From an uncultured Oscillospiraceae bacterium (GTDB lineage Bacteria > Bacillota > Clostridia > Oscillospirales > Oscillospiraceae): DNA of 39,326 nucleotides. The DNA lies in the NCBI GenBank assembly GCA_944387015.1, contig CALXDH010000022.1, positions 1 to 39,326 of the forward strand. Reading direction: 5' to 3'. The notes below the pieces were generated by a model. The model searched no databases. It was given only the letters and a program-made list of their open reading frames with translations, and was not told where the DNA came from. Below, in pieces: positions 1 to 39,326 of this stretch (positions are counted from its first letter, which is position 1; every line of letters begins with the position of its first letter). The translations under genes were made by a program, and so were the position numbers.

Positions 1-37
1 CCTTCATCAGCCGTGCCTGTTTCAAGATTTGATCCAT
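1..37 (-). CDS. Head gene after portal, first 12 codons only
   Basis: An ATG at 37-35 on the minus strand is preceded by GGAGGATTGAT and opens a frame reading MDQILKQARLMK before the window ends. It lies just downstream of the portal stop at 39. In HK97-type gene order the next gene is usually the head maturation protease or the major capsid protein. The visible residues cannot decide between them. The gene is cut by the window edge. Confidence 0.6.
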   Translation of the reverse strand, partial: MDQILKQARLMK

Positions 38-38
38 A

Positions 39-1328
39 TCAATCCTCCTGTGACTGAGACATCCCCGCCCGCAGTCTGCTCAGCTCCGGCCAAATGGACA
101 GCGGGACATAGTTGAGACTTGCCCGGTGCTCATCCCCTCCGGGGATGTCAGGCAGATCCTCCAGCGCCAGAACATCGTTGACGCTGAACGGGCCTTCCTG
201 CAGCATGATCTGATACCACTGGCCCCGGGCCCCGGTGTCGCCCCGGAGCTCCGCCATCATGTTGATGCGGATCTCCAGCCCGGCGTCCACCTGGCTCTCC
301 GTGAGGAGCTTCCAGGTCATCTCCTCCTCATACTGGGTGACGATGGGATGCAGCGTGCTCACCACATACTCGATGGCGTTTTGTTCGTTGGAGCCGTAGG
401 CCTGCTTTCCCTCCTGGAGCTTGTAAAGCGGTACCCCGAAGTACCGGGCGATGTCCCGGATGGAGACCTCTTTGCTCTCGATGAACTGAGCATCGGAATT
501 GCTGGAGGAGATGGGGTTGTACTTGAGGCCATAGTCCAGGATTGCTACCCGGTGAGCGTTGCTGGGCCCGGCGTGGACTTTCTCCCAGTCGCTGCGCAGC
601 TTGTCCTTCAGCGTGATGGGGCTGCCATCCGCCCGAGTGATTACCTTGCCGTCCGGGTCCTTGGCATATCCGCCCAGAGCACTGTCAGTCTCCAGCACGC
701 CGGAGGGCTGTCCGCCACTTTCGTAAAAACTCAGCTCGTACTGCTGCTGTGCCCGGGCGGAAGCGATGGTCTCACTGGCCCGCCGCAGAGTAGCCACACC
801 CTTGAGGCCATCCCTGGTGGCCGCCTTATAGTGGCAGATGTCTTCGTTGGGCAGCACCATGGGCTCCCCTGTCCAGGGGTGTGTCACCGTGTACCATACC
901 CGGCCGCTGAGGTCCCGCCAGGGCTCCACCAGATTGCCGGGCACTGGGATCAGCTCCTCGATGCGGCCGGTGTGCGGGTTCCGAAAGATCCAGTCGTAAC
1001 CGTTGCCGTTTACCTGTCGGCTGGTTTCCAAGACCTTTTTGCGGATAAAGGGCGTCATGGCCTCATTGGGCCGGACGTTCAGGAGCCGCAGCGGGGGAAG
1101 ATCTACCCGCTTCCGGGTCCGGTTGTCTATGATAAAGCAAGGGAGCTTTCCCATGGAGTCGGAAAGAAGCTCGATACACCGGTCCACGGCGCTGAGTTTG
1201 CGGGCGAAGGTCTCTCCCGTTTCAGTCCCTGTGGGCGGGTATCCGGCGGCTACCAGTGTGCCGGTGGTCATTGCCTTATGCCCAGAGGGAGATCGGGCCA
1301 CCGCCCGCAGTCCTGCCCGGATGCTCAT
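39..1328 (-). CDS. Phage portal protein, HK97 family
   Basis: This 429-aa protein forms the dodecameric ring through which DNA enters and leaves the head. It has the family pattern: an N-terminal segment with VDRCIELLSDSMGKLP, then a long alpha/beta body with GNGYDWIFRNPHTGRIEEL, and a C-terminal part with SIRDIARYFGVPLYKL and an ending rich in LEDLPDIPGGDEH. Length fits HK97-type portals (about 400-450 aa). Its start codon overlaps the stop of the preceding small membrane gene as ATGA, so the two are probably translationally coupled. It lies downstream of the terminases, as expected for a head-packaging operon. Confidence 0.93.
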   Translation of the reverse strand: MSIRAGLRAVARSPSGHKAMTTGTLVAAGYPPTGTETGETFARKLSAVDRCIELLSDSMGKLPCFIIDNRTRKRVDLPPLRLLNVRPNEAMTPFIRKKVLETSRQVNGNGYDWIFRNPHTGRIEELIPVPGNLVEPWRDLSGRVWYTVTHPWTGEPMVLPNEDICHYKAATRDGLKGVATLRRASETIASARAQQQYELSFYESGGQPSGVLETDSALGGYAKDPDGKVITRADGSPITLKDKLRSDWEKVHAGPSNAHRVAILDYGLKYNPISSSNSDAQFIESKEVSIRDIARYFGVPLYKLQEGKQAYGSNEQNAIEYVVSTLHPIVTQYEEEMTWKLLTESQVDAGLEIRINMMAELRGDTGARGQWYQIMLQEGPFSVNDVLALEDLPDIPGGDEHRASLNYVPLSIWPELSRLRAGMSQSQED

Positions 1329-1501
1329 GCCTGACCACCTCCCAGGCAGCTGAGGACCGCGCCCGCCAGCAGCATTACGCCGGCGGTGATGATCCCTGCC
1401 GGGAAATAGATCATTCCGGCGCCCAGACTCACCAGAACCGCCCCGGCTGTCATCATCAGCTCTGTGGCGTAGGCCGCCACCCCGTCTTTCAATGCCTTCA
1501 T
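1325..1501 (-). CDS. Small membrane protein between terminase and portal
   Basis: A 58-aa protein beginning MKALKDGVAAYATELMM with two hydrophobic stretches (roughly residues 16-32 and 35-53), rich in Gly and Ala. I chose ATG 1501 because GAAAGGAACGCC precedes it. A longer frame starting with GTG at 1531 only adds residues encoded by the 17-bp palindrome at 1515-1531. Small membrane proteins are common at this place between TerL and portal in Firmicute prophages, but their role is unknown. It could be holin-like, although the position in the packaging operon argues against this. Confidence 0.6.
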   Translation of the reverse strand: MKALKDGVAAYATELMMTAGAVLVSLGAGMIYFPAGIITAGVMLLAGAVLSCLGGGQA

Positions 1502-1514
1502 GGCGTTCCTTTCT

Positions 1515-1531
1515 GTGTCCGATTCGGACAC
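1515..1531. repeat. 17-bp palindrome copy 1 (gene junction)
   Basis: GTGTCCGATTCGGACAC, perfect apart from the central base. It begins one base after the terminase stop codon and ends 13 bases before the next start codon. First of seven copies in the prophage. Confidence 0.9.
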
Positions 1532-1532
1532 G

Positions 1533-3332
1533 CTACAAACTAAATCCCGGCTGCTCCATGGCCGCCGCCAGATCCGGCTTTTGATTCCTGGCGATCATCC
1601 ACACCGCCATCACGATGATGGACGCCACCGTGGGGTCGATACGGCCCCGGGACTTATTCTTCAGCGGCTTGCAGTTTCCGTTTCCGTCCACGTAACAGCG
1701 GACGTTGCCGAAGGTCCAGCGGAAGCAGGTGTTGTGGATGTGCAGCAGCTGCTTCCGGGTCATCATGTCGTCCATCTCCTTCATGGCCGGCGACATATTC
1801 CTGAGGTCCTGGGGGATCTCAATGACGGAAACGATGGGCTGTAGCCGCTGGATGATGGTCCGGCTGAGATAGGGGTCAAAGCCCACCATCCGCAGGTCAA
1901 ACGTCTCCCTGGCCCACCGGATCGTGGCCTCTATGTCTCCGTAGTCGATGATGTCTCCCTCGCACAGCGTCAGGAATCCGGCCCTCTCCCAGTCCCGGTA
2001 TGGGACGTGATCCCGCCGCTCCGCTTCTTCCACGGTTCCACGGGGCCGCCAGATGTAAGGCAGCAGCACCGCCGTATCCAGTCCCGGCTGGGGCGGAAAC
2101 AGCAGCACAAAGGCTGTCAGGTCCTTGCTGGTGGAGAGGTCCACCCCGCCGTAGCAGAGCTTCCCGGTCAGGTGCTCCTTCACCCACTTCTCTCGCTCCG
2201 TTTTCTTGCTGGGGCCCCACTGGGTCTTATCGTAAAGGGTCAGGGAGATCCAGCTCACCGCCTTGACAGAGATCCACTGGTTGAGCCGCAGCCAGCGGAA
2301 GAGCTTCTCCCCCGCCTCGCTGCGCCGGGCCTCCATGGCCTCCAGCCGCAGCGTTCGGAGCTTCAGGTGTTTGCCCAGGGAAGGATTGCAGAGGTACCAA
2401 AGATTTTCATCCCAGATGTCAATATCCTTCAGGTCGTCCGGGTCATCCCCGAACATGGCCGTCAGGCCGTACAGGATCGGCAGCCAGTTGGGCAGATCCC
2501 GTGCCAGCAGATCCTCCTGGGCCTGGGCCATGTCCTCATCGGACACATGACGCAGGGAAAGCACCTGCCGGGGATCTCCGCCTTCGTCCAGGATCTTGCG
2601 CAGCCGCCGGGCGTCCCGGACGCCCACAGCTTTCTCGTGGACCTCCCAGCCAATGGACCCCCGGTCGGGGTCATCGCCGGCGGTGGTCAGCACGATCCAC
2701 ACCGGCTGCTTCCGGCCGGAGCCGGCGCCGAAGGTCATAATGTCCCACAGATCCCGGTTGGGCTGGGCGTGGAGCTCGTCGAAGATCACGCAGCTGGGCT
2801 TGTAGCCGTGCTTGGAATAGGCCTCAGCCGAGAGGACCGCCATAATCCCCACGATTTTCCACTTGTATCCGCCGTTGCCGGTCCGTACCCGCTGCCGGTA
2901 CTCCACACGACGGCGGGATTCGATGATGTGCAGCTCTCCCCTGGCCACCATCTTGGCCGTCCAGGGTGCGGTGGTGAGCATATACACGGCGGCATTGAAT
3001 ACGATGGAAGCGTTGTCCTTATCCGCCGCGCAGATATAGACCTTCGCATTCAGCTCTCCATCGGCAAACAGGTGGTAGATGCCAAGCGCCGCTGCCAGTT
3101 CGCTCTTTCCGTTTTTCTTGGGGATCTCCAGATAGAGGTACCAGTATTTCCGCAGAGCCTCTCCGGTTTCCTCATCAGGCTCCATGGTGCTGTAAAACTG
3201 CATCAGGGCATCCGTCTGCCAATCGTACAGGCAGAAGTTTTTTCCGGTGTCTGTGGTGGGAAGGCGAGAGATAAACTGGCAGACAAACTCCCCCGCCGCC
3301 TCATCCATGTACACGCTGGATCTTACCGGCAT
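1533..3332 (-). CDS. terL: Phage terminase large subunit
   Basis: This 599-aa packaging motor has an ATPase half followed by a nuclease half. The Walker A-type loop is IPKKNGKS at residues 70-77 and the Walker B is CVIFDELHA with D185-E186. The C-terminal part has GVDLSTSKDLTAF, which fits the first acidic residue of the RNase H-like nuclease. Size and motifs match the Terminase_1 family that partners with P27-type small subunits. It follows terS by 3 bases and precedes the small membrane gene. A copy of the prophage palindrome starts one base after its stop codon. Confidence 0.95.
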   Translation of the reverse strand: MPVRSSVYMDEAAGEFVCQFISRLPTTDTGKNFCLYDWQTDALMQFYSTMEPDEETGEALRKYWYLYLEIPKKNGKSELAAALGIYHLFADGELNAKVYICAADKDNASIVFNAAVYMLTTAPWTAKMVARGELHIIESRRRVEYRQRVRTGNGGYKWKIVGIMAVLSAEAYSKHGYKPSCVIFDELHAQPNRDLWDIMTFGAGSGRKQPVWIVLTTAGDDPDRGSIGWEVHEKAVGVRDARRLRKILDEGGDPRQVLSLRHVSDEDMAQAQEDLLARDLPNWLPILYGLTAMFGDDPDDLKDIDIWDENLWYLCNPSLGKHLKLRTLRLEAMEARRSEAGEKLFRWLRLNQWISVKAVSWISLTLYDKTQWGPSKKTEREKWVKEHLTGKLCYGGVDLSTSKDLTAFVLLFPPQPGLDTAVLLPYIWRPRGTVEEAERRDHVPYRDWERAGFLTLCEGDIIDYGDIEATIRWARETFDLRMVGFDPYLSRTIIQRLQPIVSVIEIPQDLRNMSPAMKEMDDMMTRKQLLHIHNTCFRWTFGNVRCYVDGNGNCKPLKNKSRGRIDPTVASIIVMAVWMIARNQKPDLAAAMEQPGFSL

Positions 3333-3335
3333 AGG

Positions 3336-3854
3336 CTACTCCGCTTCCGCCAGCGCCGCTGCCTGCCGCTCTCGGAGTTTGCGGGTAAACTCGTCCGCCT
3401 CATCCCCGGCCGGGGCCCGGGCAGCGTTCTGGATGGCCGGAGGAACCACGATCCGACACCGGGAGGTAACGGAGAGGCCCATGGCCTCCGCGCAACTCCG
3501 GGCCTGCTTGAAGTAGGTGCCCTGGATTCCGGTCCACTCTCTGGCCAGCTTCTCATTCCCCGTCCGGATAGCCGCGCCGGCTTTCTTGTCCGCCCGGAGC
3601 CAGCGCTCCCGGGAGAGAAAGTACTGGCCCAGCACATCCCGGTCCAGCTCCGCATACAATCCGGCGGCACGGAGGATCTCCCCGATCTCCCGGTATTCCC
3701 CGTGGAGCCGCTTGGGCAGCCATTTGGGCGGCACCGCCGCGTCCGGAGGAGGCACATGGACCTCCCGGTCCAGCCGTTCGTCTTTCTCCGCCGCAGTCAG
3801 GTGTTTACGGCCATTGGCCTCCACCACTGCCGTGGGCTGTCGTTTTCCGGGCAT
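3336..3854 (-). CDS. terS: Phage terminase small subunit, P27 family
   Basis: A 172-aa protein beginning MPGKRQPTAVVEANGRKHLTAAEK, a typical P27-family opening, followed by the conserved DRDVLGQYFLSRERWLRA helix region and a C-terminal segment ending in a charged helix. The P27 family recognises the packaging start site and hands DNA to TerL. Its stop is 3 bases from the terL start. Upstream are a variant copy of the prophage palindrome (3873-3889) and the methyltransferase. The HNH endonuclease gene further upstream fits the HNH-TerS-TerL set of cos-packaging phages. Confidence 0.9.
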   Translation of the reverse strand: MPGKRQPTAVVEANGRKHLTAAEKDERLDREVHVPPPDAAVPPKWLPKRLHGEYREIGEILRAAGLYAELDRDVLGQYFLSRERWLRADKKAGAAIRTGNEKLAREWTGIQGTYFKQARSCAEAMGLSVTSRCRIVVPPAIQNAARAPAGDEADEFTRKLRERQAAALAEAE

Positions 3855-3872
3855 CCCGCACCCTCCTTCCTT

Positions 3873-3889
3873 GTGTCAGATTCGGACAC
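3873..3889. repeat. 17-bp palindrome copy 2 (one mismatch, gene junction)
   Basis: GTGTCAGATTCGGACAC differs from the consensus at position 6 of the left arm. It lies between the methyltransferase stop (3892) and the terS start (3854). Like copy 1, it begins 1-2 bases after the stop codon of the upstream minus-strand gene. Confidence 0.8.
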
Positions 3890-3891
3890 CG

Positions 3892-4653
3892 CTATGCGAT
3901 AGCCAATTCCGCCGCCCGCTCTTTCACCCGCCGGCAGGCGGTTTCGTAGATAGCCTGGTCCTTTTCGAATCCCATGCACCGGCGTCCGGTGTTCAGGCAC
4001 GCCACAGCTGTGCTTCCGCTGCCCATGCAGTTATCCACCACAAGTTCCCCGGGGTCGGTATAGGTGCGGATCAGGTACTCCAGCAAAGCCACCGGCTTTT
4101 GCGTGGGATGGTACCGCTTCTCTCCCCGGTTGGGGTAATGCAAAACGGAACGTGGGTAATTGGTATATTGCTGGACACTTTCTCCTGACATGGAACGGTA
4201 GACAGAACTCGTTTTCCCGCCCCGCCGGACGATGGGCTTTTCCAGCTTCACCAGGCCCTGGGGATTGTAGGTAGGCTGCCGCTTGTAAAAGACCAGGATC
4301 TGCTCGTGAGAGCGCAGCGGCTGGCGGTGGCTGTTGGCAAACCCGACTGGGGAACTCTTCTCCCAGATCAGGTCGTAGCGAAACAACTTTCTGGCGCTGT
4401 TGATCAGAGCCGTGGTAAAGGGTTGGGCCGCAAACAGGACCAGGGCTCCCTTAGGCTTCACAATCCGCTGGTACTGCTCCCAAAGCGGCGCAAAGGGGAT
4501 CACCGTGTCCCAGGCACAGGCCGTGGTGCCGTATGGAAGATCACACAGAACCAGATCCACCGAGCCGGTCTCTACCCGGGATAATCCCACCAGGCAATCA
4601 GAGCAGAAAAGCCGTATCTGATTTGCAATGTTTTGCGTTTTGGTTTCCTCCAC
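3892..4653 (-). CDS. Phage DNA methyltransferase, N6/N4 beta class
   Basis: A 253-aa SAM-dependent amino-methyltransferase. The catalytic motif DLPY (residues 38-41) lies near the N terminus, and the SAM-binding motif is near the C terminus (DNCMGSGST, about residues 207-216), preceded by YHPTQKPVALLEYLI. This IV-to-I order is the beta class, which includes N6-adenine and N4-cytosine enzymes. The start is a GTG at 4653 with GGGGAG just upstream; ATG is absent nearby. No restriction endonuclease is beside it, so it is probably an orphan that protects phage DNA or modifies packaging or regulatory sites. The target sequence cannot be read from the gene. Confidence 0.92.
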   Translation of the reverse strand: MEETKTQNIANQIRLFCSDCLVGLSRVETGSVDLVLCDLPYGTTACAWDTVIPFAPLWEQYQRIVKPKGALVLFAAQPFTTALINSARKLFRYDLIWEKSSPVGFANSHRQPLRSHEQILVFYKRQPTYNPQGLVKLEKPIVRRGGKTSSVYRSMSGESVQQYTNYPRSVLHYPNRGEKRYHPTQKPVALLEYLIRTYTDPGELVVDNCMGSGSTAVACLNTGRRCMGFEKDQAIYETACRRVKERAAELAIA

Positions 4654-4873
4654 TTCTCCCCGCCTCTGCCGGGCGGGAAAATTTTTATCTCCAGTTCGGA
4701 CCCCGCCCCTCTCCGAACTCCCCGTGGGGAAAAAATCTCGCGTGAAGGGGGGCGTGCGGTCTTACGCAGATCCGCTGAAACTTTTTTGACCCGGGGGCGG
4801 GGTCTGCAAGGAACCCCCTCCGCGCATCCGCGCACGTGCAGCCGCATATGCGTGCGCCCAAAGCTGCGGGCAA
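4654..4873. other. GC-rich gap between HNH and methyltransferase, candidate cos region
   Basis: There is no convincing gene in these 220 bases. The stretch is very GC-rich with C/G runs (for example around 4790-4820) and short T/A tracts. In HNH-TerS-TerL phages the cohesive-end site lies between the HNH gene and the small terminase gene, so this is the best place for cos. The cut site itself cannot be read from one sequence. Confidence 0.4.
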
Positions 4874-5260
4874 TCAGGACCGGTACCGCCGGCGAAACGC
4901 CTCACATTTTGCCCGGCTTTCCGCCATGGTCTTGCGGCTGTGGCAGGAGTGGCAAAGGCTTTGCAGATTGCTCCGATCCGTGAACTTCGACCAGTCTCCG
5001 TTGTGCGGCTCCACATGGTCCACATCCGTGGCCCTGGTGCGGATACCACGCTGTGCACATTCCCGACAAAACGGTTCCCTCAGAAGCTGCTCGGGTCGCA
5101 GATCATTCAGCCACTCCGGCGTGAGGTACATCCAGCGCCAGGACTTGGACTCCTCGCTGCGCCGGGTGCTGTCTTTGGGCTTGTGGGCTGCGCAGTATCC
5201 ACCCGGCACCAGGACGCAGCAGCCAGGATGCCGGCACGGCCTGAGCGGTTTTTGTGCCAT
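4874..5260 (-). CDS. HNH endonuclease associated with packaging
   Basis: A 128-aa HNH nuclease of the type that works with terminase in cos-packaging phages. It has an N-terminal Cys/His cluster (CRHPGC...CAAH) and the HNH core: CRECAQRG, then DVDHVEPH, then NLQSLCHSCHSRKT, giving both zinc Cys pairs and the catalytic DH. I chose ATG 5260 because GGAGGTGATAGCCCG precedes it; a start 21 bases upstream lacks such a site. It is the first gene after the early-operon terminator and so may mark the start of the late region. Confidence 0.92.
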   Translation of the reverse strand: MAQKPLRPCRHPGCCVLVPGGYCAAHKPKDSTRRSEESKSWRWMYLTPEWLNDLRPEQLLREPFCRECAQRGIRTRATDVDHVEPHNGDWSKFTDRSNLQSLCHSCHSRKTMAESRAKCEAFRRRYRS

Positions 5261-5280
5261 CGGGCTATCACCTCCGGGCA

Positions 5281-5337
5281 AAACAAAAGAGCCTGGGCCG
5301 ACACGTCCGCGATTTGCGGTTCATGTGGCTCAGGCTC
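5281..5337 (-). terminator. Probable terminator at the end of the early operon
   Basis: On the minus strand, GAGCCTGAGCC (5337-5327) can pair with GGCCCAGGCTC (5299-5289), followed by a T-rich TTTTGTTTT. A smaller hairpin sits in the loop. The arms differ at one base. It lies between the cysteine-rich small gene and the HNH gene. Confidence 0.5.
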
Positions 5338-5515
5338 ATTGGCTCAGGCTCAAATCGATATTCAAAAATCGCTCCCGCTTGCAATGGCGGCAATAGGCAT
5401 ATGCCTTGACCTTGCCATCCGGTGGGAGCCGGAGGAGTTTCATCATTCCGCATACAGGGCAGATGACCCATCCATCCGTTGAGACTAGTTTAGCAGGTTC
5501 GTGCGCAGTATTCAA
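5336..5515 (-). CDS. Cysteine-rich KTR-type zinc-ribbon protein, 59 aa
   Basis: Short minus-strand frame reading from a TTG at 5515 (AGGAAA upstream). The protein contains WVICPVCGMMKLLRL and later AYCRHCKRERFLNIDLSL, that is two CxxC pairs about 18 residues apart, typical of the cysteine-rich KTR family common in Clostridia mobile elements. The KTR signature itself is degenerate here (MMK). A stop lies nine codons upstream of the region shown by the frame, so no ATG start is available. The 3' end overlaps a tandem duplication of GGCTCAGGCTCA. It is probably a small nucleic-acid-binding protein; no function is established. Confidence 0.7.
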   Translation of the reverse strand: MNTAHEPAKLVSTDGWVICPVCGMMKLLRLPPDGKVKAYAYCRHCKRERFLNIDLSLSQ

Positions 5516-5572
5516 GTCGATTTCCTCACTTTCTTCAGAGTGTGCTTACTTTTCCACTAGATTTCAAGATTG

Positions 5573-5597
5573 ACGCGTGCGCGCGCCTGCGCGCGAC
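5573..5597. repeat. GCGCGC-rich direct repeat downstream of the Rep gene
   Basis: TGCGCGCG occurs twice, separated by CC (5578-5585 and 5588-5595), next to ACGCGT. It can also form short self-complementary structures. It lies in the 87-bp gap between the HUH Rep gene and the KTR gene. It could be a structured 3' end or part of a nicking origin; nothing here proves either. Confidence 0.35.
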
Positions 5598-5602
5598 ATC
5601 TT

Positions 5603-6331
5603 CTAAAACAAAAGCCCCGATTTCTTCGGCAGGATCCAGCTGCCATAGTAGTACGCGCCGAAGTCGTTTACCGTTTGCCCCCGGCGCGCCCAGAGCACAT
5701 TGTCCGGGATCTCGATGACGTTGCTCTCATCGTCCCACTCCAGCGGAGGCGGAATGCTCTGGGAGAGCGAACGGTTGCAGCTCCACGGGTGCTTCCCCAG
5801 TGGGATCTTGAATCCGTCCGGCCGCTCCTTGTTGAAATACTCCGCCAGCCTTCGGTAACCGCCTTCGGCCCGGAGCACGGGCTCATCATCCACTTCCCCG
5901 CCCCGCCAGAGATACCGGACCTCGGCCGGCGAGAACTGACTATCCCGGAGGACCAGGTGGATGTGGTAGCGGTGGTCCCCGTGGCGGCCTTCAATACAGC
6001 CAATCCAGTCAAACGGCTCTCCGTTCCGCCACCGCAGCAGCCGGGCACGGTATGCCCGGAAGTACCGGCGGACTCCGTCATAGTCCTTGGGCAGATGCGC
6101 AAAGTCATAGGTCTGCGTGTAATGCGTCCCTTCGTAGCCAAACAGTGCCATTCGCAGTTCCAACCGGTCCACCTGGGTCCGCGTCACAGCGCTGTGGGGC
6201 CCCTTGCGGATCTGCCTCTTGTCCGCGGCATCCTGCCGGGTCCCAGATGGGCCAAGCGGAGGCCGCAACGACCGGCACTCCTTGATCAGCGGGCCCGCCC
6301 GCTGCAGCGTACAATGCCATACTGCACTCAT
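5603..6331 (-). CDS. HUH-type rolling-circle replication-associated protein
   Basis: A 242-aa protein resembling the rolling-circle Rep / phage G2P-type family. It has the metal-binding HUH motif in HRYHIHLVL (H123, H125) preceded by WIGCIEGRHGDHRY, and a tyrosine in GGYRRLAEYFNKE (Y165), the spacing expected for a single-Tyr HUH nickase. HUH enzymes cut one DNA strand and stay bound through the tyrosine. I chose ATG 6331 because it overlaps the stop of the previous gene as ATGA. Such a gene in a tailed phage that also encodes an iteron-type initiator and DnaB is unusual in principle, although similar genes occur in Clostridia prophages. Confidence 0.75.
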   Translation of the reverse strand: MSAVWHCTLQRAGPLIKECRSLRPPLGPSGTRQDAADKRQIRKGPHSAVTRTQVDRLELRMALFGYEGTHYTQTYDFAHLPKDYDGVRRYFRAYRARLLRWRNGEPFDWIGCIEGRHGDHRYHIHLVLRDSQFSPAEVRYLWRGGEVDDEPVLRAEGGYRRLAEYFNKERPDGFKIPLGKHPWSCNRSLSQSIPPPLEWDDESNVIEIPDNVLWARRGQTVNDFGAYYYGSWILPKKSGLLF

Positions 6332-6546
6332 ATGTAATGCATCGCCTCCTCCACACTGCGGAAATACTGGGAGCTGTACACATGACCGTGTGTCCGTTCC
6401 AACCTCACCAGCATATCGCACTCCCACACCGGCAGCGCTCTGGTGGTGCTGGCGGTGACCGTGAAATTGCCCAGCGTCCGGGTCAGGGAGATCTCCCGCC
6501 CGGACGCCATGGCACGGCTCAGCTGCTCCAAATCATTGGGTGACAA
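6328..6546 (-). CDS. Small phage protein, unknown function
   Basis: A 72-aa protein starting from TTG at 6546 and ending in VYSSQYFRSVEEAMHYI. No ATG is available in frame except an internal one at codon 13. It overlaps the Rep gene start by ATGA, which supports translation of this frame. I do not recognise a family. The charged, beta-rich composition suggests a small soluble protein. It lies in the chain of tightly packed small genes between ssb and rep. Confidence 0.6.
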   Translation of the reverse strand: MSPNDLEQLSRAMASGREISLTRTLGNFTVTASTTRALPVWECDMLVRLERTHGHVYSSQYFRSVEEAMHYI

Positions 6547-6551
6547 AAGAT

Positions 6552-6746
6552 TTACCAGACAGATCCCTCCTCATCGGCATACCTCCAGGAAATTCCCCGG
6601 TACGGGATTCCCGTCCTGCAGGCAGCTGAGATTCGGGATTTCTGCCCACCTGTCTGCTCTGCCGCAGCGGTCACAGATGAGTAAGCGGTCTTTGTCCCAT
6701 CCTCTGCAACGGAGATCACCGGCTTTGCATTAGAGCGTTTCCGCAT
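6552..6746 (-). CDS. Small NUMOD1-like DNA-binding protein
   Basis: A 64-aa protein starting MRKRSNAKPVISVAEDGTK. The pattern KPVISVAEDGTKTAYSSVTAAAEQTG followed by SRISAACRTGIPYRGISWRY resembles the NUMOD1/IENR modular DNA-binding domain usually attached to homing endonucleases. Here it stands alone without a nuclease domain. It could be a remnant of an HNH or GIY-YIG homing enzyme or a small regulator. The family assignment is by motif shape only. Confidence 0.55.
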   Translation of the reverse strand: MRKRSNAKPVISVAEDGTKTAYSSVTAAAEQTGGQKSRISAACRTGIPYRGISWRYADEEGSVW

Positions 6747-6765
6747 ACGATTTCATTCGCTCCTT

Positions 6766-7089
6766 TCAAAGGCATTTATCAGCCAATTTCCAAAAATGCA
6801 TCTGAGCCTCTTGGAATGTTTTCATCGCATTCTCCAGCTCTGCTGCCTGATGAACGATATTGACAGGGATGTCACGGATAGGTTTTCCAGCATAAGGCTC
6901 CAGCAACGCCTTATGCGCAATGAATGCCTCTTCATACTGTTTTCCGGCAATCTCAGCCTTGGCGTTGTAATCCTTGTAGCGACGAAACAGAATCTCCGAC
7001 TCAAAATGCCGGAGTGCATGGGAAATCTCAAAAGTATGTTGCCTGATCCACCAGATCAGTTCCTCCTTGGTGGCTTCTTCAAGTTTCAT
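6766..7089 (-). CDS. Coiled-coil-type small phage protein, unknown
   Basis: A 107-aa, mostly helical protein (MKLEEATKEELIWWIRQHTFEISHALRHFESEILFRRYKDY...) with many Glu, Lys and Ala residues and no membrane segment. Its ATG overlaps the end of the upstream gene by 11 bases, as in the rest of this operon. I do not recognise a family. Codon use is more A/T-rich than its neighbours, which may point to a separate origin. Confidence 0.6.
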   Translation of the reverse strand: MKLEEATKEELIWWIRQHTFEISHALRHFESEILFRRYKDYNAKAEIAGKQYEEAFIAHKALLEPYAGKPIRDIPVNIVHQAAELENAMKTFQEAQMHFWKLADKCL

Positions 7090-7411
7090 GCCCGCGCACC
7101 TCCTCAGCCGGCTGGCGGAGCCAGTGCAACACGCACTGTTCGCAGCGCTCCAGCGGAATCGGCGTGTCCCGCTCCAGGTCGCTATCGCACTCGGGCAGCT
7201 GGCGGCAGTAGGGGATCTGCATCTTCCCCTCTAACAGCCGGTTGATCTCCCGGGCCAGTTCCTCATCACTCATGCGCCGGACCAGGTCGGCTCTTGACGG
7301 CGTCTCATGGTCACAAGGGCCAAACACGCAAATGTTGGCGTCTGTGAGATCTCCGCCGTAACTGCATAAGCCGTTCCCGCGATAATAGATACACGGATAT
7401 TCGAGACTCAT
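7079..7411 (-). CDS. Cysteine-containing phage protein, unknown
   Basis: A 110-aa protein starting MSLEYPCIYYRGNGLCSYGG. Seven or more cysteines are spread through it (PCIYY, LCSYGG, NICVFGPC, PYCRQLPEC, RCEQCVLHW), suggesting one or two metal-bound modules. I chose ATG 7411 because GGAGGTCTGACT precedes it. It contains RMSDEELAREINRLLE, a helix-rich segment seen in other phage proteins. No function can be assigned. Confidence 0.6.
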   Translation of the reverse strand: MSLEYPCIYYRGNGLCSYGGDLTDANICVFGPCDHETPSRADLVRRMSDEELAREINRLLEGKMQIPYCRQLPECDSDLERDTPIPLERCEQCVLHWLRQPAEEVRGHET

Positions 7412-7413
7412 AG

Positions 7414-7803
7414 TCAGACCTCCTTGCGGACAGGCGGGTAGGTGTAGGCAAGCCATGCACCGTAGTCGCAGATATTGTAGACTATACGTCCAACCAGTTT
7501 GTCGTCCTCATACTCCCAGTATGTAAAAACATAGTCTTTACCAACATAAGCCCACCCGGAAACCGTCAAGTTTCTATCGGGAGACTCAATCCATACCCAT
7601 TTTCCGCGCATACCCCGTAGCTGCTCCAGCGCCAGCGGCTCACCGTCGTCAGGATGTCGGCCTTTCAGCTGTTCCACCGCCTCCCGGAGAATGGCACAAC
7701 CATGGCCCCCGCAATTATGCTCATATCCGCACCCCAGGCACGCGAGGCTCCCGGTCTCCACCTTCAGCTGCTTCAGCGCAGCCAGCAGCTCCTTATGTCC
7801 CAT
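7414..7803 (-). CDS. Zinc-finger-like phage protein, unknown
   Basis: A 129-aa protein starting MGHKELLAALKQLKVETGSL. An N-terminal cluster CLGCGYEHNCGGHGC could bind a metal ion. The C-terminal half is beta-rich with aromatic residues (GKWVWIESPDRNLTVSGWAYVGKDY), resembling small phage proteins annotated only as hypothetical. The ATG overlaps the ssb stop as TGATG, so it is probably coupled to ssb translation. Confidence 0.6.
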   Translation of the reverse strand: MGHKELLAALKQLKVETGSLACLGCGYEHNCGGHGCAILREAVEQLKGRHPDDGEPLALEQLRGMRGKWVWIESPDRNLTVSGWAYVGKDYVFTYWEYEDDKLVGRIVYNICDYGAWLAYTYPPVRKEV

Positions 7804-8204
7804 CAAAACGGCAGTTCCCCTTTCTCCTCTTCCGGCAGCTCCTGGAACTCTCCGGAAGGCGGCGTGTCCGAATCGGACACCGTCCGCTTGCTGTCTCCAA
7901 AGTACACGCTATCCGCCACCACCTCGGCGCTGCGGCGACGGCCGCCGTCTTTGTCGGTCCAGTCCCGGATCTGGAGTCTGCCCTCCACCACGGCCATGCG
8001 GCCTTTGGTGAAATACTTGCTGACGAACTCCGCCGTGGAGCGCCAGGCTACCACGTCGATGAAGTCCGTCTCCTTTTCCCCGCTCTGGGACTTGTAGTCC
8101 CGGTCCACGGCCAGGGTCAGCGCGGCCACAGCAGTGCCTCCCCCGGTGCGCCGCAGCTCAGGGTCACGGACCAGCCGGCCCATGAGAACAATTTTATTCA
8201 GCAT
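7803..8204 (-). CDS. ssb: Phage single-stranded DNA-binding protein
   Basis: A 133-aa OB-fold SSB. The N-terminal core MLNKIVLMGRLVRDPELRRTGGG, then FIDVVAWRSTAEFVSKYFTKGRMAVVEGRLQ, is the family signature. The acidic tail ends EEEKGELPF, the usual protein-interaction tip. I chose ATG 8204 because it matches the family start and follows GGAGGGGGATCAAG. The DNA encoding the disordered tail contains palindrome copy 3, read as VSDSDT, between the OB fold and the tip. It probably acts with the DnaB and initiator proteins of the same operon. Confidence 0.95.
   Translation of the reverse strand: MLNKIVLMGRLVRDPELRRTGGGTAVAALTLAVDRDYKSQSGEKETDFIDVVAWRSTAEFVSKYFTKGRMAVVEGRLQIRDWTDKDGGRRRSAEVVADSVYFGDSKRTVSDSDTPPSGEFQELPEEEKGELPF
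7864..7880. repeat. 17-bp palindrome copy 3 (inside ssb)
   Basis: GTGTCCGAATCGGACAC, a perfect match to the consensus. It lies in the codons for the flexible tail of SSB and is read as V-S-D-S-D-T. Confidence 0.9.
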
Positions 8205-8466
8205 CTTGATCCCCCTCCCCATACTTCCGGTCGTACTCCTCCGGTGGGATAATACGACAATTCTCCGGCCGATAGAGGCCCTCCAGGAATGCCGCGGACA
8301 AAATACCGGGGATGCTGACGGTTTTCGTCAGCTGCTGGTATTCCTCCCCGGAGATCTCCGGAGCCTCCTCATCGCCAATGGTCAGGCACAGTCCTCCCGG
8401 ACACGGGGCTCCATGCTCATCTTGGCCCAGCCCCTGGATCTCCAGACAAATCCGCACTTTTTTCAT
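8194..8466 (-). CDS. Small acidic phage protein, unknown
   Basis: A 90-aa protein starting MKKVRICLEIQGLGQDEHGAPC and ending in an acidic tail EGDQDAE. It has a short beta-rich N-terminal half (LCLTIGDEEAPEISGEEYQQL) and a helical middle. The start at 8466 is 2 bases from the previous stop, and its end overlaps the ssb start by 11 bases. No family recognised. Confidence 0.6.
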   Translation of the reverse strand: MKKVRICLEIQGLGQDEHGAPCPGGLCLTIGDEEAPEISGEEYQQLTKTVSIPGILSAAFLEGLYRPENCRIIPPEEYDRKYGEGDQDAE

Positions 8467-8467
8467 T

Positions 8468-8680
8468 TCAGTTCCTCCGTTTGATTCGGTTCCTGCAAAC
8501 CTCCCTGCGCCGTTTCTCGTAATCGTGCAGCTCAGCCTGCGGGATCGTGGCCGCCCGGTACATCTCGTGCCAGGCGGCCAGATTTTGCTGGTAGGTACCC
8601 CATGCCGGGCAGGCATCTGCATCATGGCATCCGGGAGATCTCCTGCGGCACCCACGGCACGGCGGCATTGGTTTACTCAT
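8468..8680 (-). CDS. Small zinc-finger-like phage protein
   Basis: A 70-aa protein starting MSKPMPPCRGCRRRSPGCHDADAC. The four cysteines and one histidine near the N terminus form a CxxC...CH...C pattern typical of small phage zinc-ribbon proteins. The rest is basic and helical (KRRREVCRNRIKRRN). Its ATG overlaps the stop of the 36-aa membrane gene as ATGA. Confidence 0.65.
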   Translation of the reverse strand: MSKPMPPCRGCRRRSPGCHDADACPAWGTYQQNLAAWHEMYRAATIPQAELHDYEKRRREVCRNRIKRRN

Positions 8681-8787
8681 GTGCTACCCCGGGCCCATGC
8701 CGTCAGGATCCATACAGCCAGCAGCGCCCAGACGCCGACCGCCAGCCAGAATCCCCAGCGCCGGCGGCGCTTCCCGGTATATCGCAT
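8677..8787 (-). CDS. 36-aa single-pass membrane peptide
   Basis: A very short frame reading MRYTGKRRRRWGFWLAV and continuing VWALLAVWILTAW, that is a basic N terminus followed by one hydrophobic segment of about 21 residues. The start overlaps the upstream stop as TGATG and the stop overlaps the downstream start as ATGA. This perfect interlocking supports it as a real gene despite its size. Function unknown; it is probably an inner-membrane peptide with the basic end in the cytoplasm. Confidence 0.6.
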   Translation of the reverse strand: MRYTGKRRRRWGFWLAVGVWALLAVWILTAWARGST

Positions 8788-9023
8788 CACGCCACCTCCC
8801 CGTTGAGCGTCTCCAGAATGATCTCAACGGACTGCTGGAGATTCAGGCCCGTAACATCCACCCGGCGGGTGGAACCATCGGCGCAGCGAATGATGACTAC
8901 CTCGTCACCGTCATCATGCAGGTGGTACTCCAGACGGACCACCCCAGGGCACATCTTTGCCACGCAGCGGGAAAAGTCATGTGCCAAAAAAGTCTTTTTG
9001 TCGTTAAGCTTCATCTGATTCAT
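8787..9023 (-). CDS. Small phage protein, unknown
   Basis: A 78-aa protein starting MNQMKLNDKKTFLAHDFSRC. I chose ATG 9023 because GGAGGATCAGC precedes it; it overlaps the ParB-like gene by 20 bases. The middle is beta-rich (GVVRLEYHLHDDGDEVVIIRCADGSTRRVDVTG) and the end is helical. No family recognised. Confidence 0.6.
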   Translation of the reverse strand: MNQMKLNDKKTFLAHDFSRCVAKMCPGVVRLEYHLHDDGDEVVIIRCADGSTRRVDVTGLNLQQSVEIILETLNGEVA

Positions 9024-10479
9024 GCTGATCCTCCATTTCCGGCAATGGCATCCACCAGTAACCGACGTCGTATTCGCCATGGGACGGTTCCTCCAGCTCG
9101 CAGCCCACATCCGTATCCACGAACGGGTAAAGATCGCTGTAACATCCCACACAGCGGGCGGTGCCATAGCACCATTCGCCCAAGGCATTGTCCCAGCGCA
9201 GAATCACCAGCTGCTGGTCCGCCGGCCAGTGGTCCTCATCCAGTGGCTGCCACTGTGCCAGGGCGGGCTTGGGTACGGGATCATCGGTCAGGCCGTAGAG
9301 ATAATCCGTACTGACGCCCAGTGCCTGGGCCAGGCGTGGAAATGCACCAGACCCCGGCAGGTTTCCGTTTTCCCAGGCGCTGTAAGTAGCCTTGTACTCT
9401 CCAATCTTTTCCGCAAAGGCCGCCCGGTCTAGACCAGTTGCCTCCCGAGCCGCCCTGAGCCGCTGGGAAAACCGCTCCCGCCGCACTTGCCAATCCTCCG
9501 CTGACAGCTCCACCCGGTTTTCCAGCTTGGGAGGCGGGGCGATGCCGCCGTGATCTTCCGGAGCTGTCTGCGATTCCATCCCCGCAGGCCGGGCATATTG
9601 GCATACAGAGGGACAGGTGTCCCGGTGCAAGCATCCACTGCAGCACCCGGGGCTGTGCCATACACCCCCATGGAAATCCGTATCATAGATGGCCTCTGCG
9701 TGCTGGCAAAATTCTCCCGTCTCCGGGCACTCCTTTTGGCAACCGTTCCACATCAGTGCAAACTTTTTGACGCTGCGGATGCTGTAATCATGATGACCAT
9801 TAACCACATAGTCCAATAACCGGTACTGTGCCTCTACCGGCAGCCGGGCGATCTCCAGCGCCGCAGCCTCCGGGATCTCGTCCCGCTCCCAGCTCCGCAT
9901 GATGCCCGGAACCTTGATGCCGTTTTTGATGGCGCTGAGATTGGCCAGCTTGGTCTTGGAGATCTGCATGGCCTCCGCTACCCGGTCCCGGATACGCCCC
10001 GGGAGATCTTCTCCGGCCTCCCGCCGCTTGACATAGGCCTCCGTCAGACGCTTAGCCTCCTCCGCCAGCAGAGCGTCTGACTTGACTCTCTGCCGGTTGG
10101 CCTCGATGACTGCGGTCATCTCCTGCGCCTTGTCCATTTGCGGCAAGACCCGGCAGAGGACCCGTTGATATTGCGGTGCGTCCGGCTCTCGATCGTGGAG
10201 ACGCCGCAAAGCCGTGATGCGGCTGTGTCCGGAGATCAAACGATAATAGAGCGTCCCCTTGTTTTGGATGACTGTGGGCGGCTCCAAAAGGCCATTTACC
10301 TGGATAGACTCCATCAGCTCCTCCAGCTGGGCGCTTGTGGGCTTGGGGTAAAAATTTAGCGCATTGTCTGCGATGCGGTCCAGGGAGATCCATTGCATCT
10401 CGCCCGATGTGTCCGAATCGGACACATCGGCCAGCTGAGCGTCCAGGATTTCAAAGACATTTACATCACGCTTTGCCAT
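9004..10479 (-). CDS. ParB-like protein fused to XRE HTH and DUF551-like domains
   Basis: A 491-aa multidomain protein. Residues about 27-115 are a ParB/Srx N-terminal domain with SGHSRITALRRL; about 140-230 hold the ParB/KorB-type helix-turn-helix region (VAEAMQISKTKLANLSAIKNG). Next is a cysteine/histidine cluster (CQKECPETGEFCQH...CCSGCLHRDTCPSVC), then an XRE-type HTH (RLRAAREATGLDRAAFAEKIGEY) and a C-terminal W-x-P-L domain resembling DUF551 (ending WWMPLPEMEDQ). It overlaps parA by 14 bases, the usual parAB arrangement. Codons 19-24 are palindrome copy 4. A partition role is likely; the extra HTH suggests that it also regulates transcription. Confidence 0.85.
   Translation of the reverse strand: MAKRDVNVFEILDAQLADVSDSDTSGEMQWISLDRIADNALNFYPKPTSAQLEELMESIQVNGLLEPPTVIQNKGTLYYRLISGHSRITALRRLHDREPDAPQYQRVLCRVLPQMDKAQEMTAVIEANRQRVKSDALLAEEAKRLTEAYVKRREAGEDLPGRIRDRVAEAMQISKTKLANLSAIKNGIKVPGIMRSWERDEIPEAAALEIARLPVEAQYRLLDYVVNGHHDYSIRSVKKFALMWNGCQKECPETGEFCQHAEAIYDTDFHGGVWHSPGCCSGCLHRDTCPSVCQYARPAGMESQTAPEDHGGIAPPPKLENRVELSAEDWQVRRERFSQRLRAAREATGLDRAAFAEKIGEYKATYSAWENGNLPGSGAFPRLAQALGVSTDYLYGLTDDPVPKPALAQWQPLDEDHWPADQQLVILRWDNALGEWCYGTARCVGCYSDLYPFVDTDVGCELEEPSHGEYDVGYWWMPLPEMEDQHESDEA
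10404..10430. repeat. 17-bp palindrome copy 4, extended to 27 bp (inside parB)
   Basis: The core GTGTCCGAATCGGACAC (10409-10425) is extended by CCGAT and ATCGG, giving 13-base perfect arms around one central base. It lies in the first 25 codons of the ParB-like gene, in a linker ahead of the ParB domain. It is the longest perfect copy seen. Confidence 0.9.
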
Positions 10480-11287
10480 TGCGGTCTCCTTTCTTCGCCA
10501 TATACTCCGCTACAAATGCCCGGTAGTCTCTGGCAGCTGCGCACCGCGGGCTGAATTTGATAAGTGGGACACCGTCGGCCCCGGCCGAGACTACTTTTTT
10601 TGATTTGCGGATCACAGTTTCAAACGTCGGAACAGCTTTCTGATTCCGCAAATATGTCAGAAGTCCGTTCGGGTCTTCCACTCGCTGGTATTTATTAACC
10701 AGAACGCCGGCCACGCTGTTCAGGCCGTCTTTCCTGGCCCTCATGATCTGCTTGAGCACTGTTGCCATTCCCATTGTAGAAAATAGATCCGTTGTAATTG
10801 GGACGATAATATCATCCGCATCACGCAAGGCTGCCAACGAAACCTGGGAAAATGCAGGAGAGCAGTCAATCAGGACATAATCATAGGCAGACTGGCGGTT
10901 GTCTGCGTCCGGGGCGTCTGCATCCTCCCGAATCGCCCGGAATAGATCCGACATCGCATGCCTGTTAAATCGTGCATCTTCCTTCAAAGCCGCCGCTTCC
11001 GCCTGGACCAAAGCGGTATCGGACGGAATAATATCCACCGGAGCATCGGTCCTTGCTGAGCTGATCCAGTCCGAATATACCGGCTCGTGTGTACCCATAA
11101 ACAAATCCAACGTACTGTTTCCCTCATCCGGCTCAACGCCATAAAACATACTGAGGTTTCCCTGGGGGTCTGCGTCGATGACCAACACCCGTTTTCCATA
11201 ATCAATAGCCAAAATATCGGCCATGGTGGAAACCGTGGTGGTTTTCCCGACGCCTCCTTTGTGATTAAAAATTGCGATTGTCCTCAT
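10466..11287 (-). CDS. parA: ParA/Soj-type partition ATPase
   Basis: A 273-aa ParA-family ATPase. It opens MRTIAIFNHKGGVGKTTTVS with the deviant Walker A KGGVGKTT (K10, K15), then VLVIDADPQGNLSMFYG, and later YVLIDCSPAFSQVSLAAL and VPITTDLFSTMGM. No N-terminal HTH is present, so it is the short (Soj-like) type. It precedes and overlaps the ParB-like gene. AAAGGACAAGGACT sits before ATG 11287. On an integrated prophage a partition ATPase suggests that the element can also be maintained outside the chromosome. Confidence 0.93.
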   Translation of the reverse strand: MRTIAIFNHKGGVGKTTTVSTMADILAIDYGKRVLVIDADPQGNLSMFYGVEPDEGNSTLDLFMGTHEPVYSDWISSARTDAPVDIIPSDTALVQAEAAALKEDARFNRHAMSDLFRAIREDADAPDADNRQSAYDYVLIDCSPAFSQVSLAALRDADDIIVPITTDLFSTMGMATVLKQIMRARKDGLNSVAGVLVNKYQRVEDPNGLLTYLRNQKAVPTFETVIRKSKKVVSAGADGVPLIKFSPRCAAARDYRAFVAEYMAKKGDRNGKA

Positions 11288-11300
11288 AGTCCTTGTCCTT

Positions 11301-11555
11301 TCATCCTCTGGCCCCCGGCAAGCGTGGGCCCCATCCAGACCGAGCTATCAGCTCCGGCCGGTTCGGGAAATAAAACGTCTCCCGCCAGGTCTCGCCGGTG
11401 ACCGTGGAGCGGAACTCCACCACGTAAAACCGCAGCTCCGGATGGATGTACACCACCCTGCACGGCCGCGGGCTGGCGTCCAGCATGTCTTTGGTGCCAT
11501 AAAACGTAGGCGCCCGGGTCAACGTATCTCCAACCCGAATCATTTCAGTTCTCAT
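11301..11555 (-). CDS. Small beta-rich phage protein, unknown
   Basis: An 84-aa protein starting MRTEMIRVGDTLTRAPTFYG. The sequence RPCRVVYIHPELRFYVVEF suggests an SH3-like beta barrel as found in several small phage proteins, but this is only a pattern guess. The ATG overlaps the dnaB stop as ATGA and GGAGAAATATGTGAA precedes it, so translation is coupled to dnaB. Confidence 0.6.
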   Translation of the reverse strand: MRTEMIRVGDTLTRAPTFYGTKDMLDASPRPCRVVYIHPELRFYVVEFRSTVTGETWRETFYFPNRPELIARSGWGPRLPGARG

Positions 11556-12838
11556 TTCACATATTTCTCCCGGAATGTATTTGTCTCCGGCCAAAAGGAT
11601 AAATCCACATGACCGGTTCGTCCGTGGCGGTTTTTTGCCACAGTAGCCTCTACAACCACTGGCTCCTGAGGCTTCCGTTCAAATTTCGGGTCGTAATAAT
11701 CCTCTCGGTGAAGCAGAATGATGCCGTCAGCGTCCTCCTCTGCCGCACCTGTGGCACGTAAATCTGAAATACGCGGTTTATTCCCGGTCCGTTTTTCATT
11801 TTCCCGGTTCAGCTGAGCCAGACACAGCACAGGTGCCCCCATCGCTTGAGCAAGCCGTTTGAGCGTGTGCGCCGCCGATGCGTATTCAATATGACTGGCC
11901 TGCCGGCCGGGAAGCAAAAACAAGCTGAAGTGATCTACCACTACCAGCCGGCAATCCTTCCGTGCCCGGACAACGGACGCCATACGGCCCGGCGTATACG
12001 CCTTTCCGGCTGTCACATAGAGCGGCGTCCTTCCAATGATGCGTGCCGCTTCAGATGTTCTCCGGTACTCCTCGTCCGTCATCGCCTCCGTCAAGATCAC
12101 ATTGCTGTCCACCTTGGACACCGCAGCGACGCGGCGAGCCGTGATCTGTTCGGCTGACATTTCCATGGATACAAATGCGACGCTTCCGATGTTGTTGGCG
12201 ACAAATTCAGCGATAGAAATGGCCAGTGCGGTTTTTCCAATGCCCGGACGAGCGGCGAGGAAATAGAGGCCTGAGTTCACCATTCCGCCCCCCAGCAGCC
12301 GATCCAGCTGCCGCAATCCTGTCCGGACAAATGGGGCCTCCCCTGCATCGATGCGTTCCCGATGCTGGAAAAACAAATCGAGCTGCGCCTCGGGCGCCAG
12401 CAGATCCCCGCCGGCACGGGTATTGAGGTCAGAGATCTTCGTCTCCAGAGGCGGCAATATATCCTCCTGTGCCTCTCCCTTATCCAGGGACTCCAGAGCC
12501 TCCCCAAGAGCCTCTTTTAACCCCCGTCTCCTGGCACAGTCCTGTACAATCTGGGCATATTCCGTGGCATTGGCTGCCGTAGGAGTCATCTCCATCAGCT
12601 GAGCAATGTACCTGCGGGTATCGGGAGACGCCTTCAATTCGTCTGCCACAGTCAAACCGTCTACGGGTCTGCCGTCCATATCCATGTTCAGCAGCGTACG
12701 ATAGATCTCCTGATTAAGTGCCAGGCGGAAATCCGTTTCCCGGAGCTTCCCAGCTATCGTGCGGATGCAGCTGCTGTCAATCAGCATCGACCCCAACACA
12801 GCCCTTTCAGCCTCAAGATCTTGGTACTGATTATTCGT
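11552..12838 (-). CDS. dnaB: Replicative DNA helicase DnaB
   Basis: About 428 aa with the DnaB N-terminal domain (QYQDLEAERAVLGSMLID at the start) and the RecA-like motor: Walker A ARPGIGKTA, SMEMSAEQI, Walker B-like LVVVDHFSLF, LAQLNRENEKR, and DLRATGAAEEDAD. It unwinds DNA at the fork and is loaded by the initiator encoded upstream. The usual in-frame start is TTG 12862, but a strong AGGAGG (12853-12848) lies inside that frame, nine bases before an ACG at 12838 where the family normally begins. I use the ACG as the more likely start. Either way the gene overlaps the upstream initiator. Confidence 0.93.
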   Translation of the reverse strand, partial: TNNQYQDLEAERAVLGSMLIDSSCIRTIAGKLRETDFRLALNQEIYRTLLNMDMDGRPVDGLTVADELKASPDTRRYIAQLMEMTPTAANATEYAQIVQDCARRRGLKEALGEALESLDKGEAQEDILPPLETKISDLNTRAGGDLLAPEAQLDLFFQHRERIDAGEAPFVRTGLRQLDRLLGGGMVNSGLYFLAARPGIGKTALAISIAEFVANNIGSVAFVSMEMSAEQITARRVAAVSKVDSNVILTEAMTDEEYRRTSEAARIIGRTPLYVTAGKAYTPGRMASVVRARKDCRLVVVDHFSLFLLPGRQASHIEYASAAHTLKRLAQAMGAPVLCLAQLNRENEKRTGNKPRISDLRATGAAEEDADGIILLHREDYYDPKFERKPQEPVVVEATVAKNRHGRTGHVDLSFWPETNTFREKYVK

Positions 12839-13652
12839 AAATATCCACCTCCTGGCCGTCAATCACGTCCGTACGGACATAGCGCTTGGGCTTTGCCCGG
12901 GGCGCTTCCCCATCGGCAGCAGGTTGGTCCTCCACGTCCTTCCAGCGGGCGTTGTTCAGGTATGTACTGGCATATGGCTTCCCATAGCCGGCCTGCCAGC
13001 TCTCGGAGGCGATCTGCATTTCCAGCGCCCGGCCGATCCGGGCGATCAGAGTGTCATCCGGCTTGAGCTTGTCCCAGGCCCGAATGGCACCCTGCCGGTC
13101 CTCGCTCCGGACGTTGGTACGGTAGTAGGTCCAGAACGCCTCGAACCGCTCCGGCTTCCAGTCGGCGGTCTCCTTGGGTTCCCGCTTTCTGCGCTGCCCC
13201 CCTTGGGGGGCTTTAGGGGGTATATTATTCTTTAAGTCTTTATTTCTTTGTGTCGGGTTTCCCGACAACGGTGTTTCCCGTTGACGGTTTTCCCCGTCAT
13301 CGGTATTTCCCGACAACGGTATTTCACCGTTGTCGGGTTTTCCGGACGACGGTGGTGCCATGTCCTGCAAAATGTAAATATTCCCGCCGAACGTCCCGTT
13401 CTCCTGGTGGGCCTGCTCCCGAACCAAGTAGCCCACTTTCTCCAGCTCGGCAAGCGTATTGCGGATGGAGTCCTTTCCTACCCCTGTAAATGCTGCGAGC
13501 CCGCTGACGCTGAACTCCCAGCCCTCCGGACGGGACATCATCACCGCAAAAAGGCCTTTGGCCTTGAGGCTCAGTCGCTTGTCCGTAATCATAGAGTTAT
13601 ACAGGACTGTAAAGCTCTCCCGCCTGCCAGACCTAACCACGCTGTCGCTCAT
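12831..13652 (-). CDS. Phage replication initiator, winged-helix type
   Basis: A 273-aa protein. Residues about 8-90 form a winged helix (FTVLYNSMITDKRLSLKAKGLFAVMMSRPEGWEFSVSGLAAFTG...IRNTLAELEKVGYLVRE) seen in phage replisome organizers and plasmid-type initiators. A low-complexity linker follows, then a C-terminal helical part with FEAFWTYYR and QAGYGKPYASTYLNNARWKDVE, common in DnaB-loading phage proteins. ATG 13652 has GGACGGTGATTTC upstream. The linker DNA holds six roughly 16-bp repeats next to an AT-rich block, as in lambda O-type origins. It probably binds this origin and recruits DnaB. Confidence 0.85.
   Translation of the reverse strand: MSDSVVRSGRRESFTVLYNSMITDKRLSLKAKGLFAVMMSRPEGWEFSVSGLAAFTGVGKDSIRNTLAELEKVGYLVREQAHQENGTFGGNIYILQDMAPPSSGKPDNGEIPLSGNTDDGENRQRETPLSGNPTQRNKDLKNNIPPKAPQGGQRRKREPKETADWKPERFEAFWTYYRTNVRSEDRQGAIRAWDKLKPDDTLIARIGRALEMQIASESWQAGYGKPYASTYLNNARWKDVEDQPAADGEAPRAKPKRYVRTDVIDGQEVDIYE
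13221..13250. other. AT-rich block beside the repeat array, candidate unwinding element
   Basis: About 30 bases that are clearly AT-rich (TATATTATTCTTTAAG and onward) in otherwise GC-rich DNA, inside the initiator gene and directly next to the repeat array at 13258. This is the arrangement of a DNA-unwinding element at an origin. Confidence 0.5.
13258..13356. repeat. Six ~16-bp repeats inside the initiator gene, candidate phage origin
   Basis: Units starting with TTTCCCGACAACGGT occur with a 15-17 bp period (TTT at about 13258, 13274, 13289, 13306, 13322 and 13339). Two units are nearly identical (13258, 13306), one is inverted in its core (CACCGTTGTCGG), and the others are degenerate. They encode a low-complexity linker (PLSGN-like repeats). 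The location resembles iterons in initiator genes of other phages. Confidence 0.55.
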
Positions 13653-13656
13653 GAAA

Positions 13657-13749
13657 TCACCGTCCCTCAATCCGATCAATCACCCGGAAAAGCCCACTGG
13701 TGGCCGAGCAGACGCCCAGCACCACAAAAAACATCTCCAAACCTGTCAT
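13657..13749 (-). CDS. 30-aa single-pass membrane peptide
   Basis: A short frame MTGLEMFFVVLGVCSATSGL ending in RVIDRIEGR. The first 20 residues are hydrophobic and the tail is charged, so it is probably one membrane segment. AGGGGGTGACCCTCCG before the ATG supports translation. It ends 5 bases before the initiator gene. Peptides of this form are common in Clostridia prophages and have no known role. Confidence 0.55.
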   Translation of the reverse strand: MTGLEMFFVVLGVCSATSGLFRVIDRIEGR

Positions 13750-13785
13750 CGGAGGGTCACCCCCTCCCCGACAGTCGTATGGGTC

Positions 13786-13814
13786 TTGCATTTCCGAGCA
13801 AAACGTGTTATCAT
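13786..13814 (+). promoter_or_regulatory. Candidate plus-strand promoter inside the early operon
   Basis: TTGCAT (13786-13791), 17 bases, TATCAT (13809-13814). It faces against the early operon and is followed by a hairpin-T-run at 13854-13890. No plus-strand gene follows, so it would produce a short RNA. Confidence 0.5.
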
Positions 13815-13820
13815 AATTTT

Positions 13821-13890
13821 GCGATTGTTCTCGGACGCAAGTCCCTGAACCGAGCGCCCTGAGGTTGCCGCCTTGGGGCGTTCTTTTTTT
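13821..13890 (+). ncRNA. Candidate ~70-nt antisense RNA in the early operon
   Basis: This lies in the 160-bp gap between two early genes. After the promoter at 13786-13814 comes a segment that can form CTCGG/CCGAG (13830-13834 with 13850-13854) or the alternative GGAC-GCAA-GTCC, then a 10-bp hairpin and TTCTTTTTTT. The hairpin with T-run works only on the plus strand, so the transcript would be antisense to the intercistronic region of the early mRNA, just upstream of the 30-aa gene and the initiator gene. I cannot match it to a known RNA family. Confidence 0.45.
13854..13890 (+). terminator. Rho-independent terminator of the candidate antisense RNA
   Basis: GCGCCCTGAGG pairs with CCTTGGGGCG (with G-T pairs) around the loop TTGCCG, followed by TTCTTTTTTT at 13881-13890. 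The T-run is on the plus strand, opposite to the surrounding genes. Confidence 0.6.
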
Positions 13891-13909
13891 GTCCATTCCG
13901 TTGAGGGGT

Positions 13910-14164
13910 TCATCTCCTAACCCCCATGATTGCCGCAGCATCTTCCGCGGTGAACCGCAGCACCTTGTCCAGCGCCATCAGCTCATCCAGCTCCCAGCCG
14001 CCCCGGCGCATCCGGCGTCCAAGGGTCTGCCGGGGGATTCCCGTCCGCTCTGCCAACGCCGTTTGGGTGGCAATGTCCCGATCCGTCATATGGTGCTTGA
14101 TAATCTTGGCGATGTCCGCCGTATGCTCCTGTCCAGGGTCCCTTCCCAGTTTTACTTTCGGCAT
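13910..14164 (-). CDS. Small HTH protein, phage regulator
   Basis: An 84-aa protein with a helix-turn-helix in IATQTALAERTGIPRQTLGRRMRRGGWELDELMALDKVLRFT and an opening MPKVKLGRDPGQEHTADIAKIIK. The shape resembles small phage HTH proteins of the DUF739/Cro-like type. AAAGGAGCGAATAACAAC precedes ATG 14164. It is the third regulator-like gene of the early operon and may fine-tune replication genes downstream. Confidence 0.7.
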   Translation of the reverse strand: MPKVKLGRDPGQEHTADIAKIIKHHMTDRDIATQTALAERTGIPRQTLGRRMRRGGWELDELMALDKVLRFTAEDAAAIMGVRR

Positions 14165-14168
14165 GTTG

Positions 14169-14630
14169 TTATTCGCTCCTTTCCACGTCCTGGGATGCCA
14201 GCCGCAGCTCGTAAAAGTCCTTTACGAGTTCACCCAGCTCCCGGACAATCTCGTCGAAAATAGGCCGTTCTGTCTCGTCGATCTGGCCATCCTCGGCGAT
14301 CTCCAGCAGCTGCTTGTCCCGCCGCTTGTCCGCCCACCGGGAAAAGCTGTTGAACAGTCGAATGGTGGCTGCCTGCAGCGTGGTCTGTTCCACCGGTGGA
14401 AGAATGGCCGCCGCCAGCTGGCTGGCGCTTCGCAGGTGCTGCACGGCCAGATACTGACTGTCGTAGAGCACTACCATAGAGTAGGCAATATCGTCCGAGG
14501 GGATCATCTCTCCGGCCTCGATCCGGGCCAGATGCCGCACGCTCAGGTTGAGCAGCTCCGCCGCCCGCTCCTGGGTGTATCCCGCCGCCTCCCGGCAGGT
14601 TTTGTAAATGGTCTTGTCCGTTCCAGACAT
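14169..14630 (-). CDS. XRE-family HTH protein
   Basis: A 153-aa protein with an N-terminal XRE helix-turn-helix (TCREAAGYTQERAAELLNLSVRHLARIEAGEMIP). The rest is a helical domain with an acidic stretch (EIAEDGQIDETERPIFDEIVREL). The C-terminal domain is not recognised. It stops 4 bases before the next gene. It is probably an early-gene regulator; the extra domain may bind a partner protein. Confidence 0.75.
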   Translation of the reverse strand: MSGTDKTIYKTCREAAGYTQERAAELLNLSVRHLARIEAGEMIPSDDIAYSMVVLYDSQYLAVQHLRSASQLAAAILPPVEQTTLQAATIRLFNSFSRWADKRRDKQLLEIAEDGQIDETERPIFDEIVRELGELVKDFYELRLASQDVERSE

Positions 14631-14682
14631 GGTCTTGTCTCCTTCTGTGCGCTATGCTGAGTTCATGAGGTACGCTGGGGGC

Positions 14683-14880
14683 TTATGCACTGGCAGGTGC
14701 CCGGCCCAGGAGCGCATCCACGGTGCAGTCCAGAATGTCCGCTAGTTTGATCAGGTTTGCCGCGCTGGGCAACGCCGCCCCGGACTCCCAGGCAGAAACC
14801 GATGCCTGGGAAACGCCCATGCGGTCCGCCAGTTCATACTGCCGCATTCCCCTGGATTCTCGTATTTTTTTGATTTCCAT
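14683..14880 (-). CDS. Cro-like XRE regulator, first early gene
   Basis: A 65-aa protein that is almost entirely an XRE helix-turn-helix (IKKIRESRGMRQYELADRMGVSQASVSAWESGAALPSAANLIKLADILDCTVDALL). AAAGGAGGAAGGAT precedes ATG 14880. It is the first leftward gene, and its promoter region carries a 25-bp palindrome. Position and size fit a Cro-type repressor that opposes the S24 repressor at 15690. Confidence 0.85.
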   Translation of the reverse strand: MEIKKIRESRGMRQYELADRMGVSQASVSAWESGAALPSAANLIKLADILDCTVDALLGRAPASA

Positions 14881-14903
14881 ATCCTTCCTCCTTTCCCGGA
14901 TAC

Positions 14904-14932
14904 TTGAAACGCTTGTTTGAGTGTGATAATAT
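14904..14932 (+). promoter_or_regulatory. Rightward promoter of the divergent control region
   Basis: TTGAAA (14904-14909), 17 bases, TAATAT (14927-14932). It would drive the membrane-protein gene at 14965. Its -10 lies inside the 25-bp palindrome, so a bound regulator would block it. Confidence 0.55.
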
Positions 14933-14950
14933 AGTTTAAAACTATATTAT
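14926..14950. promoter_or_regulatory. 25-bp perfect palindrome, likely Cro/repressor operator
   Basis: ATAATATAGTTT, one central A, then AAACTATATTAT. It lies between the divergent Cro-like gene and the rightward genes and overlaps candidate -10 elements on both strands. It is unrelated in sequence to the dispersed GTGTCC palindrome. Confidence 0.7.
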
Positions 14951-14964
14951 GGGGTGTTTTGATA

Positions 14965-15363
14965 ATGACCGTGGAACTGATCACCGCCATTGCACCATAT
15001 ATCACTGCCCTGGTTGGCTTGCTGAGCGGCGTATATGCTGTTTCCCGTGCCAACAGCAATCAGTTGACATCTACCTATTTCAGTCGGATGACTGCCGCCT
15101 ATGAAAACCACTGGGCCGCCTTTGCTGAATTTGTCTATTATCCCAACGACAAAACCCGGAACGCTTATGTCGTGGCTGTTTATAATGCCGTGCTTTACTC
15201 TTCCGAGGACGCGGCAAATGGCATACAGGCTTTGTTCCACAAGGCCATTGAGTACACCAGATCCGGACAGTCCGATGCGCGTCAGCTTGATAAGTGGGCC
15301 GGAGACCTTGAGGTGATTTTGCACAATGACGTTCTTCGGTTTCGCGAACGGGGTTCCCGGTAA
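14965..15363 (+). CDS. Membrane-anchored phage protein, unknown
   Basis: A 132-aa protein starting MTVELITAIAPYITALVGLL, with one N-terminal hydrophobic segment (about residues 5-25). The rest is soluble and helical (STYFSRMTAAYENHWAAFAEFVYYPNDKTRNAYVVAVYNAVLYSS). GGGGTG lies 8 bases before ATG 14965; a TTG at 14959 is possible. It lies between the divergent promoter and the repressor. The form, a membrane anchor plus helical cytoplasmic domain expressed beside the repressor, would suit a superinfection-exclusion protein, but no family is recognised. Confidence 0.65.
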   Translation: MTVELITAIAPYITALVGLLSGVYAVSRANSNQLTSTYFSRMTAAYENHWAAFAEFVYYPNDKTRNAYVVAVYNAVLYSSEDAANGIQALFHKAIEYTRSGQSDARQLDKWAGDLEVILHNDVLRFRERGSR

Positions 15364-15689
15364 AAGAATCACACCCCAGATACCACGCCAGCATCTTTCG
15401 GATCAGCCAAAGATCAACGGCCGCTCCTCTGATTCTTTTTTCAGTCTCAGCCTGTTCCAACAATCTTGGCGCTGCAGATCTTGCATCAGACTCCTTTCTG
15501 CTCCTGTTGAAAAAAAACATGGTTTTCCCCTCTCTGCCTCGCGGTTTAGTTTGAAATTGTTTAGCTTGTGGTTATAACTATAATTTCGATATTCGAAATT
15601 GTCAATCTATTTTTTCGAAATTTGAAATCTTTGTACACATTGTAAAATTTCATTTTTTAAAATTGTGTGTATTTTAGGAGGTGATTCCA
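15364..15689. other. Noncoding control region upstream of the repressor
   Basis: These 326 bases contain no convincing plus-strand gene. The left half could hold a short minus-strand peptide (15403-15486, 27 codons, with AAAGGAGTCTG before its ATG), too weak to call as a gene. The right half (15545-15660) is strongly AT-rich and contains a palindrome AATTTCGA-TAT-TCGAAATT at 15582-15600 and related half-sites TTCGAAATTTGAAAT (15616-15628). These are probable operators and promoter of the repressor gene. Confidence 0.5.
15582..15600. promoter_or_regulatory. Palindromic operator upstream of the repressor
   Basis: AATTTCGA, three central bases TAT, then TCGAAATT. A related imperfect site TTCGAAATTTGAA follows about 16 bases later. 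The AT-rich setting 90-110 bases before the repressor start suits autoregulation. Confidence 0.5.
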
Positions 15690-16349
15690 ATGGATGCAGT
15701 AGATCGGCTCTTTGAATTAGTCGATCAAAATTTCAAAGAGCAAAAAGATTTTGCCGCCGCAATTGGCGTCCCTCCTTCGCGAGTAAGTTTATGGCGAAAA
15801 CGCAAGTCTGCTTCTTTTCAGCGGTGTTTGCCCCAGATTGCCGAAGCCCTGGGCACCACCACGGAGTACGTACTCACTGGCAACGGCCCCAAACAAAAAA
15901 GAGCCGTGTCCGAATCGGACACAGCTCTGCCAAAGGGTGCGGAGCATATTGATCTGGGAACCTTCCACCGTATCCCCATTCTGGGCCGCATCTCTGCCGG
16001 GCTTCCCCTCTATGCGGAGCAGCATATTGAGGGATATACCCTGACGGATCTTAACGGCGGCGCCGAGTATTTTGCCCTCCGGGTATCCGGAGACAGCATG
16101 AACGCCGCCCGGATTCAGGACGGCGACATCCTCATCGTCCGCCGTCAGGAAGAGGTGGAAAACGGGGAAGTGGCCGTGGTGATGGTGGGGGACGAGGACG
16201 CCACCGTCAAGCGGTTCTACGCCACTGGCGACACCGTCACCCTGATGCCCCAGTCCACCAACCCGGAGCATCATCCGCAGATCTACGACGCCACCAAAAC
16301 CAGAATCCGGGTCATCGGCAAGGTGGTCAAGGTGGAATTTACATTGTGA
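15690..16349 (+). CDS. S24-type (CI/LexA-like) phage repressor
   Basis: A 219-aa repressor. Residues about 5-62 form a helix-turn-helix (FAAAIGVPPSRVSLWRKR). The C-terminal S24 peptidase domain has the cleavage site ISAG (A103-G104), the catalytic serine in SGDSM (S136) and lysine K174 in ATVKRF. RecA-stimulated self-cleavage would release lysogeny. I chose ATG 15690 because AGGAGGTGATTCCA is the ribosome site; a GTG at 15681 lies inside that site. The linker between the HTH and S24 domains is encoded by palindrome copy 5 (VSESDT, residues 73-78), at a point where repressors are usually flexible. Confidence 0.92.
   Translation: MDAVDRLFELVDQNFKEQKDFAAAIGVPPSRVSLWRKRKSASFQRCLPQIAEALGTTTEYVLTGNGPKQKRAVSESDTALPKGAEHIDLGTFHRIPILGRISAGLPLYAEQHIEGYTLTDLNGGAEYFALRVSGDSMNAARIQDGDILIVRRQEEVENGEVAVVMVGDEDATVKRFYATGDTVTLMPQSTNPEHHPQIYDATKTRIRVIGKVVKVEFTL
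15906..15922. repeat. 17-bp palindrome copy 5 (inside repressor gene)
   Basis: GTGTCCGAATCGGACAC with an imperfect extension (GAGC and GCTC outside one mismatch). It is read as V-S-E-S-D-T in the linker of the repressor. Confidence 0.9.
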
Positions 16350-16355
16350 TTTCCA

Positions 16356-16397
16356 GCCAGCGCGCGGATAAAAATAAATCGTGTCCGATTCGGACAC
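16356..16397 (+). repeat. 42-bp leader module A with palindrome copy 6
   Basis: GCCAGCGCGCGGATAAAA, seven bases, then GTGTCCGATTCGGACAC (16381-16397). It matches leader B at 17110-17151 in 40 of 42 positions. It lies 18 bases before the start of the SAP-domain gene. Confidence 0.85.
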
Positions 16398-16415
16398 GTC
16401 AAGGGAGATAGATTT

Positions 16416-17093
16416 ATGGGATTATTTTCAAATCTATTTAATCGCCCTCTGAAGCTCAATATTTACGATTTGCTATACGCTTATATGCGACGTGGAACGC
16501 CCTGGGGATTTCAGCCGTTGACTTGGAACATGAAGAATTGTTTTGACAACCATGATTTTTCCAAACATTGGGAACGTGTTTTAACTCTGAACCTGATCCA
16601 ACCTGCAGAAGCCCCAGACCGCTTGGAATTTGCCACCATAGAAGAATTGCGCCCCTCTCTAGAACAGTTTAGCTTGAAAAAGAGCGGAACAAAGGCCGAT
16701 ATAATCCAACGGATTATGGACAGCGGACATGGGGTGGAAGTAGCAGGTATGCTTCCGCAGGTAGTGGGCTTGACAGATACCGGGAAAAGCCTCCTTGCAA
16801 AGCATGACTATATCCCCTACGTGATAAAGCGCTGCAAGGAGATTCCATGCGGATATGAAAAAATGTTTGAAAAGAGAGAAAGAGACCAATCTCTGAGCAA
16901 ATATGAAGTCGTTCTGTTTGGATTAAATGAAGAATCTTTTTATACAGATGGCTGTTATGATGAAGAGGACAAAGGATATGCCCGGGATTGCCGAAGGGAA
17001 GCCGAGCGAGATTATCGAGATTTTGTAAAATCTGTGGCATCTGACGCAAAAGCCGACGGCATCGTCATCGACGTAAACAGGTATCTTAACTGA
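16416..17093 (+). CDS. SAP-domain protein, accessory prophage gene
   Basis: A 225-aa protein. Residues about 73-104 (ATIEELRPSLEQFSLKKSGTKADIIQRIMDSG) match the SAP motif, a short helix pair that binds DNA. The C-terminal half is highly charged (EKRERDQSLSKYEVVLFGLN, then EDKGYARDCRREAERDYRDF) and unrecognised. AAGGGAGATAGATTT precedes the ATG. It is more A/T-rich than the structural genes and lies in the lysogenic strand between the repressor and the integrase. With the similar leader in front of the next gene it may form a two-gene accessory unit, but its role is unknown. Confidence 0.7.
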   Translation: MGLFSNLFNRPLKLNIYDLLYAYMRRGTPWGFQPLTWNMKNCFDNHDFSKHWERVLTLNLIQPAEAPDRLEFATIEELRPSLEQFSLKKSGTKADIIQRIMDSGHGVEVAGMLPQVVGLTDTGKSLLAKHDYIPYVIKRCKEIPCGYEKMFEKRERDQSLSKYEVVLFGLNEESFYTDGCYDEEDKGYARDCRREAERDYRDFVKSVASDAKADGIVIDVNRYLN

Positions 17094-17109
17094 TCTGCAT
17101 TCATTTTCC

Positions 17110-17151
17110 GCCAGCGCGCGGATAAAATTAAAACGTGTCCGATTCGGACAC
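17110..17151 (+). repeat. 42-bp leader module B with palindrome copy 7
   Basis: Nearly identical to leader A: an 18-base shared start, two mismatches in the A/T segment, then GTGTCCGATTCGGACAC (17135-17151). It lies 28 bases before the HSDR_N-type gene. Confidence 0.85.
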
Positions 17152-17179
17152 AACGTATAGAGATGGGAGAGTGTGTGTT

Positions 17180-18280
17180 ATGGATTTCATTGACCAGCTG
17201 AAACAGTTTGCAAAGCGAGTCGACTCTATGAAGGATAGCCTGCAGACAGAGGAAGCTACCAAGACTGCGCTGATTATGCCTTTCTTTTCCATGCTTGGCT
17301 ATGATGTCTTCAATCCTCAGGAATTTGTCCCGGAGTTTACCGCTGATGTCGGCATCAAGAAGGGCGAAAAGGTCGATTATGCCATCATGAAGGACGGACA
17401 GCCGGTCATTCTGGTGGAGTGCAAGGCTATCACAGAAAACCTGGATCGGCACGACTCCCAGCTCTTCCGCTACTTCGGTACCACAACCGCCAAGTTTGCC
17501 ATTTTGACCAATGGTCAATATTACCGGTTTTACACGGATCTGGACAACCCCAACAAGATGGACGAGGATCCCTTCCTCACCATCAATATTCTGGATATTC
17601 GGGACAACCAGGTTCCCGAGCTGAAGAAGTTCTGCAAATCCGTTTTTGACATTGATTCCATTTTCAGCACGGCATCTGAGTTGAAGTATGTCCATGAATT
17701 CAAAGATGTCTTCACAAAGCAGTTAAACGATCCTTCGGATGATTTTATTCGTTTCTTCCTGCAGGGCTGCTACTCCGGCCCCAAAACACAGAATGTCCTG
17801 GAAAAATTTCGCCCCGTGCTCCGGAAAGCGCTTAATGACTATATCAGCGAAACTATGAACGATAAAATCAAGACCGCATTGGGCGGCTCCGGCGGAAGCG
17901 TTTCCATCCAGCAGGATGTAAAGCCTACGGAGGTTCAGTCTGAGGATGCAGCATCCAACGACACAACCGAAATCGAGAAACGAACTCCCAACATTGTCAC
18001 CACTGAGGAAGAGCTTGAGGCCTATTTCATCGTTAAAAACCTGCTCAGCGACGTTGCCGATCTTCACGATATTACATACAAGGATACGGAGTCGTATATC
18101 AATATTCTCTATAAGGCTAACACCCGCAAATGGATTTGTCGGCTGCGGTTAACTGATAGTATCAAAACGCTTATTATCCCTGACGAAAATAAGAAGGAAA
18201 CGAAGTATCCGCTCACAGACATCTATGATCTCCAGCAGTATAAAGATCAGCTGGTAGAAGTCTTACAACGGTATCTGTAA
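17180..18280 (+). CDS. Stand-alone type I restriction HSDR_N-like nuclease
   Basis: A 366-aa protein. Its N-terminal 150 residues match the type I restriction R-subunit N-terminal (HSDR_N_2) fold, with a PD-(D/E)xK nuclease pattern: E25, D66 in KVDYAIM, and E80-C-K82 in VILVECK, followed by QLFRYFGTTTAKFAILTNGQYYRFYTDL. No helicase domain follows. The C-terminal part (residues about 270-366) is a separate domain (TEEELEAYFIVKNLLSD...). I chose ATG 17180 because GGGAGAG precedes it; a GTG at 17135 lies in the palindrome. Such genes are frequent beside prophage integrases and may serve in defence. The target and activity are unknown. Confidence 0.85.
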   Translation: MDFIDQLKQFAKRVDSMKDSLQTEEATKTALIMPFFSMLGYDVFNPQEFVPEFTADVGIKKGEKVDYAIMKDGQPVILVECKAITENLDRHDSQLFRYFGTTTAKFAILTNGQYYRFYTDLDNPNKMDEDPFLTINILDIRDNQVPELKKFCKSVFDIDSIFSTASELKYVHEFKDVFTKQLNDPSDDFIRFFLQGCYSGPKTQNVLEKFRPVLRKALNDYISETMNDKIKTALGGSGGSVSIQQDVKPTEVQSEDAASNDTTEIEKRTPNIVTTEEELEAYFIVKNLLSDVADLHDITYKDTESYINILYKANTRKWICRLRLTDSIKTLIIPDENKKETKYPLTDIYDLQQYKDQLVEVLQRYL

Positions 18281-18282
18281 TC

Positions 18283-18312
18283 AAAAAGCCGCCCCTGGCG
18301 GGCGGCTTTTCT
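18283..18312 (+). terminator. Terminator after the HSDR_N gene
   Basis: AAAAGCCGCCC, loop CTGGC, GGGCGGCTTTT then TCTCT. It lies just after the stop at 18280 and separates that gene from the integrase. Confidence 0.8.
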
Positions 18313-18325
18313 CTGGCCAAAGAAT

Positions 18326-18339
18326 CGAACAAACGTTTT
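18326..18339. promoter_or_regulatory. Candidate LexA (SOS) box before the integrase
   Basis: CGAACAAACGTTTT matches 13 of 14 positions of the Bacillus-type SOS consensus CGAACRNRYGTTYC. It lies about 40 bases upstream of the integrase start and in front of an AT-rich promoter-like stretch. It would make excision responsive to DNA damage. Confidence 0.45.
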
Positions 18340-18381
18340 ATTTTATGAATAAAATCGCCACACTATAAAGGAGCGAGCAAC

Positions 18382-19404
18382 ATGAGAATTCCCGAACCCA
18401 AGCAGAAAAAATCCGGAAGGTGGTACATACAGCTGATGGTGGATGGTACCCGACTTAATCGGACGTTTGACAGCCGGGAAGATGCTCTCTATTGGGCCAG
18501 CGGTCTCAAAACCAAATCTGCCCAGGATGCCCGCTCTCCCCGTCGTCTTACAGTCGGCGAAGCCATTGACCGATACATCGAGAGCAAGGACGGCGTGCTC
18601 TCTCCCACCACGCTGTGGAATTATAAGAAGTCCAAGAAAAATGACTTTGAGAGCATCCAGTCCGTGCAGCTCCGCAATCTGACGCAGGAGACCGTGCAGC
18701 GCTGGGTCAACCAGCTGGCAAAGAAGAAGTCCCCCAAAACCGTGAGCAACGCTCACGGCCTGCTGAGCGTCGTCCTTGCGGCCTATTATCCTGATATGCA
18801 CCTGCGGACCACACTGCCTCAAAAAAAGCGAAGTGAGATCAAGATCCCGTCTAAAGAGGAGCTGCAAAAAATCCTGCAGGCCAGTCAGGGGACACGCTAT
18901 GAGCTGCCCATTTTGCTGGCTGTCTGGCTGGGCTTGCGGCAGTCGGAAATCGTGGGTCTCAAATGGGAAGACATCGAGGGAGACTATCTCCATATCCGGC
19001 GGGCCATGGTAGAGGGTGAAGACGGACAGGTGGAAAAAGGGACCAAGTCATACAGCGGCACCCGAACAGTCCACATCCCGCCCGCCCTGCAAAAGCAACT
19101 GAGCAAAACCACGCGGCATGGGGAGCACATCATCACGCTGTCCGGCCATGCGATTTACAACGGGTTTACCCGGATCTGCGCCAAGGCCGGTGTGCCCCAT
19201 TACCGTTTCCATGATCTGCGTCACGTCAACGCATCCGCCATGTTGGCCGCCGGTATTCCCAGCACGTACTCCAAGCAGCGGATGGGACACTCAACGGATC
19301 ACATGCTCAAGACCGTATACTATCACACAATCAAAGAGGAAGAGGTTGGATACGACAGCAAAATCGAAGCGTATCTTGCAGAAATCATGCCACCCGAGGA
19401 GTAA
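18382..19404 (+). CDS. int: Phage tyrosine integrase
   Basis: A 340-aa tyrosine recombinase. The N-terminal AT-hook-like arm-binding part (RIPEPKQKKSGRWYIQLMVDG) is followed by the core-binding domain (about 55-145) and the catalytic domain with R186 (GLRQSEI), H277-xx-R280 (FHDLRH), H303 (GHSTDHML) and the nucleophile Y313 or Y314 (TVYYHT). AAAGGAGCGAGCAAC precedes the ATG. It reads toward and ends 160 bases from the 3' end of ssrA, the usual attachment site for this class. It recombines phage and chromosome attachment sites for integration and excision. Confidence 0.95.
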   Translation: MRIPEPKQKKSGRWYIQLMVDGTRLNRTFDSREDALYWASGLKTKSAQDARSPRRLTVGEAIDRYIESKDGVLSPTTLWNYKKSKKNDFESIQSVQLRNLTQETVQRWVNQLAKKKSPKTVSNAHGLLSVVLAAYYPDMHLRTTLPQKKRSEIKIPSKEELQKILQASQGTRYELPILLAVWLGLRQSEIVGLKWEDIEGDYLHIRRAMVEGEDGQVEKGTKSYSGTRTVHIPPALQKQLSKTTRHGEHIITLSGHAIYNGFTRICAKAGVPHYRFHDLRHVNASAMLAAGIPSTYSKQRMGHSTDHMLKTVYYHTIKEEEVGYDSKIEAYLAEIMPPEE

Positions 19405-19563
19405 TTTTCCTCTCTCAAAAAGTGAAATGAAAAGTGAAATTTTTTGAATTTTGTGGTGTCAAGCTGGTCAGAAACACGCCAGTCCGCTCACGCTTGAAAC
19501 TTTCCAATCCATTGCGGCCGTAAGCAAAAAGAAGAAGCCCTGCATTTGCAGGGCTTCTCGCTT
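19405..19563. other. Prophage right junction region and ssrA terminator
   Basis: This gap between the integrase stop and the tmRNA 3' end contains a short direct repeat (AAGTGAAAT twice near 19420-19440) and the tmRNA terminator at its right end. No gene is seen. The attachment core should lie here or just inside the tmRNA end. Confidence 0.5.
19526..19562 (-). terminator. ssrA terminator
   Basis: On the minus strand, GAGAAGCCCTGCA, loop AAT, GCAGGGCTTCTTC followed by a TTTTT run. It immediately follows the tmRNA 3' end. Confidence 0.8.
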
Positions 19564-19928
19564 TGGTGGAGATGGCGGGAGTTGAACCCGCGTCCGAAAG
19601 CACTTTAACGGGGCTTTCTCCGGGCGCAGACGATTATTGCGGGAGTCTTGCTCTCCCCGTTCCCCTTCCAGACGGCAAACCGTCACGCCGTCAGGTCAGG
19701 TAAGCTTCATGATGTGTGGTGCAGGCAAAGCTTACTGCGCTCACATTTACCGCTAAACGACGCCCTCCTCGGCCCGCGGTCCCTCCGAGTCGGACGGCTG
19801 CCGTTAATTAGGCAGCAATAGCAACAGTGTTGTTGTTATTTAATTTATAAATTGCCCGTTTTATGGCGGTCAGGCGCCGCCGCCCGCTGGTCCCGCCTCC
19901 ATACCCCCGTCGAAACCGGTACATCCCC
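19564..19928 (-). ncRNA. ssrA: Transfer-messenger RNA (tmRNA)
   Basis: Minus-strand RNA of 365 nt that frees stalled ribosomes together with SmpB. The 5' GGGGAUG pairs with the 3' CAUCUCC before ACCA (G3-U wobble), forming the acceptor stem. The 3' end carries the T arm GCGGG-TTCAACT-CCCGC. The probable tag frame (19855-19808) encodes AIYKLNNNNTVAIAA and a stop, ending in the usual hydrophobic AA degradation signal. The 3' end is the likely integration site of the prophage, whose integrase points at it. The smpB gene lies 2 kb away on the same strand. Confidence 0.95.
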
Positions 19929-19964
19929 AGATCTTCAGGGCTATCAAAGCAGATCGCTGTATTT

Positions 19965-20006
19965 GGAATTGTAACACACTTCTTCCGGGAAGTGTGTTAC
20001 AATTCC
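19965..20006. repeat. 42-bp hairpin between ssrA and the SDR gene
   Basis: Two 18-base perfect arms (GGAATTGTAACACACTTC and its complement) around the loop TTCCGG. It lies 16 bases from the SDR stop and 36 from the tmRNA 5' end. There is no T-run on the minus strand, so it is not a standard terminator for the SDR gene. Confidence 0.7.
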
Positions 20007-20021
20007 ATGAAATTTATCCGT

Positions 20022-20780
20022 TCAGGTCTTGGTGATCTTCACCATCAGCTTCACCGGTGTGATTTTTGCCAAGCACCGGTAAAACTTATAAAACAGTTTG
20101 GGCGTGTAGATGGTCCGGCCCGCCCGGGCCGCCCGCAGGGCACCGCCCGCTACCTGGACCTGCTCGCAGTACGGCAGGAGTTCAAAGGTACGGGACTTCC
20201 CCGTGATGTTGCCCACATCCAGAAACTCCGTCCGCATGGGCCCCGGACAAACGGCAGTCACAGAAATGTGCTTGCGCCGCAGTTCCTCGGAAAGGCCCAC
20301 TGTAAAGGAGGAGACATACGCCTTGGATGCGGAATAAACCGTCATCCGGGGATTGGGACAGAAAGAGGCGATGGAGGAGACGTTCAGGATGTGGCCTCCC
20401 GCAGCCATGAAGGGGATCACCAGGTTGGTCACCGCCGTCAGCGCCCGGACATTTAGATCCACCATCCGGGTCTCCAGCGCGGTGTCCGTCTCCCCCAAAA
20501 GCCCCAGATAGCCGCAGCCGGCGCAGTTCACCAGAAGCATCACCTCCGGCTGCTCCGCCGCCAAACGCCCGCTGAGCGTGGAAAAGCTCACCGGATCGCA
20601 GAGATCCAGCGGCATGCACACCGTCTCGACGCCTACCATTTCCCGGGCCGTCTGTTCCAGCCGGTCCTCCCGGCGGGCGATCAGCCAGCAGCACTCAATG
20701 TCCGGAAACACGTCCGTCAGCTGGCGGGCAACTTCCCGCCCCAGTCCGGAGGACGCACCGGTGATGATTGCGGTTTTCAT
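20022..20780 (-). CDS. Short-chain dehydrogenase/reductase
   Basis: A 252-aa classical SDR oxidoreductase. It has the nucleotide-binding motif TGASSGLG (residues 7-14), NCAG (85-88) and the catalytic S136-Y149-K153 (NVSSIAS, YSASK). The Arg after the first strand (LIARREDR) suggests NADPH preference. The C-terminal KLFYKFYRCLAKITPVKLMVKI is hydrophobic and basic and may attach the enzyme to the membrane, as seen in several acyl-CoA or ketoacid-type SDRs. The substrate cannot be told. It lies 42 bases after the cyclophilin gene, probably in the same operon. Confidence 0.9.
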   Translation of the reverse strand: MKTAIITGASSGLGREVARQLTDVFPDIECCWLIARREDRLEQTAREMVGVETVCMPLDLCDPVSFSTLSGRLAAEQPEVMLLVNCAGCGYLGLLGETDTALETRMVDLNVRALTAVTNLVIPFMAAGGHILNVSSIASFCPNPRMTVYSASKAYVSSFTVGLSEELRRKHISVTAVCPGPMRTEFLDVGNITGKSRTFELLPYCEQVQVAGGALRAARAGRTIYTPKLFYKFYRCLAKITPVKLMVKITKT

Positions 20781-20822
20781 CTGGACCCCTCCTCTTCGAT
20801 TTTGGCTCGTTGGAATTTTGTT

Positions 20823-21356
20823 TTACATCTTCTCCGGAGCGGGATAGTCCACGCCCTGGGTATCCACCCGGATGCTCTCGATGACCACAGGCGTCTTGGG
20901 CTTGTCGTTCATCATGTTCCGCTGGACCCGGGAGATGTCGATGGCTACTTCCTCCCCCTCCAGCACCTGGCCGAAGGCAGCGTACTGACCATCCAGATGG
21001 GGTGCCGGGGCTACCATGACAAAGAACTGGCTGCCGGCGGAGTTGGGTGCCATGGTGCGGGCCATGGACAGCACGCCGGTGGTATGGGCCAGGTCGTTCT
21101 GCCGGAAGCCGTTGGCAGCAAACTCGCCCCGGATCTCGTAGCCCGGACCGCCCATGCCGTTGCCCTGAGGGCAGCCGCCCTGGATCATAAAGCCGGGGAT
21201 GACCCGATGGAAGGTCAAACCGTCATAAAAGCCGCTGTTGGCAAGGGAGATGAAGTTGTTGACCGTGTTGGGTGCCTTTTCGGGATACAGCTCCGCCTTC
21301 ATCACGCGGCCGTCCGCCATGGTGATGGTGGCAATGGGATTCTTGTTCTCAGACAT
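20823..21356 (-). CDS. Cyclophilin-type peptidyl-prolyl isomerase
   Basis: A 177-aa cytoplasmic cyclophilin that speeds cis-trans isomerisation of proline bonds. Signature elements are FYDGLTFHRVIPGFMIQGGCPQGNGMGGPGY, with the catalytic Arg in FHRV, and then GVLSMARTMAPNSAGSQFFVMVAPAPHLDGQYAAFGQVLEG. There is no signal peptide. AGAAAGGAACGAATCAA precedes the ATG. It lies 24 bases after the membrane-protein gene in the smpB operon, where it may act as a general folding helper. Confidence 0.93.
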   Translation of the reverse strand: MSENKNPIATITMADGRVMKAELYPEKAPNTVNNFISLANSGFYDGLTFHRVIPGFMIQGGCPQGNGMGGPGYEIRGEFAANGFRQNDLAHTTGVLSMARTMAPNSAGSQFFVMVAPAPHLDGQYAAFGQVLEGEEVAIDISRVQRNMMNDKPKTPVVIESIRVDTQGVDYPAPEKM

Positions 21357-21380
21357 TTGATTCGTTCCTTTCTGATGATG

Positions 21381-21839
21381 TTACCGTTTCCCCACAACGT
21401 GGTGGTTTTCCAAGTAATGCAGCAGCGTTTCATAATGGGTCATGCCCCGCTCCAACCGGGCCAGAAGCTTTCCGTCCGCAGTCAGCAGCTTGAGATTTTC
21501 CAGAAAATCCAGTCCTACGCCGCCGATCTCCTCCACCCGGAAGCTTGTGGTCTGGCCAAACATGGACGTGTAGCGCAGCTGCTCGCCGTCCACTTCCAGT
21601 CGGTGGTTCTTGCAGTCCAGCAGCAGCACAATCCCAGCCAGAACAGAAAATACGCCGGCGATCAGAATGTTCCGACTCTCCGCCAGGCCTGTCTGGACCG
21701 TCTGCCAGACAGACACGCCGCCAAACGCCACCAAAAAAATCAGCGCCAGCACCCACATGCTTCCGCCCCGGCGGACAACGAAGTGTTCGCTCTGAGGACC
21801 GGAGGCCGCGTCCAGCTGTGTATCCTGCTTGTTTTCCAT
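21381..21839 (-). CDS. Two-helix membrane protein with PH-like domain
   Basis: A 152-aa protein starting [20 protein letters not shown]. Two membrane helices lie at about residues 28-44 and 58-75 (MWVLALIFLVAFGGVSVW; ILIAGVFSVLAGIVLLL). A C-terminal beta-rich domain (HRLEVDGEQLRYTSMFGQTTSFRVEEIGGVGL) resembles bacterial PH/DUF304-type domains. The ATG overlaps the smpB stop as TGATG. No specific role is recognised. Confidence 0.75.
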   Translation of the reverse strand: MENKQDTQLDAASGPQSEHFVVRRGGSMWVLALIFLVAFGGVSVWQTVQTGLAESRNILIAGVFSVLAGIVLLLDCKNHRLEVDGEQLRYTSMFGQTTSFRVEEIGGVGLDFLENLKLLTADGKLLARLERGMTHYETLLHYLENHHVVGKR

Positions 21840-22303
21840 CAGCGGTTCCTCTCTTTCAAGGTGCGGTCGATCTCCCGCTTGGCATCCCGAGCCGAGGCAG
21901 CCGCCCGCTTGTCGTAATTTTTTTTGCCCTTGCACAGGCCCACTTCTACCTTTACCCGGGCATCCTTAAAGTAGACGGACAGCGGAACGAGCGCATAGCC
22001 GTCCTGCTGGACCAGGGCGGCGAGTTTGCGGATCTCCCGCTTGTGCATCAGCAGCCGGCGGCTGCGGACCGGGTCCTTGTTGAAGATGTTTCCCTTCTCG
22101 TAGGGCGAGATATGCATTCCGTGGAGGAACAGCTCTCCGCCCTTGACGGTGCAGTAGGAATCCTTCAGATTCAGCGTACCCGCCCGGATGGACTTGACCT
22201 CTGTGCCGAAAAGCTCGATCCCGGCCTCATATTTGTCCTCCACGAAGTAGTCGTGGAAGGCCTTGCGGTTTTGTGCCGCGATTTTGATTCCCTTCTTCTC
22301 CGT
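21839..22303 (-). CDS. smpB: SsrA-binding protein SmpB, probable ACG start
   Basis: SmpB binds tmRNA and brings it to stalled ribosomes. The conserved start of the family, [19 protein letters not shown], is encoded here upstream of the first standard in-frame start (GTG 22243) and is followed by [27 protein letters not shown] and the C-terminal [28 protein letters not shown]. No ATG, GTG or TTG exists between an upstream in-frame TAA and that GTG. AGGAGG at 22317-22312 lies 8 bases before an ACG at 22303, exactly where the family's Met is expected. With this start the protein is 154 aa, the usual size. The promoter places transcription start near 22332. Confidence 0.92.
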
Positions 22304-22338
22304 GGGGTCCGCCTCCTTGCTTCTCGGAAAGTTTTACT

Positions 22339-22367
22339 AGTATACCACGGTTTTTCCCGTTCTTCAA
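22339..22367 (-). promoter_or_regulatory. smpB promoter
   Basis: TTGAAG (22367-22362), 17 bases, TATACT (22344-22339) on the minus strand. Transcription should start near 22332, about 30 bases before the ACG start of smpB. Confidence 0.85.
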
Positions 22368-22380
22368 GTGAAAGTCTGCC

Positions 22381-22409
22381 TTGGCAACAGATTCTACCCG
22401 TGATATAAT
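22381..22409 (+). promoter_or_regulatory. Promoter of the Nudix-walRK operon
   Basis: TTGGCA (22381-22386), 17 bases, TATAAT (22404-22409), with TGA just before the -10 as an extended element. It is divergent from the smpB promoter, with less than 20 bases between the two -35 boxes. Confidence 0.85.
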
Positions 22410-22458
22410 AAATTGATTTTCAAATGTTTTACAAAACAACCAACGAGGTGCTGTTAAG

Positions 22459-23007
22459 ATGAGTCTCCCTATGGATCTGACGGAAAAGATGCTCAGCCGG
22501 GAAGAAAAATATACCGGCGCATTTCTCAGCGTTCATGTGGATCAGGTGTCGCTGCCCAACGGTCACACCTCCTTCCGGGAAGTGGTGGAACACGTGGACG
22601 GCGTAGCGGTACTGCCGCTGGACGAGCGCAACAACGTCATCACTGTGTCCCAGTATCGATATGTATTCGGCAAAACGCTTCTGGAAATCCCCGCCGGCAA
22701 ACTGGACCCGGGTGAGGAACCAGCCGTCGGCGCGCTGCGGGAGCTGCGGGAGGAGACCGGCGCAGTACCGGATATTTTGATGCCCCTGGGCGTCATTCTG
22801 CCCTCCCCCGGCTGTTACGGGGAGCATCTGCATCTGTTTTTGGCCCGGGAACTGAAAATGGGCCAGCAGCAGCCGGACGAGGATGAATTTCTGCGTCTGG
22901 AGCGGATCCCCTTCCAGGAGATGGTCCACCGGATCATGAACGGTGAGATCGAAGATGCCAAGACCGTGGCTGCCGTTTTGAAGGCCAAGGTCCTGCTGGA
23001 TCTGTAA
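22459..23007 (+). CDS. Nudix hydrolase, ADP-ribose pyrophosphatase type
   Basis: A 182-aa Nudix hydrolase. The Nudix box is complete: G80-KLDPG-E86-...-R94-E95-L-R-E98-E99-T-G101, the metal site that cleaves nucleoside diphosphate sugars. The FGKTLLEIPAGKLDPG context and the following PSPGCYGEHLHLFLARELK fit ADP-ribose pyrophosphatases (NudF/YqkG type), which split ADP-ribose to AMP and ribose 5-phosphate. It is the first gene after the promoter and ends 22 bases before walR, so it is probably cotranscribed with the wall-control genes. Confidence 0.88.
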   Translation: MSLPMDLTEKMLSREEKYTGAFLSVHVDQVSLPNGHTSFREVVEHVDGVAVLPLDERNNVITVSQYRYVFGKTLLEIPAGKLDPGEEPAVGALRELREETGAVPDILMPLGVILPSPGCYGEHLHLFLARELKMGQQQPDEDEFLRLERIPFQEMVHRIMNGEIEDAKTVAAVLKAKVLLDL

Positions 23008-23029
23008 TTTCAAAATACGGAGGTTCCTC

Positions 23030-23740
23030 ATGAGTGACCAGAAAACGGTCCTGATCGTGGAAGATGAAAAAAATATCGTGGACATCCTGCGGTTCAATCT
23101 GCAGCGGTCCGGCTATGCCATTCTGGAGGCTTACGACGGAGAGGAAGGCCTCAGGCAGGCCCTCTCCGCCAATCCCGATCTGATCTTGCTGGATGTGATG
23201 CTGCCGAAGATGAACGGCTTTGATGTCTGCAAAGCCCTGCGGGAAAAGGGCAGCAATGTGCCGGTCATCATCCTCACCGCCCGGGAGGAGGAATCCGATA
23301 AGGTCCTGGGGCTGGAGATCGGCGCGGATGACTATATCACAAAGCCCTTTTCCATGCGGGAGCTGGTGGCCCGGGTGGGCGCCAATATCCGCCGAACCGC
23401 CATGGCAGTGCCGTCCGGCACCTCCGCCGCGGCCAATGCCATGCCCGTATCCGGCGATCTTTCCATCAATACCGACAGTCATCAGGTTTTCCGGGCCGGA
23501 AAGGCCATTGACCTGACCCAGCGGGAATATGAGCTTTTGACCTTTCTTGCAAGCCATCCCAACAAGGTCTACTCCCGGACGGATCTGATGGAACAAGTCT
23601 GGAACTACGGCTACGTGGGCGACGACGTGCGCACGGTGGATGTGACCGTCCGGCGGCTGCGGGAAAAGATCGAGGCAGACCCCGCCAATCCGGCGTATAT
23701 TCTCACCCGCCGGGGCGCGGGCTACTATTTCGCAGTCTGA
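23030..23740 (+). CDS. walR: WalR-type OmpR-family response regulator
   Basis: A 236-aa two-component regulator. The receiver domain has EDEKN near the start, the phosphorylation site D55 (LILLDVMLPK), T83 and K105 (ADDYITKPF). The C-terminal winged helix has LTQREYELLTFLASHPNKVYSRTDLMEQVWNYGYVGDDVRTVDVTVRRLREKIE. The gene order with a HAMP-PAS kinase, YycH, YycI and YycJ identifies the WalRK (YycFG) system, which controls cell-wall hydrolase genes in Firmicutes and is usually essential. Confidence 0.93.
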   Translation: MSDQKTVLIVEDEKNIVDILRFNLQRSGYAILEAYDGEEGLRQALSANPDLILLDVMLPKMNGFDVCKALREKGSNVPVIILTAREEESDKVLGLEIGADDYITKPFSMRELVARVGANIRRTAMAVPSGTSAAANAMPVSGDLSINTDSHQVFRAGKAIDLTQREYELLTFLASHPNKVYSRTDLMEQVWNYGYVGDDVRTVDVTVRRLREKIEADPANPAYILTRRGAGYYFAV

Positions 23741-23788
23741 CAGGGGGACATTCATCTCCGCTCTGCCGTGGGAAAGGAGGCGCCGCCA

Positions 23789-25582
23789 GTGTTCCGGAGC
23801 CTGCACATGAAGCTGATGCTGATCCTGCTGCTGCTCATCACCTCGCTGATGACGGTAGTGGGGGCATTTTTGACCACCAGCGTCTCCAAATTCTATATCG
23901 ACACTTTTTATCAGCAGATGAACGACGTCTTCGGCGCAGACAACAGCAGCGTCGTGTCGGATCTGCGCAATGCCGCTGAAGAGGACAACGCCGTGGAGCG
24001 GATCAGTGACATTCTCTCCACCAATGCCGGCAACCTGGGCATTGATTACAACACCCGCAATTACTTCGTTCTGGACGGCCAGACCGGTACGTTTCTCAGC
24101 GGCTCTGCCGGCGCCTCCGAGCTGCCCCGGGAGCAGACCGCCAACCTGCTGACCGCCCGGAACGCCGTGGCACTCCAGGACGACACCATGGTTGGAGATA
24201 AAAGCGACATTACTGCCGATTATATGGATGCGGCGATCCCCGTTTTCAACGGGGACAACGCCTACATCATCTACATTCTGGACAACAAGGAGACGGTCTC
24301 TGGTCTCAATGCCCAGCTGGTCATGATCATCCTGCAGGCCCTGGTGATCGGTCTGCTCATCTCCGTCCTGCTGAGTTTCCTCCTCTCCAAAGCCATGGTG
24401 GACCCCATCGAGCGGCTGACCGCCGGGGCGGAAAAGGTCGCCTCCGGCGATTTTGACAGTGAACTTCCGGTAGAGTCCACGGATGAGATCGGCATCCTCA
24501 CCGGCACGTTCAACGAGATGGCCGGTGTTCTCCAAAGTACCCTGGAGGCCATGGAGAATGAGCGCAACAAACTGGATACGCTGTTCCTCCACATGACCGA
24601 CGGCGTGGTGGCCTTCGATCATGACGGACACCTCATCCACTGCAACCCCGCGGCCAAGTCCATGCTTCACCGCTCCGTGGATGAGAACTGCACCTATGAC
24701 GACCTCTTTGGGGATCTCTACCCCTTCTCCCAGATGCTGGCCTTGCAGCGCCCCAACTATGCTGAGGCCGAAAAGCTGGTGGATGAGCGCACGCTGGAGC
24801 TGTATCTGGCGCCTTTTTCGGACCAGGCCAGCGGCGGTGTGCTGATCGTTCTCCACGACGTGACGGAGCAGCACCGCAATGAAGAGCGGCGCAAGGAATT
24901 TGTGGCCAATGTCTCCCATGAACTGCGTACCCCCCTCACCAATGTCCGCAGCTATGCGGAGACCCTGCGGGACGCCGGAGGGGCCATTCCTCAGGAAACG
25001 GAAAACAACTTCCTGGACATTATCATCACGGAGACCGACCGGATGACCCACATCGTCCAGGATCTTCTGACGCTCTCCCGGCTGGATGCCGGCAACGCAG
25101 AGCTGAACCTCTCCCGCTTTCCCTTCGCCGACGCCATCCAAAGCGTCCACCGTGCCAATGCCCTGGAGGCCAAGCGGCACGGTCACCAGCTCACCTGCGG
25201 CTCTCTGGAGGACCTTCCTCTCATCGTGGGCGACCGCAGCCGGCTGGAACAGGTTATGATGAACATTCTGGGCAATGCCATCAAATACACTCCTGACGGC
25301 GGTCATATCCGCATCACTGCCGGTTCCACCCAGAATCAGGTGTGGATGGAGGTCCGCGATGACGGCATCGGCATCCCGGAAAAGGACCGGGACCGGATCT
25401 TCGACCGGTTCTACCGGGTGGACAAGGCCCGCTCCCGGGAATCCGGCGGCACTGGTCTTGGGCTTTCCATTGCCCGGGAGATCGTGCTGCGTCATCGGGG
25501 CACCATTCGTCTGGTCCCCCACCAGGGACCCGGTACCACCATCCGCCTGACCCTTCCCATCGCCGGGCCGGACGCCCAGTAA
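23789..25582 (+). CDS. walK: WalK-type sensor histidine kinase
   Basis: A 597-aa membrane kinase: first helix near residues 7-27, an extracellular domain of about 150 residues, a second helix near 178-200, HAMP ([22 protein letters not shown]), PAS ([31 protein letters not shown]), HisKA with H377 ([22 protein letters not shown]), and the ATPase domain with N box ([12 protein letters not shown]), G1 (DDGIGIP) and G2 ([10 protein letters not shown]). I chose GTG 23789 because AAAGGAGG lies nine bases before it. It partners with the upstream WalR and senses cell-wall state, modulated by YycH and YycI. Confidence 0.93.
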
Positions 25583-25663
25583 TGGGTCGGTCCTCGGCCT
25601 TTTCCCGGTTCTCCTTCCCAGTAGGGAGACCTGCTTGCCTGATCCAGCAGAAAGGAGTGCCTC

Positions 25664-26941
25664 ATGGACACCGTCCGCCGAAAACGTCGGGATTTTTTGC
25701 AGAATATCGCCATTGTGGTGCTGACGCTCTCTGCTGTGGCGCTGTTTGTGCAGACCCAGCTGTACAATCTGAATCAGGACAACGACTACTTTCGTTCCCT
25801 GTCCGCCGGCAGCACCGCCTCCCAATCGCCCCCCACCAGCCTTACCGATCTGTCGGCTCCGGTGCGGATCGCGGTCACTGGGGATTACGGCCATTATGGA
25901 AATGTCCAGATGACCACCACCGACAAGGCATTCACCGAGTCCCTCCGCTCCCTGCTGCGGGGTGCACTGGGCTCTGCCCAGACATTTACCCCCTGCTCCG
26001 GCGAAGAGTTTCTCTCCGCCATCTCCGGTGTTTCCATTTATTATGATTTTCTCAATCCCCTGCCCCTGTCTGTTCTGGCCGGACTGGTGGGCGAAGCATC
26101 TGACAACGAGACCATCTCCGCCCGTCAGCTGGTGCTGGCGGATCGGGGGGAGGATGGTGTGCGGCTCTATCTCTCAGATGGCTCCACCTATCTCAGCTGC
26201 TCTGTGGCAGTATCTGCTTCCCGGCTGGCCGACACAGTCAGCAGCTATGAGTTGGGCGGTGCGTTCTTTGCCTTTGAGTCCGCGGAAGCGGAACCGCTGT
26301 TTGCCTCCCTGGCTCCCTGCTCGCTGTTTTTGAACCCGCTGCCGCAGGTATCCGCCCTCTCCGCGAAAACACCGCTTTCCGATACAGACTGGCTTCTTTC
26401 GGCACTGGGCTTTAATCCCAACACCAAATCCCGCTATACCGAGTCCAGCGGCACGGAGGTCATCATCCGGGGCGACTGTTCTCTGCGCATTCGCAGTGAC
26501 GGCACCGTTTCATATGACGGAGGCAGCACGCCCACTCTGCAGATCAGTGCCCAGGAAGACGCCACGGTCAACCAGCGTATTCTGGCTGTACAATCTCTGC
26601 TCAATTCCATTTTCTCCAACTTCTCCAGCGACGCCTCCCTGTACCTTGTCAGCGTTCAGGCCAGCGGCAGCTCCATGGTTTTGCGATTCGGTTATCAAGT
26701 GGAAGGCGTGCCCATTCGCTTTTCCAACAATGCCGATGCGGCTATGGTCACGCTCTCCGGCTCTGATGTGACAGCCCTCACCCTGCGGATCCGGCAGTAC
26801 TCCCATACAGGGGAACTTGCCTCCCTGCTGCCGCTGCGCCAGTCCCTGGCCATTGCAGCCCAGACTCCCGGCGGCGAACTGTCCATCGGCTATACGGACC
26901 GCGGCGGCGACACCGCGGACGCCTCTTGGCTGCTGGACTGA
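25664..26941 (+). CDS. yycH: YycH-type regulator of WalK
   Basis: A 425-aa protein with one N-terminal membrane helix (about residues 13-31, IAIVVLTLSAVALFVQTQL) and a long extracytoplasmic part rich in Ser and Thr, matching the YycH family by position and architecture rather than by strong local motifs. YycH and YycI bind the sensor kinase in the membrane and adjust its activity. AGAAAGGAGTGCCTC precedes ATG 25664. It lies directly after walK and 36 bases before the next member, yycI. Confidence 0.85.
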   Translation: MDTVRRKRRDFLQNIAIVVLTLSAVALFVQTQLYNLNQDNDYFRSLSAGSTASQSPPTSLTDLSAPVRIAVTGDYGHYGNVQMTTTDKAFTESLRSLLRGALGSAQTFTPCSGEEFLSAISGVSIYYDFLNPLPLSVLAGLVGEASDNETISARQLVLADRGEDGVRLYLSDGSTYLSCSVAVSASRLADTVSSYELGGAFFAFESAEAEPLFASLAPCSLFLNPLPQVSALSAKTPLSDTDWLLSALGFNPNTKSRYTESSGTEVIIRGDCSLRIRSDGTVSYDGGSTPTLQISAQEDATVNQRILAVQSLLNSIFSNFSSDASLYLVSVQASGSSMVLRFGYQVEGVPIRFSNNADAAMVTLSGSDVTALTLRIRQYSHTGELASLLPLRQSLAIAAQTPGGELSIGYTDRGGDTADASWLLD

Positions 26942-26977
26942 TTTCAACGCTTCCTACGGATTGGAAAGGAGCATATT

Positions 26978-27787
26978 TTGCAAAGCTCCCGTCTGAAAAA
27001 CATCATCATATTGATTTTGCTTCTGACAAACCTCTCCCTGGCCGCCGTGGTGGTAAGCCGGCAGGCTGACCATCAGGAAGGTCTGGAACAGATACGCCAG
27101 CAGCTGGTCACTTTGTTTGCAGCGGAAAACGTGGAACTGGATGAGGACCTGATCTCCTCCCAGACCCCGCCGCTGAGCCGCACCCTGACCCGGGACACCC
27201 AGCAGGAGGAGGATCTGGCTGCCTTTTTGCTGGGAAAGAACCTGCGCTGGTCCGATCAGGGCGGCGGCATCCACCTCTACGGCAGTGACCGGGGCGGTGT
27301 CCAGTTTTTGGACAACGGCAGCTTTGACGCCGCTGGATCCCTGTCCGAGGGTGCCAGCGCACCGGAGGTCTGCCGGGCATTCTGCAAGGAGTTCGGCTAT
27401 GGAGATCTGACCTTTTCCTCCGACGGTACCTCCGCCACCGCGGTCCAGTACTGTGACGGCTACCCAGTGGTCAACTGCACCGTCTCCTTTACTCTGGACA
27501 GCGGCGGCCTATTGACCGTCACCGGGACCCATCTGCCCGACGCCTATACCGAAAGCGCACCGGAGGAAGCTCCCCTGTCCGCCGCCGCCGCGTTGGACGC
27601 TTTTTTGACCAACCACCGGAAAAGCCAGACCGCTGTCTCCAAAATCACCGACGTCTATTTGTGCTTTGAACTGCAAAGCTCCGCCTCTGCCGCGATGACG
27701 CTGGTCCCGGCCTGGTGTATTGTCACCGACATCTCTGGGCTGAACTATTATGTAAACTGTATCACCGGTGCAGTCACCCATAGCTGA
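26978..27787 (+). CDS. yycI: YycI-type regulator of WalK
   Basis: A 269-aa protein starting from TTG 26978 (AAAGGAG upstream). A single N-terminal helix (NIIILILLLTNLSLAAVVV, about residues 7-26) leads to an extracytoplasmic region with YycI-like repeats (SEGASAPEVCRAFCKEFGYGDLTFSSDGTSATAVQYCDGYPVVNC and a later LVPAWCIVTDISGLNYYVNCITG). It works with YycH to regulate WalK. It is the last gene of this block before a gap containing the murA promoter. Confidence 0.85.
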   Translation: MQSSRLKNIIILILLLTNLSLAAVVVSRQADHQEGLEQIRQQLVTLFAAENVELDEDLISSQTPPLSRTLTRDTQQEEDLAAFLLGKNLRWSDQGGGIHLYGSDRGGVQFLDNGSFDAAGSLSEGASAPEVCRAFCKEFGYGDLTFSSDGTSATAVQYCDGYPVVNCTVSFTLDSGGLLTVTGTHLPDAYTESAPEEAPLSAAAALDAFLTNHRKSQTAVSKITDVYLCFELQSSASAAMTLVPAWCIVTDISGLNYYVNCITGAVTHS

Positions 27788-27846
27788 GCACCTTCCATCA
27801 TTTTTCACAACTTTTTGGTTTTTATGGAAACACTGTCAGGAAAGGT

Positions 27847-27875
27847 TTGCATTTCATGGCGGCGTATGGTATAGT
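27847..27875 (+). promoter_or_regulatory. murA promoter
   Basis: TTGCAT (27847-27852), 17 bases, TATAGT (27870-27875). It lies in the 233-bp gap after yycI, so murA has its own promoter rather than depending only on the walRK operon. Confidence 0.75.
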
Positions 27876-28020
27876 GGCGGTGTGTGAGAATTTTTAAATT
27901 TTTTTGTCCACCGTGCTCTTTCCGTTGGTATGAACCTGCATTGGGCGGGCAAACTGTCCATACAGAACCGGGCGAATTGCCGCCGCGAAAGAAGCTTCGT
28001 TTTAAGAGAGGGTAAACGAT

Positions 28021-29319
28021 TTGACAAAGTATGTAATACAGGGCGGTTCTCCCCTGTTTGGTGAAGTAAATATCAGCGGCGCGAAAAACGCCGCCGTCGC
28101 CATCATCCCCGCCGCGCTGATGGTGGACGGTGTCTGCCGCATTGAAAATGTTCCCCAGATCTCCGATGTGACGCTGTGTCTGAAGATTCTGGAACAGCTG
28201 GGTGCCAACATCCGTGCAGTCAATCGCCACACGGTGGAGATCGACTGCACCCATATCCGCTCTACCCGCACCTCTTATGAGCTGGCCCGGAAGATCCGTG
28301 CCTCCTATTATCTCATCGGCGCGCTGCTTGGCCGTTTCGGCCAGGCGGAAGTCGCTATGCCCGGCGGCTGCAACTTCGGCGTCCGCCCCATCGACCAGCA
28401 CGTCAAGGGATTTACCACCCTGGGTGCCAAGGTCGTGGTGGAGGGTGGCTTTATCCACGCCTCCACGGAGAACGGCCGGCTCAAGGGCGCCAACATCTAC
28501 CTGGATGTGGTGTCCGTGGGCGCCACCATGAACATTATGATGGCCGCTGTCATGGCGGAGGGCAACACCGTCATTGAAAACGCCGCCAAGGAACCCCACA
28601 TCGTGGATCTTGCCAACTTCCTCAACTCCATGGGCGCCAATATCCGTGGTGCCGGCACCGATACCATCAAGATCCAGGGTGTAGACCGGCTGCGGGGCGG
28701 CAGCTATGCCATCATTCCCGACCAAATTGAAGCGGGAACCTATATGGCCGCCGTGGCTGCCACCGGCGGACAGATCCTGGTGAAAAACATCATCCCCAAA
28801 CACATGGACTGCATCACCGCCAAGCTGGTGGAGATGGGCGTGGAAGTGGAGGAGCATGAGGATACGCTTCTTGTGCGCCGTAACGCTCCGCTGCAGAAGG
28901 CCAATGTGAAGACCCTGCCCTATCCCGGCTTCCCCACGGATATGCAGCCCCAGATCACCGCCGTTCTCTGCCTGGCCCAGGGCACTTCTCTGGTAACGGA
29001 GAGCGTATGGAACAACCGCTACCGCTATGTTGACGAGCTCAAGCGCATGGGCGCCAGCATCCAGGTGGACGACAAGACCGCTGTGGTGGAAGGTGTGGAT
29101 CACCTGACCGGTGCTCCCATCCAGGCCTGCGATCTGCGGGCCGGTGCCGCGCTGGTCATCGCCGCGCTGGCTGCCAAGGGTGAAAGCGAGATCAGCTGCG
29201 TGCAGTATATCGAGCGCGGCTACGAGGACATCGTTGGCAAGCTGCGGGCTCTGGGCGCCAATATCCGTGTGGTGGAGGAACCCGGAGAAAACGAGGAGCT
29301 GGAAGCCCACATCGGCTGA
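28021..29319 (+). CDS. murA: UDP-N-acetylglucosamine 1-carboxyvinyltransferase
   Basis: A 432-aa MurA, the first committed enzyme of peptidoglycan synthesis: it transfers enolpyruvate from PEP to UDP-GlcNAc. K22 (SGAKNAAVAI) and C117 in the loop MPGGCNFGVRPID are present; the cysteine is the fosfomycin target. The pseudo-repeat EPT domains are complete up to LRAGAALVIAALAAKGESEI. TTG 28021 follows AGAGAGGGTAAACGAT. It is placed between yycI and the walJ gene and ends at a strong terminator. Confidence 0.95.
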   Translation: MTKYVIQGGSPLFGEVNISGAKNAAVAIIPAALMVDGVCRIENVPQISDVTLCLKILEQLGANIRAVNRHTVEIDCTHIRSTRTSYELARKIRASYYLIGALLGRFGQAEVAMPGGCNFGVRPIDQHVKGFTTLGAKVVVEGGFIHASTENGRLKGANIYLDVVSVGATMNIMMAAVMAEGNTVIENAAKEPHIVDLANFLNSMGANIRGAGTDTIKIQGVDRLRGGSYAIIPDQIEAGTYMAAVAATGGQILVKNIIPKHMDCITAKLVEMGVEVEEHEDTLLVRRNAPLQKANVKTLPYPGFPTDMQPQITAVLCLAQGTSLVTESVWNNRYRYVDELKRMGASIQVDDKTAVVEGVDHLTGAPIQACDLRAGAALVIAALAAKGESEISCVQYIERGYEDIVGKLRALGANIRVVEEPGENEELEAHIG

Positions 29320-29465
29320 TTTGTGTTTTCCGCCGCCGGATTCTCCCCTTTTGGGAACGTGTTTTCTGTTTTTGCCGGGTACGGCAGTTGAACAAGACAT
29401 CCTCATCAGCCCAAAGCATCCGACGGCGGATCTCCCAGTTTCCGTTACATCTGTTTTTACCGTTT

Positions 29466-29526
29466 GGCGTCCGCTTGAGGGGATGGCGACGTTGGTCGGC
29501 ATTCCCCGGGCGGACGCCTGTTTTTT
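29466..29526 (+). terminator. Strong terminator after murA
   Basis: A long hairpin: GGCGTCCGC at the base pairs with GCGGACGCC, with inner stems GGGGATG/CATTCCCC and GCGAC/GTCGG, followed by TGTTTTTT. The long branched shape is more stable than a usual terminator. It lies 32 bases before the walJ start. Confidence 0.85.
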
Positions 29527-29557
29527 GATTTGATCCTGTTCGAGAGAGGTTTTGTAT

Positions 29558-30352
29558 TTGACCACCCTACATACGCTGGCCAGCGGTTCCTCCGGAAACG
29601 CGCTGCTGTTTTCCTGCGGCTCCACCCACCTGCTGGTAGATGCCGGAATCTCCTGCCGCCGCATCACCAAGTCCCTGGAGGAACTGGGCCTGACCCCGGC
29701 GGATCTCACCGCCATTCTTATCACCCATACCCACGCCGACCACATCTCCGGGCTGCAGACCCTTCTCAAGCGGACGCACTGTCCGGTCTGTGCAACTTCC
29801 CGGACGCTGTATGACTTGGCGCAGCGGCTGCCGACACTGGCGCAGCGGAGCTTGGTCCTGGCCGGTCCGGAATCTCTGGGTGAAGTCCTGGTCACTCCGT
29901 TTTCCACATCTCACGATGCCCCCGGCTCCTGCGGTTTCCGCTTGGACGGCGCCGACGGAAGCGTTGGGATCCTGACAGATACGGGCTATGTGACGGACGA
30001 GGCGGCCGCAGTGCTGCCGGGTGTAGACCTGGCAGTGCTGGAGGCCAACCACGATGTGGAAACGCTGTACAGCGGCCCCTATCCTTATTACCTGAAACAG
30101 CGGATCCTGGGCACGGAAGGGCATCTGAGCAATGAAGATGCCGCTCGCTTTGCGGTTTTTCTGGCCCAGCAGGGCACCAGTGAGATCCTGCTGGCTCACC
30201 TGAGCCGGGAAAACAACACGCCTGCCATGGCGCAGCAGGCAGTGGAGACCGCTCTGTCCGCCGCGGGGCTTTGCCCGGCACTGTCGGTTGCCCCCCGGGA
30301 CACCATGAGCGCCCCCCATCCTGTACACAGGAGGGCTGTATGCAGAAGGTAA
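29558..30352 (+). CDS. walJ: WalJ/YycJ-type metallo-beta-lactamase-fold protein
   Basis: A 264-aa protein with the MBL metal motif HTHADH (residues 57-62), the N-terminal TTLHTLASGSSGNALLFSCGSTHLLVDAGIS, and later SHDAPGSCGFRLDG and LEANHDVETLYSGPYPYYLKQRILGTEGHLSNEDAARF, typical of YycJ. The family is linked to the wal operon and to coordination of wall synthesis with DNA replication or repair. I chose TTG 29558 because AGAGAGG lies 8 bases before it; a TTG at 29552 is too close. It overlaps rlmH by 13 bases. Confidence 0.9.
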   Translation: MTTLHTLASGSSGNALLFSCGSTHLLVDAGISCRRITKSLEELGLTPADLTAILITHTHADHISGLQTLLKRTHCPVCATSRTLYDLAQRLPTLAQRSLVLAGPESLGEVLVTPFSTSHDAPGSCGFRLDGADGSVGILTDTGYVTDEAAAVLPGVDLAVLEANHDVETLYSGPYPYYLKQRILGTEGHLSNEDAARFAVFLAQQGTSEILLAHLSRENNTPAMAQQAVETALSAAGLCPALSVAPRDTMSAPHPVHRRAVCRR

Positions 30353-30822
30353 CTTTGATCTGCGTGGGAAAGCTGAAAGAGAAATTTTATGCCCAGGCCA
30401 CGGCGGAATACGCCAAGCGGCTGAGCCGCTTTTGTAAGCTGGAGATCGTGGAGCTGCCGGAATCCCGGCTTTCCGATTCTCCCTCTCCTGCCGAGATTTC
30501 TCAGGCCCTGACAGCGGAGGCCGCTTTGATCGAAGCTAAGCTCCCCAAGGGCAGCGCCCTGGTTGCCATGTGCATTGAGGGCGAGGAGCTCTCCTCTCCC
30601 CAGCTGGCGGAAAAAATGCGCCAGTTTGCCGTCTCCGGTGTCTCGAATCTGACCTTTCTGATCGGCGGCAGCGTGGGGCTGTCTCCTGCCATCAAGGCAC
30701 AGGCGGATTTTCGGCTCTCCATGTCTCCCATGACTTTTCCCCATCATCTTGCCCGGGTGATGCTGCTGGAGCAGATTTACCGGGCCTATCAGATCAACGC
30801 CGGCACCAAATACCATAAGTGA
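30340..30822 (+). CDS. rlmH: 23S rRNA pseudouridine methyltransferase RlmH
   Basis: A 160-aa SPOUT-class methyltransferase that methylates pseudouridine 1915 of 23S rRNA. Signature parts are VTLICVGKLKEKFYAQATAEYAKRLSRFCKLEIVELPE, LTFLIGGSVGLSPAI and the C-terminal EQIYRAYQINAGTKYHK. I chose ATG 30340 (AGGAGGGCTGT upstream); a longer frame from 30271 adds residues foreign to the family. It is the usual neighbour of the wal block in Firmicutes. Confidence 0.95.
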   Translation: MQKVTLICVGKLKEKFYAQATAEYAKRLSRFCKLEIVELPESRLSDSPSPAEISQALTAEAALIEAKLPKGSALVAMCIEGEELSSPQLAEKMRQFAVSGVSNLTFLIGGSVGLSPAIKAQADFRLSMSPMTFPHHLARVMLLEQIYRAYQINAGTKYHK

Positions 30823-30849
30823 CCGTTTTCGACCGAGGAGGCGCATACA

Positions 30850-31158
30850 ATGGACAAACAAACCCCTGATTTCTGGGCTATGGAGGACCGCCACCTGCTG
30901 GAACACTGGCCCAAAACGCCAGACGGACAGCCTCAGCCGGCAGCCAAGCTGGCCATCCAGTGGGAACTGGACAGTATGGCGGACATCACGCTGTCCTTGC
31001 TGGAAAGCTGCGGTATTCCCGCGTTCAAGAGCGGGAGTCTCGGTAAGGTATTGGGGGGTTTTGCTTCCCAGGGGGTCGAGATCTGGGTCCCCGCCGACCG
31101 GCTGGAAGAGGCCCAGGCTCTGCTGGACTCCTCTGCCGAGCCGGAGGAACCGGTCTGA
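30850..31158 (+). CDS. DUF2007-like small protein
   Basis: A 102-aa protein starting MDKQTPDFWAMEDRHLLEHW. The second half, LLESCGIPAFKSGSLGKVLGGFASQGVEIWVPADRLEEAQALLDS, matches the DUF2007 pattern (G-IPAF...VWVP-DLEEA), a family called putative signal transducing proteins. It probably binds a small ligand or partner; no function is established. It lies between rlmH and the mutase, likely in one transcript. Confidence 0.65.
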   Translation: MDKQTPDFWAMEDRHLLEHWPKTPDGQPQPAAKLAIQWELDSMADITLSLLESCGIPAFKSGSLGKVLGGFASQGVEIWVPADRLEEAQALLDSSAEPEEPV

Positions 31159-31220
31159 TCCGGTTTCCGGAATCCCCAGCGTTTTGTCATCCAATGATAT
31201 TAACATAGGAGGAATCGCAT

Positions 31221-32948
31221 ATGGACTTCATGAAAGAATACGAAAAGTGGCTGGCAAGCCCCGCTCTGTCTCAGGAGGAGCACGCAGAGCTGGAATCCAT
31301 CCGCAGCGACCCCAAGGAGATCGAATCCCGCTTCTATGGCCCTCTGGAATTTGGCACCGCAGGTCTCCGGGGCACCATGGCCGTCGGCCTGCATAACATG
31401 AACATCCATGTGATCCGCTGGGCCACCCAAGGTTTTGCGGATGTCATCTCTGCCGAGGGGGAAGAAGGCAAACGCCGGGGCGTGGCCATCTGCATGGACT
31501 GCCGCAACCACTCCATGGAGTTTGCCCGGGCCGCCGCAGAGGTCTGCGCCGCCAACGGCATCCATGTCCGCATCTTTGAGTCCCTGCGCCCCACACCCGA
31601 GCTGAGCTTCGCCGTGCGGGAGTATCACTGCCAGGCGGGAATCAATGTCACCGCCAGCCACAACCCCAAGGAATACAACGGCTATAAGGTCTACTGGGAG
31701 GATGGTGCCCAACTGCCGCCCCACCACGCCGACGCCATCGCCAAACGTCTGGAAGAGATCGACGTGTTTGCCGGCGTAAAGTCCATGGACTACGACGAGG
31801 CGGTGAAGGCCGGTCTGATCGAAGTGCTGGGCGAGGAGACGGACCAGCGGTTTATGGCCAATGTCGCCTCCATGATCAACGACAAAGAGACGGTAGCCAA
31901 GGTAGCGGATACCTTCAAGCTGGTGTACACGCCCTTCCATGGCTGCGGCTACAAGCTGGTACCGGAGGCGCTGCGGGCACTGGGCATCAAGCACCTGATC
32001 TGCGAACCCAAGCAGATGGTAATCGACGGCACCTTCCCCACGGTGGCCTCTCCCAACCCGGAGAATCCCGAGGGCTTCTATCTGGCCATTGACCTGGCCC
32101 GTGAAAACGATGTGGACTTCATCCTGGGTACCGATCCGGACAGCGACCGTGTGGGCATCATGATCCGGGATCACAGCGGCGAATACCGCCCCGTCACCGG
32201 CAACCAGACTGGCGTGCTGCTGCTGGATTACCTGATCGGCGCCATGAAGCGTTCCGGAAAGCTGCCGGAAAAGCCGGTGGCTCTGAAAACCATTGTGACC
32301 ACGGAGATGGCCCGTAAGGTGGCCGAGGCCAACGGCGTGGCCTGCTACGATACCTTTACCGGCTTCAAGTTCATGGCAGAAAAGAAGAATGCCCTGGAAG
32401 AGAGCGGCCAGGGGAAGGTCATCTTCTCCTACGAGGAGTCCTACGGCTACATGTTGGGCGATTACGTCCGGGACAAGGACGCCGTCACCGCCGCCATGAT
32501 GCTCACGGAGATGGCCGCCTGGTATGCCGCACAGGGCATGACCCTCTTTGACGCTCTGGAAAAGCTGTATGAAAAGTACGGCTACTACGCCGAAAAGACC
32601 CACAACCTGGTAATGCCCGGACTGGACGGTCTGAAGGACATGGCAGAGCTGATGAAGAATCTGCGGGAGAATCCCCCTGCGGACATCGGCGGCGTAAAGG
32701 TCGTCACCCGCAAGGATTACAGCAACGGTTCCGTAGTGGACTGCGCCACCGGTGAAGCCTCCACCATGGAGCTCTCCGGCTCCAATGTGCTGCGCTTCGA
32801 GCTGGCCGACGGTACCAGCGTGATCGTCCGCCCCTCTGGTACGGAGCCCAAGATCAAGGTCTACATCCTTACCCGTGGCGCCGATGCCGCTGCCTGCGCC
32901 GCCAATCTGGAGAAGTACGGCCAGTGGGTCGCCGGACTGAAAAAGTAA
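31221..32948 (+). CDS. Phospho-sugar mutase (phosphoglucomutase type)
   Basis: A 575-aa alpha-D-phosphohexomutase. The phosphoserine loop TASHNPKEYNG has S146; the metal loop DPDSDR has D305, D307 and D309; the sugar loop EESYGYMLGDYVRDKD and the C-terminal phosphate loop RPSGTEPKIKVY are complete. It interconverts glucose 1-phosphate and glucose 6-phosphate, and related family members act on mannose phosphates. AGGAGGAATCGCAT precedes the ATG. The product would feed UDP-sugar and wall polymer synthesis. Confidence 0.93.
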   Translation: MDFMKEYEKWLASPALSQEEHAELESIRSDPKEIESRFYGPLEFGTAGLRGTMAVGLHNMNIHVIRWATQGFADVISAEGEEGKRRGVAICMDCRNHSMEFARAAAEVCAANGIHVRIFESLRPTPELSFAVREYHCQAGINVTASHNPKEYNGYKVYWEDGAQLPPHHADAIAKRLEEIDVFAGVKSMDYDEAVKAGLIEVLGEETDQRFMANVASMINDKETVAKVADTFKLVYTPFHGCGYKLVPEALRALGIKHLICEPKQMVIDGTFPTVASPNPENPEGFYLAIDLARENDVDFILGTDPDSDRVGIMIRDHSGEYRPVTGNQTGVLLLDYLIGAMKRSGKLPEKPVALKTIVTTEMARKVAEANGVACYDTFTGFKFMAEKKNALEESGQGKVIFSYEESYGYMLGDYVRDKDAVTAAMMLTEMAAWYAAQGMTLFDALEKLYEKYGYYAEKTHNLVMPGLDGLKDMAELMKNLRENPPADIGGVKVVTRKDYSNGSVVDCATGEASTMELSGSNVLRFELADGTSVIVRPSGTEPKIKVYILTRGADAAACAANLEKYGQWVAGLKK

Positions 32949-32969
32949 TTCCAACCTTCCCTGTTTTCA

Positions 32970-33003
32970 CGAGGACCAGCCACATGGCTGGTCCTCTTTT
33001 TCC
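32970..33003 (+). terminator. Terminator after the mutase gene
   Basis: GAGGACCAGCC, loop ACAT, GGCTGGTCCTC, then TTTTT. It lies 20-30 bases after the stop. Confidence 0.85.
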
Positions 33004-33026
33004 ATTTTAGACTGTTTATTTTATTC

Positions 33027-33067
33027 TTGACATATGTTCGAAACAGCGTATAATGGGCATATGTCAA
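33027..33067 (+). promoter_or_regulatory. Promoter and twin operator sites of the DUF134-NifX pair
   Basis: TTGACA (33027-33032), 16 bases, TATAAT (33049-33054). The inverted repeats TTGACATATG (33027-33036) and CATATGTCAA (33058-33067) flank it, one covering the -35 and the other the transcription start, about 31 bases apart. Each has a self-complementary CATATG core. This is the layout of a repressor that occupies two sites. Confidence 0.75.
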
Positions 33068-33085
33068 AAACAAGGAGGGACATCC

Positions 33086-33466
33086 GTGCCGCGAAACGCC
33101 AAATGCCGCCGGGTCTGCCAGCTGCCGGCTCACTGCCGATTTTCTCCGGAACAGCCCGGGAAAAACGAAGCCGTCGAGCTGACAGTGGAAGAGTATGAGA
33201 CCGTGCGCCTCATGGATTATCTGGGGTTCAACCAGGAATCCGCCGCTGCCCAGATGGGAGTTGCCCGCACCACGGTGCAGCGGATCTATGCCCAGGCCCG
33301 TCGGAAGCTCTCGGTCTTCTTGGTAGAGGGGCGGCCTCTGACCATCGGCGGGGGAAGCTATACGCTCTGTCCCCGGCGGGAGGGGCAGGGCTGCGGCGGA
33401 TGCGGCGGCGGGTGCCGCGCAAGAGAAGAAAGGACGCGTCAACATGAAAATTGCAGTGACTTATGA
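33086..33466 (+). CDS. DUF134 (UPF0251) DNA-binding protein
   Basis: A 126-aa protein. The N terminus MPRNAKCRRVCQLPAHCRFSP has the family's cysteines, followed by TVEEYETVRLMDYLGFNQESAAAQMGVARTTVQRIYAQARRKLS, a sigma-70 region 4-like helix-turn-helix. It ends in CGGCGGGCRA, a cysteine-rich tail that could bind metal. I chose GTG 33086 because AAGGAGGGACATCC precedes it. Next to a NifX-like gene this family is predicted to control metal or iron-sulphur cofactor functions. It overlaps the next gene by 23 bases. Confidence 0.88.
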   Translation: MPRNAKCRRVCQLPAHCRFSPEQPGKNEAVELTVEEYETVRLMDYLGFNQESAAAQMGVARTTVQRIYAQARRKLSVFLVEGRPLTIGGGSYTLCPRREGQGCGGCGGGCRAREERTRQHENCSDL

Positions 33467-33854
33467 GAACGGATCTGTTTTTCAGCATTTCGGCCATACG
33501 GAGCAGTTCAAGCTCTATGATGTAGAGGAAGGCAAGGTGGTCTCCTCTCAGGTCGTGGACACCAACGGCAGCGGCCATGGTGCGCTGGCCGGCTTCCTGG
33601 CAGATCAGCAGGTAGACAGTCTGATCTGCGGCGGTATCGGCCCCGGCGCCCAGATGGCCCTGGCGGAAGCCGGGATCCGGCTCTACGCCGGCTGCACCGG
33701 CGACGCTGATCAGCGGGTGGCCGAGCTGCTGGCCGGTTCCCTCACCTATGCGGACAATGCCACTTGTGATCACCACGATCACGAAAGCGGTCATAGCTGC
33801 GGCGACCACGGCTGTGGTGAGCACGGCTGCGGCAGCCACACCTGCGGCCACTGA
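33444..33854 (+). CDS. NifX/NifB-type dinitrogenase cofactor-like protein
   Basis: A 136-aa protein of the Fe-Mo-co (dinitrogenase iron-molybdenum cofactor) fold: MKIAVTYENGSVFQHFGHTEQFKLYDVEEGKV, then SLICGGIGPGAQMALAEAGIRLYAGCTGDADQRVAELLAGSL. The C-terminal 30 residues are very rich in His and Cys (CDHHDHESGHSCGDHGC, CGSHTCGH), a metal-binding tail. No nitrogenase genes are seen here; stand-alone members are common in anaerobes and may store or traffic metal clusters. The start overlaps the upstream regulator gene. Confidence 0.9.
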   Translation: MKIAVTYENGSVFQHFGHTEQFKLYDVEEGKVVSSQVVDTNGSGHGALAGFLADQQVDSLICGGIGPGAQMALAEAGIRLYAGCTGDADQRVAELLAGSLTYADNATCDHHDHESGHSCGDHGCGEHGCGSHTCGH

Positions 33855-33874
33855 TTTCCCTGTAGCAACTGTGA

Positions 33875-33910
33875 AAAAGACCTCTGCCTGTAATGGCAGA
33901 GGTCTTTTTT
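33875..33910. terminator. Bidirectional terminator between NifX-like gene and tail operon
   Basis: AAAAGACCTCTGCC, loop TGTAAT, GGCAGAGGTCTTTTTT. A-tract and T-tract on both sides let it serve both converging transcripts. It lies 21 bases after the NifX-like stop and 17 bases from the XkdU stop. Confidence 0.85.
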
Positions 33911-33927
33911 CGCAGATACAGTGATTC

Positions 33928-34506
33928 TCACGCCTCCGGCGGAACCGCCAGTTCAAAGCTTGCCCAGGTGTGTCCGGCCGCCTCTACCGACGCCCAGGTC
34001 ATCCCGGCCGCCTCGCATTCAGCCCAGGTCAGATAGCGGAAGTAGAATTCCACCTCCAGATGACAGGGCAGAATGTCCAGAATGATGGGTTGGATCTGGT
34101 CGAACTCCGCAGGGATTCCGGCGGTTTCAGGGAATGTTACCCGCAGATGGCCGTCCCCCATCTCCACGGCCTTCGCCCGGATCCCGCAGCCGCTGAGCGT
34201 CAGGTTGATGGCACTGGGTGTCAGACTATCTGCTCCGATCTGCAGCAATGCCGCGATGGCCGCCCGCCGCTGCTCCACAGTCTCTGCTGCGCTGCGTCGG
34301 GCGAAAAGTGCCTCTCGCCGGGAAAGTCCCTCCTCTTCCGCCGTAGCGGTAAGGGATTCCCGCTCGGTTCGCTCCAGCCGGACATCTGCCGTGTCCAGTT
34401 CCGCGCCCAGAGCACAGAGTTCTCCGCCGCTGATGGAGTGTTCCGTGAGATCATAGATCCCCAGCGGCTCCAGCAGGGTTTTCAGATATGCCGCGTATCC
34501 CTCCAT
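33928..34506 (-). CDS. XkdU/YmfQ-type baseplate protein (DUF2313)
   Basis: A 192-aa protein starting MEGYAAYLKTLLEPLGIYDLTEHSISGGELCALGAELD, a typical DUF2313 opening, with LERTERESLTATAEEEGLSRREALF. The C-terminal part LEVEFYFRYLTWAECEAAGMTWASVEAAGHTWASFE contains the repeated (T)WA-x-E/F pattern of the family. It is a late-assembling baseplate component in PBSX-like and Mu-like tails. Its start follows the XkdT stop without a gap. In PBSX, tail fibre genes come next; here the operon ends. Confidence 0.85.
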   Translation of the reverse strand: MEGYAAYLKTLLEPLGIYDLTEHSISGGELCALGAELDTADVRLERTERESLTATAEEEGLSRREALFARRSAAETVEQRRAAIAALLQIGADSLTPSAINLTLSGCGIRAKAVEMGDGHLRVTFPETAGIPAEFDQIQPIILDILPCHLEVEFYFRYLTWAECEAAGMTWASVEAAGHTWASFELAVPPEA

Positions 34507-35565
34507 TTACGCCCCCATCTCCGTTACCGTCAGGGTCCCCAGCACCGGAAGGACCTTGCTGTCTCCCGTAACATCTGCCGTCGGTGCAGAAAAGCGGTAG
34601 TTTTCCACCCCATTTACCTGATAGATCCGATTTCCCAGTTCTGCCAGAAGGATGGGCTGTCCCAGGAGCTTTCCGCTGAAAAAGTTTGTCAGCGCTGACT
34701 CCACCTCCGCTTTGACCGTCTGAAACTCCACGTTGTCAGCAGACTGCACCGCCACCGCCACATTTACCGTTTTTTGGGTGGGGACGCATACGCTCACATC
34801 CACTGCGATCTCCCGTTTCTCTTGGAGATCCGCCCGGACCTCCTCCACCAGCTCTTCCGACGGCACTCCCGCTTCGGTTGTGATATAAACGTCCACGGTC
34901 CCGATCCCCCGGGCCCGGCCCACCACCTGCGCCGCCGCCACACCGGCATGGCTCATGGCCACCTGCTGATAGTAGGCAGCGTTGGCTCCATTGGGCAGCC
35001 GCTGATAGCTCTCCAAGACCCGTGCCCGGAGACTCTCGTCCGACTCATCATCGCTCCCTCCGGTAAAAGCCGCTGGATTGGTACAGCTGGTGATCCCCAC
35101 AGGGCAGGCCGTCAGGATGCGGATTGTCCCGGGAGCCGCGTTACCGCTGGCACCGGCCTCCACGGCCTCCGCCGGCACGTCCACAGATGTCTCGCCTTTG
35201 GAGAGTATCGCCGTCTGGGTAGTCTGGAACCGGACCTCAGACTCCGTCATGCACACGCTGCCCGCCGGGATCGTCAAGTCCGCCGTCGGGGCCGTCTGTG
35301 CGGAAAAGCGCAGTGTCCCGACGGCCCTGGTCGCATTTGTGCGGCTCAGTCCCCGCATGGCTGCATGCCTCTCCAGATAGACTCCCTGAGCCGTCTGAGG
35401 AAAGCTCTGGTCCAGTACCCAGTCCGCCTGAAGTTCCAGTGCCTGGACCTGTGCGGCAGCAGCATACAGACGCACCGCCAGGTCACAGTCCTCCGCCGGT
35501 GAAAATCCGCTGCGCTCCGAAATGGTTTCCAGCATTGCCTGATAAATTTCCTCAATGCTTCTCAC
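34507..35565 (-). CDS. XkdT-type baseplate J-like protein
   Basis: A 352-aa baseplate J-like protein that forms the wedge of contractile tails. The N terminus MRSIEEIYQAMLETISERSGFSPAEDCDLAVRLYAAAAQVQALELQADWVLDQSFPQTAQGVYLERHAAMRGL is typical, followed by SGGSDDESDESLRARVLESYQRLPNGANAAYYQQVAMSHAGVAAAQVVGRARGIGTVDVYI. It sits between XkdS and XkdU homologues as in PBSX. Complete in length for the short form of the family. Confidence 0.92.
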   Translation of the reverse strand: MRSIEEIYQAMLETISERSGFSPAEDCDLAVRLYAAAAQVQALELQADWVLDQSFPQTAQGVYLERHAAMRGLSRTNATRAVGTLRFSAQTAPTADLTIPAGSVCMTESEVRFQTTQTAILSKGETSVDVPAEAVEAGASGNAAPGTIRILTACPVGITSCTNPAAFTGGSDDESDESLRARVLESYQRLPNGANAAYYQQVAMSHAGVAAAQVVGRARGIGTVDVYITTEAGVPSEELVEEVRADLQEKREIAVDVSVCVPTQKTVNVAVAVQSADNVEFQTVKAEVESALTNFFSGKLLGQPILLAELGNRIYQVNGVENYRFSAPTADVTGDSKVLPVLGTLTVTEMGA

Positions 35566-35578
35566 GGTTGTCCTCCTC

Positions 35579-35929
35579 TTATCGAATCTCCGCCGTCACG
35601 GACAGCGACTCTCCCTCCCAGGTGAGCTCTGCCGTCAGCGTCACGCCGCCGGAGCCGCTGTCCGCAATCGTTACATGCTCTACCTGCACCCCCGGCTCTT
35701 CCGCCAGCGCTTCTGCCACATACTGTTCCGCAGCCGCCTGCCGCTGCCCGCTGGAAACCTGTCCCAACTGCCACAAGCGGCTTCCCAGCGTTTCCAGGAA
35801 GGGGAACTGCCCCCGGCGGGCCTTCAGGCGGAACAGCACCCGCTGCAGCAGTGCCTGCGTCCCCTCCACGCGTTCCAGTCCGCCGCAGCCATCCGTCACA
35901 TAGTCTCCGTTTTGGATTTTCAGTGTCAT
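35579..35929 (-). CDS. XkdS-type baseplate protein (DUF2634/gp25-like)
   Basis: A 116-aa protein starting MTLKIQNGDYVTDGCGGLERVEGTQALLQRVLFRLKARRGQFPFLETLGSRLW, which matches the gp25-like/DUF2634 wedge family. I chose ATG 35929, 2 bases from the previous stop; a longer frame from 36004 lies in the upstream gene. It forms part of the tail wedge with the baseplate J protein. Confidence 0.85.
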   Translation of the reverse strand: MTLKIQNGDYVTDGCGGLERVEGTQALLQRVLFRLKARRGQFPFLETLGSRLWQLGQVSSGQRQAAAEQYVAEALAEEPGVQVEHVTIADSGSGGVTLTAELTWEGESLSVTAEIR

Positions 35930-35930
35930 C

Positions 35931-36335
35931 TCACGTTCCCTCCGTACCGCAGGTGCAGGGCTTGTACGGCTCACCGTTGACACTGAGACTTCCCTCAATG
36001 GCAATGCTTCCCCGCAGTTCTATTGTCCCGTTCCGGCGCAGGTATACGGCATTCCCGCCTGGGCCGTAGAGATAGACCTCGCCGGGCTGCATGCCTGCCG
36101 GAGCGGACTGCCGGGCGGCTGTGACGCACTGCTCCTCGCCGCCGGGGCCACCCTTGATCACCAATACGGCCATGCCGTTTTCCGGCAGCCAGGCATATCC
36201 CCCGGGACCATAGACCGGCAAAGCCCGCACCTCACCCCGGGTCACCACACCGGCCTGCTCGCCGGCAATGGTGGTCACGCCCAAGTCCGCGTCTGCAGTG
36301 GGCATTGCCGGTTTCATCTGTCTCGATAGCCACAT
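35931..36335 (-). CDS. Spike/gpV-like baseplate protein
   Basis: A 134-aa protein with VTTIAGEQAGVVTRGEVRALPVYGPGGYAWLPENGMAVLVIKGG, GEVYLYGPGGNAVYLRRNGTIELRGSIAIEGSLSVNGEPY and a C-terminal KPCTCGTEGT. The beta-repeat pattern and the position fit a short tail spike or gp45/baseplate V-type protein (occupying the XkdR place, though XkdR is DUF2577). The CxC near the end could hold a metal ion at the spike tip. GGAGGCGTAGAGACG precedes the ATG. Confidence 0.65.
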   Translation of the reverse strand: MWLSRQMKPAMPTADADLGVTTIAGEQAGVVTRGEVRALPVYGPGGYAWLPENGMAVLVIKGGPGGEEQCVTAARQSAPAGMQPGEVYLYGPGGNAVYLRRNGTIELRGSIAIEGSLSVNGEPYKPCTCGTEGT

Positions 36336-36340
36336 CGTCT

Positions 36341-37285
36341 CTACGCCTCCTCCAATGTCACCGTCACGGTGCTGCCGTCCTTCACGGAAAAGAGGTTGTC
36401 TGCCTCCGTCACCCGGAACTCACCGGAAATTCCCATTCGTTCCAGCTGTACCAGCACCCGCTCTCCGGGAAAGGCCAGAAAGTTCCCCGCCAGCCGGATC
36501 GTCACGGTCCGCTCTCCCTTCCGGGATTTTGCGATCTGGTATTCACCTGTGTACCGCATGGCGGCCCAGGTGCTCTGTCCGGGGGTATACAGTACCCGCC
36601 GGCACTGGCCGCCCCGGTCGATCATATCCTGGTTGTACACGGTGTAGGTGGTGTTCCGGGTCTTGTCGATCACCAGAACTTCCGTCAGGACGCCGTAGTG
36701 GTCCTCCCGCAGCGTACAGGATAAAACCGGCGTCTCCCCTCCGATCACCAGCCTGCGTCCGCTGTCTGTCTCCGGCACGGCCAGCAGCTCGCCGTCCCGC
36801 TGGAAGCGGGGCGTGAAGCCGCCGTAAGTCTCGCAGAAATTCGTCAGAGCCTTCCATTGACTGCTGCCTGCCGCCACGGTGTAAACAGAGTCGGCAGCCA
36901 CCGCCGCCAGCTGTTCGCACTGAATGCCATAGGGCGTCACATGGTTGCGCACAATCTCCGCCAGGGTCGCCCCTTGATAGGTCAACGGGCGGGACTCGTT
37001 GTCCAGCAGCCGGGCAGCATAGCCCCGACCGGTCACAGTAGCGGTAAGTCCCTCCGCCGTCAGTTCCACGGTGTATTCATCCACAATGCCCCGCAGCATG
37101 ATGTCTCCGCCCTCCACGGCGGCAAACCCCGCCGCCAGGTGCAGCGGCTCCGCCATCGAGGCATCATAGAGAAAGGTCACCGAGTAGCTGTCGCAGGGCA
37201 CGGAACCGGTGTAAACGATCTCCCATCGCAGCAGCGAGGGAAGCGTGTAGGTTTTGTGGTCACTAGTTATAAGCTGCCCTGTCAC
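36341..37285 (-). CDS. XkdQ/gpD-like tail hub protein
   Basis: A 314-aa hub protein, starting MTGQLITSDHKTYTLPSLLRWEIVYTGSVPCDSYSVTFLYDASM and with LTATVTGRGYAARLLDNESRPLTYQGATLAEIVRNHVTPYGI, the XkdQ/gpD-type core. Near the end it has FLAFPGERVLVQLERMGISGEFRVTEADNLFSVKDGSTVTVTLEE. It connects the tube to the baseplate. It overlaps the LysM gene by ATGA and ends 5 bases before the spike gene. Confidence 0.85.
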   Translation of the reverse strand: MTGQLITSDHKTYTLPSLLRWEIVYTGSVPCDSYSVTFLYDASMAEPLHLAAGFAAVEGGDIMLRGIVDEYTVELTAEGLTATVTGRGYAARLLDNESRPLTYQGATLAEIVRNHVTPYGIQCEQLAAVAADSVYTVAAGSSQWKALTNFCETYGGFTPRFQRDGELLAVPETDSGRRLVIGGETPVLSCTLREDHYGVLTEVLVIDKTRNTTYTVYNQDMIDRGGQCRRVLYTPGQSTWAAMRYTGEYQIAKSRKGERTVTIRLAGNFLAFPGERVLVQLERMGISGEFRVTEADNLFSVKDGSTVTVTLEEA

Positions 37286-37860
37286 GGAATCCGCACCTCA
37301 TTTCCCGGATAGATCAGATTGGGATTTTTGATCTGGGGATTGGCCGCGATCAGCGCTGACAGTGTCACCCCATACCGTTTGGCAATGCCCCACAGGGTAT
37401 CGCCCTTTTTAACGATATACGTCCTCGCCTGCGTTGCTGCAGCCGCACTGGAGGTTTCGGACTGCGCCGGGGCAGCCACCGTCACCAGTCCGGTGCTGTA
37501 CGCCCCGCAGTCCTCCCAGAAGGCAAAGCTGTAGTGGACGTAGTCCGGCAGCGGCTTTTCCTCCAGCTTCAGGGAGATAAAATAGGCACTGGTGGTCCGC
37601 CAGACGGGATGGACCAGCAGGCCTGCTCCCTCCTGTGCAAAGACCTCCGAGAGCGCCTGGAACTGTTCATAGGCATCCGGCCCTGCAAACGTTCCCTCCC
37701 CCTGAAAGATCCGGCAGGTCTCTCCCACGTCCTGAAGGACATATTGTCCAAAAGGCACCTTGTGCACCACCACCTGCCTCCGGTATTCCACGGAGTATGT
37801 CTCCGGATTATGGGGCCAGGTGTAGTCCTTGTAACGCATGGGTGTCAGGAGCATTGTCAT
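37282..37860 (-). CDS. XkdP-type LysM tail protein
   Basis: A 192-aa protein. The N-terminal 120 residues (KDYTWPHNPETYSVEYRRQVVVHKVPFGQYVLQDVGETCRIFQGEGTF) form the XkdP-type tail part. The last 46 residues are a LysM domain (TYIVKKGDTLWGIAKRYGVTLSALIAANPQIKNPNLIYPGNEVRIP), joined by an Ala/Ser-rich linker. LysM binds peptidoglycan or, in tail hubs such as gp53, stabilises the baseplate. It overlaps neighbours on both sides by ATGA. Confidence 0.9.
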   Translation of the reverse strand: MTMLLTPMRYKDYTWPHNPETYSVEYRRQVVVHKVPFGQYVLQDVGETCRIFQGEGTFAGPDAYEQFQALSEVFAQEGAGLLVHPVWRTTSAYFISLKLEEKPLPDYVHYSFAFWEDCGAYSTGLVTVAAPAQSETSSAAAATQARTYIVKKGDTLWGIAKRYGVTLSALIAANPQIKNPNLIYPGNEVRIP

Positions 37861-38333
37861 TCCCCCCTTTCGTCTGCGGAAAACGCACCGTCATAACGGC
37901 GGGCATCCCGCTGAAATACCCGGGAGATCTCCCTGGGGTCCCATGACGCTCCGCCGTCTGCCCAGATCAGCTCCGTCACTGTGTGCTCTCCCGGATCACC
38001 AACTGTCCAGGCCGTTTCCGGCAGAAACGACTGTCCTGCAGAAAACGGTTCCGCCCCGGTAGCATTCCCTCCGCTGCGTGCTGATCCGCCGGTCTCGGCC
38101 TGGACAGTTCCCGGAACCTCCCCGTCTATTCCGCCTCGCATCCCTGAACGGGATGCGAGGCGGGCGGCAGAAAGGCCCTTTCCAGCGGGGGTATATTCCC
38201 CCGTCCAAATCGTCTTTTCTTTCACCGGGCTGTCCGGTTCTGCATCGGAGATCCCGGCCGGCTCCGCACTGCCGCGCATCAGCAGCCGGAGTGCGGACTG
38301 CTGACGAAGCAATTCTTCACGGATGTAGTCCAC
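37857..38333 (-). CDS. 158-aa unknown protein in the tape-measure position
   Basis: A 158-aa protein. The N terminus MDYIREELLRQQSALRLLMRG is helical and the C terminus TELIWADGGASWDPREISRVFQRDARRYDGAFSADE has a second helix; the middle is Gly/Ser/Ala-rich and probably disordered. In PBSX-like operons the tape measure (usually several hundred residues) should lie here, between the chaperone-position gene and XkdP. No long tape-measure frame exists. A 33-bp hairpin lies within the disordered part (38131-38163). I do not recognise a family. It could be a shortened substitute, an accessory protein, or a separate conserved gene. Confidence 0.6.
   Translation of the reverse strand: MDYIREELLRQQSALRLLMRGSAEPAGISDAEPDSPVKEKTIWTGEYTPAGKGLSAARLASRSGMRGGIDGEVPGTVQAETGGSARSGGNATGAEPFSAGQSFLPETAWTVGDPGEHTVTELIWADGGASWDPREISRVFQRDARRYDGAFSADERGE
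38131..38163. repeat. 33-bp hairpin inside the 158-aa gene
   Basis: Two 14-base perfect arms (CCGCCTCGCATCCC and its complement) around the loop TGAAC, within codons for the low-complexity middle. Perfect inverted repeats of this length are unusual in coding DNA. Confidence 0.75.
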
Positions 38334-38340
38334 TTTCCCA

Positions 38341-38649
38341 TCACACTCCTCCCAGCTGACGGAACCGTTCCTCGTCGAACCCCGGATTGACTTCCCGTGC
38401 TGTCTTTTCCGGCTCCCCCGCCAGTTGACGCAGCAAATGCTCCATCTGGCGCCCCGTCAGTGCTTCCAGCACGGCGGTCTCGTTGTCAAACGCCGGCCCT
38501 CCCTGAAAAAAACAGCATTCTTTCAAAATATGGGCGTTGCACAGCAGTACCCGCTCCAGCGGATCGTCCGCCATCTCCCGGCAGGTCCGCCAGATGGTCA
38601 GCAGCCGTGCCGCCGTGGGCGGACGCAGTTCGTCGATTTGAGGGTTCAT
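38341..38649 (-). CDS. Small tail protein in the chaperone (XkdN) position
   Basis: A 102-aa protein starting MNPQIDELRPPTAARLLTIWRTCREMADDPLERVLLCNAHILKECCFFQGGPAF. Helical, with two cysteines in ECCFF. Its ATG overlaps the tube stop as ATGA. In PBSX the gene after the tube is xkdN, an assembly chaperone; the sequence here is too short and divergent to say more than that it occupies this place. No frameshift site of the gpG-GT type is obvious. Confidence 0.6.
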   Translation of the reverse strand: MNPQIDELRPPTAARLLTIWRTCREMADDPLERVLLCNAHILKECCFFQGGPAFDNETAVLEALTGRQMEHLLRQLAGEPEKTAREVNPGFDEERFRQLGGV

Positions 38650-39029
38650 GCCGTGGCCTCCAGCCGCTTGGATGCCACCACCGTGATTTTTTCCGCCACC
38701 ATGGCGTTGAGCTGTCCCTCCTCGTGGATCGCGCTCCACTCACAGCCGCTGTAAATGATCTTCCGGTCCGGCTTGCAGATGACCAGGGAAAAGTCCTGCA
38801 AATCATAGAAGTTGATGCCGTCAGACACCGCCTCGTCCGTGGCGTATAGGCGGGTCAGCTCCAGGGTGTACTGCTTTTGTCCCTCAATGGTAGCCACCGG
38901 CTCGTTTTCGCCGAAGGCCTCCACGCTCTGGCTGGACTTGGTGGCCTTGGCGGTGTAGCTCTGCACCACCGCCACCTTTTTTCCATCCAGCTCCAGATAG
39001 ATGTCGGAGCTGGTCGGGAATCCGTTCAT
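38646..39029 (-). CDS. XkdM-type tail tube protein
   Basis: A 127-aa tail tube protein: MNGFPTSSDIYLELDGKKVAVVQSYTAKATKSSQSVEAFGENEPVATIEGQKQYTLELTRLYATDE and a C-terminal IYSGCEWSAIHEEGQLNAMVAEKITVVASKRLEAT, the XkdM (DUF2001) pattern. It stacks in hexameric rings to form the inner tube pushed into the target cell by sheath contraction. It follows the sheath gene by 19 bases. Confidence 0.88.
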   Translation of the reverse strand: MNGFPTSSDIYLELDGKKVAVVQSYTAKATKSSQSVEAFGENEPVATIEGQKQYTLELTRLYATDEAVSDGINFYDLQDFSLVICKPDRKIIYSGCEWSAIHEEGQLNAMVAEKITVVASKRLEATA

Positions 39030-39048
39030 ACTCGCTTTCTCTCCCTTC

Positions 39049-39326
39049 TTACACAGTGATGTGCACCGTCAGATAGATCTGGTTGAGGCCGTGGGCCACG
39101 GCAAAGCTGAACTCCACTAGGCACACCGTAGGATCGTCCTCCGAAGCCGTCACCGTCACATCCCCGTACTCATCAATGATCTCCGCCTTTTTCTTTTTCT
39201 CCAGCTCCACGATCACCTGAGAGCGGATGGCGCTGCGGGTCTGGGCAGTGTTCTTGGTGCGGGTGAACTTGCTGCGCAGGGAGTTGCGTACAGAGGGGAT
39301 GAGGTCATCCACGATCAAGATGGTGG
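39049..39326 (-). CDS. Tail sheath protein, C-terminal end only
   Basis: The frame is open to the window edge; the visible C-terminal 91 residues include TILIVDDLIPSVRNSLRSKFT, RSAIRSQVIVELEKKKKAEIIDEYGD and CLVEFSFAVAHGLNQIYLTVHITV, typical of the C-terminal beta-strand arm of contractile tail sheaths (XkdK type). The arm links neighbouring sheath subunits. The rest of the gene lies to the right. Confidence 0.88.
   Translation of the reverse strand, partial: TILIVDDLIPSVRNSLRSKFTRTKNTAQTRSAIRSQVIVELEKKKKAEIIDEYGDVTVTASEDDPTVCLVEFSFAVAHGLNQIYLTVHITV

Follow-up and report, generated by a model that had tools for sequence, protein, structure and literature searches.

The window, a stretch of 39,326 nucleotides from an uncultured Oscillospiraceae bacterium, contains a prophage part (1 to about 19.5 kb) with a tyrosine integrase gene, an S24-type repressor gene, a parA-parB pair and several copies of a 17-letter palindrome (Table 1). 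Gene calls in the window were made with our own heuristic. Three features mark where the prophage ends on the right: the integrase gene, the host tmRNA gene beside it and the chromosomal genes beyond the tmRNA. The tmRNA was found with Rfam and was not reported at 19564-19928 by ARAGORN. The portal gene (39-1328, minus strand) lies at the contig edge, with the contig starting 38 bases beyond it, and the capsid family PF05065 was not found when sought across the host assembly. Part of the prophage is therefore probably missing from the assembly, and the seven palindrome copies are a lower bound.

Table 1. Palindrome copies, partition genes and other features of the prophage part and its right end.
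Feature	Position	Strand	Description
parS copy 1 (predicted)	1515..1531		exact; between terL and the gene of a small membrane protein (58 aa; phrog_502 5e-4), right before the ribosome-binding site of the latter
parS copy 2 (predicted)	3873..3889		one mismatch; between methyltransferase gene and terS, right before the terS ribosome-binding site
parS copy 3 (predicted)	7864..7880		exact; within 3' part of ssb (SSB PF00436 6.8e-32)
ParB, 491 aa	9004..10479	-	ParB_N/CTPase-type domain, ParB-type HTH, Cys-rich stretch, extra HTH_3 domain
parS copy 4 (predicted)	10409..10425		exact; within parB, codons 19-24, coding VSDSDT
ParA, 273 aa	10466..11287	-	PF13614 2.1e-38; phrog_164 4.7e-51
Inverted-repeat pair upstream of repressor	15583..15628		ATTTCGATATTCGAAAT and TTTCGAAATTTGAAA, different from the palindrome; possible own operators of the repressor; repeats D3/D4, from sequence
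S24-type (CI-like) repressor	15690..16349	+	PF00717 8e-29, PF07022 7.5e-6; judged not the binder
parS copy 5 (predicted)	15906..15922		exact; within S24 repressor gene, HTH-peptidase linker (VSESDT)
parS copy 6 (predicted)	16381..16397		exact; SAP-domain gene leader, 49-nt repeated leader
parS copy 7 (predicted)	17135..17151		exact; HsdR_N-type nuclease gene leader
Tyrosine integrase, prophage right end	18382..19404	+	PF00589 6.7e-16
Host tmRNA gene, presumed attachment region	19564..19928	-	Rfam RF00023, 136.2 bits

Six copies of the palindrome are exact (GTGTCCGAWTCGGACAC) and a seventh has one mismatch (GTGTCAGATTCGGACAC), just where an earlier note on this DNA had placed them, and all seven lie within the prophage part. 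A weak match with three mismatches at 2530 was excluded from the count. The same note stated that the rest of the window is free of the palindrome and that such a site is not expected by chance. Both claims are borne out: a scan allowing up to 3 mismatches found no copy past 17151, and dinucleotide shuffles of the window gave a mean of 0.05 matches at this threshold, with 0 of 100 shuffles reaching 8. A count in the host genome, which the note had proposed as a check, gave no further copy at 0 or 1 mismatch in the 2.42-Mb assembly (2,418,289 bases, 72 contigs). The single additional match at up to 2 mismatches is a two-mismatch site (C1:18752), and a reversed-pattern control gave 0 matches. 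A host-wide signal is thereby ruled out, and it is further disfavoured by a class-wide sample of 291 genomes, in which just 5 had the looser site class and 2 matched the reversed control. In a sample of the host family the site class was found in 8 of 200 genomes and the reversed control in 1 of 200.

Copies 1 and 2 stand just behind stop codons, as had also been noticed, one base from the terL stop (1533) and two bases from the stop of the methyltransferase gene (3892). The repeated leader holding copy 7 is 92% identical to that of copy 6. The farthest copies are about 7.5 kb away from parB.

The ParA and ParB-like protein named in the earlier note are indeed encoded by the element, as an adjacent gene pair with profile matches in which parA lies directly upstream of parB and overlaps it. 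The ATPase domain of ParA begins at residue 1. In ParB the recognition helix is at about 175-187 and the extra HTH_3 domain at about 337-396. The profile of ParB alignment A1 matched Noc (7nfu, 1.2e-18) and Spo0J (1vz0, 2.9e-12) in PDB, and SopB was absent among its 12 PDB matches (E up to 0.001). The predicted model (pLDDT 79.7) had Noc, ParB and KorB (8qa9) as Foldseek matches, and several of the structures matched by profile or fold are nucleotide-bound. PF02195 by itself stayed below its cut-off for the window ParB (18.9 of 26.3 bits). G84, R87, N128 and R131 are invariant in alignment A1. GERR and ENxQR are motifs of ParB-type proteins, and the Glu of each is mostly not conserved in this family. 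The predicted fold is thus shown by computation to be of the Noc/Spo0J/KorB type. The element combines a parA gene next to parB, a ParB_N/CTPase-type fold with a ParB-type HTH, and a palindrome linked to the parB locus, as in ParABS systems.

That link is seen most clearly in relatives retrieved with the protein alone. IMG/VR was searched with ParB alignments whose seeds came mostly from records carrying the motif. Of the 111 ParB loci retrieved, 98 have some version of the site and 77 have the strict class, altogether 240 sites as against 2 and 2 in the controls. With the 18 loci removed whose records had already been reached by the motif, the site was present in 80 of 93 loci, and in 68 of the 93 it stood at the start of parB (null mean 6.2, maximum 16). 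The 13 loci of the 111 without any site include some partial ones. P0001, queried in IMG/VR by its own peptides, gave no relatives. A phages collection queried with the ParB protein yielded five records. The four that match the ParB part all carry versions of the palindrome, each with one copy inside parB, and the fifth (CP063417) matches HTH_3 alone. Among 200 species genomes of the host family, ten have ParB at E below 1e-60, and all ten loci have the site or a variant within 4 mismatches. Six weaker matches (1e-21 to 1e-25) are presumably chromosomal ParB or Noc; five of them have no site and one has a near-palindrome with five mismatches. The stricter pattern GTGTCCRAWTYGGACAC was found in 5 of the 10 genomes with a strong ParB match and also in 3 of the 190 without one. 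These comparisons show by computation that the site family follows this ParB family across many phages, so far as sequence can tell, and the same motif does occur in related prophages with this ParB, as the earlier note had proposed to look for.

The arrangement within the element also recurs. In the long-ParB clade 43 of 80 loci have at least 3 sites, and most relatives with a long ParB have an in-gene site at a place similar to that of copy 4. As with copy 3, a site lies within the SSB gene of relative G002, and in Cormatin GTGTCCAAGTTGGACAC lies about 20 bp upstream of the annotated terS. The 28 kb of Cormatin that were read (L146) contain four palindromes. ParA is found beside ParB in all six ParB-bearing records among the nine with genes called. 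Records with ParB that reach 28 kb or more number 57. A recombinase test of 50 of them gave a match to a tyrosine or serine recombinase family in 45, and the system therefore has the look of a dispersed centromere carried by phages that integrate.

Symmetric variants of the site occur among the ParB loci (GTGTCCAACTTGGACAC, GTGCCCGAWTCGGGCAC) and in the host family (GTGTTCAAGTTGAACAC). They seem to track a residue of the recognition helix. With Ala at ParB residue 175, site base 7 is A in 12 of 14 cases, and with Lys it is A in 6 of 20 (p = 0.0019, ignoring kinship), in a table of 39 rows left from 80 loci after 9 unmatched loci and 18 without a strict site were set aside and duplicate HTH sequences were merged. 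Both central bases of the palindrome occur, and changes in one arm are mirrored in the other whether the site is in coding or non-coding DNA, a pattern more in keeping with DNA binding than with an RNA hairpin.

Some regulator other than ParB might bind the palindrome. The sites are dispersed, two copies stand right behind stop codons and one lies within the repressor gene, likewise in relatives G015 and G045, all of which would agree with an array of stoperators bound by the S24 repressor, the alternative offered in the earlier note after the example of phage L5. That reading fails and is hardly credible now, since the site occurs in 0 of 42 S24-relative loci, none of which has this ParB (a control set with only 2 of 42 relatives at 50% identity or more over most of the protein), and the region upstream of the repressor gene has no copy of it, but instead another pair of palindromes. 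It is also highly improbable that the binder is one of the HTH proteins at 14169-14630 or 14683-14880, or the HTH_3 domain of ParB. HTH_3-type domains often bind palindromes of 16-17 bp, and proteins like that at 14169 are present in G002, G015, G019, G034, G040 and G045. However, the site is anchored to parB, and the loci of a short ParB (L140), a long ParB (L129) and L134 still carry the site or a one-mismatch copy although these proteins have no HTH_3 match. A relic or mosaic signal, kept by recombination and without present function in some phages, is very unlikely too. Some relatives without ParB do keep sites (6 in G002, 3 in G036 and 4 in G045, with up to 2 mismatches allowed), and part of those in G002 and G045 match the window in their location. 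On the other hand, ParB is intact and most copies are exact both in the window and in relative G015, and the occurrence of perfectly symmetric variants in distant phages is a sign of selection.

A more serious possibility, though in our view less likely than not, is that ParB is the binder but has another main task, as a KorB-like genome-wide regulator whose clamps silence or tune phage promoters, with partition as a secondary role. KorB itself is a precedent, as portrayed in part of PMC11790492. In 80 long-ParB loci with heuristic gene calls there are 132 distinct strict sites. Intergenic sites make up 50 of these (38%, against 15% at random), and in 34 a start codon follows at most 45 bp downstream (26%, against 7% at random), but the same would result if sites simply avoided coding DNA. 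When 291 distinct class sites from the fetched loci and the window are taken together, 121 (42%, against 23% at random) have an RBS-like motif together with a start codon no more than 45 bp away on one side or the other. Copies 6 and 7 lie in near-identical leaders of genes behind the repressor, and with so many records matching recombinases a partition role is not obvious. However, in several cases the site takes up the whole space from a stop codon to the following ribosome-binding site, which leaves scant room for a promoter. Others are within genes, as expected if sites merely avoid damage, and the presence of ParA next to ParB in all six ParB-bearing records with called genes also counts against this reading.

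The palindrome copies are thus very probably docking sites (parS) of the prophage's own ParB, and we are fairly confident, judging from the comparisons of sequence, that they are its loading sites and form a dispersed centromere. The computed pattern is one copy at the beginning of parB and, in phages of the long-ParB clade, additional copies dispersed along the genome. ParB dimers would bind each copy with the ParB-type HTH rather than the extra HTH_3 domain, close as a CTP clamp and slide onto the adjacent DNA. With multiple loading sites, the phage DNA could then become coated and condensed and serve as a cargo for ParA. Because the element also integrates, the cargo in question would be the phage genome in an excised, replicating or episomal form. 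The placement of sites in gene junctions, coding linkers and gene leaders may reflect that they do little harm there, and ParB bound at gene starts, including that of its own gene, may also damp transcription. The need for a centromere on an integrated prophage is not obvious, which counts against this reading.

The site is also found without this ParB. From 120 stretches, 49 records with the site were picked, mostly for their length. This ParB is encoded in 28 of them and DUF3102 in its place in 4; the other 17 lack both, 11 of the 17 being about 20 kb or less. In the three ParB-less relatives with several sites ParA is paired with DUF3102, and this counts against a simple picture. DUF3102 as a second reader of the palindrome is unsupported, with class sites in only 4 of 28 DUF3102 loci, namely L435 and the three relatives just mentioned (L425 is G045, L426 is G036 and L433 is G002). 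In 12 of the 28, the DUF3102 gene itself contains a perfect 16-bp palindrome of another sequence. It can be speculated that in a large set of phages that integrate, chiefly those of gut Clostridia, multi-site ParB clamps act as a phage-wide organiser that partitions or condenses the excised genome and tunes genes, and that ParB is swappable for DUF3102, a CTPase-less analogue behind the same kind of ParA and often with its own centromere-like palindrome in its own gene. We put this forward tentatively, as less probable than not.

An anonymous palindrome becomes a readable marker in this way, in that ParB predicts the site in most tested loci and the site often predicts ParB, over viral stretches of 28 to 68% GC. 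Among the papers listed by a search of open PubMed Central text, where one giving the entire palindrome would have ranked at the top, none contained its 13-base core. The ParB-parS pairs with their symmetric site changes are a natural panel useful for studies of ParB specificity, and the question is raised of why integrating phages keep a multi-site centromere. Cormatin, an inducible prophage of Flavonifractor plautii described in passages of PMC10197239, offers an experimental host for the system.

Comparison with known systems shows partial likeness to each. The inverted repeats of N15 are dispersed away from sopAB, and here too several sites lie away from the parAB genes. The plasmid-prophage N15 carries SopAB, a phage-borne ParAB, and four inverted-repeat centromere sites IR1-IR4 with the core GTGCGACC..GGTCGCAC, according to an extract of PMC7205306, and the outer GTG...CAC of that core is shared with the window palindrome. 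The N15-like dispersed centromere proposed in the earlier note is strongly supported by the relatives retrieved with ParB alone. The likeness does not extend to the proteins or the state of the element. In the searches made, ParB matches Noc, Spo0J and KorB and not SopB, ParA is not of type Ia with an N-terminal HTH, and the prophage is integrated and not a linear plasmid, since integrase, tmRNA and chromosomal genes share one contig. Unlike those of N15, the sites have an odd length of 17 bp, reach a count of 8 in a record when up to 2 mismatches are allowed, and include one inside parB.

The stoperators of mycobacteriophage L5 are dispersed repressor-type sites near gene ends and are asymmetric; the window site, in contrast, is palindromic and is not tracked by the S24 repressor. 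The Noc site differs from the palindrome. Chromosomal ParABS and Noc provide the closest solved structures by sequence profile and have multiple sites per replicon, but parS there is TGTTTCACGTGAAACA (given in a portion of PMC10197239), whereas the present system is carried by a phage, has its sites spread over the element and has extra C-terminal domains in ParB. An integrating element that encodes active partition is found in the SXT/R391 ICE, whose srpMRC is called type II in part of the text of PMC4489591; here a Walker-type ParA and ParB are found, on a phage. RK2 has many dispersed palindromic OB sites, and the window ParB resembles KorB in its Foldseek match, although the site sequence is different and RK2 is a conjugative plasmid, not a phage. 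KorB is a ParB-family CTPase clamp that acts from OB operators lying at some distance from promoters, as sections of PMC11790492 describe it.

The palindrome occurs seven times in the window, six copies being exact and one having a single mismatch, so the count and placement claimed in the earlier note are borne out. Chance alone predicts 0.05 copies at up to 3 mismatches (dinucleotide shuffles), and a count over the 2.42-Mb host assembly outside the window found one match at up to 2 mismatches, a two-mismatch site. The prophage runs from the contig start to ~19.5 kb, where a tyrosine integrase adjoins a tmRNA with chromosomal genes past it on the same contig. Seven copies is a minimum because the portal gene adjoins the contig start and capsid family PF05065, the one family sought, was not found in the assembly; a piece of the prophage is probably missing from the contig.

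Minus-strand prophage genes encode regulators, a replication initiator, DnaB helicase, ParA, ParB, SSB, an HNH nuclease, a methyltransferase, terminase subunits and the portal. The plus strand encodes the S24 repressor, a protein weakly matching the SAP domain, an HsdR_N-type nuclease and the integrase; no other restriction subunits were seen among the scanned prophage proteins, and PADLOC gave no match. Copies of the palindrome lie at the terL/membrane-protein and methyltransferase/terS junctions, within ssb, parB (codons 19-24) and the linker of the repressor, and in two near-identical gene leaders (92% over 49 nt), possibly a cassette leader common to accessory genes. GC-rich plus AATAAA-like leaders of similar type precede the palindrome, a probable parS, in L072, L103, L150, L187 and L189. 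Elsewhere on the contig, contractile-tail genes at 33928-39029 on the minus strand (baseplate J, baseplate hub, sheath initiator, Mu gp48-like), adjoined by chromosomal genes, look like a second prophage or tailocin-like element continuing off the contig.

Coordinates of features in and beside the prophage
Feature	Position	Strand	Remark
ParB	9004-10479	-	
ParA	10466-11287	-	
Possible S24 operators	15583-15628		two AT-rich inverted repeats around TTTCGA..TCGAAA upstream of repressor
Repeated 49-nt leader	16349-16397 and 17103-17151		before SAP-domain gene and HsdR_N gene
HsdR_N-type nuclease	17180-18280	+	phrog_4225, 1.5e-139
tmRNA	19564-19928	-	Rfam match; ARAGORN on 19300-20100 reported none

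The palindrome is linked to ParB, and the specificity is shown by association. The ParB alignment profile A1 matches 28 of 49 full viral records bearing the site, plus a 29th (G045) confined to the HTH_3-like end; the window ParB as query matches 32 of the 49, some via HTH_3 alone. Neither ParB nor DUF3102 is present in 17 of the 49, and 11 of these 17 do not exceed about 20 kb. A ParB search of a phages collection returned five records; one, an HTH_3 match only, was left out of the palindrome comparison, and versions of the palindrome are present in all four records that match over the ParB part, in each case with one copy inside parB. IMG/VR was searched with two ParB alignments, seeded mainly from motif-bearing records, giving the best 80 of 95 long-ParB loci and 31 further short-ParB loci. 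The site is present in 70/80 and 28/31 respectively (54/80 and 23/31 for the strict class, a tighter pattern), leaving 13 of these 111 loci without any site. Across all 111 loci (1.70 Mb) there are 240 sites, against 2 each in the shuffled and reversed controls. By contig names, 18 of the 111 lie in records already reached through the motif; without them the site is present in 80/93 loci, and in 68/93 it lies -250 to +200 nt from the parB match start, whereas 2000 random anchors averaged 6.2 and never exceeded 16. Strong ParB occurs in 10 of 200 species genomes of the host's family, and all ten loci bear the site or a variant at most 4 mismatches away; sites also occur in 3 of the 190 genomes without strong ParB. 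Weak ParB matches in the family, presumably chromosomal, had nothing in five of six loci and a five-mismatch near-palindrome in the sixth.

The rival reading, in which the palindrome is the site of the S24 repressor, is not supported. Among 42 loci of S24 relatives fetched by protein, neither the site nor a ParB of the window family was found (0/42 each); most of these relatives are only 27-40% identical to the window repressor, so the control is useful but imperfect. Moreover, another inverted-repeat pair occupies the region upstream of the repressor.

The protein has a ParB fold. The A1 profile matches solved structures of Noc (1.2e-18), ParB and Spo0J, and a Foldseek search with the AlphaFold2 model, whose mean pLDDT is 79.7 with most of the core above 90, returns Noc, ParB and KorB. 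The A1-invariant residues G84, R87, N128 and R131 presumably occupy the place of the CTP-binding motifs. The extra HTH_3 domain (residues 337-396 of the window ParB) seems dispensable for the site family because three other scanned members (L140, L129, L134) lack an HTH_3 match. L134 (967-2172, minus strand) encodes a ParB of this family with a DUF3850/ASCH-like domain as fusion partner.

Genes for long ParB (about 430-540 aa) mostly have the site 33-57 nt into the coding sequence, where it encodes VSxSDT-like peptides; those for short ParB (about 290-365 aa) mostly have it 34-38 nt ahead of the start. Exceptions are L127 (no site), L132 (+102), L137 (-449), L135 (start uncertain) and the longer proteins L134 and L138 (-38). 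At least three sites occur in 43/80 long-ParB vs 0/31 short-ParB loci; dispersal is therefore a trait of the long-ParB clade. Symmetry-keeping variants at ParB loci are GTGTCCAACTTGGACAC (41), GTGTCCGAWTCGGACAC (25), GTGTCCAAWTTGGACAC (24) and GTGCCCGAWTCGGGCAC (7), and imperfect copies are also numerous. Base 7 of the site varies with ParB residue 175, at the start of the recognition helix: it is A in 12/14 with Ala and in 6/20 with Lys (Fisher p = 0.0019, kinship uncorrected).

The exact 17-mer occurs in at least 120 IMG/VR stretches and at least 117 stretches of GTDB genomes. Among the 80 genome matches listed, most come from Oscillospiraceae, Lachnospiraceae, Selenomonadaceae and other Clostridia; the quarter or so from other bacteria are mostly single matches, presumably due to chance. 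GC ranges from 0.28 to 0.68 among the site-bearing viral stretches listed. The 49 full records, selected mainly by length, carry 1 to 8 sites each at up to 2 mismatches (reversed control 0).

Three records (G002, G036, G045) retain several sites without ParB and encode DUF3102 behind ParA; a fourth DUF3102 record, G012, has one site. Because 24 of 28 loci of DUF3102 relatives lack the site, the sites in these records are most simply remnants of recent par-region exchange, or served in trans. A perfect 16-bp palindrome, of several different sequences, lies inside the DUF3102 gene in 12 of the 28 (L425-L452, some near-duplicates), at roughly +203 to +261 nt relative to the match and directly past the HTH; the rest of these loci average 0.0065 such palindromes per 180 bp. 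It resembles a centromere placed within the gene of a ParA partner that lacks CTPase. A peptide like MAKFDMGEFAKTL, perhaps a ParA contact, is N-terminal on DUF3102 proteins behind ParA (L302, L305, L310) and starts several ParB proteins of the window family (L148 and others).

ParB clamps would load at every copy of the palindrome, very probably parS, and spread, giving ParA its cargo. Partition would act on an excised or replicating phage form, since a tyrosine or serine recombinase family is matched in 45 of 50 records tested (of 57 ParB-bearing records of at least 28 kb; host flanks may be included) and Cormatin, a Flavonifractor plautii prophage with versions of the site, is given as an induced prophage with chromosomal coordinates (PMC10197239). 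Alternatively or additionally, ParB may act in the manner of KorB, a protein that slides away from operators to reach promoters far off (PMC11790492). Of 132 sites, 34 are near gene starts vs 7% at random, a bias compatible with regulation as well as with avoidance of coding DNA.

Partition on an integrating element, as proposed for these phages, has a parallel in the SXT/R391 ICEs, for which active partition is reported (PMC4489591). Phage centromeres of several inverted repeats, as in N15 (PMC7205306), and ParB-family regulators such as KorB are already known. As far as the literature was searched, the site family, its ParB family, the integrating carrier phages and the in-gene parS are new.
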